From assembly GCF_032854445.1 (NCBI RefSeq), contig NC_088304.1, forward strand, positions 19,231,704-19,295,703: a stretch of DNA of 64,000 nt. Direction: 5' to 3'. The position numbers and the translations under genes are program-made. The number at the start of each line of letters is the position of its first letter. The stretch's first letter is position 1. Under the pieces are notes generated by a model. It had not been told where the DNA came from. It did no database searches and worked only from the letters and a program-made list of their open reading frames with translations. Positions 1 to 64,000 of the stretch are shown here, one piece after another. This DNA is from Liolophura sinensis. Lineage: Eukaryota; Mollusca; Polyplacophora; Chitonida; Chitonidae.

Positions 1-944
1 TGACTCGGATATCGGGTGTGTAGCAACTGCTGACTAAACACTAACATGAATGACAAAAAGTGTATTTGTATAATTTGAACTGCATGTCTAAGTAGGTCTA
101 AGGTCTACTGGAGAGATGAATGCAGTTTGGGCTGAGACGGTAGGCCGACTGTGCGTAAATAAATCATTGTAAACGATCTCAAAATAATATATTATGCAGT
201 ATATTTCACTTCATCGAGTGAATGGGTAAAGGCTATGTCACAGCTTGGGCCACACAATCTGATATCAGTATGTTTGATTGGCTAAAATTCTTAAGATGGC
301 TGCCTAAGTTCACACCAGCCAGTTATGCAGTATTGTCATTTTGTTCTACAGTGTTGTTCGGTGAAATCTCATTAAAGTAATAAAGTATGATACTTTTTAG
401 AAAGCTTGACTATCCAGCTTTCAATTGAAATATGTTTTAGCCAGGTGCTGTCTTGTCCTTCGATCACTTGTCAAATAAATAAATGTAGTCACACTGTTGC
501 ATTGAACATGTACAGGTACGCATGTGAATTGCAGCAGGCCCCAGGGTCATGTAGCTGTCTTTGACTTAAGTCAGACTTTAATAGTTTTAACGTTCTAAAA
601 TTATGCCTCACCTTAAGGATTTTTATTTCAATACTAAAAGTTGTCTGGGATATTCATGATCAACATGAAAATTAGCTTTATAGTTCAAGTCTAAGTCTAG
701 GAATAATAGCTCACGTTAAGACTAAGTCAGATTTAAGACTGTGACAACTGCATTATCCTGGAGCCAGGTACACACAGTGTATATGTACCTCTTCAACTTT
801 GGCTCTGACAAAAACACATGCTAAAAAAGAAAAGAAAAAAAATTTGATTTTATTGTGATGCATGTAGATGTATGTCTAATTTTGTACCCTGTTTATCCCC
901 ATACCTACCTCCTACTCACCTGTTTTTGATCGTTTCTCTTTCAG
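1..944 (+). other. Mondo intron, upstream part
   Basis: No coding exon found; the basic-region exon (HISAEQKRR type) is not here. Only the pyrimidine-rich acceptor tract at the right end is assignable. Confidence 0.6.
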
Positions 945-1032
945 AGTGGCTTTGATGTCATCCATGCTCTCATCCCATCACTCAGTCAAAACCCTAACGC
1001 CAAAGTCAGTAAGGCAGCTATGCTTCAGAAAA
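945..1032 (+). CDS. MLXIP: Mondo exon a: bHLH helix 1 to helix 2 start
   Basis: It is preceded by a pyrimidine-rich tract and CAG and followed by GTAAGC. It is 88 bp and ends in phase 1. It encodes the HLH part just after the basic region, which must lie on an exon before the window start. Confidence 0.93.
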
Positions 1033-4000
1033 GTAAGCTCTTGTGTTTAATCAGTATACACATCTGTCAGTGTTTAATCATTGTTTCTGGTGTTGATTGC
1101 TGTATGCAAAAGAGAGAATATGGCTCAGTACAGATACTGTTTAGTGGCACTTTGCTGAAAATATTTGTAGCAATGTACTGATTCTGTTTTGTAGCAGTTT
1201 GCAGATACGGTAGTGTTTTGTGGGAAAATTCATTTATTTATTTGATTGGTGTTTTACGCAGTACTCGAGAATATTTCACTTATACGACAGTGGCCAGCAT
1301 TATTTCGGGAGGAAAACGGGCAGAGCCCGGGGGAAACCCACAACCATCCGCAGGTTGCTGCCAGACCTTCCCATGTATGGCCGGAGAGGAAGCCAGCATG
1401 AGCTGGACTTGAACTCACATTGACCGCATTGGTGAGAGGCTCTTGGGTCATTATGCTGCGCTAGTGCGCTAACCAACTGAGCCACGGAGGCCCCTTGTGG
1501 GAATGTGATAATATTTGTAGTAGTTTGGTGGTACTGTTTGTAGCAATTTGCAAGTATACCTGAGTACGGGGATAAGATAACCGTCAAATGAATAAATAAA
1601 AAAAGTGAATAAATAAACAAATGTATCTTTCAGTTCCCAAAGTTACTAGTAGTCTGTTGATGTTGCTTTGTGCATCTGGCATATGTTCTAAATCAAATTG
1701 GTGACATTGTTTTGCTTTTCATTCTGTTTACTTTTCATTGTCGCTATCATGTCATGTTACTTAAAAATCCGTGGGGAAAAAAAAAAGTAGGAAAAAAAAG
1801 TTCTAGACATGGTTTCTATACTATGGGTTATTTGGTTTTGTCTTACAGCTGCTGAATATTGTAAGAAGTTAAAGTCAGAGAGAACTCAGATGCAGAATGA
1901 AGCGGAGATTTTAAAGCAAGAGATTGAATCATTAAACTCAGCAATAAAGTGAGTTGTTTTTATTATTTGTCCATGGTGGAGATTTTGTTCAGGAATGGAA
2001 ACTGAGACATGGCCATTATTAATATCTTGATAGCATTGCTTTGTACTGTTTTTTTCATTCTTATAATAACAACTCTCTATGGGAAATTGTCAGATTAGAA
2101 GCAGTGCAGAGATAACATAATATTAGATATCAAAATTATATATTTATTTATTTATTTGATTGGAATTTTACGCCGTACTCAAGAATATTTCACTTATACG
2201 ACGGCGGCCAGCATTATGGTGGGTGGAAACCAGGCAGAGCCCGGGGCAAACCCATGACCATCTGCAGGTTGCTGTCAGATCTTCCCACTTACGGCCGGAG
2301 AGGAAGCCAGCATGAGCTGGACTTGAGCTCACAGCGACCACATTGGTGAGAGACTCCTGGGTCATTACGCTGCGCTGGCGCGCTAACCGACTGTCTTTGA
2401 AACATTGAAACATGTAAATTTACCATTCCCTTCCGGTCAACTTTTAAAACTTGTTCATCCCTAACTTGTATAATATCAGTCGTGATGTCACATATTTATA
2501 TATATATATATATATATATATAAAACCTCCATTAATCAAAAAGGGTTGAGATCTTTGCCATAAAGTGATAACACAGGGCACCAATTATTATTGTTGGATT
2601 CTTACTATTGATATATTTCTTTCAAAATTTCTTTGGTACTTGAATATCTGTGAAACAAATGATATGGTCAAATCAACGGAAAGGGGACAAATTTGTGATA
2701 TATATTCATGTGGAATTTTACCGCGCACAGCTGCTTCATCTTTCTATTTTTAAAAACTGTGTTAATATCAAGGAATTTGACATTGATGCTCATGACAATT
2801 GCATGTTTTGTCATTGACATCTGTTGTATAGCAGTTAACATAAATGTATTATTTTACGTAATTCAGAGTCAGCAATTGTGCTAGGGGCATGTAATTTGCG
2901 ACTATTTAAGCATTTGAACAAACAGTTAGAACAAAACTGTGAGGTAAATGGACCATAGGTCTGACCATTTGATAATTATCACACTGTTGTTGCTACTCTG
3001 GCTTTACTCCCTATGCTGTAAGTCTTGTGTAATATTATATTGTGTAATATCTGGGGTTTTTTTTGATACCTACGCTTATGACAAATGCATGATTTACCGG
3101 TGTAATATCTGGTTTGTTTGTTACTTATGCTCATGACAAATGCACAATTTACCTGTGTAATGGCTGTTTTGTTTGTTACCTATGCTTATGACAAATGCAT
3201 GATTTACCGGTGTAATATCTGTTTTGTTTGTTACTTATGCTCATGACAAATGCACGATTTACGTGTGTCATATCTATTTTGTTTCTCTCTAGTGTGTGCC
3301 AACTTCAGCTTCCTGCCACAGGTGTTCCTGTTACCAGGCAACGGGCTGACAAAATGAAGGAAATGTTTGAGGAGTATGTGAAGAATCGAACTCTGCAGAA
3401 TTGGAAATTTTGGATTGTATCCTTTTTATGAAATCATGAATTTGCTCCTTTGTCTTTCTGGGTGATGTTCTGAATTCCTGGTCAGTTGTTTTTGTAAAGT
3501 AATTCTTGCCATAACTAAATAAGCTGGTGTTGGCTTGAACATGAATGAAGAAACATGTACATCGATTTTGAAAGTTGAAACAGCAACATATGCTTTCTGT
3601 TTCGTTCTTTTTTTTTGCCAACATTTAAATGTTTTGTATAATGACTGACTGCTGATCTGGGAGGCCTGTTTTACAAAACATCCTAAATTGCACCTGGCAT
3701 AACTTTCATGGTAACATCTAGTGGAGAGATCATGCTGGCTTCCTCTCCGGCCGTAGGTGGGAAGGTCTGCCAGCAACCTGCGGATGGTCGTGGGTTTCCC
3801 CTGGGCTCTGCCCGGTATCCTCCCACCATAATTCTGGCCACCGTCGTATAAGTGAAATATTGTTGAGTACGGCGTAAAACACCAATCAAATAAATCAATC
3901 AAATAAATCTAGTGGAGAGATACGTGACCAGAGCATATGCACATGGCGTAATGTTGTGAGACGGCTATGTAAAGTGGCTCTACAGTTCCTCACTCTATCC

Positions 4001-5656
4001 AGTTAGATCAAGAGTAAAAGCATTTGATTTATCACGCTAATCTTTTGTGATTGATTTTCAAGGTGTTACAAAGGTAACACAGCTTAGGAAGTTTTTCTGA
4101 ATTATCTATATTTGCCTTAACATTTCTACAGTTCAGTATTATTATTCGATCGCTGTTTGATTCGTATAACAGCATGGTGTCTACAGTGAGTCTGGATGAG
4201 ATGTGTCGTACAGCCCTGGCCTGGCTAGATCAGCACTGCTCTCTTGTCGCCCTCAGACCAAGTAAGTCTCTCCCCACACTGAGATGCTGGCCTTACAATG
4301 ATCAGGGGGCCTCCGTGGCTCAGTTGGTTAGCACGCTAGCGCAGCGTAATGACCCAGGAGCTTCTCACCAATGCGGTCGCTGTGAGTTCAAGTCCAGCTC
4401 ATGCTGGCTTCCTCTCCAGCCGTAAGTGGGAAGGTCTGAGAACAACCTGCAGATGGTCATGGGTTTCCCCCGGGCTGTGCCCGGTTTCCACCCACCATAA
4501 TGCTGGCTGCCGTCGTATAAGTGAAATATTTTTGAGTACGGCGTAAAACACCAATCACATAAATAAATAAGTACAGTGATTAGGGATATTCATTTCGTGC
4601 TAGCCTCAGACATGGCATTTTTACTGCTGAACCCATTACCATCTGTTGTCTTTTCCATCTTTATTAAACGGCCATACCTTTGAGCCTATTCATGAAAAAT
4701 TCATGAAGATGCGTACTGTTCAGTATAGCGATCATGTCACTGATGACGGAATAAGTTGGTCCTCTCACATTACACTACTTTTTGGTATAAAGGGTGTGGG
4801 AGGTGGGACTTTTTTGAGAATTCTCTGCCTCTTAGGGACTGATGTCAGTATGCGGTTGATGGTAGCATTGCGAGAAGTACATCAAGTTTGATGGAGACCA
4901 GTTGCCAGTGTGGCGGACACGTTGAGCTTACCCTGGGGGTGAAATTCTATATATGTCACATATGAGAAAATCTTGCCAACTTCTAGTTGTTTTCTTTGGG
5001 CACTCTCACTTCATCCACCTACATGAAACCGACACCTGTCTTATAAGTGAAAACTTTTATACTTTAAAGAATCCAATGACATAAATAACTATATCAAAAT
5101 AGATTGAGGTAGATATTCGGTGGATTTCAAAATGATTTATTTATTTATTTATTTGATTGGTGTTTCATGCTGTACTCAAGAATATTTCACTTATACGACA
5201 GCGGCCAGCATTATGGTGGGTGGAAACCGGGCACAGCCCGGGGGAAACCCACGACCATCCACAGGTTGCTGACAGACCTTCCCACTTACGGCCGGAGAGG
5301 AAGCCAGCATGAGCTGGACTTGAACTCACAGCGACCGCATTGGTGAGAGGCTGCTGGGTCATTACGCTGCGCTAGCGCACTAACCGACTGAGCCACGGAG
5401 GCCCCTGATTTCAAAATGAAGAAAGCTTACTTGTGTTATTTTGTGAGACGTGAGACAAGTGTCGCAGTAAAGGTAGGAGTTTGTGTCACCTCTGTCCTTA
5501 TTAGTACTTCTCATTTTTCTTCTTGCAGCTGTGTTGAATTCTTTGCGGCACCTGAGTACAACGACCAGTATTTTGTCCGATCCGTCGCAAGTTCCCGAGC
5601 AGGTGACACGAGCTGTGACGCGGCAAAACTCCTCAGATAAGCCAAATCAGACGTAG
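945..5656 (+). CDS. MLXIP: Mondo/ChREBP-like bHLH-zip transcription factor, C-terminal part (5' partial)
   Basis: Five exons join in frame (945-1032, 1849-1948, 3293-3416, 4132-4261, 5529-5656) and give 189 C-terminal residues ending at TAG. Every intron is GT-AG, with phases 1, 2, 0, 1. The product starts at helix 1 of the bHLH (SGFDVIHALIPSL), runs through the loop and helix 2 (KVSKAAMLQKTAEY), a zipper (LKSERTQMQNEAEILKQEI) and then the conserved Mondo tail (LPATGVPVT, NRTLQNWKFWI, MVSTVSLDEMC, LAWLDQHCSL). That tail is the dimerisation and cytoplasmic-retention region shared by MLXIP and MLXIPL and is much closer to them than to MLX. In the known family the protein pairs with MLX and binds carbohydrate response elements in response to glucose phosphates. 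Invertebrates usually have one Mondo gene, so the vertebrate A/B split does not apply. The basic region and N-terminal glucose-sensing part lie upstream of the window. Confidence 0.93.
1227..1494 (-). mobile_element. tRNA-headed SINE, full length
   Basis: Reverse-complement copy of the main SINE. Its sense strand has a tRNA-like head (GGGGCCTCCGTGGCTCAG, box A; GAGTTCAAGTCC, box B), a conserved body (GTGAAATATTCTTGAG) and an AAATAAAT tail. The 9-bp target duplication TTGTGGGAA lies at 1218-1226 and 1495-1503. It sits in a Mondo intron. Confidence 0.92.
1849..1948 (+). CDS. MLXIP: Mondo exon b: helix 2 end and leucine zipper
   Basis: The acceptor is TTACAG and the donor GTGAGT. It is 100 bp, phase 1 to phase 2. 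It encodes AEYCKKLKSERT onward, a helix with heptad-spaced hydrophobics typical of the Mondo zipper. Confidence 0.93.
2141..2393 (-). mobile_element. tRNA-headed SINE, head slightly truncated
   Basis: Body and tail match the family; the head stops at CTAACCGACTG. In a Mondo intron. Confidence 0.88.
2496..2523. repeat. (TA)n microsatellite
   Basis: About 13 TA units in a Mondo intron. Confidence 0.9.
3043..3292 (+). repeat. 55-bp tandem repeat, about 4.5 copies
   Basis: Units begin TGTAATATCTG near 3046, 3101, 3156, 3211 and 3266. The last, degenerate unit supplies the pyrimidine tract of the Mondo exon c acceptor. Confidence 0.85.
3293..3416 (+). CDS. MLXIP: Mondo exon c: post-zipper conserved tail
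   Basis: The acceptor is CTCTCTAG and the donor GTATCC. It is 124 bp, phase 2 to phase 0. It encodes LPATGVPVT and the NRTLQNWKFWI signature. The acceptor sits at the end of a 55-bp tandem repeat. Confidence 0.93.
3731..3907 (+). mobile_element. SINE, 5'-truncated, with 14-bp target duplication
   Basis: The tRNA head is absent. The perfect duplication TCTAGTGGAGAGAT lies at 3717-3730 and 3908-3921. In a Mondo intron. Confidence 0.92.
4132..4261 (+). CDS. MLXIP: Mondo exon d: FSIIIRSLFDSYN to CSLVALRP
   Basis: The acceptor is TTCTACAG and the donor GTAAGT. It is 130 bp, phase 0 to phase 1. It continues the MLXIP tail helix bundle. Confidence 0.93.
4307..4571 (+). mobile_element. tRNA-headed SINE, full length, sense orientation
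   Basis: Complete head with box A and box B, body and AAATAAATAA tail. Imperfect 13-bp duplication (TACAATGATCAGG / TACAGTGATTAGG) at 4294-4306 and 4572-4584. Confidence 0.92.
5136..5406 (-). mobile_element. tRNA-headed SINE, full length
   Basis: Perfect 13-bp duplication GATTTCAAAATGA at 5123-5135 and 5407-5419. It ends about 120 bp before the last Mondo exon. Confidence 0.93.
5529..5656 (+). CDS. MLXIP: Mondo last coding exon with TAG stop
   Basis: The acceptor is TTCTTGCAG. It encodes VLNSLRHLSTTTSILSDP, VPEQVTRAV and a short polar tail, then TAG at 5654-5656. The VPEQVTRAVT stretch matches the family C terminus. Confidence 0.93.
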
Positions 5657-6246
5657 TCTCGCATACGTGTAGAGACAAGAGGAAAAGAAAGAGCAAGAGA
5701 GAGAGAATTTCACATCTCAATATCAACAGGAGCATATATGGTGCTGTCAGACTGATATGTGCGGTGCATTCACCCTGCATATTCCCACAAAAACTGAAAC
5801 AAAAGTTTACATTTCTGTGGAAGTTCTGCCTGTGTGAAGTTAGATATGGGGTACAGCAATAACAGCCAGCTGCTGACAATTGCCTTGTTCAGTTTTTGGA
5901 AATGTAGGGCTGAATGCCTTGGCAGACTAGTTGCTGGATGAATCTGCTTTTTCTTAAGGAAAAGAACAGATTCTACTTGGGATAACTGGTTTTCCAGTGA
6001 CAGAACTGGTTTTTCCTTCTTAAAAGTAATTTTCATTTGATGGAATTGAAGACAACTAGTATTTCTTCAATGAAAATGCTTCATTAACATCATTAATGAA
6101 ATCATTAACATAGCTTGATTTGTCTTCAAAGATTCTGCTGGATTCATTCAATCAAAGTTGGTTGGCCTTTGTGTGGAGAAATTGAATGTGTGCAAAGCTA
6201 CTTTGTACTTCAGCAAAACCTGTGAGCAGCACATGGAAAGTGTTTC

Positions 6247-6860
6247 AAGTGGAGAGTGCAGCAAGTGAGAGCACAGATCATGAAGAGCTCGACATGTGGA
6301 GAGTGCTACATGTGGAGAGTGCCCATCATGAAGAGCTTGACATGCGGAGAGTGCAGCAAGTGGAAAGTGCCCATCATGAAGAGCTCAACATGTGTAGAGT
6401 GCAGTATGTGGAGAGTACAGCAAGTGAGAGTGCCGATCTTGAAGAGCTCAACATGTGAAGAGTGCAGCAAGGGGAGAGTGCCCATCATGAAGAGCTCGAC
6501 ATGTGGAGAGTGCTGCATGTGGAGAGTGCCCATCATGAAGAGCTTGACATGTGGAGAGTGCAGCAAGGGGAGAGTGCAGATCATGAAGATCTCGACACGT
6601 GGAGAGTGCAGATCATGAACAGCTCGACATATGGAGAGTGCAGGATATGGAGAGTGCCGATCATGAAGATCTCGCATGTGGAGAGTGCAGCAAGTGAAGA
6701 GTGCAGATCATGAAGAGCTCAACAAGTGGAGAGTGCAGATCATGAAGAGCTCGACATATTGGAGAGTTCAGCATGTGGAGAGTCAGCATGTGGAGAGTTC
6801 AGCATGTGGAGGGTACAGATCATGGAGAGCTCAGTATGTGGGGAGAGCAGAACGTGGAAA
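6247..6860 (+). repeat. Tandem array in the Mondo 3' UTR region
   Basis: Imperfect units built from GTGGAGAGTGC and ATCATGAAGAGCTCGACAT, with spacing of about 30-60 bp. Several frames stay open on both strands because of this; they are not genes. Confidence 0.85.
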
Positions 6861-7675
6861 ATGCTGGTTTCACAATCCAAAAAGTTATTGTACAGAGACG
6901 ATTTCTCCAAGAAGCGTGTCAAGAAACTTTAATTCTTTTTGGAGAAATAAAATTTTTGGAAAGATGACTTGAAAAAGTGCTGCTTTCATAAGACGGGAAC
7001 CTGGGGGTGAGAGAAGGTGGGGTCACATGGAGATCTGGATTCTTCAGAAAATGTATGGTGAAACTGTTATTACTTTGGGGAAACAAAGGATGCCTTTGAA
7101 AGGTACTGTGTTAATCACTGTAACACCTAGACTCACTTGGAAAACTGATTTCTTCAATGCCAGAAGGAATTTCTTTTAAGAAGGAAACTGGATTCATCTG
7201 GATACAGCTGGAAAGAGCCAGATTTGTTTTGGCCTAGTTAGAACTCATTTACAGTGGAAAGCTGTCGATGAGATCACTTTAAGATGGAAACTGAAGTCAG
7301 TTAGAGAGAGCTGGAAAAAGTGAGATTTGCTTTGGTTTGGAGAAAACTAGATTGAGCTGGAATCGCTAGCTCCGCCATGTTTTTCCCTAATGGGGTTAAT
7401 TTATACGCTGCTAACTCTGATTTAGAGTGGACAGACAGTTTGTAGACTATTCTTATTGCATTATGAGAAAATGTGTTTCCTATAGAAAAAAAAACTACAA
7501 GGTGAAAGTCAAGCATGTTTTTATGTAATGCGTAAATGAATTGGATTTCAGTACAATTGGATGTTTTGTGTCCAATGGTTGAATTTAGGTTCTGTGCTGA
7601 TAGAGAGAGTCTTCCTGTGTTTCGAAGCGCGTGACTATTTTTATTCTTCAAATGGTATACTGTATAAAGTTTGTA

Positions 7676-7681
7676 AATAAA
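7676..7681 (+). terminator. Candidate poly(A) signal for Mondo
   Basis: AATAAA is followed within about 15 bases by a T/G-rich stretch (TTTGTCATGTGTTTG). An alternative AATAAA lies at 6946-6951. Confidence 0.4.
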
Positions 7682-7700
7682 TTTGTCATGTGTTTGAAAT

Positions 7701-8122
7701 GCATTTGAAGCCTACAAAACTCATCCCATTGATTGATTTGTCAGCTGCTTGTGATTTGATTGGCTAGCAACTTTGTTCTGAAGACCATTGTTGCTGTACT
7801 GCTGTGAGATAGCCAATCAGAAGCCTTTGCCATAATTAATGTTTTCATACATGCACATATACCTGCATATTGATACAGAACTGCTTGGCTTTTCAGTGTT
7901 TTATGTTTGTCCAATTCTTCAGCTGAATTAAAGACGACAGTAATGTAGGTCAGAAAAACTTGGGCACCTACCTGCACTTGAAAGGCATACAAAACTGTGT
8001 GCTGCGCATTATTGGACTGAATCATTGGAGACTGGCGTCGGGCTTTGCCTCTCATACATGTAGTGTAACTGGATGCATGGATACTGAGTGATGGAGAGGA
8101 GAGGCTAAATATATGTAAGCCC
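7701..8122. other. No gene seen
   Basis: AT-rich sequence just past the candidate Mondo poly(A) site. Nothing recognisable. Confidence 0.5.
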
Positions 8123-8270
8123 GGGGCCAGCTTTCAGAAAAATTTGTAAATGAGTTCTTGCTTTATTTCGTAAATGACGTTTCCTTATGGTGCTATAACC
8201 TAGACAGCGTCTTTTATGAAAAAAAAGTTAAAAGAAATATTGGCGTACAAAGTTTTGTGAAAGTGTCCCT
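8123..8270 (-). mobile_element. MITE-like element, family B, copy 1
   Basis: Ends are inverted: GGGGCCAGCTTTCAG at the left, and AAGTGTCCCT at the right. The interior, read on the minus strand, matches the copy at 50444-50595 (GGTTATAG-CACCATAA region). Confidence 0.65.
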
Positions 8271-8907
8271 AGAGCTTTGTGTATTGCCTGAATCCTGTCC
8301 TGTGTAGGAGTATTGGGATTTGCCATCACAGCATCATTGTGATGTCCTTTTGTGCTGTGATGTTGTTGCTTTACGCCACTTAAAGTAAGATGGTATATAC
8401 AATAATTAATATTATACATAACCCATTACTTTTTTTGCATAAAATATGTAGTTCTCTGGATTTTTGAAGTGACTTAATTCAGTAAATCAAGTGACCCTTT
8501 GTGGATGATTTTCAGTATTGATTAGTCCTGAAATAACCTGCACCTGGCAATTTGAAATTCCCATAAATTTCTGTCCACTGTATAAGAAATGAAATGGAGG
8601 GGTTATGGTGAATGGCCTAACATTTCTCACCTGACAAAGCAGCAAAGTTTCACCTGGTTCTGAGTAGGCTGTTTTTTTTTTTGTTTTTTTTTTTTAGACG
8701 AATGTTTTTGAGATAAGTATCTACAGTAGGCTCATATCATACTGGAAGTTTCAGTGCCAAAAGTAATGTTTCATGACATTTAAAAATGATGCTTTTTTGG
8801 GGTGAAATATTACAAAATGTAGGTCATATGTTGTAGTTGAGGTTGACATGAATGTTCGTCCAATCAGACTGTATATTCATAAACATGATTTGTCCTAACT
8901 CATCTGT

Positions 8908-9005
8908 GGCCGCTTGCACAAAGTGATCGTAGGCTAAAAACAAACGTGTATGTTGCCATGGTAGCTACGATCAACTTAGCCTACAATCTCCCTGTGCAAT
9001 AGGCC
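8908..9005. mobile_element. Palindromic element, family C, copy 1
   Basis: Left end GGCCGCTTGCACAAAG and right end CTGTGCAATAGGCC are inverted, followed inward by TCGTAGGCTAA and TTAGCCTACAA. The arms pair over about 30 bp with mismatches. Confidence 0.65.
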
Positions 9006-9465
9006 CAGGTCTATACGTATATTGTAACTGATGAGTATGAAATGTACATGTATAGGACATTAAATCTAACTTAAATACACAACAATCGGCTACTTATCTG
9101 AACTAAGGTGTCCTCGTGATTTGTCACCCTAAATGCTCCAGCTGTGCACCTTGTTACAAGTATTATAACTTTTATAATTTTAGACTGGACAATTTCTGAA
9201 ACTTGTCATCCCAGGAATAGTGAATTTGTGCATAACATGATATGATTTATTGTTTTGACAGTTTGGCAGATAATGATTATTTTCATTCTGATATATTTAT
9301 TAAGAGAGTACAATATAGGGTAGGTGGGTTTGTGTTGTAAAAGTTAACTCTGGAGCAGCTCCTTTTGTCACAACCTCAACCCTTTCTGGCATGGTGGGGC
9401 AAATTGTGCACTGTTGTGGAATGTAAGCCTCAGAAAAAAAATTCAGGAGTCCTTTTTTTAAATGG
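9006..9465. other. No gene seen
   Basis: AT-rich intergenic sequence; only short chance frames. Confidence 0.5.
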
Positions 9466-9786
9466 AATGGAAGAAAATTTATCAAAGCGTTACATGCATG
9501 CTGATTCTGCACCAATGATGATAAAACTCTTCTAAAAAATGTAAAGTTAGTGTTAGAGTCCTAGAGCACATTGTGAGTACCTTCATCATCTGTCCATTCT
9601 TCATGTACACCATCATGCTTCCGACAAGGTTGGTAACTGGTTTGTGGATGGAAGAAAGTTCTTCAATAAGTTACATACAACATTATTCTACACCATTGAT
9701 GATAAAACTCTTCAAAACTATGTAAAGTTAGTGTTAATATCCAACAGCACATTGTGAGAACCGTCATCATCTGTCTATCCATTTCC
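9466..9786 (+). repeat. Two-copy direct repeat, offset about 180 bp
   Basis: Both copies carry GATGATAAAACTCTTC, TGTAAAGTTAGTGTT and CAGCACATTGTGAG-like segments (9466-9600 and 9645-9786) with scattered mismatches. Confidence 0.7.
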
Positions 9787-10282
9787 CATCATGCATCCTG
9801 ATCTGTTTCTCCAAGATGTCGTACATGTACGATGATCGCAAGTAAGACAATGGTAAGGTAATAGTGACATACAAAATATCGTATGACAAATGGTAGGATA
9901 CAGAAAATGTTGTACAAGGCTTTGTGAAGAGACCCAGGTCCTACGTGGATGATCGCTCTTTGGGGGAACGAGGGAACGTTGATCAGAGGTTGTTTTCATG
10001 AATGACCTGATCAATCCGGAATGGATAATGGATGATTTTATCCTGGAAATCATTCTAGCCTAAAGGTTTTATCTGAATTTGATAGAAGTTTTCGATATAA
10101 GACTCTCAGTGTAAATTTCTTTAAAACCCTGATCTTTATCATAAGCCAGAATAATAATAAAAAAAAACAGCATTTCAAACCGACCGACGTCACTTTTTTG
10201 ATATGGTCGGGTTACACTCAGAAAATAAGTTTTGAAGGACAGACCTACCTGCAGCCAATGTACAGCTGTACATGTAGATGTA

Positions 10283-10378
10283 TTTTCTTATTTATTTGAT
10301 TGATGTTTTACGCCGTACTCAAGAATATTTCACTTAAACGACGATGGCCAGCATTATGGTGAGAGGAAACTGGGCAGT
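10283..10378 (-). mobile_element. SINE 3' fragment with 12-bp target duplication
   Basis: Only the tail and start of the body are present, yet CATGTAGATGTA lies on both sides (10271-10282, 10379-10390). This indicates insertion of a severely 5'-truncated copy. Confidence 0.88.
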
Positions 10379-10390
10379 CATGTAGATGTA

Positions 10391-11111
10391 GGATGTAAAT
10401 TGGGACTGCCAAGTTCTGAAAATATCAATTCTGGTTGTAATTTTATGTTTGAAGTATGAATGTGATAGAAAAGCTTTCCCCATCATGCCATAAAATTGAG
10501 GTGAAGAATTGAAGTATCTTTTGAATGCATGTATTACATATAGTATTGTAATTGCAATTAGGTACAGTTTAGTACCTGTTAGAGAGGCCAGTAATCAGTG
10601 TGCAATCATTCACCATTTGCCTGCTCAAAATCTTGTCAAGTTTTCTTTACCTCAACCATGAATCCAATTTTTTGGGCACCAGTACAGCCCACTTGATTAC
10701 ATCAAGTCGAACCACATTACATTATTATCGTGAGGTTTCTCTGATGTGTGTTCGAGGCCTTTTATTCTTCATTCAGTACAGACCCCCAAATTTTCCTACA
10801 TTTCCTGGACTTAAGGTGATGGACTATCTTCATGATCAGTGGGCACTTGACCACTCCTTTAAAGCAGAATTAAGCCATCACCTGTAATTCGTATCATCAT
10901 TGTGGCTGTGTACCTCCTGCAAGATGCATTTGGCTGGTTCTTACTTTTAAAAACGTTCATAATTCATTTTTTGAAGAGAAAAAAAGGGCCAGTTTTTACA
11001 GGGCCATGTACAAAGAAGATGACTAAATACATTTGTATATGATTATAATTTCATTGCATTTTTCATTAAATTTAGAGTAAATCAGTTAATTTCATATATT
11101 CTCAATGTTCA
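10391..11111. other. No gene seen
   Basis: Intergenic. A 95-codon frame at 10600-10887 has no recognisable domain and no coding context. Confidence 0.5.
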
Positions 11112-11246
11112 AGGGCCACATTCACATTTCCCTTAACTTTTTTTCGTAAAAGGCATGGTCTAAATTACAGCGTCATAAAATAAGGTGATTTCTAATACAA
11201 GAGAAGTACTGTAAAACTGATTCACTTCATTTTGTGGAAGTGACTC
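11112..11246 (+). mobile_element. MITE-like element, family B, copy 2
   Basis: Begins AGGGCCACATTCACA and ends TTTGTGGAAGTGACTC, an imperfect inverted pair. The interior resembles the 50444 copy (TTTTTCGTAAAAGGCATGG). Confidence 0.55.
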
Positions 11247-11885
11247 GTGTACTACATTTCATACAACATTGAAATAAGTTTGGCGAAAAAAAATGTAACG
11301 AAATTATCAGTCAGTATTATCAGGATTATTCCCTATACAGTACATGTGAAATTTACCGAGGAAGATACAAGAAAATCAGCGTGTACGGTTTCATGGCTAT
11401 TTGGTAGGTTTTCACCTGATACATGCAGGTGCAACAAGCTGGTACACATGGTACACAGGTACCAGTCGATACATTGTGATCACTGCTTTGCCCTTCACCT
11501 CTTACCTGTGAGGTGTATTCATCTGCATTTGTCAAGATAGTTAAAGTCAGACTGTGTCAAACTTTTGGAAACTAGGTTTTCTAATTACTTGCTGTCTCAG
11601 TAAGAGTGAAAAACTAACAAGGGACAAGCATTATGAAGTTCGTTTTTCTTTCAAAGAGAGGCTAAAGATCCTATTAAAGGTGAAAAGATAAAGCGGCCTT
11701 GTTAGAAAGGTCAGAAACATCATGCTCTCATTGCTGCTTGTGATTGACCTAATCTCTTCGCTGTGATGTTTGAATTACAGCAAAAGTCCAGTACGTTTTT
11801 AAGAAACTAACTGCATGATTTGTATTAATTAATGTTTTTGTTTTTCCTGTTTTTTTTTCTGTTTCAATACATGTTTATCAACAAA

Positions 11886-12016
11886 GTTTTGCTTAAACAA
11901 TAATTTTACCTGTGAAGTGGAGTTTGACTTAAGCTTTGTCAAGATGTTAACGACAGCGTTTTGCTTCAGCAATAATTTTACCTGTCAAGTGGAGTTTGAC
12001 TTAAGCTTTGTCAAGA
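11886..12016 (+). repeat. 72-bp tandem duplication
   Basis: GTTTTGCTT..AACAATAATTTTACC-type unit at 11886 is repeated at 11958, ending in GCTTTGTCAAGA both times. Confidence 0.85.
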
Positions 12017-12224
12017 AACTTCCCATGTTTTGTTTAATCAAAAGAAAGACTTCTGGTTTACGCAAACAATGCCTTGAGGCCTGAAAACCTGAGAAACTTT
12101 TTGTGTGGTTAGAAAGAAAGGAAAGTAAGGAAAGTTTATTTTCATATATGATGACATCATAGTATATTGTAAAGAGATACTTATAAACTTGTAGATTCTT
12201 TTAAACTGCTGATGTGGCAAATAT

Positions 12225-12258
12225 TTGTGTGTGTGTATGTGTGTGTGTGTGCGTGTGT
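12225..12258. repeat. (GT)n microsatellite
   Basis: Imperfect GT run. Confidence 0.85.
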
Positions 12259-12317
12259 TAATAAACACTGCTTGCCATAAAAGTCATTATACTTGTATAA
12301 GTGAGAGTAGGATTACA

Positions 12318-12840
12318 TGTTTTCTGTGCAAACTGAATACAAGGAAAATGCAACACTGTTTATTCTTTTGGTTAATAATATGCTTCAAGGAGAAATAAAA
12401 CCTTTAGGATGACATGGTTTCTGTGTAAGCTGAATACAAGTACAATGCAGCATTGTTTATCATATGGTTGGTGTTCCTGTGGTATGATTGAATCTTGTGT
12501 ATGATGTGGTTTGTGTGTAATGTGGAATACAACATTGTTGACCCTGTGGTCGGTATGCTAGGAGAATTTGAATCCTTCGAATAATGTGGTTTTTCTCTAG
12601 ATTGAATACAAGTGTAATGTAACACTGTTTATCCTTTGAACAGGATGGTTGTTGGAGGAATTGAAGCCTTCGTATGATGTGGTTTGTGTTAAATGTGGAA
12701 TACAACTGTGTTGATCCTGTGGTCAGTATGCTTGTAGGAGAATTTGAATCCCTGTCCGTGTGAATCCCTGTATGTTGTGGATTCTGTGTAAATTGAATAC
12801 AAGTAGTGTGCAACATTGTATGTTTGTTGGGAGGAATTAA
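12318..12840 (+). repeat. Alternating A/B imperfect tandem repeat
   Basis: A units (CTGAATACAAGT type, near 12414, 12586, 12777) alternate with B units (GTGGAATACAAC type, near 12508, 12679), giving a higher-order period of roughly 171-191 bp. Confidence 0.7.
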
Positions 12841-12849
12841 GCATGTGTG

Positions 12850-13580
12850 AGATTGTGGACTAGATTCGTGTATCAAAATGGGTTTTGCATCATTTTTTTT
12901 GTCTCCAGCATTATTTATAACTACTCGTACCTTATGTGGTGGTCTCCGAGCTTTGCTCACTTTATAAGTAAGCGTTTAACTAGAGCTACATGTTTATGTG
13001 CGTATATACACTTATATATATGTAAATATATCTATAATGAAAGTTGAATTTTGTCAAGTGTGTTTTACAGGTGACTGAAATTCAATCCGACTTATGTAAT
13101 TAACAATAATACATGTGAAATGTTGACATACATAAAACTTCGAACTGACCTATGTCATCATGATCTTCAAATATACCGAGAAATTTTATTAACACGACAC
13201 GATTGTTGAGTTTTTCTTCGCTGGATTTTTTTTGCAGGTTTCTCTGGTTTATACTCACAATTCCTGACGGTACAGTGTCATTAGTTTTATTATCAACATC
13301 TACTTGTGGGCCTGTGGTTGTTTACATTTGCGTGGCCCTTTTTAGCACAGGCAGTGACTGATCAATCCCTTGACCACTGTGATGGCAGATCCGAATCCAA
13401 TTCTTGCTTGCTGGTTGGTTGATTGGCTTAAAGTCGAAAGGTTTGCCCAGTACCATACAAAGGGCAGGATTACGCTCAGGGTATTCCGTGCAGTGTCACC
13501 CCCAACCAACAATGTATATGTGGCAATAATAAAAGAATTCTAGAATGCAGGGTTTAGTAAACACCAATGAAATCAATATT
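12850..13580. other. No gene seen
   Basis: Intergenic, AT-rich, without recognisable elements. Confidence 0.45.
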
Positions 13581-13599
13581 AGAGAGTCCTCACTGACCA

Positions 13600-13790
13600 A
13601 GTAGCAGTCATGATTGCTGGTGCCAGGGCACTCGCACTCACATAAGAGGTTACGTGTTCAAACCCAGCAGTTGCAGGTTTGGCTACAGCCTTACATCAGA
13701 GGGTTTGTCAGGGAAGGTACCTGGCAAGGCGCACTGGTTTATCCCTCACTCATAAACCGGACTCTCACCATACCAGAGGTCATCTCTTCA
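13600..13790 (+). mobile_element. Degenerate tRNA-like/SINE-like segment
   Basis: Box B-like GTGTTCAAACCCAG near 13650, followed by CTGGCAAGG..CTGGTTTATCCC and ATAAACCGGACTC, similar in layout to the SINE body at 62670-62790. Weak. Confidence 0.35.
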
Positions 13791-13935
13791 GTTGACTCTT
13801 CATAGCATCTTCAGTGGCGGGGTCATGGCAGTTCAGCAAACACATGTAACACTTTTTGACCAATAAAGTACCAGACTCAAGGAGCTGTTGTGACCTATCA
13901 GAAAGTCTGTCTCAGGTGTACATCGCAGGCTTCTT

Positions 13936-14110
13936 TATTGATTTATTTGACGGTGTTTGGCGCGGATCTCAAGAATATTTCACTAACCTACGACCAGCTG
14001 TAGATTACTTGCAGACCTTTCCCCATACAGTCGGACAGGAAGCCAGCATGAGCTGGACTTGAACTTACAGCAAGTGCACTACTAAGAGGCTCCTGGATAA
14101 CCCAGTTAAG
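13936..14110 (-). mobile_element. Main-family SINE, degenerate
   Basis: TCAAGAATATTTCACT, AAGCCAGCATGAGCTGGAC and AGAGGCTCCTGG survive, but the middle is deleted and no duplication is seen. An old copy. Confidence 0.75.
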
Positions 14111-14265
14111 ATTTAACCATAACTGGACCAAACTAGCTGGAGAATTCAATACAGTCAAGGGCCTAAGAACCACTGACATTGTTGATGAACCTGCCCTGAT
14201 TGATAACCATGTAAATGTAAGTGAAATATCCTTGAGCATGGCATGTAACACCTGTCAGATCAATA

Positions 14266-14486
14266 CCCTAATTCCTCAACAATATCAACGTAACAAAGAG
14301 CAACTTTCAGTGCAATGTTTGTACCTTCTTAACTTGGGTTTGGAGGCAAAAGGTGGGACTACATTTATGAGATTAGCCAATTTTAGGGCTTCACAAAATG
14401 TATGATTTTGTCCGTCTACACTCAATATTGCCTTCACAATACGCTTGAATAAACACCTTGCAAACATGCCCAAACGCTGAATTACA
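14266..14486 (+). mobile_element. MITE-like element, family A, copy 1
   Basis: Shares GAGCAACTTTCAGTGCAAT, TTAGGGCTTCACAAAA, GAATAAACACCTTGC and both ends (TACCCTAATTCCTCAAC, GAATTACA) with the copy at 34874-35094, same orientation. Confidence 0.75.
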
Positions 14487-14714
14487 ACAGGGTCTTCTTT
14501 CATTCAACATGTAAAATATACAGTCAACAACACAGCTATCCTTCATCACAGTGTTTTCATTTTTTATTGTATCTGATAACACTCTTGTGTTTGTTATTTT
14601 ATGGAAGACCTTAGCATTAAATTAAATTTTCAATAGCGAGGTATTTCTTTTCAAAGATCTATAAACAAGCATTTTTAGAAATGAACCTCAAATGATCAGC
14701 ATATTTCTTACAGA

Positions 14715-14930
14715 TACCAGTGCGCATGTTCACTGGTATACCAGTGCTCATGTTCACTGATATACCGGTATACTGTTCACTGATATACTGATGTGCATGT
14801 TCACTGATATACTGGGGTGCATGTTCACTGATATAACGGTGTGCATGTTCACTGATATACCGGTGTGCATGTTCACTGATATACCGGTGTGCATGTTCAC
14901 TGATATAACGTTGTGCATGTTCACTGTAAG
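14715..14930 (+). repeat. 24-bp minisatellite, about 9 copies
   Basis: Unit CATGTTCACTGATATACCGG plus TGTG. The period is a multiple of three, which opens frames on both strands. Confidence 0.9.
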
Positions 14931-14939
14931 TCGTACTGT

Positions 14940-17280
14940 ACTCAAAATACCATATACATATTATGATGGCACCAGCTACTAGATTAAGTATACTCATTCA
15001 CAATTAACTTACCATGTCATTCCTGCACTGTCTGAATGTTTTAATCATGATACCAATGTAATAGCTGGACACCAAAGTTTTCATGCAATATTATTATCAT
15101 AAAAAAAATGACATTCACAAAACCAAAATTACATGTACATGTACTTAAACCCAAATCTAAAAAAATATTTTCTTTCATTCTTATTAAGTACACCAGTACG
15201 CTTGATAGACCTTTGCTGGAAGTAAACTGTTTACACACAATTGGTCTTCTAGGTAACAAACGAAAGTACAAGAAAACAAAACAAAATAACGCATAGAATG
15301 GCAAGGTTAACGAACAAACATTTCATTCAGAGAATATTTGTAACATAGGTGTGACTGTTTCTCTGTGTTTGGTAAAAATCAGAGCTTTCTTTATACAAAA
15401 GAAAATGGACATTTACCAATTATCCTTCATTCATAATGTCACAATTTTTGTTATTGTTTCTTATTCACTAATGCGCTTATCAAGCTATATTTAAATCAGC
15501 TTTAATTTGAATATAAATTAAATATACTTAAGTACAAGCTTGTGTGGTGGAATGCTCAAAATTGTTGTCAACACATTTTCCCTGTTACACTTAATTACAG
15601 GACAATTTTCAACTTGTACATCACTTAATCTGAGTAGTCTCCCTTGTACAAGTATACAGTCCACTAGGAGGCGATGGAAATGTTAGAAGGGGTGGTCCCA
15701 AAAATAAGATTCACTTCACAGTACAGGTCTTAAAATCTCAGTAGGCCTACATGTATATATGTAAAAAAGACAGAATGATGAAATGCTGTTTTGACATAAC
15801 CAGGAAAGTCCAAACGATAGTATTCTAACAAAAACAATAATTCAAAAACATTAGAAATTGGCTAAGACAACATGTAAATACAATGTATCGAGATTGCAAA
15901 ATTATTTCCATCGAAAGGTATTTCCCTAAAACGATGGTCTATATGTAAAACAGGGTTCCTTTTCCAGCACTTAATTAGCACGCATATTTCTGCTACCTCC
16001 ATGCTTTTTTATCTTCATAAGTTGAACACTAAGTATAACAAATTAGAATACGCATTATATGTTTACAATAATCATAGACTCCTTGTCAACCGGTACAAAC
16101 AAAATCAAACAAAAGCTATATGTATTTATTAAGAGACATTTCCCTTTACAAATCAGCAGAGATACATATCTTATTAGCCCATTTTTGTACAACATGCGCA
16201 AAATAAAAAGCAACAGGTATTTAAACCCGTTATGAGAATGACATTAAGCCAAGAATAGACTGTGGCCGTGGACCTCTAGCAACTATTTGGCTCAGATATG
16301 TCGCAGGACGGTTATCAATACAACCATATTTCAGAAATATGATAAATTTACCACACTTTTCCTGCAAAAGGCATTGGTGAACAATTAAATGGTCTGCACA
16401 GATAAATTACATGTACATATTGGAGAAAATTGCACACTTTCTCTCCTAAATATTTTTTCGGGGAGTTTCGTCTTTTTTCGGGTGTTGTTATTTCAAGGAC
16501 AGGCATTTTAAGACACAATTTAAAGCAAGATTATAATAATCACATACCAATTCACTTAAATTATGTTCGGTCATAAATTAGTCAATACCACTTTTAAAAT
16601 TTAAACTTAAACCTCATAACATGTACATACTCGAACAATGAACGCTCACATCCTGACAAATGCAAACACATTCTTCGTTCTATAAGATACAAAAAGCGTC
16701 CACTGAAACAGCTACATCATACTTTGAGCATATATGTACATGCAGGTCTTGTATTTTTTCAAACGACTGGAAAAAAAGAAGTTCATGCAAAAGCAGCATA
16801 AGGCACTGGTCTGTCCTCACAGACTTCACAGAGCTAACCTCTGGCAGAGGTCATATGTACATGCACGTATACAAAATAACTTCTAATATCATGAATGCGT
16901 TTTATCAAAAATACAAATTAGTTTTCCGTCACTGTTGTTAAGCAATTGCCAATTAATTATTTTTTCATGATACTGTTCATAAAACAAAGAAGAAGCAGTT
17001 CAGTGTGGGGAAGACAACAATTCATAAAACCTGGAACTAAAATAACAGACATTACAGACACAGACATAACCTGGTAAATATGCACAGAGAATTTAACCTT
17101 TCAAACTGTTCTACCTCTTCCGATGTTTAATGGCAACTTTAAAGGCAGTTAATCCCGCAGAACCTTAATGATAATGGTAATACGTGTGATTTGTCTCATT
17201 GTTTCAGTTTTATGCAGGCAAATGCCCTAGATATTTTAGTAACACCGGTTGAACATGGCAAAAAATGGAAGAAATAGGGA
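14940..17280. other. Gene-free AT-rich stretch
   Basis: No exon, SINE or array seen. It lies downstream of both convergent genes; a distal CPD 3' UTR or a non-coding RNA cannot be excluded. Confidence 0.45.
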
Positions 17281-17290
17281 ACTAATATAA

Positions 17291-17422
17291 TGGATTTATT
17301 TATTTGATTGGTGTTTTACGTCGTACTCAAAAATATTTCACTTATACGACAGTGGCCAGCATTATGGTGGGAGGAAGCCGGGTGGAACCCATGACCATCC
17401 ACAGGTTGCTGGCAGACCTGGT
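17291..17422 (-). mobile_element. SINE, 5'-truncated, with target duplication
   Basis: 10-bp duplication ACTAATATAA at 17281-17290 and 17423-17432; the head is missing. Confidence 0.9.
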
Positions 17423-17432
17423 ACTAATATAA

Positions 17433-19075
17433 GCACAGATAAATGGAGAGAGGTGTGCTACACTGCCTTCACAGGATTCCCCATCCAGGTACACTCACTC
17501 CAGAATGATTGGTCAATATAGTCACAGCTATAGCCGATCTGACATTTCTATTTATACAGAAATGGGAGTTTATGCATTCTAAAGAAACCGACATTTCTTG
17601 CTGATCGTGGCAAGACAACTACAAATTCAAGTATCGTTGTGTGTATTTTAAGTCACATTGCTCCAGGGACCTATCAGACCAAACGGACAGACATGTGAAC
17701 TACGCTGCAGCAAACTTCTCACTATTTCTGTACTTCTGACAAAGTAATTACTGATAAAACTGCAGGTGATGATATAGTGCGTTCTAAATTTACTAACAAA
17801 AAAAAAAAACAACACCATCCTAATCTCCTGCCTGAACTTAGTGACCAAAGTTCAAACACACCTGGTAAATAAAAAAAAAACTCCTGAATCTCCTAACTAC
17901 CTCTCTGAGAAAGGTCACGCATCCTTAAATTAAACACTCCCAAAGATTATAACAACTTTTCACAAGCACCATCTACATCGTTGTGCATCATCACAAAAAC
18001 CTAAAATCTACATTATTGCAAGCGTAATGTAATATTCATGCATACAGCTTATTTATAAAGTTACAAATAAATATTCCTGGAAACCATTTCAGTTCATGCT
18101 GAACTACTTCTACAAACTACATACACTCATAGTCTTGCTCGTGCTACATATTTGATTTAGAATAAGAAAAAGGTATGTGCATTAACATTATTTATTCCTA
18201 TTTGTAGGTAGCACGGGTATGGCATATCAGGCGAAATCACGCTTTAGATCGAGATTTGCATGTTATCGGATAGCTTTGAGTTCACTTGTCAGTCTGAGGA
18301 TTTTGAATTAAATTCCCGTTGAGAAGCAGGATTTCACATGAACTATATCCCTTCGATATCCCTCCGATATCCCACAGGTACAAAATACAGATGTTCAAAA
18401 GCTACCCTGTAGTATTCATCTCAAACCGAATGGGACATCTTTTGGGACATTCTTCCACAAAATTTGGTAAATCAACTTTTCATACCCTTTTTTGTATCAC
18501 CATAGTTATAAAATTGAGAACATGATTTTTGATAAAAGTTGCGTGATTGGATTGACTATAAGTTTCGTGAAAGTAGCTGATTGAATAATAAACATGAATA
18601 TGCAGAGATCAATTCAAGCAAAAGTTTGAGAGATTCACAAATTAAAGATTCATTGGCACTTTTAACATAAAATCTGCATGAGAGTAACAGAACACAGTCT
18701 GAAACATTAATTGTTGTACTGAACTACAGTTATACACAAATGCAATGCTGTACCAGATTTTTGTTTATCAAACCTTCGGTGTGACAACAAGGTGTTTTTA
18801 TATTTAACTTCAAAACATTTAATTAACCTCTAAGAGTGAACTACTTTTGTTGAAGAAACATTTTGATAAAACTTAGTTTCTTTCGTCAGTCAGAGGGGTT
18901 AATAAATATTGATATAACGCATAATTTTTGTGCCATTTTGATTTACATAAAGCAGGTCATAGACAACACCAAACATTCACATAGTACTATGGTATTAAAC
19001 TATGGGTTGATTATCAGATCAATTGCAAAACATCTGAATGGAGCTCAAACACATTCGTCAGGGTATATTTTGTCA
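17433..19075. other. Gene-free stretch
   Basis: Intergenic AT-rich sequence with small homopolymer runs; nothing recognised. Confidence 0.45.
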
Positions 19076-19088
19076 AAAATTAGTTTTA

Positions 19089-19345
19089 TTGATTTATTTA
19101 TTTGATTGGTGTTTCACGCCGTACTCAAGAATATTTCACTTATACGATGGCGGCCGGCATTATGGTGGGTGGAAACCGGGCAGAGCCCGGGGGAAAGCCC
19201 ACGACCATCCGCAGGTTGCTGTCAGACCTTCCCACATATGGCCGGAGAGGAAGCCAGTATGAGCTGGACTTAAACTCACATTGACTCCTGGTGAGAGACT
19301 CCTGGGTCATTAAGCTGCGCTAGGGCGCTAACCAACTGAGCCAGT
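19089..19345 (-). mobile_element. tRNA-headed SINE with target duplication
   Basis: 13-bp duplication AAAATTAGTTTTA at 19076-19088 and 19361-19373. A T-rich run follows the head at 19346. Confidence 0.9.
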
Positions 19346-19385
19346 TTTTTTTTTTTCCTGAAAATTAGTTTTAGGGATTAGTACT

Positions 19386-19391
19386 TTTATT
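19386..19391 (-). terminator. Candidate poly(A) signal for CPD
   Basis: AATAAA on the minus strand, about 600 bp past the TGA and just before a SINE. It is one of several possible signals, so weakly supported. Confidence 0.25.
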
Positions 19392-19985
19392 GCATCAGTC
19401 AATATAGGAATACGGCTTAAAGTTACCTTTTGTACCAAAATTCTATCTATAACAGTTCTACAGTACAAACACTACAAACACCTTCAACAACAACGGTAAA
19501 ACAGGACAGAAACATCACTCTCATACAAAGTTATGCGAACTTATTCAGGGATCATACCACACATTTCTGAAATTTGTAACAAAAATCAATTCAAATGCAG
19601 TTTCATGAAAGCTTGGATAACCCTAAAATAAAACACAGATTCGCATTTTGCTGGGATATACTTCTGGAAGTTTTGCGGTACAAATATTTTACAATTTGCA
19701 AAACAGTTCACTGAAAAGTGATAGCCTGTCAAGCCTTTAATAAGGATGTGCAAAATGTCAGATTTTCCTGAAATTTCTAATTTCAGCCCAACACATCTGT
19801 TAAAATGACAAAGCTTAGGTGACCTTAGAAAAGTGCAAATAATTCACTGAAATTAAACTCTTTAAAATTCCTACAGAAATCTGTGATACAGTCTCTTTAA
19901 AAAATAAACTCACACTACCCATCCCAACTCTGGCACACCATACTATGATCAGGATATTGCTAAAAAACATTCCAAGACCTGTTTG
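19392..19985 (-). other. Probable CPD 3' UTR
   Basis: Sequence between the TGA and the nearest candidate poly(A) signal; no elements. Inferred. Confidence 0.4.
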
Positions 19986-20233
19986 TCATCGCTTCAACAG
20001 TTTTGAATTGTAAAGTTCTGCTTCTTCATCAGATGAGCTAAAATCGCGGTACTCTCGTTCTGCTACATTTTTCGTCTTCCCACCATTCCGAATGATAAAG
20101 TCGTCTGGCTCGTCGTCTTGGTAACCGCCGTTAGGAAGCTGGTGGAAGCCTTGGTTCTTGTAGCGACTCGTGCGTGAGCAGTAATAACAACACAGGATGG
20201 TTACCATGGCGAACACCAGCGCCAGTGCTCCAG
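19986..20233 (-). CDS. CPD: CPD exon 26: membrane span, cytosolic tail, stop
   Basis: It is 248 bp including [21 protein letters not shown] finishes the span. The tail has FHQL, an acidic cluster [11 protein letters not shown] and a C-terminal KLLKR. CPD tails are known to use FxxL and acidic/CK2-type motifs for trans-Golgi retrieval; the EE-x-LY-x-SK ending resembles vertebrate CPD from memory. Confidence 0.94.
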
Positions 20234-23200
20234 CTGCCAATCAAAAGATCAGACAATATTTGTGATGTTCTTTTCATTGGCAATGTCTGCTGTGTCTATG
20301 TTAAAATTTCATCCCCCCCCCCCCCCATTCCCACCAAAAAAAGCACCTTTTTAGAGGCACAAATATACAGGTACTTTTGGACCAGAAACTTACATTTCTC
20401 CAAAATCAAATTACACAAGGTGTATAAATCTCAGTGAAAATTGCACAATTGTTGAGAAATGATGGTGGCAATGGTATACCTGTAAGCATAAGAGCACCAA
20501 TAGAGGGCATCCCGAACAACATCCCTTCCTTCTTGTGGAGGTAGATTGTAACAGGTGTGGACTTGTCAAACACATCTATCACCTGTAGACAGGAACATCG
20601 GATAAACAGGTGAGACCACAGACGTGGAAACGAAGGCTACATACATGCAGTTGTTTGCTTCCATTTGTCAATGTCAACCAGTACCGAGCCCAATACTTTT
20701 ATGAAGAATTCCAAACCAGGGAAGTAAAACCAAGGTTGCCGATTTTAAAGTCGGACATTCTTGAATATCATATCTCTCTGACGCCACGTTACAGAGAAAT
20801 ACAGGAGATCAATTTTATTGAAATTTGAGCCACACACATTAAATGTGTTCTAACATATCAAAAATGCTTCCAACTATATCCTTACTATGGTTCTATAGGT
20901 GTCATGCAACAAAACCTTCTTTCAAACATTCAGCCTATTTAGGCTCAAGACAAGAATGGAGCAGCCATTTAAACTTGTACAAGCAGACTATGTAAGTAAA
21001 CAGTTGTTGTCATGGAAACGAACAGTATGTACCTCTGTGGCAGTAGTAAATCCCTCCTTCTTCACCACTATGGTGTACTTGGCCGGTACCGCATACTGCC
21101 AGAATTCCCCATGAGCCCCCGTCACCTGGACCTTAGAGAACCCGCTCAGGTGAACAGTGGCGCCCTCTATCGGCTGCTTGCTCAATGAGTCTAGTATGTG
21201 GCCCTCCATTGTGTTAGCAGCCTGGAATATTCATGCAAATGGAGCTTTTAGGTTTTGGAAACATGGTTAATTAGCTGCAACACAGCACGAGTTTGTCTGC
21301 GAGTTTGTCTGGCGGGCAAGTTGGTTGGTCAGTTGGTCAGTGGGACAAATTTTTGACATCTTATCTTTCATGTGGACCATTCACTCAACTTTTAAGCCTA
21401 CATGCAACATGACTTCTGTGGGACGTCACAACTATAGCAAATCTTCACTTCACTATTTTGCTTACTTATTTATCTGATTTGAACAAAGGAGCATCTGGAA
21501 TCCTAGTTGTACCACAAAAACATTTCGGCTCCAAAACTCAAATAATTATCAAACTGTAAAGGACAGAATAACAGAAAGAAACCATCAAAATAACAGAACA
21601 AGCAGAATATTCTATACTGATGTTCAAAAGATGGTTTTCACCACAAATTTGAGATATCAAACCATCTCTGAACCTTCATAACCCTGATGTATAATACAGT
21701 TAAGAATTAACTATGGATTTATTTATTTATTTATTTGATTGGTGTTTTAAGCCGTACTCAAGAATATTTCATGCCTATGACGGCAGCCAGCATTATAGTG
21801 GGTGGAAACCCGGCAGAGCCTGAGGGAAACCCACGACCATCCGCAGGTTGCTGTCAGACCTTCCCACTTAAGGCCGGAGAGGAAGCAAGCATGAGCTGGA
21901 CTTGAACTCACAGGGAACCAATCTCTTGGTGAGAGACTCCTTGGTCATTACGCTGCGCTAGCGCGCTAACCAACTGAGCCATGGAGGCCCCTACTATGGA
22001 TTCAAGTCACTAGTGTTACATGTTCTGTAAAATCTTACCTTGTTCACCATGGCAACCAGTGATGGTCTGTTTTCCCTCCACAGGGCTACCAGCTGGTTGC
22101 TGGGCGGTGATTTACAGCAGCCTGTGTACACTGTAATGGCTAACCCAGAGCTGTAGTCCTGACAGAAGTCCTGTGAACAGAGATTGGGTTATTCATATTT
22201 ATTTATTTGACTAGTGTTTTACACCGTACTCAAGAATATTTCACTTATATGACAGCGGCCAGCATTATGGTGGGAGGAAACCGGGCAGAGCCCTAGGGGA
22301 AACCCTCGACCATCCGCAGATTGCTACAGCCAGAGAGGAAGCCAGCATGAGCTGGACTTGAACTTACAGAGAATGCACTGGTAAGAGGCTCCCAGGTCAT
22401 TACGCTATGCTAGCGCGCTAACCAACTGGGCCACGGAGGCCCGGGGTTATTGACATGTTATACCATGTAGCGTAAGGGGAAATAACTGAGTGCTTCAGAA
22501 CTTTCCATAAGACAGCTGCTGTCAAGCTGGCTAGTTCAAACACTGAACGTTACCAAGCTCTACTGTTGCCGCTTGCACAAAGCCATGATTGTTGATTGTA
22601 ACTACCATGGTGACAAATGCGTCATATGATCCACTAGGTCCATGATAGGCTCATATAGATAACAATACACGAACAGCATGTATTGTTCATTCACTTGATA
22701 ACGATGCTAGTATCTGCATCGAAACGTCGTGACAATAAACCAAGAAGTTGTAAATCCATAAGCAATGCCTTGCCTAGTTTACTTCCGTGCCAATTTCTAA
22801 ATGCCACTAAAACACGTGATACATGTACCTCATGCAACAGGAGACTGCTTGGTCACAGAAATATTTATTTATTTCTATTGGTGTTTTTTGATGCACTCAA
22901 TATTTTTTCATTTATAACATGGCGATGAGATCAATTTCTGCAGGAAACCAGTGCCTTTGAAAAGTACACAACAAAGCTCTTGTTTTCAGGTTGATTCTAA
23001 TGTTAATGTTTAATGAAAACACAGCATTTTGAGTAATTCTAGACCAGTAAAATCTAATAAATTAAAACTGACATCACTGCATTTTTTCTGGCTAATCCTT
23101 CATTAGCCATGCTGCTAGGGGGCCTTAGCCATGCTGCTAGGGGGCCTTAGCCATGGTGCCAGGGGGCCTTAGCCATGGTGCCAGGGGGCCTTAGCCATGG

Positions 23201-26200
23201 TGCTAGGGGGCCTTAGCCATGGTGCCAGGGAGTATCAGCCAGGGTGCCAGGGAGCATCAGCCATGGTTCCAGGGAGCATCAGCTATGGTGCCAGGAGGCA
23301 GCCATGGTGCCAGGGGGCAGCCATGGTGCCAGGGGGCCTTAGCCATGGTGCCAGGGGGCCTTAGCCATGGTGCCAGGGGGCCTTAGCCATGGTGCCAGGG
23401 GGCCTTAGCCATGGTGCTAGGGGGCCTTAGCCATGGTGCCAGGGGGCCTTAGCCATGGTGCCAGGGGGCCTTAGCCATGGTGCTAGGGGGCCTTAGCCAT
23501 GGTGCCAGGGAGCATCAGTCAGGGTGCCAGGGAGCCTTAGCCATGGTGCTAGGGGGCCTTAGCCAGGGTGCTAGGAAGCATTAGCCATGGTGCCAGGGAG
23601 CATCAGCCATGGTGCCAGGAGGCAGCCATGGTGCCAGGGGGCATTAGCCATGGTGCTATGGGGCATTAGCCATGGTGCCAGGGAGCATCAGCCATGGTGC
23701 CAGGAGGCAGCCAGGGTGCTAGGGGGCCTTAGCCATGGTGCTAGGGGGCATTAGCCATGGTTCTAGGGGGCATGCAATTTGCTACTATTCATGCATTCAC
23801 ACAACCAGTTTACACAATAAAACCCTAACTGAAATAAATTAACAAGTGACAGTAGTCCACCACTTACAAATGACCATTTGCTAAATATCACACTGTCGTC
23901 ACTGCTTGGGTTTTACTCTCTATGCTGTCAATCTTAAATTAAAACTTGGCCGAACCACCAAAAGCTAAATTTGAACCTGTGACCCACTGGTCAGGGGCAG
24001 ATTAGCCACAAGGAAAACAACACTTTAGTGAAATGAACCAGCACCTGCTTGTGTCCAAAGATAACCTTTAATGTTTTGCTTGCATACTATTCTTCTATCC
24101 TTCTATCTACTGGCTTTTCTGTAATACCAGTAAATACTCACCAACAAACTCCCATCATGGCTGTTGAGATTGGCAGCTAGAGTTATCCCACCTGGATAGT
24201 GCTCACCTAAAACACACAAAGCACAGTAAAATGTCATTAAAATTGTGCAAAATACACATATATTGAACTGTGTCCAATAACTGACAACAACTTTTGCTTT
24301 TTTGGAAAATATTATCTCGTACACACCAAAAAAAAAAAACCATGAAAAAGATTTTATTTTTTGTGATTTTCAGAACATCAAATACAAACAGAACCCTGGA
24401 CATGAATGTTATGAATGTTCAGGAATCATGACTGATAATATTGGACAAAGTCATTTGAAACAAAACAAGTAACTCAATCATTTAAGTTACTTGTAAAATT
24501 GATACCATTAGAATAAAATAGTCCAATTTTTTTTTTAAATTACAAGAAAATAAAACTAAATTTCTTGAACAGTTTTGTCTGATCTGCTTGAGGAGAACTT
24601 TGTATAATGAGCTTTCTTATCCTATTAGACTGACTCATGAGTTTGAGGTCGCATGTTGTCGTTGTTTTTGCTTTGACAGTTGCATGAAAAAAAGATCGCA
24701 TAGACTTAGTCTGTGCGGCTAGTCTTTTGTGGGTGGACTGACACTTCCTCCTCAGCTGACCTGAACTAGGCATGCTGTTGGCAATGGTCTAACCTTCAGG
24801 TTTAATTGTTGTGAAAACTTGTCAGTTGCAAATGTTTCCAATTTTATAGTCACTCTTATTTGGAGGGGAGAAAAGTCTTCCTGCAATCTGAAGCGTTGTT
24901 TAGTTAATATGATACCCCAAGCCGATGAAACTACATGTATGTACACAATTATTATTTTATTATTTGGCTGAAAAGGACAGCAAATGAAATAAAATGTTTT
25001 TTGTTTTTTCTTTGAAGCAGGGTGCGCAGACTTCACAGAGGTATGGCGGACCTCCTACTAGGCATGGCGCTGCGACACGCGATAAACTGCTAACAAGGGG
25101 TGTGTACTGCAAGGCCATACCTGTCTTCTGGCAGTCAGCTCTGAGTCCCTGTTGTACAGATAGCGTGTTGTTATAGATCTGAGCCAGTTCCTTCAGGGTG
25201 GAGCGTTCAGACTCCTCCAGAATGCCTGTAACATCAAGTGAACAGTTTTATACACACTGTACAACATCAAATGAACCGTTTATACATTTTGTACAACATT
25301 CTAGTGAGCTGTTGGCAAACACTAAACAACATAAAGGGAACAGTTTGTACACACTGTACAACATCAAGATACAGTTAGTACTCACCAACAGCACCAGCCT
25401 TGGTGTAGGGCCACGCCACTACACGGTGACCTCCCCTCAACTCCACGGTGAGGGTCAAAGGTCGTTTACGTATGAAGTCAGAGAGTGCTTTTACTTCAGG
25501 CTCAGGACGACCACTTCTGTTTACAGAATGACCTGTGAATTTATGTAAAATGACATTCAGCATGTATACATTTCATTTCATCAAATTTATGAATGGCAAC
25601 ACTGTTGTGTAAAATATAGATGAAGACATTCTGAAAATCATTATGCAGGGCCACTATAGATACACAGTTACCATAGTTACCAATCAATGTACAGACTTAT
25701 CCTAATTATTTTCATTTTTAGCAAAGAATCACATTTCTCTCCCACTTTTTTGGAACTGTACAGATATAATATGTTGTCCATCATATATAGAATAATCATG
25801 TGAAATATATTCCTGCTATAATTAAAATGTGTATTGGCTAGGCCAGGTGTCTCAAAAAATAGAATAATTGGAGCATTCCGGCTGTGCTTCAATACTAAAA
25901 TCTACATGACATGTAGGTGCCTGGAAATTTATAAATTTATTTCACTTTTTAAATTAAAACACATTTCCATAGACCAATTACATGACAATCACATCACTTA
26001 TAAATTATAAGCTGGCTCCATTTTAGATTCATTCCTTTGACTGGAGACTGAACAGTTGGTGAGCTTACTTTCAAAATTAGTGTCCAGATCCACCAGGTTA
26101 CTGTTCAGTTCTCCCTCTTTAGCGTCACATTGTTCATTAGTCGCCATGGCAACCCCATCAGGATTAAGCACAGGAAGTATAAGGATCCTGACAGACTTCA

Positions 26201-29200
26201 ACATCTGAAAGATGACATTTAAATCAGGTGTGTCAATCCCTTGTAAAACAAGTGACAATCCTTGTAAAATTTATTTATTTATTGATTGGTGTTTTATGCC
26301 ATACTCAGGAATATTGCAGTCACACGACGGCAGCCAGCATTATGGTGGGAGGAAAGCGGCTCACCCAAGGCCAATCCTTATAACAGGCAGTGTGAAAAGC
26401 TATGTGGAGCTGAATTGAAGCATGTGGTCACCACTGGTTGCTGGCTTGCACAGCACTTTGGTTGCTGGCTTGCACAGCACTTTGGTTGCTGGCTTGCACA
26501 GCACTTTGGTGGCTGGCTTGCACAGCACTTTGGTTGCTGGCTTGCACAGCTCTTTGGTTGCTGGCATGCACAGCACTTTGGTTGCTGGCTTGCACACCAC
26601 TTTAGCCACTCAGCGAGTAAGGGCAATTTGGCTTATAAAACCTATAGCAAAACATTACCAATCAAACAGTTTCTTTTTTTTTTTTCATCACTTCTGTCCA
26701 TAAGTAATAAAAGTTAAGAATAAAGGCCCTAAAACTTCACTGCATGTCCGCATCAGTCTGTGCACTTGGCATACCTTAACAGGTAAAGCTATATATCCCC
26801 GAAGGTTTGCTTACACAACACATGTTCTGAACTGGTTTGAGCCTTCTGAATAATAGCCAGTCAAAGCCCACAACAGAAGAACAGGGGACATAATTTTGTT
26901 GAAAACAACCATAACAGCCCAAAACTCCAACTTGACCTGTATTTGGCAATTTGGTCTATATATTTTATTATTTATCTGATTGGTGTTTTACACAACCTTG
27001 TCATACTGAAATCATGTACCAAGTTTCTGCTGTGATACAATGTACCATTATTTATTTATCTGATTGGTGTTTTACACAGCCTTGTCATACTGAAATCTTG
27101 TACCAAGTTTTTGCTGTGATACAATGTACCATTATTTATTTATCTGATTGGTGTTTTACACAGCCTTGTCATACTGAAATCTTGTACCAAGTTTTTGCTG
27201 TGATACAATGTACCATTATTTATTTATCTGACTGGTGTTTTACACAGCCTTGTCATACTGAAATCTTGTACCAAGTTTTTGCTGTGATACAATGTACCAT
27301 TATTTATTTATCTGATTGGTGTTTTACACAGCCTTGTCATACTGAAATCATGTACCAAGTTTTTGCTGTGATACAATGTACCATTATTTATTTATCTAAT
27401 TGGTGTTTTACACAACTTTGTCATACTGAAATCATGTACCAAGTTTCTGCTGTGATACAATGTACCATTATTTATTTATCTGATTGGTGTTTTACACAGC
27501 CTTGTCATACTGAAATCTTGTACCAAGTTTTTGCTGTGATACAATGTACCATTATTTATTTATCTGATTGGTGTTTTACACAACCTTGTCATACTGAAAT
27601 CTTGTACCAAGTTTTTGCTGTGATACAATGTACCATTATTTATCTATCTGATTGGTGTTTTACACAGCCTTGTCATACTGAAATCTTGTACCAAGTTTTT
27701 GCTGTGATACAATGTACCATTATTTATTTATCTGACTGGTGTTTTACACAGCCTTGTCATACTGAAATCATGTACCAAGTTTTTGCTGTGATACAATGTA
27801 CCATTATTTATTTATCTGATTGGTGTTTTACACAGCCTTGTCATACTGAAATCATGTACCAAGTTTTTGCTGTGATAAAATGTACCATTATTTATTTATC
27901 TGATTGGTGTTTTACACAACCTTGTCATACTGAAATCATGTACCAAGTTTTTGCTGTGATACAGTATACATATACTGTGTCTTCTTGTGGCAGGGTGAGT
28001 CCATGCCCCTAAAGTGCTGCAGTCACTAAAGCATCATGCCAAAGACACCAGACGTAACACCCCTCCTAGTCACGTTATACTGACAATGGGCCAACTAATC
28101 ATGTTTCCTTGTTCTAACCTCTCACTGCTGAGCTATAAGCGGGGCAGCAGCAAGTACCATTTTTAAAGTCTTTGAAGTCTTTAAAGACCCAGAAAACAGT
28201 TATGACATATGGATGAGATACTAGACTACACACACTTAACTTTTCTAATGGTCTTATGAGACTTAAAATCCTCAGTTAAAAGGACAACAATACAATACAT
28301 CAAATACAGTGTCCTCACCTCTGACGTCTTATAGTCATCTTTGTTTTCACACAAGTGCTTCAAGAACTCAATCAACAGCTCTTTGCCGATGCCTTCATTA
28401 CCATGGATACTAGCCACAAAGAGAATCTCTGGTTTGGGCTTCTGATCAGCTAACTTCACATCATCACTGACCTCAACTACATAGAGTTTCTTCCCTTGGG
28501 CAGACTCTCCAATGCTGAAGGTAAAATTGTTCCTCATTAAGACTTTTCAAAAGAAAATGTCCTTTCACTTCCGATTCTAAATACTTGATCTCTGGTTTGA
28601 TCGAGTTTGATTTCTAACCTAACCGGCATGAATGAATGGATGAATGAATGAATGAATGAGTGCAACTTTACTGTAAGAGCCAGTAACTCTGTCAAAGTGT
28701 ACAATTTCTCTAGCAATACATATCTGAGCCAAATATTATACAATTGCACTTCTAAAATATGAAGACATCAATGATACATCACAATAAACATCAGCTGTTA
28801 TCATTAAAATTTGTGGTAATTATGCTGATTTGAGGGTGATTTTGTTGAACATTTTTAATTTTTACGACTACAAAATCCACGCTGAAGCTGTTCAACAGAA
28901 GTCCCTAGCCACATTTCTGCCAAACTTCCACCATGATGAACATCTTATAATATTTCTCATGTTTACCTGATCAGTTTAGCTACAGAGCTGTGTTTCTGCG
29001 TGACGTCTTTGAGCAATGTCTCCACCTGCCCGTAACTGTGGTAGGACAGATTAGAAACTTCCTGCTGTAGCTTAGCCATGATCTTTGACCTTCCACCTTT
29101 CCGCACTTCACCTCTGAGGGTCATGCTCTCATAACCTGGACCAAACACAGAAATTTGAAAATTATTAACACCAGTTTATGTCAGCTTCATGAAAGCAATG

Positions 29201-32200
29201 TACATACATTTTTCCTTCTTTTTTCCTCCTCAGAAGTAAATATCACAAGGATTTTGTGAATTTTTAAAATTCCCTATCAAATGAGACTGACCTAAACTTT
29301 TGCCCATATTTTACATGCTCTTGAAACATCAAGGGGGCATAATCAGACATCATGAGTTACTCCCCCTGAGTCCACCTGGCCAAGGTGTTGATGTGAACAT
29401 GCCTAAATGTGAGTCTTTGTTGCCAGTGTAGATCGCCGTTTCTATTCACGTTCTGTTTACAGATGAGGTAAAACACTGGGATTCATGGAAGAAAATCAAT
29501 TAGCCTGTACTTTCAGTGCTGACACTGAAAGTTTTTGAAGTATGTGTTTAGAGCATTTATTCTACCATTCATTCTGGAAAATTGGAAGATCTCAACTTTC
29601 ATTTTACATTCACAAATTTGCTAATTTTTCAATGACTCCTGTGATTCAAGGGAGTGTGTTTGATGTAACAGTCAATGATACTCTGACTGACGCACAAGAT
29701 ACCTACATGAGATTGATGGACAGTTGATTAATGCATACTAAAGAATTTTCACTGAATCTATGAACTCTCCGAACAAGGCTGGGTTTCAGCCCAAATCTCA
29801 TGTGCCTAAGAATCATGACATTGGAAAAAAAGGGGGATTCTGCAATATTCCCTGCCCAAAGCTGGGACTGAACCCATACCTTGTGTGCCCCTAGGTTAAT
29901 AGGAGTCATGCATCTTACTCATTGAGCTACATCCAATTCCTTGAAAAACAGGGGACAACTTGAAGAGTTTCATATGAACAGGTACTGTATCATACACACT
30001 CACCTGGGGCACTGATCGTTATCATGTGGCTACCCTCCCTCAGTAGCTTGTAGAAGTGACCTGACTCCGACACAGGTATGGTGTTCTGACGACCCTCAAT
30101 TCTCACCTGTAGACCGCTGATTGGTTTACCTGACTGATCAGTCACCTGGCCCATCACACCTACAAAGAGACACAGGTACATACAAACTGATTCACTCATT
30201 CACAGATTAATTAATAGCTCAGAATGGATGAGGATATAATGTATATGAAAACTAACTTGAAGTCTCATTAGAAAATGAAAAAAAAACACACAGTAATAAA
30301 GACAAATCTGAACTTGAATTCCATGAATTCTCTTTGAGAAATAGGGATAACTTAAACAGAAAGTCACACAATTAAAGTTAACATGTGGCCTTTCGCAAAG
30401 AAAGTTTTCACTCACACTTAAACTGTTTTTTTAAATATTTTACACTTTATATTTTTTTTTTAAAATTTCCCCGAAAGACCCATAAAAATAGCACAGGTAC
30501 TTGGGTAATGAATGATTGTAATCTTAGCTTCAACCAGCACCCCACAGCCACTCCAATTTACTAATTGTCTCACGATGGTAGGACATAGTCAAGCACCCAT
30601 TGTCACTCTGCCCAATGTCATACTAACGATATATATCGTTAAAACATTAACATCCTAATCAATGAATATCAAACCAGCTTAACACATCCCGACATTGATA
30701 TATCTCGATCTCACCTTGCTTTGTTAGCTTCAGCACATCCATGAAGGGTTTTAGATTCTGTTTCCATAGCGACGGGAGATCATTCTGCACAGGAGCCTTA
30801 CAGCAGCTTATGTGAGCGGTGACCTTCATGGGAAGGTAAATGTCAAGGTTATTTACCTACTGTAAATCTTCAACCTATTCAACCACTGAAGCACTTTCTC
30901 TCCATGGAATTTATACATACAATTATTATGAAAATGATGTAGGCTAAAATGATTTGTTTGTGTCACAAAGGATGCAAGATTCATAAAACTGTGCAGTTTA
31001 TTTCTCTACACCCCAGTGTTCTCTCAGAAGGTTTCAAAATATTATTTATTGTGCTGGTTGAAAAGGTTGAAGAATAGGGTATACATGTATCAAAGGTTTT
31101 TCTTATGGATTAACCTAGCTTTTATCTGGTACCACAATACTTTTTTTTTTTGTAGGGAGGCCATGTCCTTTTGGTTTGCATACATTGCCATTATACACAA
31201 CTTGAACTTTAATTATTAAAACAGGGTTCCCACATGTTAAAGAAGATTATTTCCAAGGGCTCTAAAGAACCTAGTATGTTATGCTTTCCAGAAATGTCAA
31301 TCAGGTTTTGGACAGTGAATAGATCAATAACTTCATATCTAGTTGGTGATATTTTGTTATCAAATATGTTGCTTTTTTGTTTCTAAATAATAACTTTGTA
31401 GCAAGTTGCTGACATTTCCTTATTAAATACAATGCTTTATTTTGTTTCAAAACGATAATGGAGGATACAAAATCATATGGAAAGAACAAGTAGGCCCTAC
31501 CATGTATTGCCATCAGAAACAGACACTTTGACAACAACAAAAAGAAGGCTGCTTTTCTATTGGTTGATATTCCAGAGCCAAACACTTTAGTTCTGACTTT
31601 TTAAGTTTTAAAATCTCTCAACAAAATTCTAGTACTTTACAGGATTTCATGGATGAGTGGAAAACCTGTTAATAGTGAGACTGTGAAATCAGTATTTACT
31701 GAATGTGTTGGAAATGGGTAAAGTTCTTTATCTGACAAAGCCACTTACCATCATAGACTGGTAGGTATCATAAACATAGTCCTGGAAAGAAGGCCCCTTG
31801 TGGTGGAAATCTGCACCATGGATTATCCCCCTTTTAACAGCTGCTTCACACTGATCTTCAGCGTGGAGAGGAGAATGGTCCTTTATGAAAGCACCACCCA
31901 ACATCATGAATTCCTCATCATCCTCAGTCTGTGATGTTGACTTCCCAGTTATAGGACTCTTTCTAAACTCATCTAAAGGCAGCCTGGAATTTATGAAAAA
32001 TGGTAGTGATTTCTTTCTTCAAGAAACTTCTGGAAACTCTGTAGGTTCCTCTCATCCTGGACATCATGATATTCCCTGATTCACTGAGGGTATCTTATTT
32101 ATCACCTGATGACAAGACAAAGTACTTTCTCAACTCCAAGCATAGTTGATCTATATTTGGGCTACATATAGACGAGATATCCACGTAGGTCAACTGTGAG

Positions 32201-35200
32201 TTCAATAATCAGAGTTACTTTTTTTTTCTATTTCAAGTGATCTGTAGAAGCACTAAATTCCAGGTAGGACGTGACCTCTAACCTTATGACTCGTTAACAA
32301 AAAAGGGTATTATTAATACATGTGAGTTCAATAATCAGAGTTACTTCTTTTCTATTTTAGGTAAAACTAATGTTTGGAATCACTGAATTGCAGGTAGGAC
32401 GTGACCTCTAACCTTATGACTAATTAACAAAAAAGGGTATTATTGATATATGTGAGTTCAATAATCAGAGTTACTTCTTTTCTATTTTAAGTAAAACTGA
32501 TGTGTGCAATCACTAAATTCCAGGTAGGACGTGACCTCTAACCTTATGACTCGTTAACAAAATAGGGTATTATTGATATATGTGAGTTCAATAATCAGAG
32601 TTACTTCTTTTCTATTTTAAGTAAAACTGATGTGTGCAATCACTAAATTCCAGGTAGGACATGACCTCTAACCTTATGACTCGTTAACAAAAAAGGGTAT
32701 TATTGATATATGTGAGTTCAATAATCAGAGTTACTTCTTTTCTATTTTAAGTAAAACTGATGTGTAGAATCACTAAATTCCAGGTAGGACGTGACCTCTA
32801 ACCTTATGACTCGCTAACAAAAAAGGGTATTATTGATATATGTGAGTTCAATAATCAGAGTTACTTCTTTTCTATTTTAAGTAAACCTGATGTGTGGAAT
32901 CACTAAATTCCAGGTAGGACATGACCTCTAACCTTATGACTCGTTAACAAAAAAGGGTATTATTGATATATGTGAGTTCAATAATCAGAGTTACTTCTTT
33001 TCTATTTTAAGTAAACCTGATGTGTGGAATCACTAAATTCCAGGTAGGACATGACCTCTAACCTTATGACTCGTTAACAAAAAAGGGTATTATTGATATA
33101 TGTGAGTTCAATAATCAGAGTTATTTCTTTTCTATTTTAAGTAAAACTGATGTGTGCAATCACTGAATTCCAGGTAGGACGTGACCTCTAACCTTATGAC
33201 TCATTAACAAAAAAGGGTATTATTGATATATGTGAGTTCAATAATCAGAGTTACTTCTTTTCTATTTTAAGTAAAACTGATGTGTGCAATCACTGAATTC
33301 CAGGTAGGACGTGACCTCTAACCTTATGACTCGTTAACAAAAAAGGGTATTATTGATATATGTGAGTTCAATAATCAGTTATTTCTTTTCTATTTTAAGT
33401 AAAACTGATGTGTGCAATCACTGAATTCCAGGTAGGACGTGACCTCTAACCTTATGACTCGTTAACAAAAAAGGGTATTATTGATATATGTGAGTTCAAT
33501 AATCAGAGTTATTTCTTTTCTATTTTAAGTAAACCTGATGTGTGGAATCACTAAATTCCAGGTAGGACGTGACCTCTAACCTTATGACTCGTTAACAAAA
33601 AAGGGTATTATTGATATATGTGAGTTCAATAATCAGAGTTACTTCTTTTCTATTTTAAGTAAAACTAATGTTTGGAATCACTGAATTCCAGGTAGGATGT
33701 GACCTCTAACCTTATGACTCGTTAACAAAAAAGGGTATTATTGATATATGTGAGTTCAATAATCAGAGTTACTTCTTTTTTATTTTAAGTAAACCTGATG
33801 TGTGGAATCACTAAATTCCAGGTAGGACATGACCTCTAACCTTATGACTAATTAACAAAAAAGGGTATTACTGATATATGTGAGTTCAATAATCAGAGTT
33901 ACTTTTTTTCTATTTTAAGTAAAACTGATGTGTAGAATCACTGAATTGCAGGTAGGACGTGACCTCTAACCTTATGACTCGTTAACAAAAAAGGGTATTA
34001 TTGATATATGTGAGTTCAATAATCAGAGTTACTTCTTTTCTATTTTAAGTAAAACTGATGTGTAGAATCACTGAATTGCAGGTAGGACGTGACCTCTAAC
34101 CTTATGACTCATGAACAAAAAAGGGTATTATTGATATATGTGAGTTCAATAATCAGAGTTACTTCTTTTCTATTTTAAGTAAAACTGATGTGTAGAATCA
34201 CTGAATTGCAGGTAGGACGTGACCTCTAACCTTATGACTCGTTAACAAAAAAGGGTATTATTGGTATAATATTATTACACAAACTTTAATATCTGAACTC
34301 ATAAATGAAACTTCACCAGCCACTTTGATTAAATTACCCGTAAAAAAACAAGACATTATATTCATCAAAAACATTTTCAAATAGCATATAAAACACTTTT
34401 CAAGCTATACATCATATTCTTTTCTGTATCAGCACCACTCCCAGCTGATTATGGTCATCATGACCTGAGAAAATCTTGTTATATTCTAGTAATGTCTCAC
34501 CTGACATATAGACCACCAGATTCTATACTGATGGCAAGATTGAACTTGTGCTTCTCAAACTGTGTGGTCAAAGTCTGTAGGACAAAGTCCTAGGAAAGAC
34601 AGGAAAGAAAAGATATGTGAATTTGTACAGAAGTGTGTAAAACCAGAAGATTTGTTGAGCGTGGGGACTCTCCTTTCACTTCACCCTGTTTCCTCACCTG
34701 ATCAACATGGTACAATTGGAACATTCTGGAATAGATACAGTGTTAAATCACTCTCCAATGAAACAAGTAAGTGAAATTGTGCATATGAACCGAAAACATG
34801 TTGATGGTTCAACCAGTGGTTTGTTCAACTACAATATACGACATTGTTACAGGGTAAGATAAATAAGAATGAAATACCCCAATTCCTCAACCTTTTCGCA
34901 TATGAAAGAGCAACTTTCAGTGCAATTTATGCACATTTGTGATTTTATTCTGGCGACAAAACTACATTGGTTGGATTGGCCAGTTTCAGGGCTTCACAAA
35001 AAGTATTTTTTTATCTGCCAACACAGAAGGAGGCCTTCATAATACGCCTGAATAAACACCTTGCGAACATGCAAAAAGGTTGAAGAATTACAGTAACATA
35101 GACTCAGCAAGGCTTCCAGCATTCTGTTATACTATCTTTTGCTTGTCACCTAGAACTGCTACATTTGTTTGTGAATATGCCATACACCTGCCAATTCCAA

Positions 35201-38200
35201 TTTTCCACAATCTTGACCCTCACCAAAAACGAGCTCACAGCCTGCTACCTTACGCTGATTACACCGATACCATACTCTTTACACCAATATCATACTCCTT
35301 ACGCTGATACCATACTCCTTACACCAATACCATACTCCTTACGCAGATACCATAATCCTTACACTGATACCATACTCTTTACACCAATATCATACTCCTT
35401 ACACTGATACCATACTCCTTACGCCGATATGACATAGAGTGGTACAGTGTTTGTACAGAAATGTATTTACTTCTAATATTTCATTGGTGTTTTATGCCAT
35501 ACTAATGAATATTTCACTTATACGACGACAGCCATCATTATGGTGGGGGGAAACCGGGCGGAGCCTGGGAGAAACCCACAACCATCGGCAGGTTGCTGGC
35601 AGACCTTCCCACTTGCGGCAGGAAAGGAAGCCAGTTTGAGCTGGACTTGAACTCACAGCGACCGCATTGGTGAGAGACTCCTTGTTCATTACGCTGCGCT
35701 AGCACGCTAACCAACTGTAGAGAAATGTAGCTTTACTATCTGTGTGGTAACAAAATGTTAGTGAAATCTGGAACAACAAAGGTAAGTAACAAACCTCAGA
35801 TGTGCCAAAGTCCAGTCCTTCCTGGTCAGACCACCTTGGCCCTTTGTAGTTCTTACCACTACAGTCGCCTGGCTGGAACTGACCACTATGATAAATCATA
35901 AACAGATGGAAGTGGGAGTCAGTCAACAGTGACCGCACATCATGGTCAGACTTGTAGCCTGGGAAGAAAAGAAGTGAAAATATGAGATGAATAGTATATG
36001 AAAATTCTACGAATTATCAGACATGCATCCCACAGCTTTGAGCTAAGCATAGAAGCACTCTCTCAATTATCAGACATGCATCCCACAGCTTTGAGCTAAG
36101 TACATTAGCACTCAATTTCAGACATGCATCCTACAGCTCTGAGCTAAGTATAGATGCACTCTCTCAATTTCAGACATGCATCCTACAGCTTGGAGCTAAG
36201 TATAGAGGTACTCTCTCAATTTCACACAAGCATCAGACAGCTTTGAGCTAAGTATAGAGGCACTCTCTCAATTTCAGATGCATCCGACAGCTTGGAGCTA
36301 AGTATAGAGGCACTCTCTCAATTGCAGACATGCATCCTACAGCTTGGAGCTAAGTATAGAGGCACTCTCTCAATTTCAGACATGCATCCTACAGCTTGGA
36401 GCTAAGTATAGAGGCACTCTCTCAATTTCAGACATGCATCCTACAGCTCGGAGCTAAGTATAGAGGCGCTCTCTCAATTTCAGACATGCATCCGACAGCT
36501 TGGAGCTAAGTATAAAGGCACTCTCTCAATTTCAGACACACATCCTACAGCTTGAAGCTAAGTATAGAGGCACTCTCTCAATTTCAGACACGCATCCTAT
36601 AGCTTGGAGCTAAGTATAGAGGCACTCTCTCAATTTCAGACACGCATCCTACAGCTTGGAGCTAAGTATAGAGGCGCTCTCTCAATTTCAGACATGCATC
36701 CTACAGCTTGGAGCTAAGCATAGAAGCACTCTCTCAATTTCAGACATGCATCCTACAGCGTTGAGCTAAGTATGGAGGCACTCTCTCAATTTCAGACATG
36801 CATCCTAGAGCGTTGAGCTAAGTATAGAAGTATTCTCTCAATTTTAGAACAACACAGTTTAACCCAGCAATCCAACACAAATCCAACACAAAACTGCCCT
36901 TTTCTAATGAACACAGCAACTAATTTCTAACTTTTTTTTTTGATTGGTGTTTTATGTCGTACTCAAGAATATTTCACTTATACGATGGTGGCCAGCATTA
37001 TGGTGGGTGGAAACCGGGCAGAGCCTGGGGGAAACTCACGACCATCCGCAGGTTGCTGACAGACCTTCCCACATACGGCACTTTTTAAGTTAAGGCTGTA
37101 CCTGAAACTGACAAAGATACATTCAAAGCCCCAATCAATGGCCTACCAATGCAATTGTTTTAGCCGAGTAAGGCCACATCAATTTATATTTTTATTCTAC
37201 AGGCAGAATGACTCTACTTTTCAATGTCATAGGAGAGGATAAAAACAAAACTGACCAATATCTAATTTGAGGAAAATGCTAACTATCCCAGCAATTGTTC
37301 CTCTTTAAAGTCATGTTTACTTTACCACAAAGCCTTAAAAAAAAAAAAAAAAGGAAAATCACACAAATGTATATCTCAAACAAAATGAAAAAGGATTGAT
37401 TTCAATTTCACTTTAATCCAGTTTGGGATTTTTTTCAGCACCAACTCGCAGATAAGATGCAGAATAAAATAGAAATGGTATTTTAATCACAGGAGGTATT
37501 TATGTGAAATATATCATTTGTGAGTGACATCTGGAATCCGTGTGGACTCGCAGGAAAAAAACAGCCGACAAATAGCTAAGGAAAAAGAATGCACACCTCT
37601 TACTAAATGTCGAGTTAACCTCAGCAGCATCTCATTTCCGATTGGCTGATCTTCATACAGCGATCCAATCAGAGCCACGTGTGGCTCATCACCTTCGTGC
37701 TGGGACCAATTGGCGGACAAATGAACACCCAAAACAGCTCCAGATTCACTCGTAAACGTCTCCACATCGAGCAAATTTGGGTTATCTCCCTTTAATTTCT
37801 CAAGTTCTTCTGTGACTTTTGAGACCCCATGGTACTTTGGATTTTCCACGTTTTCTGTCAGCCCAAAATCAAACTGCTGTACAAATTTGGTGAAGTCTTC
37901 TTTTTCTAGAGAGAAGCTGAGATGAGCAGCCAGGCCTCCGGTAACCTGGACAACCAAACTTTGGGATCTGTACCTGAAAAGATATCAAAGTGGTGGATGT
38001 CATTTAGAAAATGGTTTACGAAACAGTTTTATCGTTTTTTTTTAGGGGGGGGGGGGGGATGCAGATTCTGGGTATATCAAAGACCCTAGAGTTGAAACAG
38101 CCCTCCGGATTTTTAACCTAAAGACGTTATAGACAATTAATCCCCAGGGGCTAAAATGATCGTAACTACCATGGTGACGTATGTTTTAAACATTTTTATT

Positions 38201-41200
38201 GTTAATGGGAGGGGCCTCCGTGGCTCAGGTTAGGGCACTAGCGCAGCATGATGACCCAGGAGCCTCTCACCAATGCAGTCACTGTGAGTTCAAGTCCACT
38301 TCATGTTGCCTTCCTCTCCAGCCGTACGTGGGAAGGTCAGCCAGATGGTTGTGGGTTTCCCTCGGGCTCTGCCCGGTTTCCTCCCACCATAATGCTGGCC
38401 ACAGTCGTATAAGTGAAATATTCTTGAGTACACCGTAAAACACCAATCAAATAAATATTGTTATGGGGTTTATATGCAAAGACTTCAAAACACAGACAGA
38501 ACATAATACCGTCAATATTACAACCACACGATAAACTATACAACACAAACAAAGGTAAAACAATGGTTATGCTTGAGCCTTACCCTTTTGCGGATGCCTT
38601 GATGGTGTAGGTGCCAGGGGAGAGCAATCTCCAGTAATCTCCATCCTTAGCAGAGTAAACGTCATGATCTATATCAGTCACGGAAATAGTGGCGTTGGCC
38701 AGACCTTTACCTGTAGCCTTGTCAGTGACAAACCCATTCACACCTTTGTGTACCTGAAAAGGCAGAAGGAAATAAACCATACAGGTGACGTCACAGGTAT
38801 TTCAAGAAAATATTTATTTCATTTATTCGATTGAGTGTGTGGGTGGTGAGCTAATTGATCAGCACACTTGTCCTACATGTAGGCAAATCATGGGTAGGTG
38901 CAGTCGTGGCATATTTACAGTGAAATTGTGGCTTCCGTCAGCTATCTGCGCTTGTGTGGCTTCCCTCAGCAATCTGTGCTTGTGTGGCTTCCCTCAGCTA
39001 TCTGTGCTTGTATGACTTCCCTCAGCTACTTGTGCTTGTATGGCTTCCCTCAGTTATCTGTGCTTGTGTGGCTTCCCTCAGCTATCTGTGCTTGTGTGAC
39101 TTCCCTCAGCTACCTGTGCTTGTGTGGCTCCCTCGGCTATCTGTGCTTGTGTGGCTTCTTTCAGCTACATGTATCTGTGCTTGTGTGGCTTCCCTCAGCT
39201 ATCTGTGCTTGAGTGGCTTCTTTCAGCTACATGTATCTGTACTTGTGTGGCTTCTTTCAGCTATCTGTGCTTGTGTGGCTTCCCTCAGCTATCTGTGCTG
39301 GAGTGGCTTCCCTCAGCTATCTGCGCTTGTGTGGCTTCCCTCAGCTATCTGTGCTTGTGTGACTTCCCTCAGCTATCTGTGCTTGTGTGGCTTCCCTCAG
39401 CCATCTGTGCTTGTGTGGCTTTCCTCAGCTATCTGTGCTTATCTGCGCTTGAGTGGCTTCCCTCAGCTATCTGTGCCTGTATAGCTTCCCTCAGCTATCT
39501 GTGCTTGTGTGGCTTTGGTAACAATAAGCGGCTCACAACGCTTGTGTGTCCGCATTTGTTTCCACCCACACAACGTGGATATCTGCATGTCACACGTCAG
39601 TAACATGCCAAAGTTAGGTTGCTTACCCCAGGCACTCCAGTTTTCGCTGGGATCCACAATGTTTGTTGTATTTATCATTGTTCACTATCCAATTGTAGAA
39701 AATGTATCATTTTTAAAGATACAACCACTTTGGAAATTTACAGACATTGCAGAAAAATTCAGGCAGTTAAAAGGCAATTTAATTGTCCAGTTTATGTTAA
39801 ATAAACAGGATTAAATTTTTATTTCTAGATCTCACCATTACTTTAATTTACAGGCCATTGGAAATACGTAACAAAAATTTGTTTTTCAACTGTGTCTCAA
39901 AAAGTTTGGACAATCTTTTGAAATCAAAATCGATCAATCAAAATCCCCCGCCCAAAATACATCAGATTACATCAAAAATTTTTAAGACATTTCAAATTCC
40001 AATAAGAGAGTCAAACCCAGTGAGCTAATAAAATTAACTTCAAAACCCCAAAAGTTTATATCCACAAGAATGTTTCAGGTTAATGTGTTAAATGGTCTGG
40101 GCACTAGCTTGATTAGAAAATTTCAAAAATAGGTGTCAATAGGTCTCTCAAATGTCAGTCCGCGTGAACCCATAACAAATCAATCAGAAACTATCAAAAA
40201 TTTAAATATTTTAATGAAAATACTTTGTACAAGTTTCTGTTCATTTACAAAGACTTACCTGTGCCATGTAGACCAGTAAAGCATACTTGTTGGCAGACCA
40301 GAACTGAGGTAGCTTTTCAGCCATGGGGAATTTGACACAGCCCAGTTCAATTGTGATCTCAAAACAGTTTGTGTTAAGGTAATTCCAATCCTGCATACCA
40401 CCTGTACAATTAATGGGTACACTAATAATGTGGGGTTTATATGTAATACATTTTTACATGCAAATAAAGATCATATATTAAAATACACGCATTACTTTTT
40501 ATTCTGAAATTCACATTTTCACAGCAGGATATCACCCTATCATAATGAGCCTTATAGTAACCATGGTCTGTCAGCAACCTGCGGATGGTCGTGGGTTTCC
40601 ACCAGGCTCTGCCCGGTTTCCTCCCACCATAATGCTCGCGGATGTCGTATAAGTGAAATATTCTTGAGTACGGCGTAAAACACCAATCAAATAAATAAAT
40701 AAATATAGTAACCATCTAACATGGATTCCAGCCTAAGAATCAAAAATGAGTGACTTTGTCTGATTTGAAGATACAAACATACCATTAGTTATGTTATATT
40801 ATTTTATATTATTACTTGGTTATATTATTACAAAAGATTATTTTCATTCTTATTATTAGCATAGTTTGCGTATCTTCAACTGTAACATATATACAGTACT
40901 TTTTTTTTTCCCAACTTTTGGTCTGTTCACCTGATAGCCTTGTGTTTATTCATACAATCAAAACAGAGCAAGCATGTTCAGTTCAACTTAACCCATGATG
41001 ACCATACATATATCTCCACAGCCAGCCAATCAGAATTAAGTATAACATGGACAAAACATTTAACCATAATTGCTTATCTGCCCTGCCAGCCAATCAGCGT
41101 GGACAGTGTTCATCTCTTTCAACTGTACTATTATGCCAGCTTACCTGCCACACTGTACCAGGCTGCTCCATTGGTCACCCCGTCCTTGAAGTACTCAGAG

Positions 41201-44200
41201 TGGAACATGCTCGGACATGGATGTCCTTCATGCATCGTTGAGTGAGCCTGATAAATTGGACATTTGCATGTTAGTATACATTACTCCAGAAAAGACAAAA
41301 GATCATCTACCAGTCCATCTCAGCAATGCACCTTTCTGTGACAGTGTTACACATTATTTAACTGTCAGTAAAAGCAATAATTTATTTTATTTATTAATTT
41401 ATTTGATTTATTTGAAGTTTTACACCACACTCAAGAATATTTCATCTATACGACGGTGACCAGTATTATGGTGGGAGGAAAACGGGCACAGGCCTGGGGA
41501 AAACCCACGACCAGCCACAGGTTGCTGGCAGACCTTCTCACGTACCGCTGGAAAGGAAGCCAGCATGAACTGGACTTAACTCACAGCGACCGCAGTGGCG
41601 AGAGGCTCCCGGGTCATTACCTCGCATTGGCATGTGAACCCCCTCGGTCATGGAGGTCCCTAAAGCAAATTAATATGTGGTTTGCTCTTACTGTGCTGAA
41701 ATGTTGGCAGTTTAGAAAGGTCTAGCACAAACACACCTTGTCTTCCTTGGGGAATTATGCATAAGATAGGCTGCTGATTTGGCAACCTCCATACAGGGAA
41801 TACGAGAGAGGATTTACATTGAACTGTATGTATATGAAGATATTCAGGTTTATCCCACAACGAAACCACTACAACTTGTCAAGTCACCTGGCAATGTCAC
41901 CGGATTTCCATGCCAGACCACGCAGAACCTTGTTATATAAGGCCTAGTTGGCTGGAATAGGGGCGACCACATGTACATGTACACTGAATTGCCAGAAAAG
42001 ATTACAGGTACAGATTTCCAAAATATAAAATATTTTCCATTCCAACAAAACATGAAGGATTCGCAGTTTAAAATATTCACCAGAGAGTAAGACTCTGCCA
42101 GGGCATGGAATGTGGCATCATCGGGGCACTTGCTGTATATGGACATGCCACCTGCCGTGTCATCATAGGGGAAGTTCGCCACAAGGGACCCCCCATGAAG
42201 ATTTGCTGACAAGACAAACGGCAGACTCTTCACCCAGTTCATGACCGCAATTGTCTCCGGCTGCTGATCGCGGTTCTCTTGAGTGTTGTGAAACTGGTCA
42301 GGAAAGTTACGATTAAGGTCGACATTATTGAAGTTCGCCCTGCCGGTTAATCCGCCCTTGTCACCTGAAGAAGATAGAGGGTTTTCCTGTATTCAGAAAA
42401 CTCCATTATACCATCATCCCTGTATGAATAGTTGGTACGGAAAAACAAGGAGAATTCAACATCAAAAACTCATCTTTCAAACAAATTAATCAAATAATTG
42501 TTTGACTAAATTTATTTTTTTTAATTTAATTTGAAAAACAGTTCATAAACACTTTGCTCAAGAATCTGTCAATTATGTAAGATTTAATTTTCTTGCTTGG
42601 AGTTTTGCATGGTACTCATGATTATTTCACTCATACGATAGTAGCCAGCATTACGGTGGGAGGAAACCAGGTTCAGGAAAACCCACAACCATCCATATGT
42701 TGCTAGAAGACCTTCCCATGTACGGCAGAAGAAGAAGCCAGTATGAGCTCATAGCCCCTGCACTAGTGAGATGCACCTGAGTCATTATGTTGCATTAGCG
42801 ATGGAGGACTGTGTACGGCTACAGACAGGTTTTAAGTGTGGGGGTGGGGGGGGGGGGTGGGGGTGGGGGGGAACCTCAGTGCCCAGAGTAAACCACCGAC
42901 CTTCACATATCTTCTTGTATCTTACCAACTTCTCAGATTTCCCCTTGTAATTCTCTTAACTGACATTTTTTGGCAAATACATAGGCCCAAGACTCAAATG
43001 CATCAGCAATTTTTGTATTTAGCTGAATCTACCAAAAAATTCTGAATTTCTTTCCGCAGTATGTTCGTTTCAGTCAGAGCAGCGAGAGTAGAATTTGAAC
43101 GTCTGATCTTATTGATGACGGAATGTATAGTCCCAGCAAGTCAGTGCTTTATCCATCTGAGCCTGCCATGGCCCTTCTACAGTTTATCTGTCTTTTTGTC
43201 ATAAAATTCAGATAACATAAATGAATTTTTTACATACATAAATGAATTTTCTTCTTCTTAATAATTAAACGTAGTGATTGTATTAATTTGCCAAATGAAT
43301 ACTGAACAAAGCGAATCATTCTGCCAAGATGAAAGATGCAATATTATCATTTGTTATTATCTGTCATAAAGCATCGTTACGCAGGCTATCAAGGATCAAC
43401 TGCGCGGTTTAAGGTGAAGAAGCTCATGTATCACTCCGCCACTCACCTTCATGTGATCTCTCATAGCCATCTGGATTCATGGTGGGCATGATATGGATAC
43501 GAATGTTGTCAACCATCAAGGTCAAAAGGTCGTTTTTACCGTAGTTCTCGCAGAGTAACTCCACTAGCAGAAGTAACATCTCGCGACCTACCACTTCATT
43601 TCCATGCATGTTTCCGATGTATTTAAACTCAGGCTCTCCTATGGAAAGGAACACATAGCTTACCGTTAACAATTTCTGTACGAGTATTAACTTATCTATT
43701 TATTTATTTATTTGATTGGTGTTTTACGCCGTACTCAAGAGTGTTTCATTTATACGACGGCAGCCAGCATTATGGTGGGTGGAAACCGGGCAGAGCCTAG
43801 GGGAAACCCACAACCATCCCCAGGTTGCTGTCAGAGCTTCCCACGTACGGCTGGACAAGAAGCCAGCATGAGCTGGACTTGAACTCACAGCGACCGCATT
43901 GGTGAGAGACTCCTGGGTCATCACGCTGTAACATTTCAGCCATTAGTAACATTAGTAACATTTCAGCCATATGGTGGTGTGTTCAAAGTAGGAATATATC
44001 TTAATCAGAATCATTCAGTGTTCATTTAGAAAAAAAAAAAAGACCCAATGTGCCTGAGTCTACAATCAAGGTTCTCCACCGTTCACAAGTCCTTACAGTA
44101 CCAACGGAACAAAAGAAGGGAACATAGTCTCGTAACAAAAACCAATATGTGCTAATGCATTACGTTGCATAATGCATCGCTAAGGAATACTGACGTCACG

Positions 44201-47200
44201 ATTTTCGTTTTATATATTGACCGGTTCGGTGCTTAATAACTGCGCTTAATTTTCACTGAAAACATGACATATTTTACACATTCTATTCATTCATTTATTT
44301 ATTTGACTGGTGTTTTATGCTGTGCTCAAGAATATTTCACTTAGAAGACAGCGATCACCATTCTAAACAATGATTACTTTTTAGCACATTCTTTTTTACC
44401 TGGTTCATGAATGCCTGGGTTATCCGAGATTTCAATCACCCACAGTTCTCTCCCCTGCACAGACTTGCCCACAGAATACAGCCTTGTGATGTCAGGACAG
44501 CGTTTATTATAGTCCTGCAGGAACGAGGTCAGCTCAGTGTAATGGTGATGCTGGAAACTCTTTGGCTCCACAAACGTCATCTTTTCCCTGTGACTTGCAT
44601 CGTGGAGGCGATTTATCAGCTCGATTAACTTCTCCAGATCCTTCTCAGTGTTCTTCTCTGAAGCAGATACGGGTGGCGATGATGCTGTTATGGACGTAGG
44701 TGTGCTAGTCTCTCTGCAGAAGGAATCATAAGTGAAATGATCAGCAACTTAGCAGCAGGTTAGATTAAAGAACAATTAGTGCATAGCACACCCCCTCCCC
44801 GTCCCCTTCCCCCTCCCCTGCCATCTGCTCTGGTGATAAAAACAAGAAATCAAGCAATTTATACAGATAAAGAAAAGATAGTAGTAATAATGCCAAGACA
44901 GACAATGGCACATACGATAATACCACCCGTTCTTACTGAAGAACTGGCGTGCTTATGGATAACAAACATGGATGACAGATTGTACCCCATGTATGTTTGA
45001 TTGTTACACTGGCTTTACTGAGGCAGCATGTTAGACCCAGGAACATCGTAATTACAGTTTTCGAAAGGGGCAGAAAGTACTATTGGTCAAGTCTGGCAGA
45101 TCACAAGCTACTTGACATGTCTCAGTTGAGATCTGACCATATCACATCACAGATCATGGATTGGGATGGGAAACTACAAATCTAGGGTGGTTGTGTATGC
45201 TATGGTACAGCAGACAAGGGCGGCTTTCCTGTTCCTAACTCCACACACAGATCCTTACCTGATGTTCACAGTGTTGTCCATGAGCTGAGCTGACACACCT
45301 GTGACAGGTGTCAGGGTGAAGTTAACCTGTAGGCCTGGCCCCTCAGGCACCACCACTTCCTGAGAGTCAACCACATACCTGAGGGGGAAGAAGATGTAAA
45401 ATTGAACTAAATCGGTCACACAGGTGTTAAATGAGTGCATCATAAGGATTAAACACTCACAGATACCAAATCCTTGAATTTTTCATTCATTTCACAACAG
45501 CCAGTCCAGTCAGCATCAAGGGTGGTGAAAACCGCAGTAACCCATTTACCTTTTACAAGCTATTAGCAAACTTTCTTATGTATAACATGTGTCATACTTG
45601 TGAAAGGCAAAATTCATTATCAACTCACATTACTGTCAACTCCTCATCCACTCACATTACTGTCAACTCCTTACTCACTCACATTACTGTCAACTCCTTA
45701 TCCACTCACATTACTGTCAACTCCTTATCCACTCACATTACTGTCAATTCCTCATCCACTCACATTACTGTCAACTCCTCATCCACTCACATTACTGTCA
45801 ACTCCTCATCCACTCACATTACTGTCAACTCCTTATCCACTCACATTACTGTGAATTATCAACTAGTATTATTATCAACTCACTCACATTGCTGTGAACT
45901 CCTCATCCACTCACAGTACTGTCAACTCCTCATTCACTCACATTACTGTCAACTCCTCATCCACTCACATTACTGTCAACTCCTTATCCACTCACATTAC
46001 TGTCAACTCCTCATCCACTCACATTACTGTCAACTCCTCATCCACTCACATTACTGTCAACTTATCCACTCACATTACTGTCAACTCCTTATCCACTCAC
46101 ATTACTGTCAACTCCTTATCCACTCACATTACTGTCAACTCCTCATCCACTCACATTACTGTCAACTCCTCATCCACTCACATTACTGTCAACTCCTCAT
46201 CCACTCACATTACTGTCAACTCCTTATCCACTCACATTACTGTGAATTATCAACTCGTGTTACAAAACTCAACATGGATCAACAAGGATACTGTCTATCA
46301 TTATACCCCACACCCACAACCACCTGCTAAGACATCTTTTTGTTCACTCAGCCAGACTACTCACCCCTCTGCGGACACTCTGACTGTGTAAGCCCCTGGC
46401 ACCAGGAGACGCCAGTAGTCACCAAATCCTGCGGACGTCACATTATGCTTGATGCCATCCACGGAAATGGTCGCGTCAGGGATGCCCTTCCCTGTGGACT
46501 TGTCCGTGATGAAGCCATTCACGCCGATGTGTACCTAAACAGTAGGAAAACTCAAGACTGAGGAGAAATATGAAACCTCATCTAAAATAATTAATCTATA
46601 ACATACTTTTGTGTCTATTTATTTATTTATTTGATTGAAGTACTCAAAAATATTTTTACTTATATGTGAGCAGAAGCGTTATGGTGGAAGGAAACCGTGC
46701 CCTGACCTAACAACCATCCGCAAGTTGTTGGCAGGCCTTCCCACATACGATCGGACAAGGAGTCAGCATGAACTGGTCTCAAACTCACAGCAACCGCATT
46801 GGTGGGAGGCTTGGGTCAGTTGAATAAATTAGCTAAACACTAACCATTTCCAGGTAGGCCAAGAGTGACTCTTTGTTGTTGAGCCATTCCTCATACAGGA
46901 TTCCGTGATCGGGATATTTACAACAGGACAGCTCCAAGGTGATCTCAAAACAGTTGCTATGGAGATAGTTATAGTCCTGCATTCCACCTGTCAACAGGTA
47001 AACATGACAACAAATCAGTGATGATTGCAAATATATGCGAACATGTAACATCAATGCCTTCTGAAAGAGGATTACATGTATACTGAAGATTTTTCGTAAA
47101 AAAAACAACAAAAAAAAAAAAACAATTAGCACAAATCCAAAGGAATTATTTAAGAATAGCCAAAGTAATTACCTGTCACAAAATATCAGCCTCACCTGTG

Positions 47201-50200
47201 CACATAATACCAATCAAAACTGGTAATAAAGTTCCTAAAATTTATATACAACCATTATATTGTTATTTAACTTTTGAATCATTTTAACACTAGAAATAGA
47301 ACAGATATTTATGATTCTAGTATTTTGTGAATGACAATAATCAATAATAATTGCGCTATTCTTGTTCATGTTGTTAAATACAGAAAATTTTATCTGATTA
47401 GCAAAAACAGATTTTTTGGCCAAGAATCTCGGGTACCTCATCTTTCCAGAAAAAAAGAGTGTTAAAGTTTAAATGCAATATGTGAACCTTAACTATAAAT
47501 TCAGAACTAAATGTTCAGAAATGTAGCCTGACTAGTGCCTGGGGTTTTGGGTACAGGAATTTCTGAATGCCGAACACAAGGGGGAGGTGCAATATTTTTC
47601 AATCCCATGAGGTGGCACTAGTGTAAACAGGATCTCATGTCATTGTTCCATTAAAAATTTATGGTAATATCTACAATGTTATAGTACATCTATTTCTACT
47701 GTATTGTCACTCTGTCTTTTGGCGTTGTTATTATTATCAGCTGGGAAAGGAAGAGTTGATGACAATAAAATGGCGTCAGAGTACCACCCCTGGGATCTTG
47801 AAGAGATATTAGCCTTAAGTCATAATTTTAATCATTGAAGTTGGAACTGTACGTTCCTTTCCATTACTTTATTTGAAATTTGTTGTACAATAATTTATCC
47901 ACAGGTTACACTGTCAAGCAATATTTTGACTTTGTTACATTAAAAATAGCAATTTTAAAAGTGATGTTAAATTTTGACTTAAGTCTAAGATCATTTCGTG
48001 ATCCCAGGGTCTGCTGTCGGGCAGAACATCATATCTGCACCCCTAAATTGTGTTCACGTCCCTGTATGTGCACATATAACGTATACTGACTTATCTGATT
48101 GTGTTCAAGGACATACTCAAGAAGCTTCTATTATCTAACATCAGAGAGGTTTTTGCACATGTTTTAGGTGGTGACAAATCTCCTGAACCACAGCAGAATG
48201 AATGAATTAACAATGCTACATGCGGGATGGTATAGTTATGGTCCTGCAGTAGGACTTGTTCACTGTACATACAAGTACACTACAATGGTACATGTGAGAT
48301 GGTACAGTTATGGCCCTGCAGTAGGACTTGTTCACTGTACATACAAGCACACTACAATGGTACATTTGGGATAGTACAGTTATGGTCCTGCAGTAGGACT
48401 TGTTCACTGTACATACAAGCACACTACAATGGTACATGTGAGATGGTACAGTTATGGCCCTGCAGTAGGACTTGTTCACTGTATATACAAGCACACTACA
48501 ATGGTACATTTGGGATGGTACAGTTATGGTCCTGCAGTAGGACTTGTTCACTGTACATACAAGCACACTACAGTGGTACATGTCAGATGGTACAGTTATG
48601 GTCCTGCAGTAGGACTTGTTCACTGTACAAACAATTACATTACGTCATCATGGTTGTTGCAAGCTGGTAACGTTAAGAGAGCTTCGTGATACTTGGCCCT
48701 GTACTGGGTATATAACATTATAGTCTATTACTAACATGTGTCAGTGGATAAACTTAAGTTCAGAACTTAACTTGCGTAAAAATGTTGCTCCTTCAACATC
48801 TACTCTAATGCATTCCTGACAATTTTTACAAAGTCTAGTAAAATACACCTGAAAAAAAAAGCAAAACTCTGGCCAGAATAAATTTAGATAGGCAATCTCA
48901 TCTTGATATGTGGAATGTGATAATTACACACCTGTTCAAAAACAAAGACACAGGCCTAGTGTTTGAAGTCTGTTTTCAACAGACGATCCGAAATTTATTA
49001 ATTCAATTACTAACGCAAAGATGCCTTCATGAAGTGTTTCATTACAAAAAATTGTATTGAACATTTATAGGCTTTTCATTTTAATGATAGCTTTTTAAGC
49101 CTTCCAAAGAATCTGATCAGTGCTGCTTTCATTCATCTTGATCGATCTCACAAAATCTCATTATACTTTGGACTGGATGCTAATGTAAACATGTTGACCT
49201 AAGGTTATGCCAGGTGCACAGTAATTAGGACGCTATGGCAACAGGTGTCCTTGGTTACAGGACCTGTACAAGGACATCCATGTATATCACTTACATGCAC
49301 ATGTATGTGACCTGAATTCTCAAACATTTGAATCGTGTAGGCGACTGCACATTTAATACGGAAAAAATTTCACGCAATCAACAAAATAAATGATTCTGAA
49401 ACTATAAAAGTAGTCCCGGAAGTATGTTGTACGTATCTATTTTACTTGTATAAGATATGTATAGAATGGATATTCCCCATCAGAAAATGACTCAGGAATA
49501 TGCCCGTGGATCTTGGTGAATATTGCCAACACAGGGTATATCTCACATACATGTTACGTGTTATCTACTGTACAGGCTCTATATGTTCATGTAACATTTG
49601 GCAGCTCTATCCACTCTGATATGTTGTAAGTCTTTGACACGGAGCAATATATAAATGCTCTTATCACAATGACATACTGCCATATTAAAGCTGATTACAA
49701 ATCTCTGCAGAGCCGTTGGCAAGACGCACATTCCAAATTTCAATTAAGTTTGATAACATCGATTAGAAATACAATATGTAGCGTAAGTCTTGTCCATAAA
49801 TATTGTGTGCTGTCAAGCTAGAATACATTCAAACTCAGGAGATAAAAAAAAAAAAATAACAAAATGTAACACGTCTTGGATTTATTTATTTATTTTTTTG
49901 ATTGGTGTTTTACGCCCTCCTCAAGAATATTTCACTTATACGACGGCAGCCTGCATTATGGTCGGAGGAAACCGGGCAGAGCCCGGTGGAAACCCACAAC
50001 CATCCGCAGGCTGCTGTCGGACCTTCCCACTTACGGTCGGAGAGGAAGCCAGCATGAGCTGGACTTCACCTCACAGAGACCCCATTGGTGAGAGAATCCT
50101 AGACCATTATGCTGCACTAGTGCGCTAACTGACTGAGCCAAGGAGGCCCCCACGTCTTGGATAAAATTTGAATCAGAATTTACCACTGGTAAAAATGTTG

Positions 50201-53200
50201 CAGTCCTTCAAAGTCTAGGTGTGTCAGAAAAACATATATGACAAAAGCAACGTATGTTTGGGGAGGAAGAATCTAGGTGCACAAATCCACCTCCTGGTCT
50301 TCAAAAAGTGGTGTGACAAGCACACAGCTGTTCAAAGACGAAAGGCCTGATGTGGTAGCCCATTTCCATAGACCATCTGATCATCGGAAATGTTTTAATT
50401 ACTGATTCAAACATGCCTTAATGAAGTGGTTTATTACAACTCAAGGGCCACTTTCACAAAACTCTGATATAAGTCATATTTCTCGTAGCTTATTTTTCGT
50501 GAAAGATGTGGTTCAGGTTATAGTGCCATAAAGTGATCCCGTTTACGAGAAAAGCTAGGAAAAACTGATTTACGAAGCTTTGTGAAAGCGGCCCTAAGGC
50601 CTATATGTGAAATTCACCCACACGTGTCACAAGATTCAACTGTCTCCAAGAGCCAGACAGGTCATCCATTCATACACCTGTGTTATCATCCTTACCTTAA
50701 TGAAATCCGTTGTATAAATGTCATCAAGTTTTATAAAGTGTACTTAAGTGAAGGTGATAGCAGAGAAAGGGCTAAAAGGATCAATAAATTCAATAACATG
50801 CCCACCAAACAGGTTTTTTCTACGACTATACATGTACATTCTGATATACACTATATATATACAGTACAGCCTCCCGCCTGTGCTGAGTTTGCCCACAAAA
50901 CAAATGTGCATTTTCACAGTATGCTACTTGTACATCTAATGGGTCATACTGGTGCCTTAAGACATAAAATGTGTTTTTACTTTCTCATTAAATACATTTC
51001 CTCACAGAAATCGAAACTGGATTCAACCTTGATGTACCATGTACAGATTCAATGATTAAAGAAAACTACATGTATACCTGTAAATACACCTTAGGTGTAC
51101 CAGTGTTTTTAATTTAAACATTACTATTTTTAATTTATATAATTTTGCTTAATTTTTTTTTATTTATATTTAATTCTGTATTTTTTGTAAATACATGTGT
51201 GTTCCAGGATTTATTTCGATATAAATGCATGTAATATGTTTTGTTTCTGTTTATGTAATTTTCCTCAATTTTCCCTTCTTCTGTTTTGTTTTCATGTATG
51301 CATAATTTTGCATGAAAATTTTGCTCTGCTCCTTTCATATACATGTATTCTATACCTGCATCAGTGCTTTAAATGCATGTTTTCTTTTTGTTTATACAAT
51401 TTTGTCTAATTTTCTTCCCCATTTATATCTAATTTTGCTGTTCTTTTTTTTTTTGCAATATACAGTACTTTTTCACAGAGTGAAATGTGTTCTAATGTTG
51501 GAGGGTTCAGGTGGGCACTGAGTTCACTGTTAGATGTACCATTTAGGGGGCAAACATTGACATTCTGTTGTGTATTTGTGGACATAGTGGCCTGAACTGC
51601 TCAGGAAACCTGCCAGATAAAGATTAGCAAGAACTGTAGATATCTGGCATGGACATAGAGATTAAACAGCCAGCCCAGGCTTGATCAAAGGAGCTTCGGC
51701 AAACTCTCAAGGACAGCGTTGGATTGAAAATTCTTAACTTTAAGAATCTACGCTACGCCTACACATAACTGTACACAGCCAAACGAGGACCAATCATGCC
51801 AGGAAGTACAACGTCCTCAAATTTTTTCAACGGCTAAGTTACCCATTTTTCTTGATTCTGAGAGTTCTTTTGATCTTAGACCTGGAAAGTGTTTTTATTT
51901 TTATTATTTACATTTTTTTGACAGCCACATGGTTATATTCTACTGAAAAATTTAAAGCTCGTTCCAGAGACATTTTATCACTTACAATGTAAGGTGCTAA
52001 AAATGTACTTTTTCTGGTTAATTTTCAGGGCAAATATTAAGTTGAAGATCAAAATGTGTTTTGAGCGCTTCATAAAATGTAGGAAGTATGTCCACAAAGA
52101 CAATGGCATTCGGTGCTATGCTTTAGGAATACAGTGTCTATCAATAAGAATACTGAGTAAACCAGGACGTCTTCTGGGTAACTAATGGGTAGCAGAGGGG
52201 TAGCAGCTAACCCAGTCAGCCATGTCTTGATCAAAGAAATCTAGGTAAACAGTTCAGGACACATTCTTTGTTGGGATCAACTCCAGACATAAGCATTTCA
52301 CCTCGACTCAATAAACCAGGCTTAACTGGCCACACAAAAGCATCAGCCAAAACCCTTACGCAGCTGTTTCTGGAAGGCTCTTGGATTTTCTAATCACTGT
52401 ATTTGGACTGGGCTTCAGACTCCTGGAATGTTCTACGAATAGGTCAGTTTTGATGCCCTCAAAGCCCGATGACTACACGGAGTTACATTTGGGGGTCAAA
52501 ACTATCCTATTCTATAAAGATACAATGTATTTTATATTTCGTTTTCATTTAGGTTTAAGCGTGAAGTGAAAAGTATTTCACTTAATATTCGAGAACAATC
52601 AGGTTTATGAGTGGAGGACGGCAGAGAGAATTTGGACAAAACAACAGGTTTTCGTCAAGTGCATCATGCACAATGTACCTGACAAACTTAGGAGCAACAG
52701 CCCTAAAAGCTCCCTCTGAGCATTCGAGGCTAATACATTACAGCTGATTCAGTCTTTGACAGCCATAGAAATACAAAATAATACTAATAATATATTCATC
52801 ATACTAGTCATGTTTTCATTTTAGACTAAAAGTGTAATGCTCTGAGGAATTAACTGTGCTATACAAAATCCAACAAACAATCCTGTTTTTTGGCCATAAA
52901 GTGGATATATACAGCGATCTACAATGTAATATTGACTTATTTTCCTGTTCTAAAAAAGCAACTGTATACAATACTTCAATTTCATGTATTGCTACAGAAG
53001 GCCTCTGACAAAAGTTAATTATTTCATTTATTCTTATTCATGCAGGGCCATTTTGAGTATAAATACCAAACACGATCAAATATATGTATGAGATCACAAA
53101 TAAAAAAAAAATACAGAAAGAGAAAACAAAAACTGTCAAAAAACAAGAATAGTTACAATTCATGCTGAAAAGCACATCTGTTCACGACAGTTAAAAATTG

Positions 53201-56200
53201 TTTTCATCCAGAACATGTTTTTTCATGCTAGAATGTTCACTGAGCTGGCAGAAGATCCACTGATATTTTCAGGTTATCTGTAAATTTTTACAAACAACAA
53301 GGACGTGTACAATGTAGTAGCAATCATGTCAATCATATGTTTTTGCTTCAAAAGAAAGGCTGCAATTCCTGCAGGGAAATCAGACTGACAGCTATCTGAT
53401 TATTCATAACTAACAGCAAACATGAAAAGTCAAAAAAGAAGAAAAGTGAAAATAAAATACCATTTTAAAATAAAAAAAATATGGTATAATTTGTAAGACA
53501 AATTCATAATTTAGACAAATTTTAGAAACCATGTCCCAAATTTCATCTGGCACACAAGTCAACATGTACTTGTGACATTACATCTATAGTGTAGGTACAG
53601 GTCCAACCACACATCTTCTGCTTAGACCCAACAAGCACTCAAAAAAAGTCTGACCTGCTTCTTACTTTGAACTGAGTAACAAGATTATCAGATATTCTTT
53701 TTATTTCCTAAATATATAAAATATTGTTCCTTTTCAAGTGGATCTGTTTTGCAAAAGTAAAAAGCAAAGCCTCCATCCTGTATTGTTTTCCTTCGTCCAA
53801 AAAGAAAGAGTTCATCAGGGAAACTCCCATGATCTGACCTCTAAGCAACAATCTTCTAGTTCTTGTTATACTTAACAAACATCACAAAACAAATACATGT
53901 CGAATCCTCATTATGCAAGACAAGGCCACAAGGATTGAAATGTCTGCCAGTGGCAACAATTCGGCAAGGACTTTCATCTACCTTATCTTCCACCAGCCAA
54001 GAACTTTTTTATTATTAATGAAATAAAATGTTCTCTGTTCTGAGAGGCATGAAAACAGAAGTTGGAAAGTGGTAGTGATTTAAAACGATCCTTACGAATA
54101 ATAAATTAAGCACAACATTTTGGTATATACATGTATGTAAAACACCTGTAAATGCAGTAATACAAAGTTTGCCGTTTCAATCTTGTGTCACATTTCACAA
54201 CTGTATTTATACACGTAGTTACTATATCATTGACCATAATTTACTAACAAACTCAGAAGTTTTTATCCATAAGACTCTTGTTAATGTATTATTATTTATC
54301 AGGAGATAAAAATGACTCATTCACAGCATTTTCACCATTCTTTATTTGCCTTATGATATCCAAAGTGTTCCTCATCATAACACCAAAAACTGACAGCGAT
54401 CAATACACATGTACTTCTGTGTCAGTTCTCCAAGTTAAATATTTTCTTACTAAATAAATACACAGTAAAGTACACTGCAATTTTTTTTCTTCTATTTTTA
54501 CCTTCAACTACAAAACTAATGATATCTTTAGCAAACAACCTTAGATTCAAACAATCTGAGCTGATCCTGTTTAAATTTCTGCTATTTTTTTATAAATTCA
54601 TGTTCAACCTCAATTTGACCTCTGCCTGTGTTTTTGTCAACCAACATGTGGCTAAATTGAGAACTGTCACTTGGTTAGTACCAAATTCATGGTTGTCAAA
54701 ATGTTATGCAGATCAGCATTAAACTAAAACCACCCACAGCAGCAGTATGTCCCTGTATGTCAATACTGGCAACAGAGTTTATGTGAAAATCTTTATTCAT
54801 TCATTATTTATGAATGAACATGCTGGCTACCGGGGTTGATTAAAATCTAAGAATACTGTATATCACACACAAAGGAATGAAATACATTAACGTCATTGCT
54901 TTTATTCAACTAGGTTTTCATCAGCAAGTAATCAACACAAATGAGCGCAGAACCCATTTTAGCAAGTAATGACATACATGAGCCATGGGTCATTCACGTC
55001 CATGTATTCGTACAGTGCATTTTTTGAACCTGCATTACGACAGCCAATGTCCTTGAGTTTCCAACTCTATCAAATGATTACGCCACCATATATAAACCAC
55101 AGTGTATAATTACTTACCAAAGTTGTAAAAGAATTTTATTGTGGCAAGGAAAATTCTGAAATGTAGTTTAACACAAGATCTTATATAGGTTTTTTACAGG
55201 TACTTCGTATTAACTCTGTTTTTTGTGCCCACAAAAAGCAGATGTTTATACAAAGTACATGTTGTTCTCTGGCAAATGACCAAAATCAATGGTGCAAACA
55301 CACACACATCTTTATCGGCACCTGGAAATAAAACTTCTGTTAAAAAAAAAAGCCTGTTATACAGAGAACCCAGGTGTACCTATTTACATATCACAAGTGA
55401 ATGTTTAGAAGACCCCACTTGGCATCTCTGGATTTCAAACGGAGATAGAATTCATCCAGAGAACTGATACAAAGCGAATACACACAGGCAGTACACAAAA
55501 CTCCCCGAGGCTTTGATCAAAGAATTTAATATCATGTCGACGGGATCTCATCAGTTGGCATGTCAATTTTTTTATAAATTTGGCACATGCTGATGAAAGC
55601 AAACTGGCAAATTTAATACAGCGAGAATAACAATTCATGTCTGAGCTTACTGTTTACATTCCATGATTTTGCCACATTTTTGAAGCAACAGTTTGCATCA
55701 TTCACAAACAATGAGGAAGCTGATCTGTAACAGGCATGTTTAGAATCCATGACTGCTACACAGTAACGCTACAGAAATCAACACGCCATAACAACAAATC
55801 TAAATACTAAGAAAGAAACACAATTAAAAGATAGGGATTTGCAAAATATGAGACAGGCTGAAGAGAAAACAGTTAAACATGTGCAAATCCATGCATGCCA
55901 TAGCTTGAAGTTGTTGAGTTGCAAACCATTGAAAAAACACATTATGCTAAACTAGTTTTTGATATACCAGAAGATTTGTTCCTTTGTTTTGTTGAGGGTA
56001 AATTTCTTTTCTGGCTGATAATGTGATACACATGTGATTACTATGTACATGGACTTATATAATACAGATACAACTTTATGTACACACATAAATATATATT
56101 TCAGCTTTCCAAAAACCATACAAGTGTGCCCTTTGACCATATGAATGTTTTGGTTATAATATTACAGCAGGGTGTCTTTCTAGCAGCTATCTTAGTCCTA

Positions 56201-59200
56201 ATGCTGGCATGGGTACTGACTACTCATTGAAACCACCATGAGAGGATTTCCTTGTAGCACCTGCATGTACCTTAGTCCTAATGCTAACAGGGGTAATCTT
56301 TGAAACCACCATGCTGCAGACACGAATTCTATATTACCTCACTCAAACACCATGCTGCAGAAACCAATTGGGAGTGGGAGGAAACTGTGCAGAGCCCGGA
56401 GGAAACCCATGACCATCTGCACGTTGCTTACAGAACTTCCCACGTACAGCCGGAGAGGAAGCAAGCATAAGCCGGACTTGAACTCACAGCGACTGCATTG
56501 GTGAGAGACTCCTGGGTCATTACGCTGCGCTAGCGCGCTAACCAACTGAGCCACGGAGGTCCCCCAGGGCACTTTGTGTACAGGCTGATACATACAACAT
56601 GTACATGTATGGGGCTTTCTTGGTGCTTGCTGAATTCTTGTGGCTGGAAATGCCTTTCACTCAGCATAAAGTTCTATTCCGCTACATGTACAGTCATAAC
56701 AGGGTATGCACTAGCCCAGCTGGCCAAGTCTCTACATTGTATACAGCCAAGCTCTAGTCTCAGACAACAAAACAACGTCTGCCATGTTTTAGATTGAAAT
56801 TTCCAGCCTTGTCAGAAGCCCAAATCTAAAACATGGGGAGTGTTTGTTTAAATTCTTGATTCAAAAGTTTTAAGGCTTGGATTGTGGTACATGTACATGT
56901 AGAAGAGGGTTTACCAGTGATTGTTTTAGGACCAAATTGCCTAGGGATTCACATTGTACTAAACATCAGAACAGGCTCAAGTTATAAAGATAAGAACAAT
57001 TTTCTGCAGGTGGTAAATTGGACCAGAAACCAGCTCTAAGTAAAGCTGAGACCATACTAGGTTATGTACCATGTACACGCAGTCAATAACTTTAAATTTT
57101 GCCCCAAAAAGTGCACTTTTAGACAAGTAAATATCATAAAATATTACCTTTCATGTTTAAAAGACATGTAATTTACATTCCTTCTGCAGGACATCATTCT
57201 ACCCTACGAACAAACTTCAAAAACATCTTTCTGTGATCAACAGAACTCTCAGAATCAGGCAAAGTTTGCAATTTATTCTGGGTAAATTTTATGTCATTTA
57301 TCGTCATATGCACAGATTGACCTCATAGATTGACCTCTACTGTCCGATGTCAGTGTAATCCACTGTTCTAGAACACAGCTCAGCTTACACCATTGATCTT
57401 ACTCATCACATTTGACCTCCTGTTTTATATCCTGTCACCAGAGTAAGCTAGCCTTTGATTGGTGACGCACTTCCTCAACTGACCAATACATGATTTGCTT
57501 ACATGTACACACTGTATTTGACAGGTTGGTATTTGTTGCTTATGCTTAGGGTGGCTAACGTTATGTCTTGTCAAACTTTGCTTACGTCTATATGTACTTG
57601 GCACTGACAGCTCTTCTGAAAGTTTGTAAACATTTACCTTAAGATCTATATTTATTCTTAGATCAGCTGAATGAAGGTATGATTTACTCTGCACACTGAA
57701 CAGTTTAAATACTGACATTTTAATATATACATTTAAATCTAAAAAAATGAACACATATACAAACATGTGTATTGATTTTTTATCTTGGTCACCATATTAT
57801 CAGTCTTATCAAAATGCCTACGTATGTGCAAGTATGTCTTTTAGCCAATGCTAGGTTCCATGGTCTAGATGATGTTTAAGTCAGAATCTCACATTTAATG
57901 CTTATAGTGACAACGAATGTCATTACGGTATTACAAAAACAAAGCAAATTTATGCCATACTCAAGAATATTCCACTCATACGATGGCGGCCAGCATTATG
58001 GTGGAATGTAAGCGGGAACAGCCCGGGGGTAACCCACAACCATCTGCAGGTTGCCGCCAGACCTTCCCATTGATGACCATGTACATGTAGTAAAACTTGT
58101 TGCCAATGTGGTGAGAATAAGAAATGATGATGAGAAGGTAAATGTACATAAAGGCTTTTTAGCTCTATCTCCCCACTGGTTTACCACTACCACACTTGTC
58201 AGCTTCTAGCAATGCCGTACCATTCACCAATTTAGCATTAAGTAATGGAGACACCCTAACACATATATTTTCATATGAAATCAAAGCCAAGTTCTACAGC
58301 TTGTCGACAAGTACGGAAACTATAAGGGTTATTATACAACTGGTATTTGAATTGCTCAAAAAGGGGGCTGAACTCAAAACTTTTAAGCTCAATAATAAAA
58401 GGATGACATTGTATATGAATGTAGAGAGGCTTTCAATATGACTGTCACTATCACCTGAGGTGGAAAATTTCCAATGGATTGCTAAACTTTCCTTTTCCTT
58501 AATCTAACTGTTTTGCAACGGGAGCTGCTTAACAGAGTTTATACTACCAATAGCTAGTGGGAATATCCCTTTAGCTCAGTTGGCAGACTACTGGACTTCA
58601 GCTGCTGGGACCCGAGTTCGAATCCTGGTGTGACCCATGTAGTGAAATCCTTAAACCATTTCACTGGTGCCGTGACCAAAATGGTTCCATGAAGCATAGG
58701 GCTCTGGGTCTGTGGACATGGGTGTATTTTGGAAGACAGAAAGGATTTAAGCAGGGAGAAGTGTAACTGAAGCAGTTTTCCAGTGCTTATACTAGCAGTA
58801 GCTTGAGGGAATTTCCCTTTGGCTGAGTTAGTGGAGAGCTGCACTTCAGCTGTTGAGACCAGAGTTCGAATCCTGGTGTGACCCACAAAGTGAAATCCTT
58901 CAACCATTATGGTTTAATCAATAGTTATGACACACATATTTATATACATGTATAACACAAAAGACATGATCGCATACATTACCTGGTACGTCATACCAAT
59001 CTGCTCCGTTCGTAATTCCGCCTGGAAAGTCATCATCTTTGCACACTGTACCCGTAAACATGGTGCGATGGTTCGTGGCATACGTCCTCGCCAGAAGCTT
59101 AAACACCTTGTCGTCCGGCGCTGAACTGTACACACCATCCTGAATGTGCTTGGCTGAATCATCAAACGGGTAACTAGCAACCACACTTCCGCCGTGTAAA

Positions 59201-59811
59201 TTAGCAGAGAGGACAAACTTGTTAGACTGAATCCAGTCTATCATGGCTTGAGTTTCTGGCTGGATTGGAAGGTTATAACTCGGCACTTGAAACTGATCTG
59301 GAAAATTGCGATTCAGATCAACCTGTTTGCTGTTGCCTCGTCCGACCGACCCGAAACAACTGTGTTCCTTAGCAGTTTCGAATCCATCTGGGTTCATAGA
59401 GGGCATAATAAATATGTTCGTGGTATCCACAATATGGGTAACTCTTTCGTCCTTTCCGTAATTTGACAACAAGTACTGCGCCAAATAAACCAGCATTTGT
59501 CTGCCCACAGCTTCATTTCCATGCATATTCCCGACATATTTAAACATCGGTTCACCAGGTTCCACGGAATCAACCCGGTCTGATATTTGTAAAGCCCAAA
59601 GTTCTCGGTCATATAAACTCTTCCCTACCGAATGGAGACGTGCTAACTCCGGGTAGCGAACTGTCAAACCTTGGAAAAGCGCCGTTAAATTACCATGATG
59701 CGTGTATTTCGAGAAGTCTATACCTTCATCGCCCTCTTGTATCACAGTTGAAGTCGAAGGACAACACAGGAGAAAAGTAATGGCTAAAAGTATGTGTAGT
59801 TTCTCGGCCAT
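19986..59811 (-). CDS. CPD: Carboxypeptidase D, four-domain type, complete, 26 exons
   Basis: Twenty-six exons join in frame on the minus strand into 1695 codons plus TGA; each boundary is GT-AG and every phase matches. Layout: signal peptide about 1-22; CP unit 1 (35-324) with transthyretin-like fold (325-405); CP2 (466-766) with TTL (767-845); CP3 (848-1147) with TTL (1148-1215); CP4 (1220-1516) with TTL (1517-1599); membrane span about 1604-1632; cytosolic tail 1633-1695. Units 1 and 2 have [16 protein letters not shown] and the catalytic Glu in EITLEL/EITIEL. In unit 3 all are replaced. Unit 4 keeps only HGNE. Known CPD is a trans-Golgi metallocarboxypeptidase that removes C-terminal Lys/Arg after furin-type cleavage. 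Vertebrate and fly CPD have three units; from memory a four-unit form is known in Aplysia. Start choice: ATG at 59811 has A at -3 and G at +4 and leads into a clear signal peptide. Confidence 0.95.
20307..20327. repeat. Poly(C) tract
   Basis: CCCCCCCC-rich run in the last CPD intron. Confidence 0.85.
20480..20582 (-). CDS. CPD: CPD exon 25: TTL 4 end and start of membrane span
   Basis: It is 103 bp, phase 0 to 1. [10 protein letters not shown] ends the lumenal part; [10 protein letters not shown] opens the membrane segment. Confidence 0.93.
21033..21221 (-). CDS. CPD: CPD exon 24: transthyretin-like domain 4
   Basis: It is 189 bp, phase 0 to 0. [19 protein letters not shown] and [19 protein letters not shown] are a TTL domain. 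Confidence 0.94.
21720..21992 (-). mobile_element. tRNA-headed SINE, full length
   Basis: 10-bp duplication ACTATGGATT at 21710-21719 and 21993-22002. In CPD intron 23, 37 bp from exon 23. Confidence 0.92.
22039..22170 (-). CDS. CPD: CPD exon 23: end of CP unit 4
   Basis: It is 132 bp, phase 0 to 0. [18 protein letters not shown] aligns with [13 protein letters not shown]; the catalytic Glu is Tyr. Confidence 0.94.
22194..22443 (-). mobile_element. tRNA-headed SINE, full length
   Basis: 8-bp duplication GGGTTATT at 22186-22193 and 22444-22451. In CPD intron 22, just upstream of exon 23; it lies within 25 bp of the acceptor. Confidence 0.9.
22563..22650 (-). mobile_element. Palindromic element, family C, copy 2 (degenerate)
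   Basis: Contains GCCGCTTGCACAAAG and TGTAACTACCATGGTGACA, both shared with family C. Confidence 0.45.
22860..22945 (-). mobile_element. SINE tail fragment, degenerate
   Basis: TTTATTTCTATTGGTGTTTT and a following ATTTTTTCATTTATAACATGGCG resemble the family 3' end. Confidence 0.5.
23104..23772 (-). repeat. 22-bp G-rich minisatellite, about 30 copies
   Basis: Unit CCATGGTGCCAGGGGGCCTTAG with variants GGGAGCATCAG and GGAGGCAG. In CPD intron 22. Many GGGGG runs on the plus strand. Confidence 0.93.
24142..24206 (-). CDS. CPD: CPD exon 22: CP unit 4 short exon
   Basis: It is 65 bp, phase 1 to 0. [19 protein letters not shown] corresponds to [16 protein letters not shown] of unit 1. Confidence 0.9.
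24207..25120 (-). other. CPD intron 21, nothing seen
   Basis: No repeat or exon recognised. Confidence 0.5.
25121..25225 (-). CDS. CPD: CPD exon 21: CP unit 4 helix
   Basis: It is 105 bp, phase 1 to 1. [19 protein letters not shown] matches the PDDxxFxxLAxxYA helix of other units. Confidence 0.92.
25386..25532 (-). CDS. CPD: CPD exon 20: CP unit 4, third zinc ligand lost
   Basis: It is 147 bp, phase 1 to 1. [17 protein letters not shown] and [16 protein letters not shown] align with [15 protein letters not shown]; the His is Arg. Confidence 0.94.
26069..26204 (-). CDS. CPD: CPD exon 19: CP unit 4, altered substrate site
   Basis: It is 136 bp, phase 0 to 1. [12 protein letters not shown] is normal, but VDLDTNFES stands for VDLNRNFPD, so the Asn/Arg pair is Asp/Thr. 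Confidence 0.94.
26268..26371 (-). mobile_element. SINE 3' fragment with target duplication
   Basis: 12-bp duplication with one mismatch (CAATCCTTGTAA / CAATCCTTATAA) at 26256-26267 and 26372-26383. In CPD intron 18. Confidence 0.8.
26437..26605 (-). repeat. 24-bp minisatellite, 7 copies
   Basis: Unit GTTGCTGGCTTGCACAGCAC plus TTTG. Keeps frames open on both strands. Confidence 0.92.
26960..27968 (-). repeat. 84-bp minisatellite, 12 copies, containing a SINE-tail sequence
   Basis: Units begin at about 26977 and every 84 bp to 27901. Each includes TTATTTATCTGATTGGTGTT, the 3' end of the main SINE read in reverse, then CTTGTCATACTGAAATC. The 353-codon plus-strand frame is a repeat read-through: 84 is a multiple of three and the translation repeats every 28 residues. 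Confidence 0.95.
27970..28190 (-). mobile_element. Second SINE family, copy 1
   Basis: Read on the minus strand it carries CTGGTGTCTTTGGCATGAT, GCAGCACTTT and GGACTCACCCTGCCACA, all shared with 61960-62325. It abuts the 84-bp array. Confidence 0.75.
28319..28514 (-). CDS. CPD: CPD exon 18: CP unit 4 with HGNE
   Basis: It is 196 bp, phase 2 to 0. [17 protein letters not shown] and [16 protein letters not shown] follow the family; the HxxE zinc pair is intact here. Confidence 0.95.
28627..28660. repeat. (GAAT)n microsatellite
   Basis: Tetranucleotide run in CPD intron 17. Confidence 0.9.
28967..29135 (-). CDS. CPD: CPD exon 17: end of TTL 3 and start of CP unit 4
   Basis: It is 169 bp, phase 1 to 2. 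[15 protein letters not shown] ends TTL 3; [19 protein letters not shown] begins the CP fold. Confidence 0.94.
29136..29729 (-). other. CPD intron 16, left part, nothing seen
   Basis: No exon or repeat recognised. Confidence 0.45.
29730..29937 (-). mobile_element. tRNA-like SINE head, third type
   Basis: On the minus strand GGATGTAGCTCAATGAGTA (box A-like) is followed by GGGTTCAGTCCCAGC (box B). It lacks a convincing full cloverleaf, so a SINE head rather than a tRNA gene. Confidence 0.5.
30004..30159 (-). CDS. CPD: CPD exon 16: transthyretin-like domain 3
   Basis: It is 156 bp, phase 1 to 1. [18 protein letters not shown] and [19 protein letters not shown] are a TTL sandwich. Confidence 0.94.
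30715..30823 (-). CDS. CPD: CPD exon 15: end of CP unit 3
   Basis: It is 109 bp, phase 0 to 1. [11 protein letters not shown] stands where active units have [12 protein letters not shown], so the catalytic Glu is His. Confidence 0.93.
30824..31748 (-). other. CPD intron 14, nothing seen
   Basis: AT-rich intron without recognised elements. Confidence 0.45.
31749..31983 (-). CDS. CPD: CPD exon 14: CP unit 3 variable region
   Basis: It is 235 bp, phase 2 to 0. It encodes an acidic segment ([12 protein letters not shown]), then [18 protein letters not shown], which resembles the [17 protein letters not shown] block of unit 1 at [14 protein letters not shown]. Confidence 0.92.
32195..34268 (-). 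repeat. 130-bp satellite-like array, 16 copies
   Basis: Units start TGTGAGTTCAATAATCAG near 32195, 32324, 32451 and then about every 130 bp to 34139. Divergence between copies is low. It fills most of CPD intron 13 and ends about 230 bp from exon 13. Each unit has AGGTAGGACGTGACCTCTAA. Confidence 0.96.
34501..34589 (-). CDS. CPD: CPD exon 13: CP unit 3, lost third zinc ligand
   Basis: It is 89 bp, phase 0 to 2. [15 protein letters not shown] aligns with [14 protein letters not shown], with Glu in place of the zinc-binding His. Confidence 0.9.
34874..35094 (+). mobile_element. MITE-like element, family A, copy 2
   Basis: 21-bp inverted ends with 2 mismatches: AATTCCTCAACCTTTTCGCA at 34881 and the matching arm at 35069-35089. 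Interior shared with 14266-14486. About 220 bp, no coding capacity. In CPD intron 12. Confidence 0.8.
35257..35432 (+). repeat. 20-bp minisatellite, about 9 copies
   Basis: Unit CTTACRCYGATACCATACTC; alternating variants of the CACCAAT and CGCTGAT type. Confidence 0.88.
35466..35720 (-). mobile_element. tRNA-headed SINE, head truncated
   Basis: 9-bp duplication AGAAATGTA at 35457-35465 and 35721-35729. It ends 75 bp from exon 12. Confidence 0.82.
35795..35958 (-). CDS. CPD: CPD exon 12: CP unit 3, degenerate
   Basis: It is 164 bp, phase 1 to 0. [17 protein letters not shown] replaces the usual [11 protein letters not shown] block, and no NRNF motif follows. Confidence 0.92.
36010..36850 (-). 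repeat. 52-bp minisatellite, about 16 copies
   Basis: Unit CAGACATGCATCCTACAGC, then TTGGAGCTAAGTATAGAGGC and ACTCTCTCAATTT. It begins about 50 bp upstream of the exon 12 acceptor, in CPD intron 11. Confidence 0.95.
36940..37082 (-). mobile_element. SINE, 5'-truncated
   Basis: Tail and body to CCTTCCCACATACGGC; no clear duplication. Confidence 0.85.
37597..37973 (-). CDS. CPD: CPD exon 11: end of TTL 2 and start of CP unit 3
   Basis: It is 377 bp, phase 2 to 1. [15 protein letters not shown] aligns with the active MHGNEAVG block but has Tyr for His and Gln for Glu. The chosen donor GTGTGC keeps frame with exon 12 (RHLVRGYKSD); a nearby GTAAGA would not. Confidence 0.9.
38043..38059. repeat. 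Poly(G) tract
   Basis: A run of about 15 G in CPD intron 10. Confidence 0.85.
38148..38192 (+). mobile_element. Family C core fragment, copy 3
   Basis: TGATCGTAACTACCATGGTG is close to the reverse complement of the interior of 8908-9005. Confidence 0.4.
38210..38456 (+). mobile_element. tRNA-headed SINE, full length, sense orientation
   Basis: GGGGCCTCCGTGGCTCAG head with a small deletion, body and tail. Imperfect duplication ATTGTTAATGGG / ATTGTTATGGGG. Confidence 0.88.
38584..38753 (-). CDS. CPD: CPD exon 10: transthyretin-like domain 2
   Basis: It is 170 bp, phase 0 to 2. [17 protein letters not shown] and [19 protein letters not shown] are closely similar to exon 3. Confidence 0.96.
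38935..39522 (-). repeat. 28-bp minisatellite, about 21 copies
   Basis: Unit CTTGTGTGGCTTCCCTCAGC plus TATCTGTG. In CPD intron 9. Long plus-strand frames here are read-throughs. Confidence 0.95.
39530..40258 (-). other. Rest of CPD intron 9, nothing seen
   Basis: No exon or repeat recognised. Confidence 0.45.
40259..40401 (-). CDS. CPD: CPD exon 9: end of CP unit 2
   Basis: It is 143 bp, phase 1 to 0. [19 protein letters not shown] carries catalytic Glu737. It is the paralogue of exon 2. Confidence 0.96.
40565..40703 (+). mobile_element. SINE, 5'-truncated, with target duplication
   Basis: 12-bp duplication TATAGTAACCAT at 40553-40564 and 40704-40715; the head is absent. Confidence 0.93.
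41145..41247 (-). CDS. CPD: CPD exon 8: CP unit 2 lid region
   Basis: It is 103 bp, phase 0 to 1. [12 protein letters not shown] and [16 protein letters not shown] match the segment before the catalytic Glu. Confidence 0.95.
41390..41662 (-). mobile_element. tRNA-headed SINE, diverged
   Basis: Near full length with many substitutions; flanks AAAGCAATAATTT / AAAGCAAATTAAT are a likely decayed duplication. In CPD intron 7. Confidence 0.82.
42081..42364 (-). CDS. CPD: CPD exon 7: CP unit 2 core
   Basis: It is 284 bp, phase 1 to 0. It contains [13 protein letters not shown] (Asn607, Arg608) and [18 protein letters not shown] (zinc ligand His646). Confidence 0.96.
42595..42800 (-). mobile_element. 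SINE, strongly diverged
   Basis: ATTATTTCACTCATACGATAG, CCAGCATTACGGTGGGAGG and AAGCCAGTATGAGCTC mark an old copy. Confidence 0.75.
42836..42873 (+). repeat. G-rich tract, possible quadruplex
   Basis: Runs of 5-12 G separated by single T (GGGGGTGGGGG pattern) in CPD intron 6. Confidence 0.85.
43075..43172 (-). mobile_element. tRNA-like SINE head, fourth type
   Basis: On the minus strand GCAGGCTCAGATGGATAAAG (box A-like) and ACGTTCAAATTCTAC (box B-like). Confidence 0.45.
43447..43638 (-). CDS. CPD: CPD exon 6: CP unit 2 zinc motif
   Basis: It is 192 bp, phase 1 to 1. [12 protein letters not shown] gives zinc ligands His537 and Glu540; [13 protein letters not shown] follows. Confidence 0.96.
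43690..43930 (-). mobile_element. tRNA-headed SINE, head truncated
   Basis: Good body; stops in the head at CATCACGCTG. In CPD intron 5. Confidence 0.88.
44284..44362 (-). mobile_element. SINE tail fragment
   Basis: TTTATTTGACTGGTGTTTTA and TCAAGAATATTTCACTTA only; short flanking CATTCTA on both sides. It lies within 40 bp of the exon 5 donor. Confidence 0.75.
44400..44713 (-). CDS. CPD: CPD exon 5: linker and start of CP unit 2
   Basis: It is 314 bp, phase 2 to 1. A Ser/Thr-rich linker is followed by [18 protein letters not shown] and [18 protein letters not shown], the N-terminal CP fold. Confidence 0.95.
44789..44822 (-). repeat. C-rich tract
   Basis: CCCCCTCCCCGTCCCC pattern just upstream of the exon 5 acceptor. 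Confidence 0.85.
45259..45378 (-). CDS. CPD: CPD exon 4: end of TTL 1 and linker
   Basis: It is 120 bp, phase 2 to 2. It encodes [15 protein letters not shown] and [12 protein letters not shown], the last TTL strands, then a polar linker. Confidence 0.94.
45612..46255 (-). repeat. 27-bp minisatellite, about 23 copies
   Basis: Unit CCACTCACATTACTGTCAAC plus TCCTCAT, broken once at 45850-45895. Fills most of CPD intron 3. The 250-codon plus-strand frame is a read-through. Confidence 0.95.
46365..46534 (-). CDS. CPD: CPD exon 3: transthyretin-like domain 1
   Basis: It is 170 bp, phase 0 to 2. [17 protein letters not shown] through [19 protein letters not shown] is the typical TTL beta-sandwich of M14B carboxypeptidases. 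Same length and phase as exon 10. Confidence 0.96.
46615..46830 (-). mobile_element. SINE, diverged
   Basis: TTTATTTGATTG, TACTCAAAAATATTTTTACT and AAACTCACAGCAACCGCATT survive. In CPD intron 2, ending about 15 bp from exon 2. Confidence 0.75.
46845..46987 (-). CDS. CPD: CPD exon 2: end of CP unit 1
   Basis: It is 143 bp, phase 1 to 0, residues 278-324. [19 protein letters not shown] carries the catalytic Glu295. It lies 12 kb from exon 1 and is the same length and phase as exon 9. Confidence 0.96.
48222..48640 (-). repeat. 72-bp minisatellite, 6 copies
   Basis: Unit starts GATGGTACAGTTATGGTCCT at 48226 and every 72 bp. Open frames on both strands are read-throughs. Confidence 0.94.
49882..50150 (-). 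mobile_element. tRNA-headed SINE, full length
   Basis: 12-bp duplication CACGTCTTGGAT at 49870-49881 and 50151-50162. Confidence 0.93.
50444..50595 (+). mobile_element. MITE-like element, family B, copy 3
   Basis: The clearest copy: AGGGCCACTTTCACAAAACT at the left and AGCTTTGTGAAAGCGGCCCT at the right, inverted with few mismatches; 152 bp, no coding capacity. Confidence 0.8.
50596..56367 (-). other. CPD intron 1 interior, no element recognised
   Basis: AT-rich single-copy-looking sequence. A 157-codon frame at 50582-51055 starts within the MITE and has no recognisable domain. Confidence 0.45.
56368..56563 (-). mobile_element. tRNA-headed SINE, 3' part lost
   Basis: Complete head and front of the body; the tail side is missing, which is unusual in this window, where most copies lose the head. 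Confidence 0.85.
57950..58075 (-). mobile_element. SINE body fragment
   Basis: CTCAAGAATATTCCACTC, GCGGCCAGCATTATGGTGG and CAGGTTGCCGCCAGACC; both ends are lost. Confidence 0.82.
58537..58907 (+). repeat. Two copies of a tRNA-like repeat, offset 247 bp
   Basis: Copies at 58537-58660 and 58784-58907. Each has box A (TTTAGCTCAGTTGGC / TTTGGCTGAGTTAGT) and box B (GAGTTCGAATCCTGG), then GTGAAATCCTT. T-stem pairing is imperfect, so these look like SINE heads, not tRNA genes. Confidence 0.65.
58983..59811 (-). CDS. CPD: CPD exon 1: signal peptide and most of CP unit 1
   Basis: It is 829 bp and ends in phase 1 at donor GTAATG. It encodes residues 1-277 in one piece: hydrophobic leader [13 protein letters not shown], zinc ligands His97 and Glu100 (MHGNEAVGR), substrate residues Asn167/Arg168 (DLNRNFPD), and zinc ligand His206 ([11 protein letters not shown]). 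Confidence 0.96.
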
Positions 59812-60464
59812 TCTGACGTTAAATGTCTCTACTCACCGCCATTCCCTTGACACGCTCATGAACAGGAAGCGAATTTCATTGGCCTGTACGTTTCTGGGTT
59901 AAAGGGCAGTGTCTTTTCTAGGTCACAGGTCAGGTTAGGAATCGCGTTCACAACAACAGACACGCGGTTTTGTCTTTCGAGTTGCTCGCATGATGTAAAT
60001 CCGGGTTGACATCTGTCTACACGAGCCTTAAAACCTTATTCCAATCACGACTGTTAGATGAAAAACTAATCTACGTGATAAACGGATGGAATTTGGAAAC
60101 TGTGGGAGCTCTTCACTCTGCAGGTCCACGTACGAGAGGGCGGGTCACCACAAATAGCTGTCAGTTTCACTGAACAAACACCTGTACTGCATGATGTTGC
60201 AAGGAGAAGAATCGATCATCGTTTGACAGTAGATCTTTCTTCATTAGCATGAGCTAATCATCTCAAAAAGCTTACATTTGTTGCAGTCTGCATTTTCCAT
60301 GCATTGACATGGAAATATGAGTTTATATCGAGAATTTGTAGTCTTTAAATGACTAAGCGATTTGAAAGTGGAGATAAGCTGATACAATACACAAACAACG
60401 GATCGAGTGGGCGTATCAATGAAGTGGAGGTTTTGGACAAAACAAGTTGCACATTGCCACAGAG
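59812..60464. promoter_or_regulatory. Shared CPD/CDIPT upstream region (possible bidirectional promoter)
   Basis: 653 bp separate the ATG of CPD (minus) from the ATG of CDIPT (plus). It has a GC box-like GGGCGGG at 60138-60144, more CpG than nearby introns by eye, and no SINE or minisatellite. Both transcript starts must lie here unless there are upstream non-coding exons. Inferred from gene order. Confidence 0.55.
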
Positions 60465-60504
60465 ATGGGGAGGGAGGTGTTATTATATGTTCCTAATATT
60501 ATTG
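60465..60504 (+). CDS. CDIPT: CDIPT exon 1
   Basis: It is 40 bp from ATG to donor GTGAGA and ends in phase 1. It encodes MGREVLLYVPNII plus one base of Gly. Confidence 0.85.
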
Positions 60505-63150
60505 GTGAGATAATAATTTTTATATTTATTATGAGTTTAAATCCAGGTCATGGGTCAGGCAACAACCTGCAGATGGTCATGGGTGTCCCCCAGGCTCTGG
60601 CTGCTTTCCTCCCACCAAAATGCTGGCCTCCGTCATATAAGTGAAATGTTCTTCAGTTCGGCGTAAAACACCAATCAGATAAATAAATAAATTATATACT
60701 TGTGCAAAAAATATATTGTACATATATATAGGCCTCTGTAACTGCATACTTACTGAAATGATTTTATGTGAACTTAGCCCCATAAGGCTGACTTATGTCA
60801 TATACCTCCCTTCACGCTGTACTTTATTCTTAAGTACAGTGTGAAACACCAATCAAATAAATAAATCAAATAAATCGATGTGGTCTGCTTGGCACTGCAT
60901 ATTACTCAAGTAAAGCTATTTTCAGAGGTGACAGAACTACACATCAGCCATTTTTCAGAAGCCTCTAAGCCTTTGCTTAACTTAATTCCTAAAGAATACA
61001 TGAAACGCTTTGGTTTTATTCCTTTATGTGCAGATTATGATGTGTAATAACATATAACAGTACAAACAAATCAAGTTTTCACTTGAAAGAGGGGGGAGGG
61101 GGGAATTGCTTCCAAGTACAGTTTTCTTAAGGCCCCAGAGGTCAGTCCGGAAAGTAACTAGCTTGTAGTGGTGACGTCAACGATGATCCCTGTTTAAAAA
61201 GAACTCTGTGCGGGACAGACCAAACAGGTCTGGCTGAATGGGGGCTGGGATGTGGGAACAGACCAAAAACAAACAAAGGGCGAGGAAGGGGCACCAATCT
61301 GGCCTGAAGAAGCCGTGCAATATCTGTGTACATGTCACAGTATCTGTGGACAGGTCACCTTGCCCACACTCTAGTGACACGGTTCATCGGGCTCGGGGCA
61401 CTTCATGGGTGTTCCCCAAGTTCTAAGTAAGATCAGCGATGACGTAATTTCTGGAAAAAATCTGATCTTTGGAAAATATGCATAATATAGAGGGGTAATT
61501 AACAGTAATTAAAAATACCCCCAAAATGAAAATTATTTTTTGCAATAATTTCTTAAAATAAGAAATAATTTTCTTCATTTGGCATAGAAGCATAATCTTT
61601 GCTCATAGTTCCTTTTCATATATCCTTTTACATTTTTATTTAAGTATGCTTAACAGTAATATAGATTGCATAATTAAGAGTAATTGTTGAGTAGAGGTTT
61701 TAATAATGTTCCTATTTTATGTTTGTATTCAAAAATTGAATTTGATATTCTTATTGTTTCAGGCTACATCAGACTTGCTTTGGTGCTCACATCATCGTTT
61801 TTGACCTCACAGCCATTATATTTCATCTCTGTCTACAGCCTAGCAGCACTTCTTGATGGTGGGTGCACTTAATGTCTTTTCAATCGAAGTGTACTTTGCA
61901 TGTTACTTTGAGTTTTTTCTGGTTACGGCATGTGCCTCCTTAGCAATGATCTTAATTACTGCTACAGTGAGGTCCCTCGAAGTCAAGAGACCTCAGGATC
62001 AAACCTGGGTTGAGTCAGTCCAAAGACTTTCAAAATGGTACTTTCTGCTGCCTCGCTTGGTGCTCAGCACTAAGAGGTTAGAGTAAGGAAACATGACTGG
62101 TTGACCCGGTGTTGGTATAATGAGACTGGGTGGGGTGTCATGCCTGGTGTCTTCAGCATGATACTTCAGTGGCGGCAGCACTTTGGCAGTATGGACTCAC
62201 CCTGCCACACAAAGACACTATATATGTACACATATCTAATGGCTCATTGTCATCATATGACTGAAAAATTGTTAAGTAAGATGTTAAACCCCAAACATAC
62301 ATACATATATACATACTACTAGATCAGCAAACAGTAAACTACAAGCGGTAAACAGTAATCTGGCACTCTGACGAATTCAGTTTTGGAGAGATTGCCAGGG
62401 GCAGTAGGAGCAAGTCTGTCATAACCAAGAATTACCTTAAATACAATGTTATCCAGACAAGACCCATATCTCGCCATAGACAACCCTAGTACTGGCTCGC
62501 TGTGTTAACTTGTCACTTACTAGAGTAGGCTTGCACCTTTAACCAAAACATCCAAGGGCCAATCTTAATTCGGTGGTTAGGTCAAATTAGGCAGTCTGAC
62601 CTCTTGACCTCTTGACTTTCACCACTGTGGTGTGTGTGTATGTGTTTTCACATGTGGGAGAGTTTGTCAGTAATTTGCCCAAGGCTGGTGGTTTTCTAGT
62701 CACTCCGGTTTTCTTCACCCAAACATAAACCGTAATCAAAAATTTCTGAGTATGGCACTAAGCAACGATGGCATAAAACTGGCAGATCAAACTTAAGTAC
62801 CAGTGTGAGAGGCTACATTAAGGAATAATAGAGCAGCTAGGCTTTAACACCCAAAATAAGGAAGCAAGAATTCAGGATATGTGAAAATTTCGAACAGCTT
62901 CATATACCGACCAGAATAAAATGAGAATGGACAAGACGCATATGCCTGATGATAAGAATGCTGAACAATACTTCAATCTTAAGTTTAACCCCTTTCAGTG
63001 ATTAAATGTTTGCTGACTGTATTATGCTTTTGAGGTTTGCTGAAGAAAGATGTTGTGTAGAATAAAATTTTTTGCTTGCCATGTTTATTTGTAGGTGTTG
63101 ATGGATTAGCTGCCAGAAAACTGAACCAGATCTCCGTTTTTGGGGCATGG
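60465..63150 (+). CDS. CDIPT: Phosphatidylinositol synthase (CDP-diacylglycerol-inositol 3-phosphatidyltransferase), 3' partial
   Basis: Three exons (60465-60504, 61763-61858, 63095-63150) join in frame, phases 1, 1, 0, giving 64 N-terminal residues. The start MGREVLLYVPNIIGYIRLAL matches the CDIPT N terminus (VPN-IGY-R). Exons 2-3 encode LLDGVDGLAARKLNQ, the first half of the CDP-alcohol phosphotransferase signature DG-x2-AR-x8-G-x3-D-x3-D; the last two Asp lie on the next exon, outside the window. The enzyme makes phosphatidylinositol from CDP-diacylglycerol and myo-inositol in the ER membrane. The family is about 210 residues, so roughly 70% is missing here. An in-frame TTG at 60447 is not the start; the ATG at 60465 has G at -3 and +4. 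Confidence 0.88.
60556..60691 (+). mobile_element. SINE, 5'-truncated
   Basis: CAACAACCTGCAGATGGTC to CACCAATCAGATAAATAAAT in sense orientation, about 50 bp past the exon 1 donor. Confidence 0.85.
60810..60875 (+). mobile_element. SINE tail fragment
   Basis: TTCTTAAGTACAGTGTGAAAC and CACCAATCAAATAAATAAAT. Confidence 0.75.
61763..61858 (+). CDS. CDIPT: CDIPT exon 2
   Basis: It is 96 bp, acceptor TTTCAG, donor GTGGGT, phase 1 to 1. It encodes the first membrane helix region and ends at LLDG. Confidence 0.88.
61960..62325 (+). mobile_element. Second SINE family, copy 2, near full length
   Basis: Box B-like GGATCAAACCTGG near 61997, body CTGGTGTCTTCAGCATGATA and GGACTCACCCTGCCACA, then TTAAACCCCAAACATACATA and a CATA-type tail. 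Confidence 0.75.
62660..62795 (+). mobile_element. Other SINE-like body, diverged
   Basis: TTTGCCCAAGGCTGGTGGTT, ACTCCGGTTTTCTTCACCC and TTTCTGAGTATGGCACTAAG resemble the second half of tRNA-SINEs with a GTATGGC..TAAAAC end. Weak. Confidence 0.4.
63095..63150 (+). CDS. CDIPT: CDIPT exon 3 with catalytic DGxxAR
   Basis: It is 56 bp, acceptor TTTGTAG, donor GTAAGA, phase 1 to 0. It encodes VDGLAARKLNQISVFGAW. The residue after GA is Trp where human CDIPT has Met. Confidence 0.88.
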
Positions 63151-64000
63151 GTAAGAAATGCGTATAACGCTATCAACCTCATGAGATGTGACGGGTGTTT
63201 CTTTTTGATTGCTAGTTTGAATTGTTATGTATTAACTAAGGCTTTTGGAAGAATTGAATTCCTTGGATAAATGGGAATTGTGTTTTGATTTCACCGAAAA
63301 GCGAAAAGTGGATATGACACCATTAAAAAGTTTGTTAACCTTTTATATAGTAATATGAATTGAAACACTCTACAAATTTTTATTTTCATGGGCATTTCTT
63401 GAAAAAAAAAATTTTCCTACAAAATGTATTTCAATGATAAAAAATATTTATTTCATTTGCTGAAGCAGTGTGTTTTACATTGATTAAGAAATAGCAAAGA
63501 TTTACATGTATGGAAACTTTGTCAGTATATATTTATGGCTACTAGATAATTTAGTATAGGCATGTGAATTATTTTATTTATGTAAACAAATGCTCATGTT
63601 TATTAACAATGATTAAGTGATTCATTTCTAGATGTTCATAATTTAGGCATCAGTATCACTAAATACCCAATTATAATAGATTACTAATTTATGACTGATT
63701 ATGATAATTTATTTATGATATGTTCATATTAGTAAATAAATTATCAGTGATTATAATGTCTCTTTCATTTTGTTCTTATATTTAATTACTTGAAGTAAAA
63801 TACCTATTCACAACATGATGACATTAAGTTTTTGAATTAAAGTGATCTACCATCTTGAAGCAACTCCAAGAGCACAAACCTCTGACACAGTTAAATGTAC
63901 AAACCCTCAGTCTACAGACAAGGGGACAATACTCTGTCAGTGGTGAAAAATTTTGCCAAAAGTTCAACGCTCTGAATCCTGAGTCAGATTTACCCTCCAA
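63151..64000 (+). other. Start of CDIPT intron 3
   Basis: Begins GTAAGA. I searched for an exon opening with Leu-Asp and completing the phosphotransferase signature and found none before the edge. Confidence 0.6.

Follow-up and report, generated by a model that had tools for sequence, protein, structure and literature searches.

How many carboxypeptidase units can a carboxypeptidase D (CPD) gene carry, and what becomes of those that lack a catalytic set? As far as it is described in PMC5683605, CPD has three units in mammals, birds and the fly, which agrees with the three modules that the first-pass annotation of this locus gave for vertebrate CPD and Drosophila silver. The three-site form has been described as highly conserved, down to choanoflagellates (PMC6850559). 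The locus considered here lies in a stretch of 64,000 nucleotides from the chiton Liolophura sinensis (hereafter the window), for which that annotation had proposed a single gene with four modules, each consisting of a CP and a TTL domain. We rebuilt the gene model, scored each unit, and compared the units with known CPD domains and with each other.

From tblastn anchors and three-frame reading, the CPD gene was placed on the minus strand in 26 exons, the first beginning at 59811 and the last ending at 19986. Each of the 25 introns has GT-AG borders, and the phases are consistent across the whole model. The spliced coding sequence is 5046 nucleotides including the stop and encodes 1681 residues, with the terminal stop as the only one. 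The proposal of 26 exons in one unbroken frame is borne out by these borders, phases and single stop. The proposed product length of 1695 residues is close to that of our model; no splice choices giving 1695 were found. At the exon 4/5 junction there are two GT-AG alternatives, one equal in length and the other longer by two residues.

Exon 1 (58983..59811, minus strand, as are all features of the gene below) carries the start codon, a hydrophobic N-terminus as read from the translation, and the greater part of the unit 1 CP domain as matched by Pfam, including the HGNE, NPDG, DLNRNF and LHGG motifs. Intron 1 (46988..58982) spans 11,995 bases. The fly CPD gene has alternative first exons; in intron 1, a tblastn search found no second exon-1-like sequence (best E 2.9). 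Exons 2-4 (45299..46987) encode the end of CP domain 1, with GMQDYNY and with ELSC bearing Glu270, followed by TTL domain 1 (Pfam). CP domain 1 is for the most part contained in one exon, after which comes the 12 kb intron; the CP domains of units 2-4 are split by several introns. Exons 5-10 and the start of exon 11 (37907..44711) encode a Ser/Thr-rich linker and unit 2, in which Pfam matched an active-looking CP domain and a TTL domain.

Exon 11 (37597..37973) is a single uninterrupted exon whose translation runs from the last part of TTL 2 into the beginning of unit 3. Unit 3 (29068..37906) occupies the remainder of exon 11, exons 12-16 and the start of exon 17, and consists of a CP domain that keeps only Tyr248 together with TTL 3. 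Similarly, the translation of exon 17 (28967..29135) passes without interruption from the last part of TTL 3 into the beginning of unit 4. Unit 4 (20480..29067) takes up the remainder of exon 17 and exons 18-25 and consists of a CP domain, in which His69 and Glu72 are kept alongside R145T, H196R, Y248Q and E270Y, and TTL 4. The 3' end of exon 25, within the unit 4 span of 20480..29067, falls inside the membrane segment.

The least certain exon of the model is exon 13 (34501..34589), which was located by a phase-constrained scan. Because exon 12 leaves in phase 0 and exon 14 enters in phase 2, an exon is needed between them unless exon 12 uses another donor. The scan gave 28 open candidates of 70-229 bases that enter in phase 0 and leave in phase 2, and a crude splice score put the chosen exon at the top. 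In an ungapped comparison with units 1, 2 and 4 it came second to a piece that stops interrupt.

To score the domains, the product was given to Pfam as four pieces. Units 1 to 4 matched Peptidase_M14 with E-values of 2e-76, 8.9e-84, 7.5e-17 and 1.5e-44, and CarboxypepD_reg with E-values of 1.4e-15, 8.8e-16, 1e-9 and 2.2e-9, respectively. All eight matches exceed the curated cut-offs. An NCBIfam search with unit 1 gave one match, far below its cut-off. Seven active domains, taken as rows from the joint alignment A1, were also made into a profile, against which unit 3 reached 144.5 bits and unit 4 reached 227.9 bits; the best score among 1000 shuffled copies (500 per unit) was 4.2 bits. Additionally, hhalign aligned unit 3 with A2, an alignment of four closer rows, over 294 columns at 99.7% probability. 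With both Pfam domains above cut-off in every unit and exons 11 and 17 bridging the units, the four proposed CP+TTL modules stand. A stop between units, which the first-pass annotation had named as evidence against its reading, was not found: exon 11 joins units 2 and 3, and exon 17 joins units 3 and 4. Since each of these exons bridges two units, units 2-4 belong to one gene however the splice sites are chosen. Between units 1 and 2 the only link is by splicing, through exons 4 and 5.

Catalytic residues were tabulated from A1, which has nine rows, with bovine numbering that we placed ourselves on the HGNE, DLNRNF, NLHGGS, NYL and IELGC motifs. Units 1 and 2 contain all seven residues: H69, E72, N144, R145, H196, Y248 and E270. 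At column 127, unit 2 has R, and unit 1 has N where the PDB chains 9j6z and 3mn8 have D. At positions 69/72/144/145/196/248/270, unit 3 reads Y, Q, D, F, E, Y and H, so that only Tyr248 is kept (1/7), with the partners around 145 and 196 depending on the alignment. At the same positions unit 4 reads H, E, D, T, R, Q and Y and keeps only His69 and Glu72 (2/7). Of the three zinc ligands, unit 3 keeps none and unit 4 keeps two. The division into two active-looking and two pseudo-enzymatic units thus holds, and a four-unit CPD-type gene in which units 3 and 4 lack the catalytic set is confirmed at the level of sequence. Directed loss of the catalytic residues was considered as well and set aside, as their loss was not significantly stronger than that of other invariant columns (p 0.25 per unit; pooled 0.09).

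Units 1 and 2 are close to known CPD domains. The best PDB match of unit 2 was duck gp180 residues 503-882 (E 4.8e-162), and its identity to duck gp180 domain II is 61.5%. The best match of unit 1 was 9j6z, a chain named carboxypeptidase D in the PDB (E 4.7e-122; 53.2% identity), which we take to be CPD domain I, just as we take 3mn8 to be domain I of fly CPD. A 20-row tree was built without units 3 and 4, from units 1 and 2, five PDB chains and 13 of 80 bacterial loci, the latter hand-picked for spread with none dropped for stops. In this tree unit 1 clusters with 9j6z and 3mn8 (91/98) and unit 2 with duck domain II (93/89), a grouping with known CPD domains I and II. Support for unit 2 with duck domain II falls to 72/40 in the 22-row tree that includes units 3 and 4. 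In that tree the end branches of units 3 and 4 are saturated, at 6.56 and 4.12 changes per column respectively, and we therefore did not use their placement. The AU test rejected trees in which the four units form a clade apart from the 18 other rows (p 0.0004), and did not reject a clade of units 1 and 3 (p 0.095).

Intron positions offer a further comparison. Three introns of unit 1 recur in unit 2 at identical position and phase; one of the three, near the CP/TTL border, is also present in unit 4. Unit 3 has no intron that exactly matches one of another unit; one of its introns lies at the codon aligned with an intron of units 1 and 2, one base off.

If units 3 and 4 were functionless sequence in decay, open merely by chance, the loss of most of their catalytic residues and their very long end branches would be readily explained. 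However, the 15 exons that carry these units (exons 11 to 25) contain neither a stop nor a frameshift, and columns that are invariant among the seven active domains are kept above the variable ones. Unit 3 keeps 32/81 invariant and 47/269 variable columns (p 7e-5), and unit 4 keeps 44/81 and 50/282 (p 3e-10). Because such a contrast would also persist from past constraint, it is support rather than proof against decay, which we regard as very improbable. We give even less credence to the reading that an active two-unit CPD and a pseudo-CPD are encoded by separate genes that only look joined. Only splicing joins units 1 and 2, and the introns reach 11,995 bases and contain minisatellites, all of which would suit such a reading; nevertheless, no stop interrupts exon 11 where TTL 2 gives way to unit 3, or exon 17 where TTL 3 gives way to unit 4.

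A slim chance, though the largest we allow to any of these alternatives, goes to unit 3 having been copied recently, within this lineage, from unit 2 or unit 4. A clade of units 3 and 4 was not rejected by the AU test (p 0.193), and a BLASTP alignment of the two covers 314 columns at 21% (E 1e-15). Against a recent copy, the clade of units 2 and 3 was weakly rejected (p 0.038), and identity on A1 is 22.6% between units 2 and 3 and only 18.7% between units 3 and 4, the lowest value in the nine-row table. Given this low identity of units 3 and 4 and the lack of an exact common intron, there is no sign of recent duplication. By these comparisons, units 3 and 4 are homologous yet distinct domains.

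We favor instead a four-unit CPD with two distinct inactive units, and the next question is which of units 3 and 4 corresponds to the third domain of other CPDs. For human CPD-III, the residues listed in PMC11266112 are H69, A72, Q127, T145, D196 and Y270. Unit 4 agrees at three of these six positions (H69, T145 and Y270); at the other three it has E72, R127 and R196 where the human domain has A, Q and D, respectively. Unit 3 agrees at none of the six. In the residues listed by the same source, T145 does not appear for other M14 pseudo-enzymes, and Y270 is also found in AEBP1 and CPXM2 (PMC11266112). Additionally, unit 4 adjoins the membrane segment. Because unit 4 has half of the listed CPD-III residues and the membrane-proximal place, and unit 3 has none of these residues, unit 4 is probably the domain III counterpart and unit 3 the additional unit. 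A clade joining units 2 and 4 to duck domain II was not rejected by the AU test (p 0.585; the held tree was 1.33 log units better). Among the PDB matches listed for units 1-4, which for one search extend only to 1e-30, no chain of a CPD-III catalytic domain was recognised.

The C-terminus is that expected of CPD, with a predicted membrane segment followed by a cytosolic tail. The hydropathy peak is a 19-residue window starting at residue 1596. Exon 26 (19986..20233) encodes the remaining part of the membrane segment and a tail of 63 residues (20177 to 19986 including the stop), which contains SDEEA-ELY. The human CPD tail is described as 60 residues long and as binding the Golgi tether TBC1D23 via EEETLY (PMC11093223). 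We searched the chiton tail for the TBC1D23-binding acidic TLY motif, defined as at least three acidic residues out of five followed by [TS][LIV][YFW]. The strict motif is absent from the tail, which has ELY and not TLY: the acidic cluster, L and Y are kept and the T/S is replaced with E.

Taken together, it is highly probable that this is a carboxypeptidase D gene whose product would be a type I membrane protein, with units 1 and 2 as active-looking domains I and II, unit 4 as the probable domain III, and one more module in the form of unit 3. As in vertebrate CPD/gp180, CP+TTL units stand in tandem, the first two have the catalytic set, the membrane-proximal unit lacks it, there is one hydrophobic segment, and the tail resembles that of vertebrates in its length and in the acidic cluster ahead of LY. 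In contrast to vertebrate CPD/gp180, the chiton product has four units rather than three, with the extra pseudo-unit between domains II and III; unlike human CPD-III, unit 4 has E72 and R127; and the tail has ELY where human CPD has TLY. Drosophila CPD (silver) also has tandem CP units, with domains I and II active and III inactive according to PMC5683605, but it has three units where the chiton gene has four. AEBP1, CPXM1 and CPXM2 likewise have a catalytically substituted CP domain, and the Y270 listed for AEBP1 and CPXM2 is that of unit 4; unlike the four-unit CPD, however, these proteins are described as having one CP unit and a discoidin domain (PMC11266112).

We take the three-unit count to describe the CPD forms that have been studied and not to define CPD; if it were defining, the product would be a CPD-like protein and not CPD. 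A CPD cloned from Aplysia in 1999 reportedly has four CP-like domains, the first two of them active. In the literature we searched, including works that name both carboxypeptidase D and Aplysia, no description of a four-domain CPD was found. Most likely the chiton gene is an ordinary CPD with four units like the one reported for Aplysia and, apart from the comparison that its two inactive units offer, an unexceptional gene.

If expressed as modelled, and by analogy with other CPDs, units 1 and 2 would act in the secretory and endocytic pathway, removing C-terminal Lys and Arg from peptides that have undergone furin-type cleavage. Unit 1 might have a pH optimum near neutral and unit 2 a mildly acidic one, by analogy with human, duck and fly CPD as described in PMC5683605. 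Unit 4, adjacent to the membrane, would be the counterpart of the vertebrate pseudo-domain III. Domain III is characterized as inactive and of unknown function (PMC5683605); in the work reviewed in PMC11266112, preS binding by duck CPD was abolished only by deletion of domain III, and fly viability was reduced without it. Unit 3, lying between domains II and III and without all three usual zinc ligands, would by the same analogy most likely serve as a binding or spacing module. More tentatively, and with somewhat less than even confidence, we suggest that unit 3 may be an old, separately derived pseudo-carboxypeptidase, distinct from the vertebrate domain III and retained in this lineage as a dedicated binding surface, in which case the two non-catalytic modules would have different ligands. 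A CPD with two inactive units, one domain III-like in its residues and the other not, would offer a comparative handle on the ligands of these units.

Relatives of the units were also sought among microbes and viruses. A bacterial search with A2 matched 168 stretches, of which 118 were relatives and 80 were kept. The kept loci match CPD unit 2 across CP and TTL at 39 to 51% identity, and several of the best are from Neomarinimicrobiota. With unit 2 alone as the query, none of 11 pattern matches in bacteria was a relative. In viral contigs, A2 found one relative (27%) and unit 4 found none; in phages, exon 1 found one record (25%).

Lastly, the window contains repeats of several kinds; ARAGORN and Rfam (at gathering scores) reported nothing in it. 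Five large minisatellite arrays of about 12 to 24 copies lie in introns of the gene, at 26968-27963 (84-base unit, intron 18), 32195-34268 (130, intron 13), 36012-36848 (52, intron 11), 38927-39515 (28, intron 9) and 45619-46243 (27, intron 3). Further arrays are found in introns 1, 12, 18 and 22. A dispersed SINE-like repeat gave 16 pattern hits over the window, for example at 1244 (+), 3887 (-), 19104 (+), 36942 (+) and 40688 (-). The repeat reads as one or the other of two 11-letter peptides in overlapping frames on both strands, and some of the hits are one copy read in two frames.
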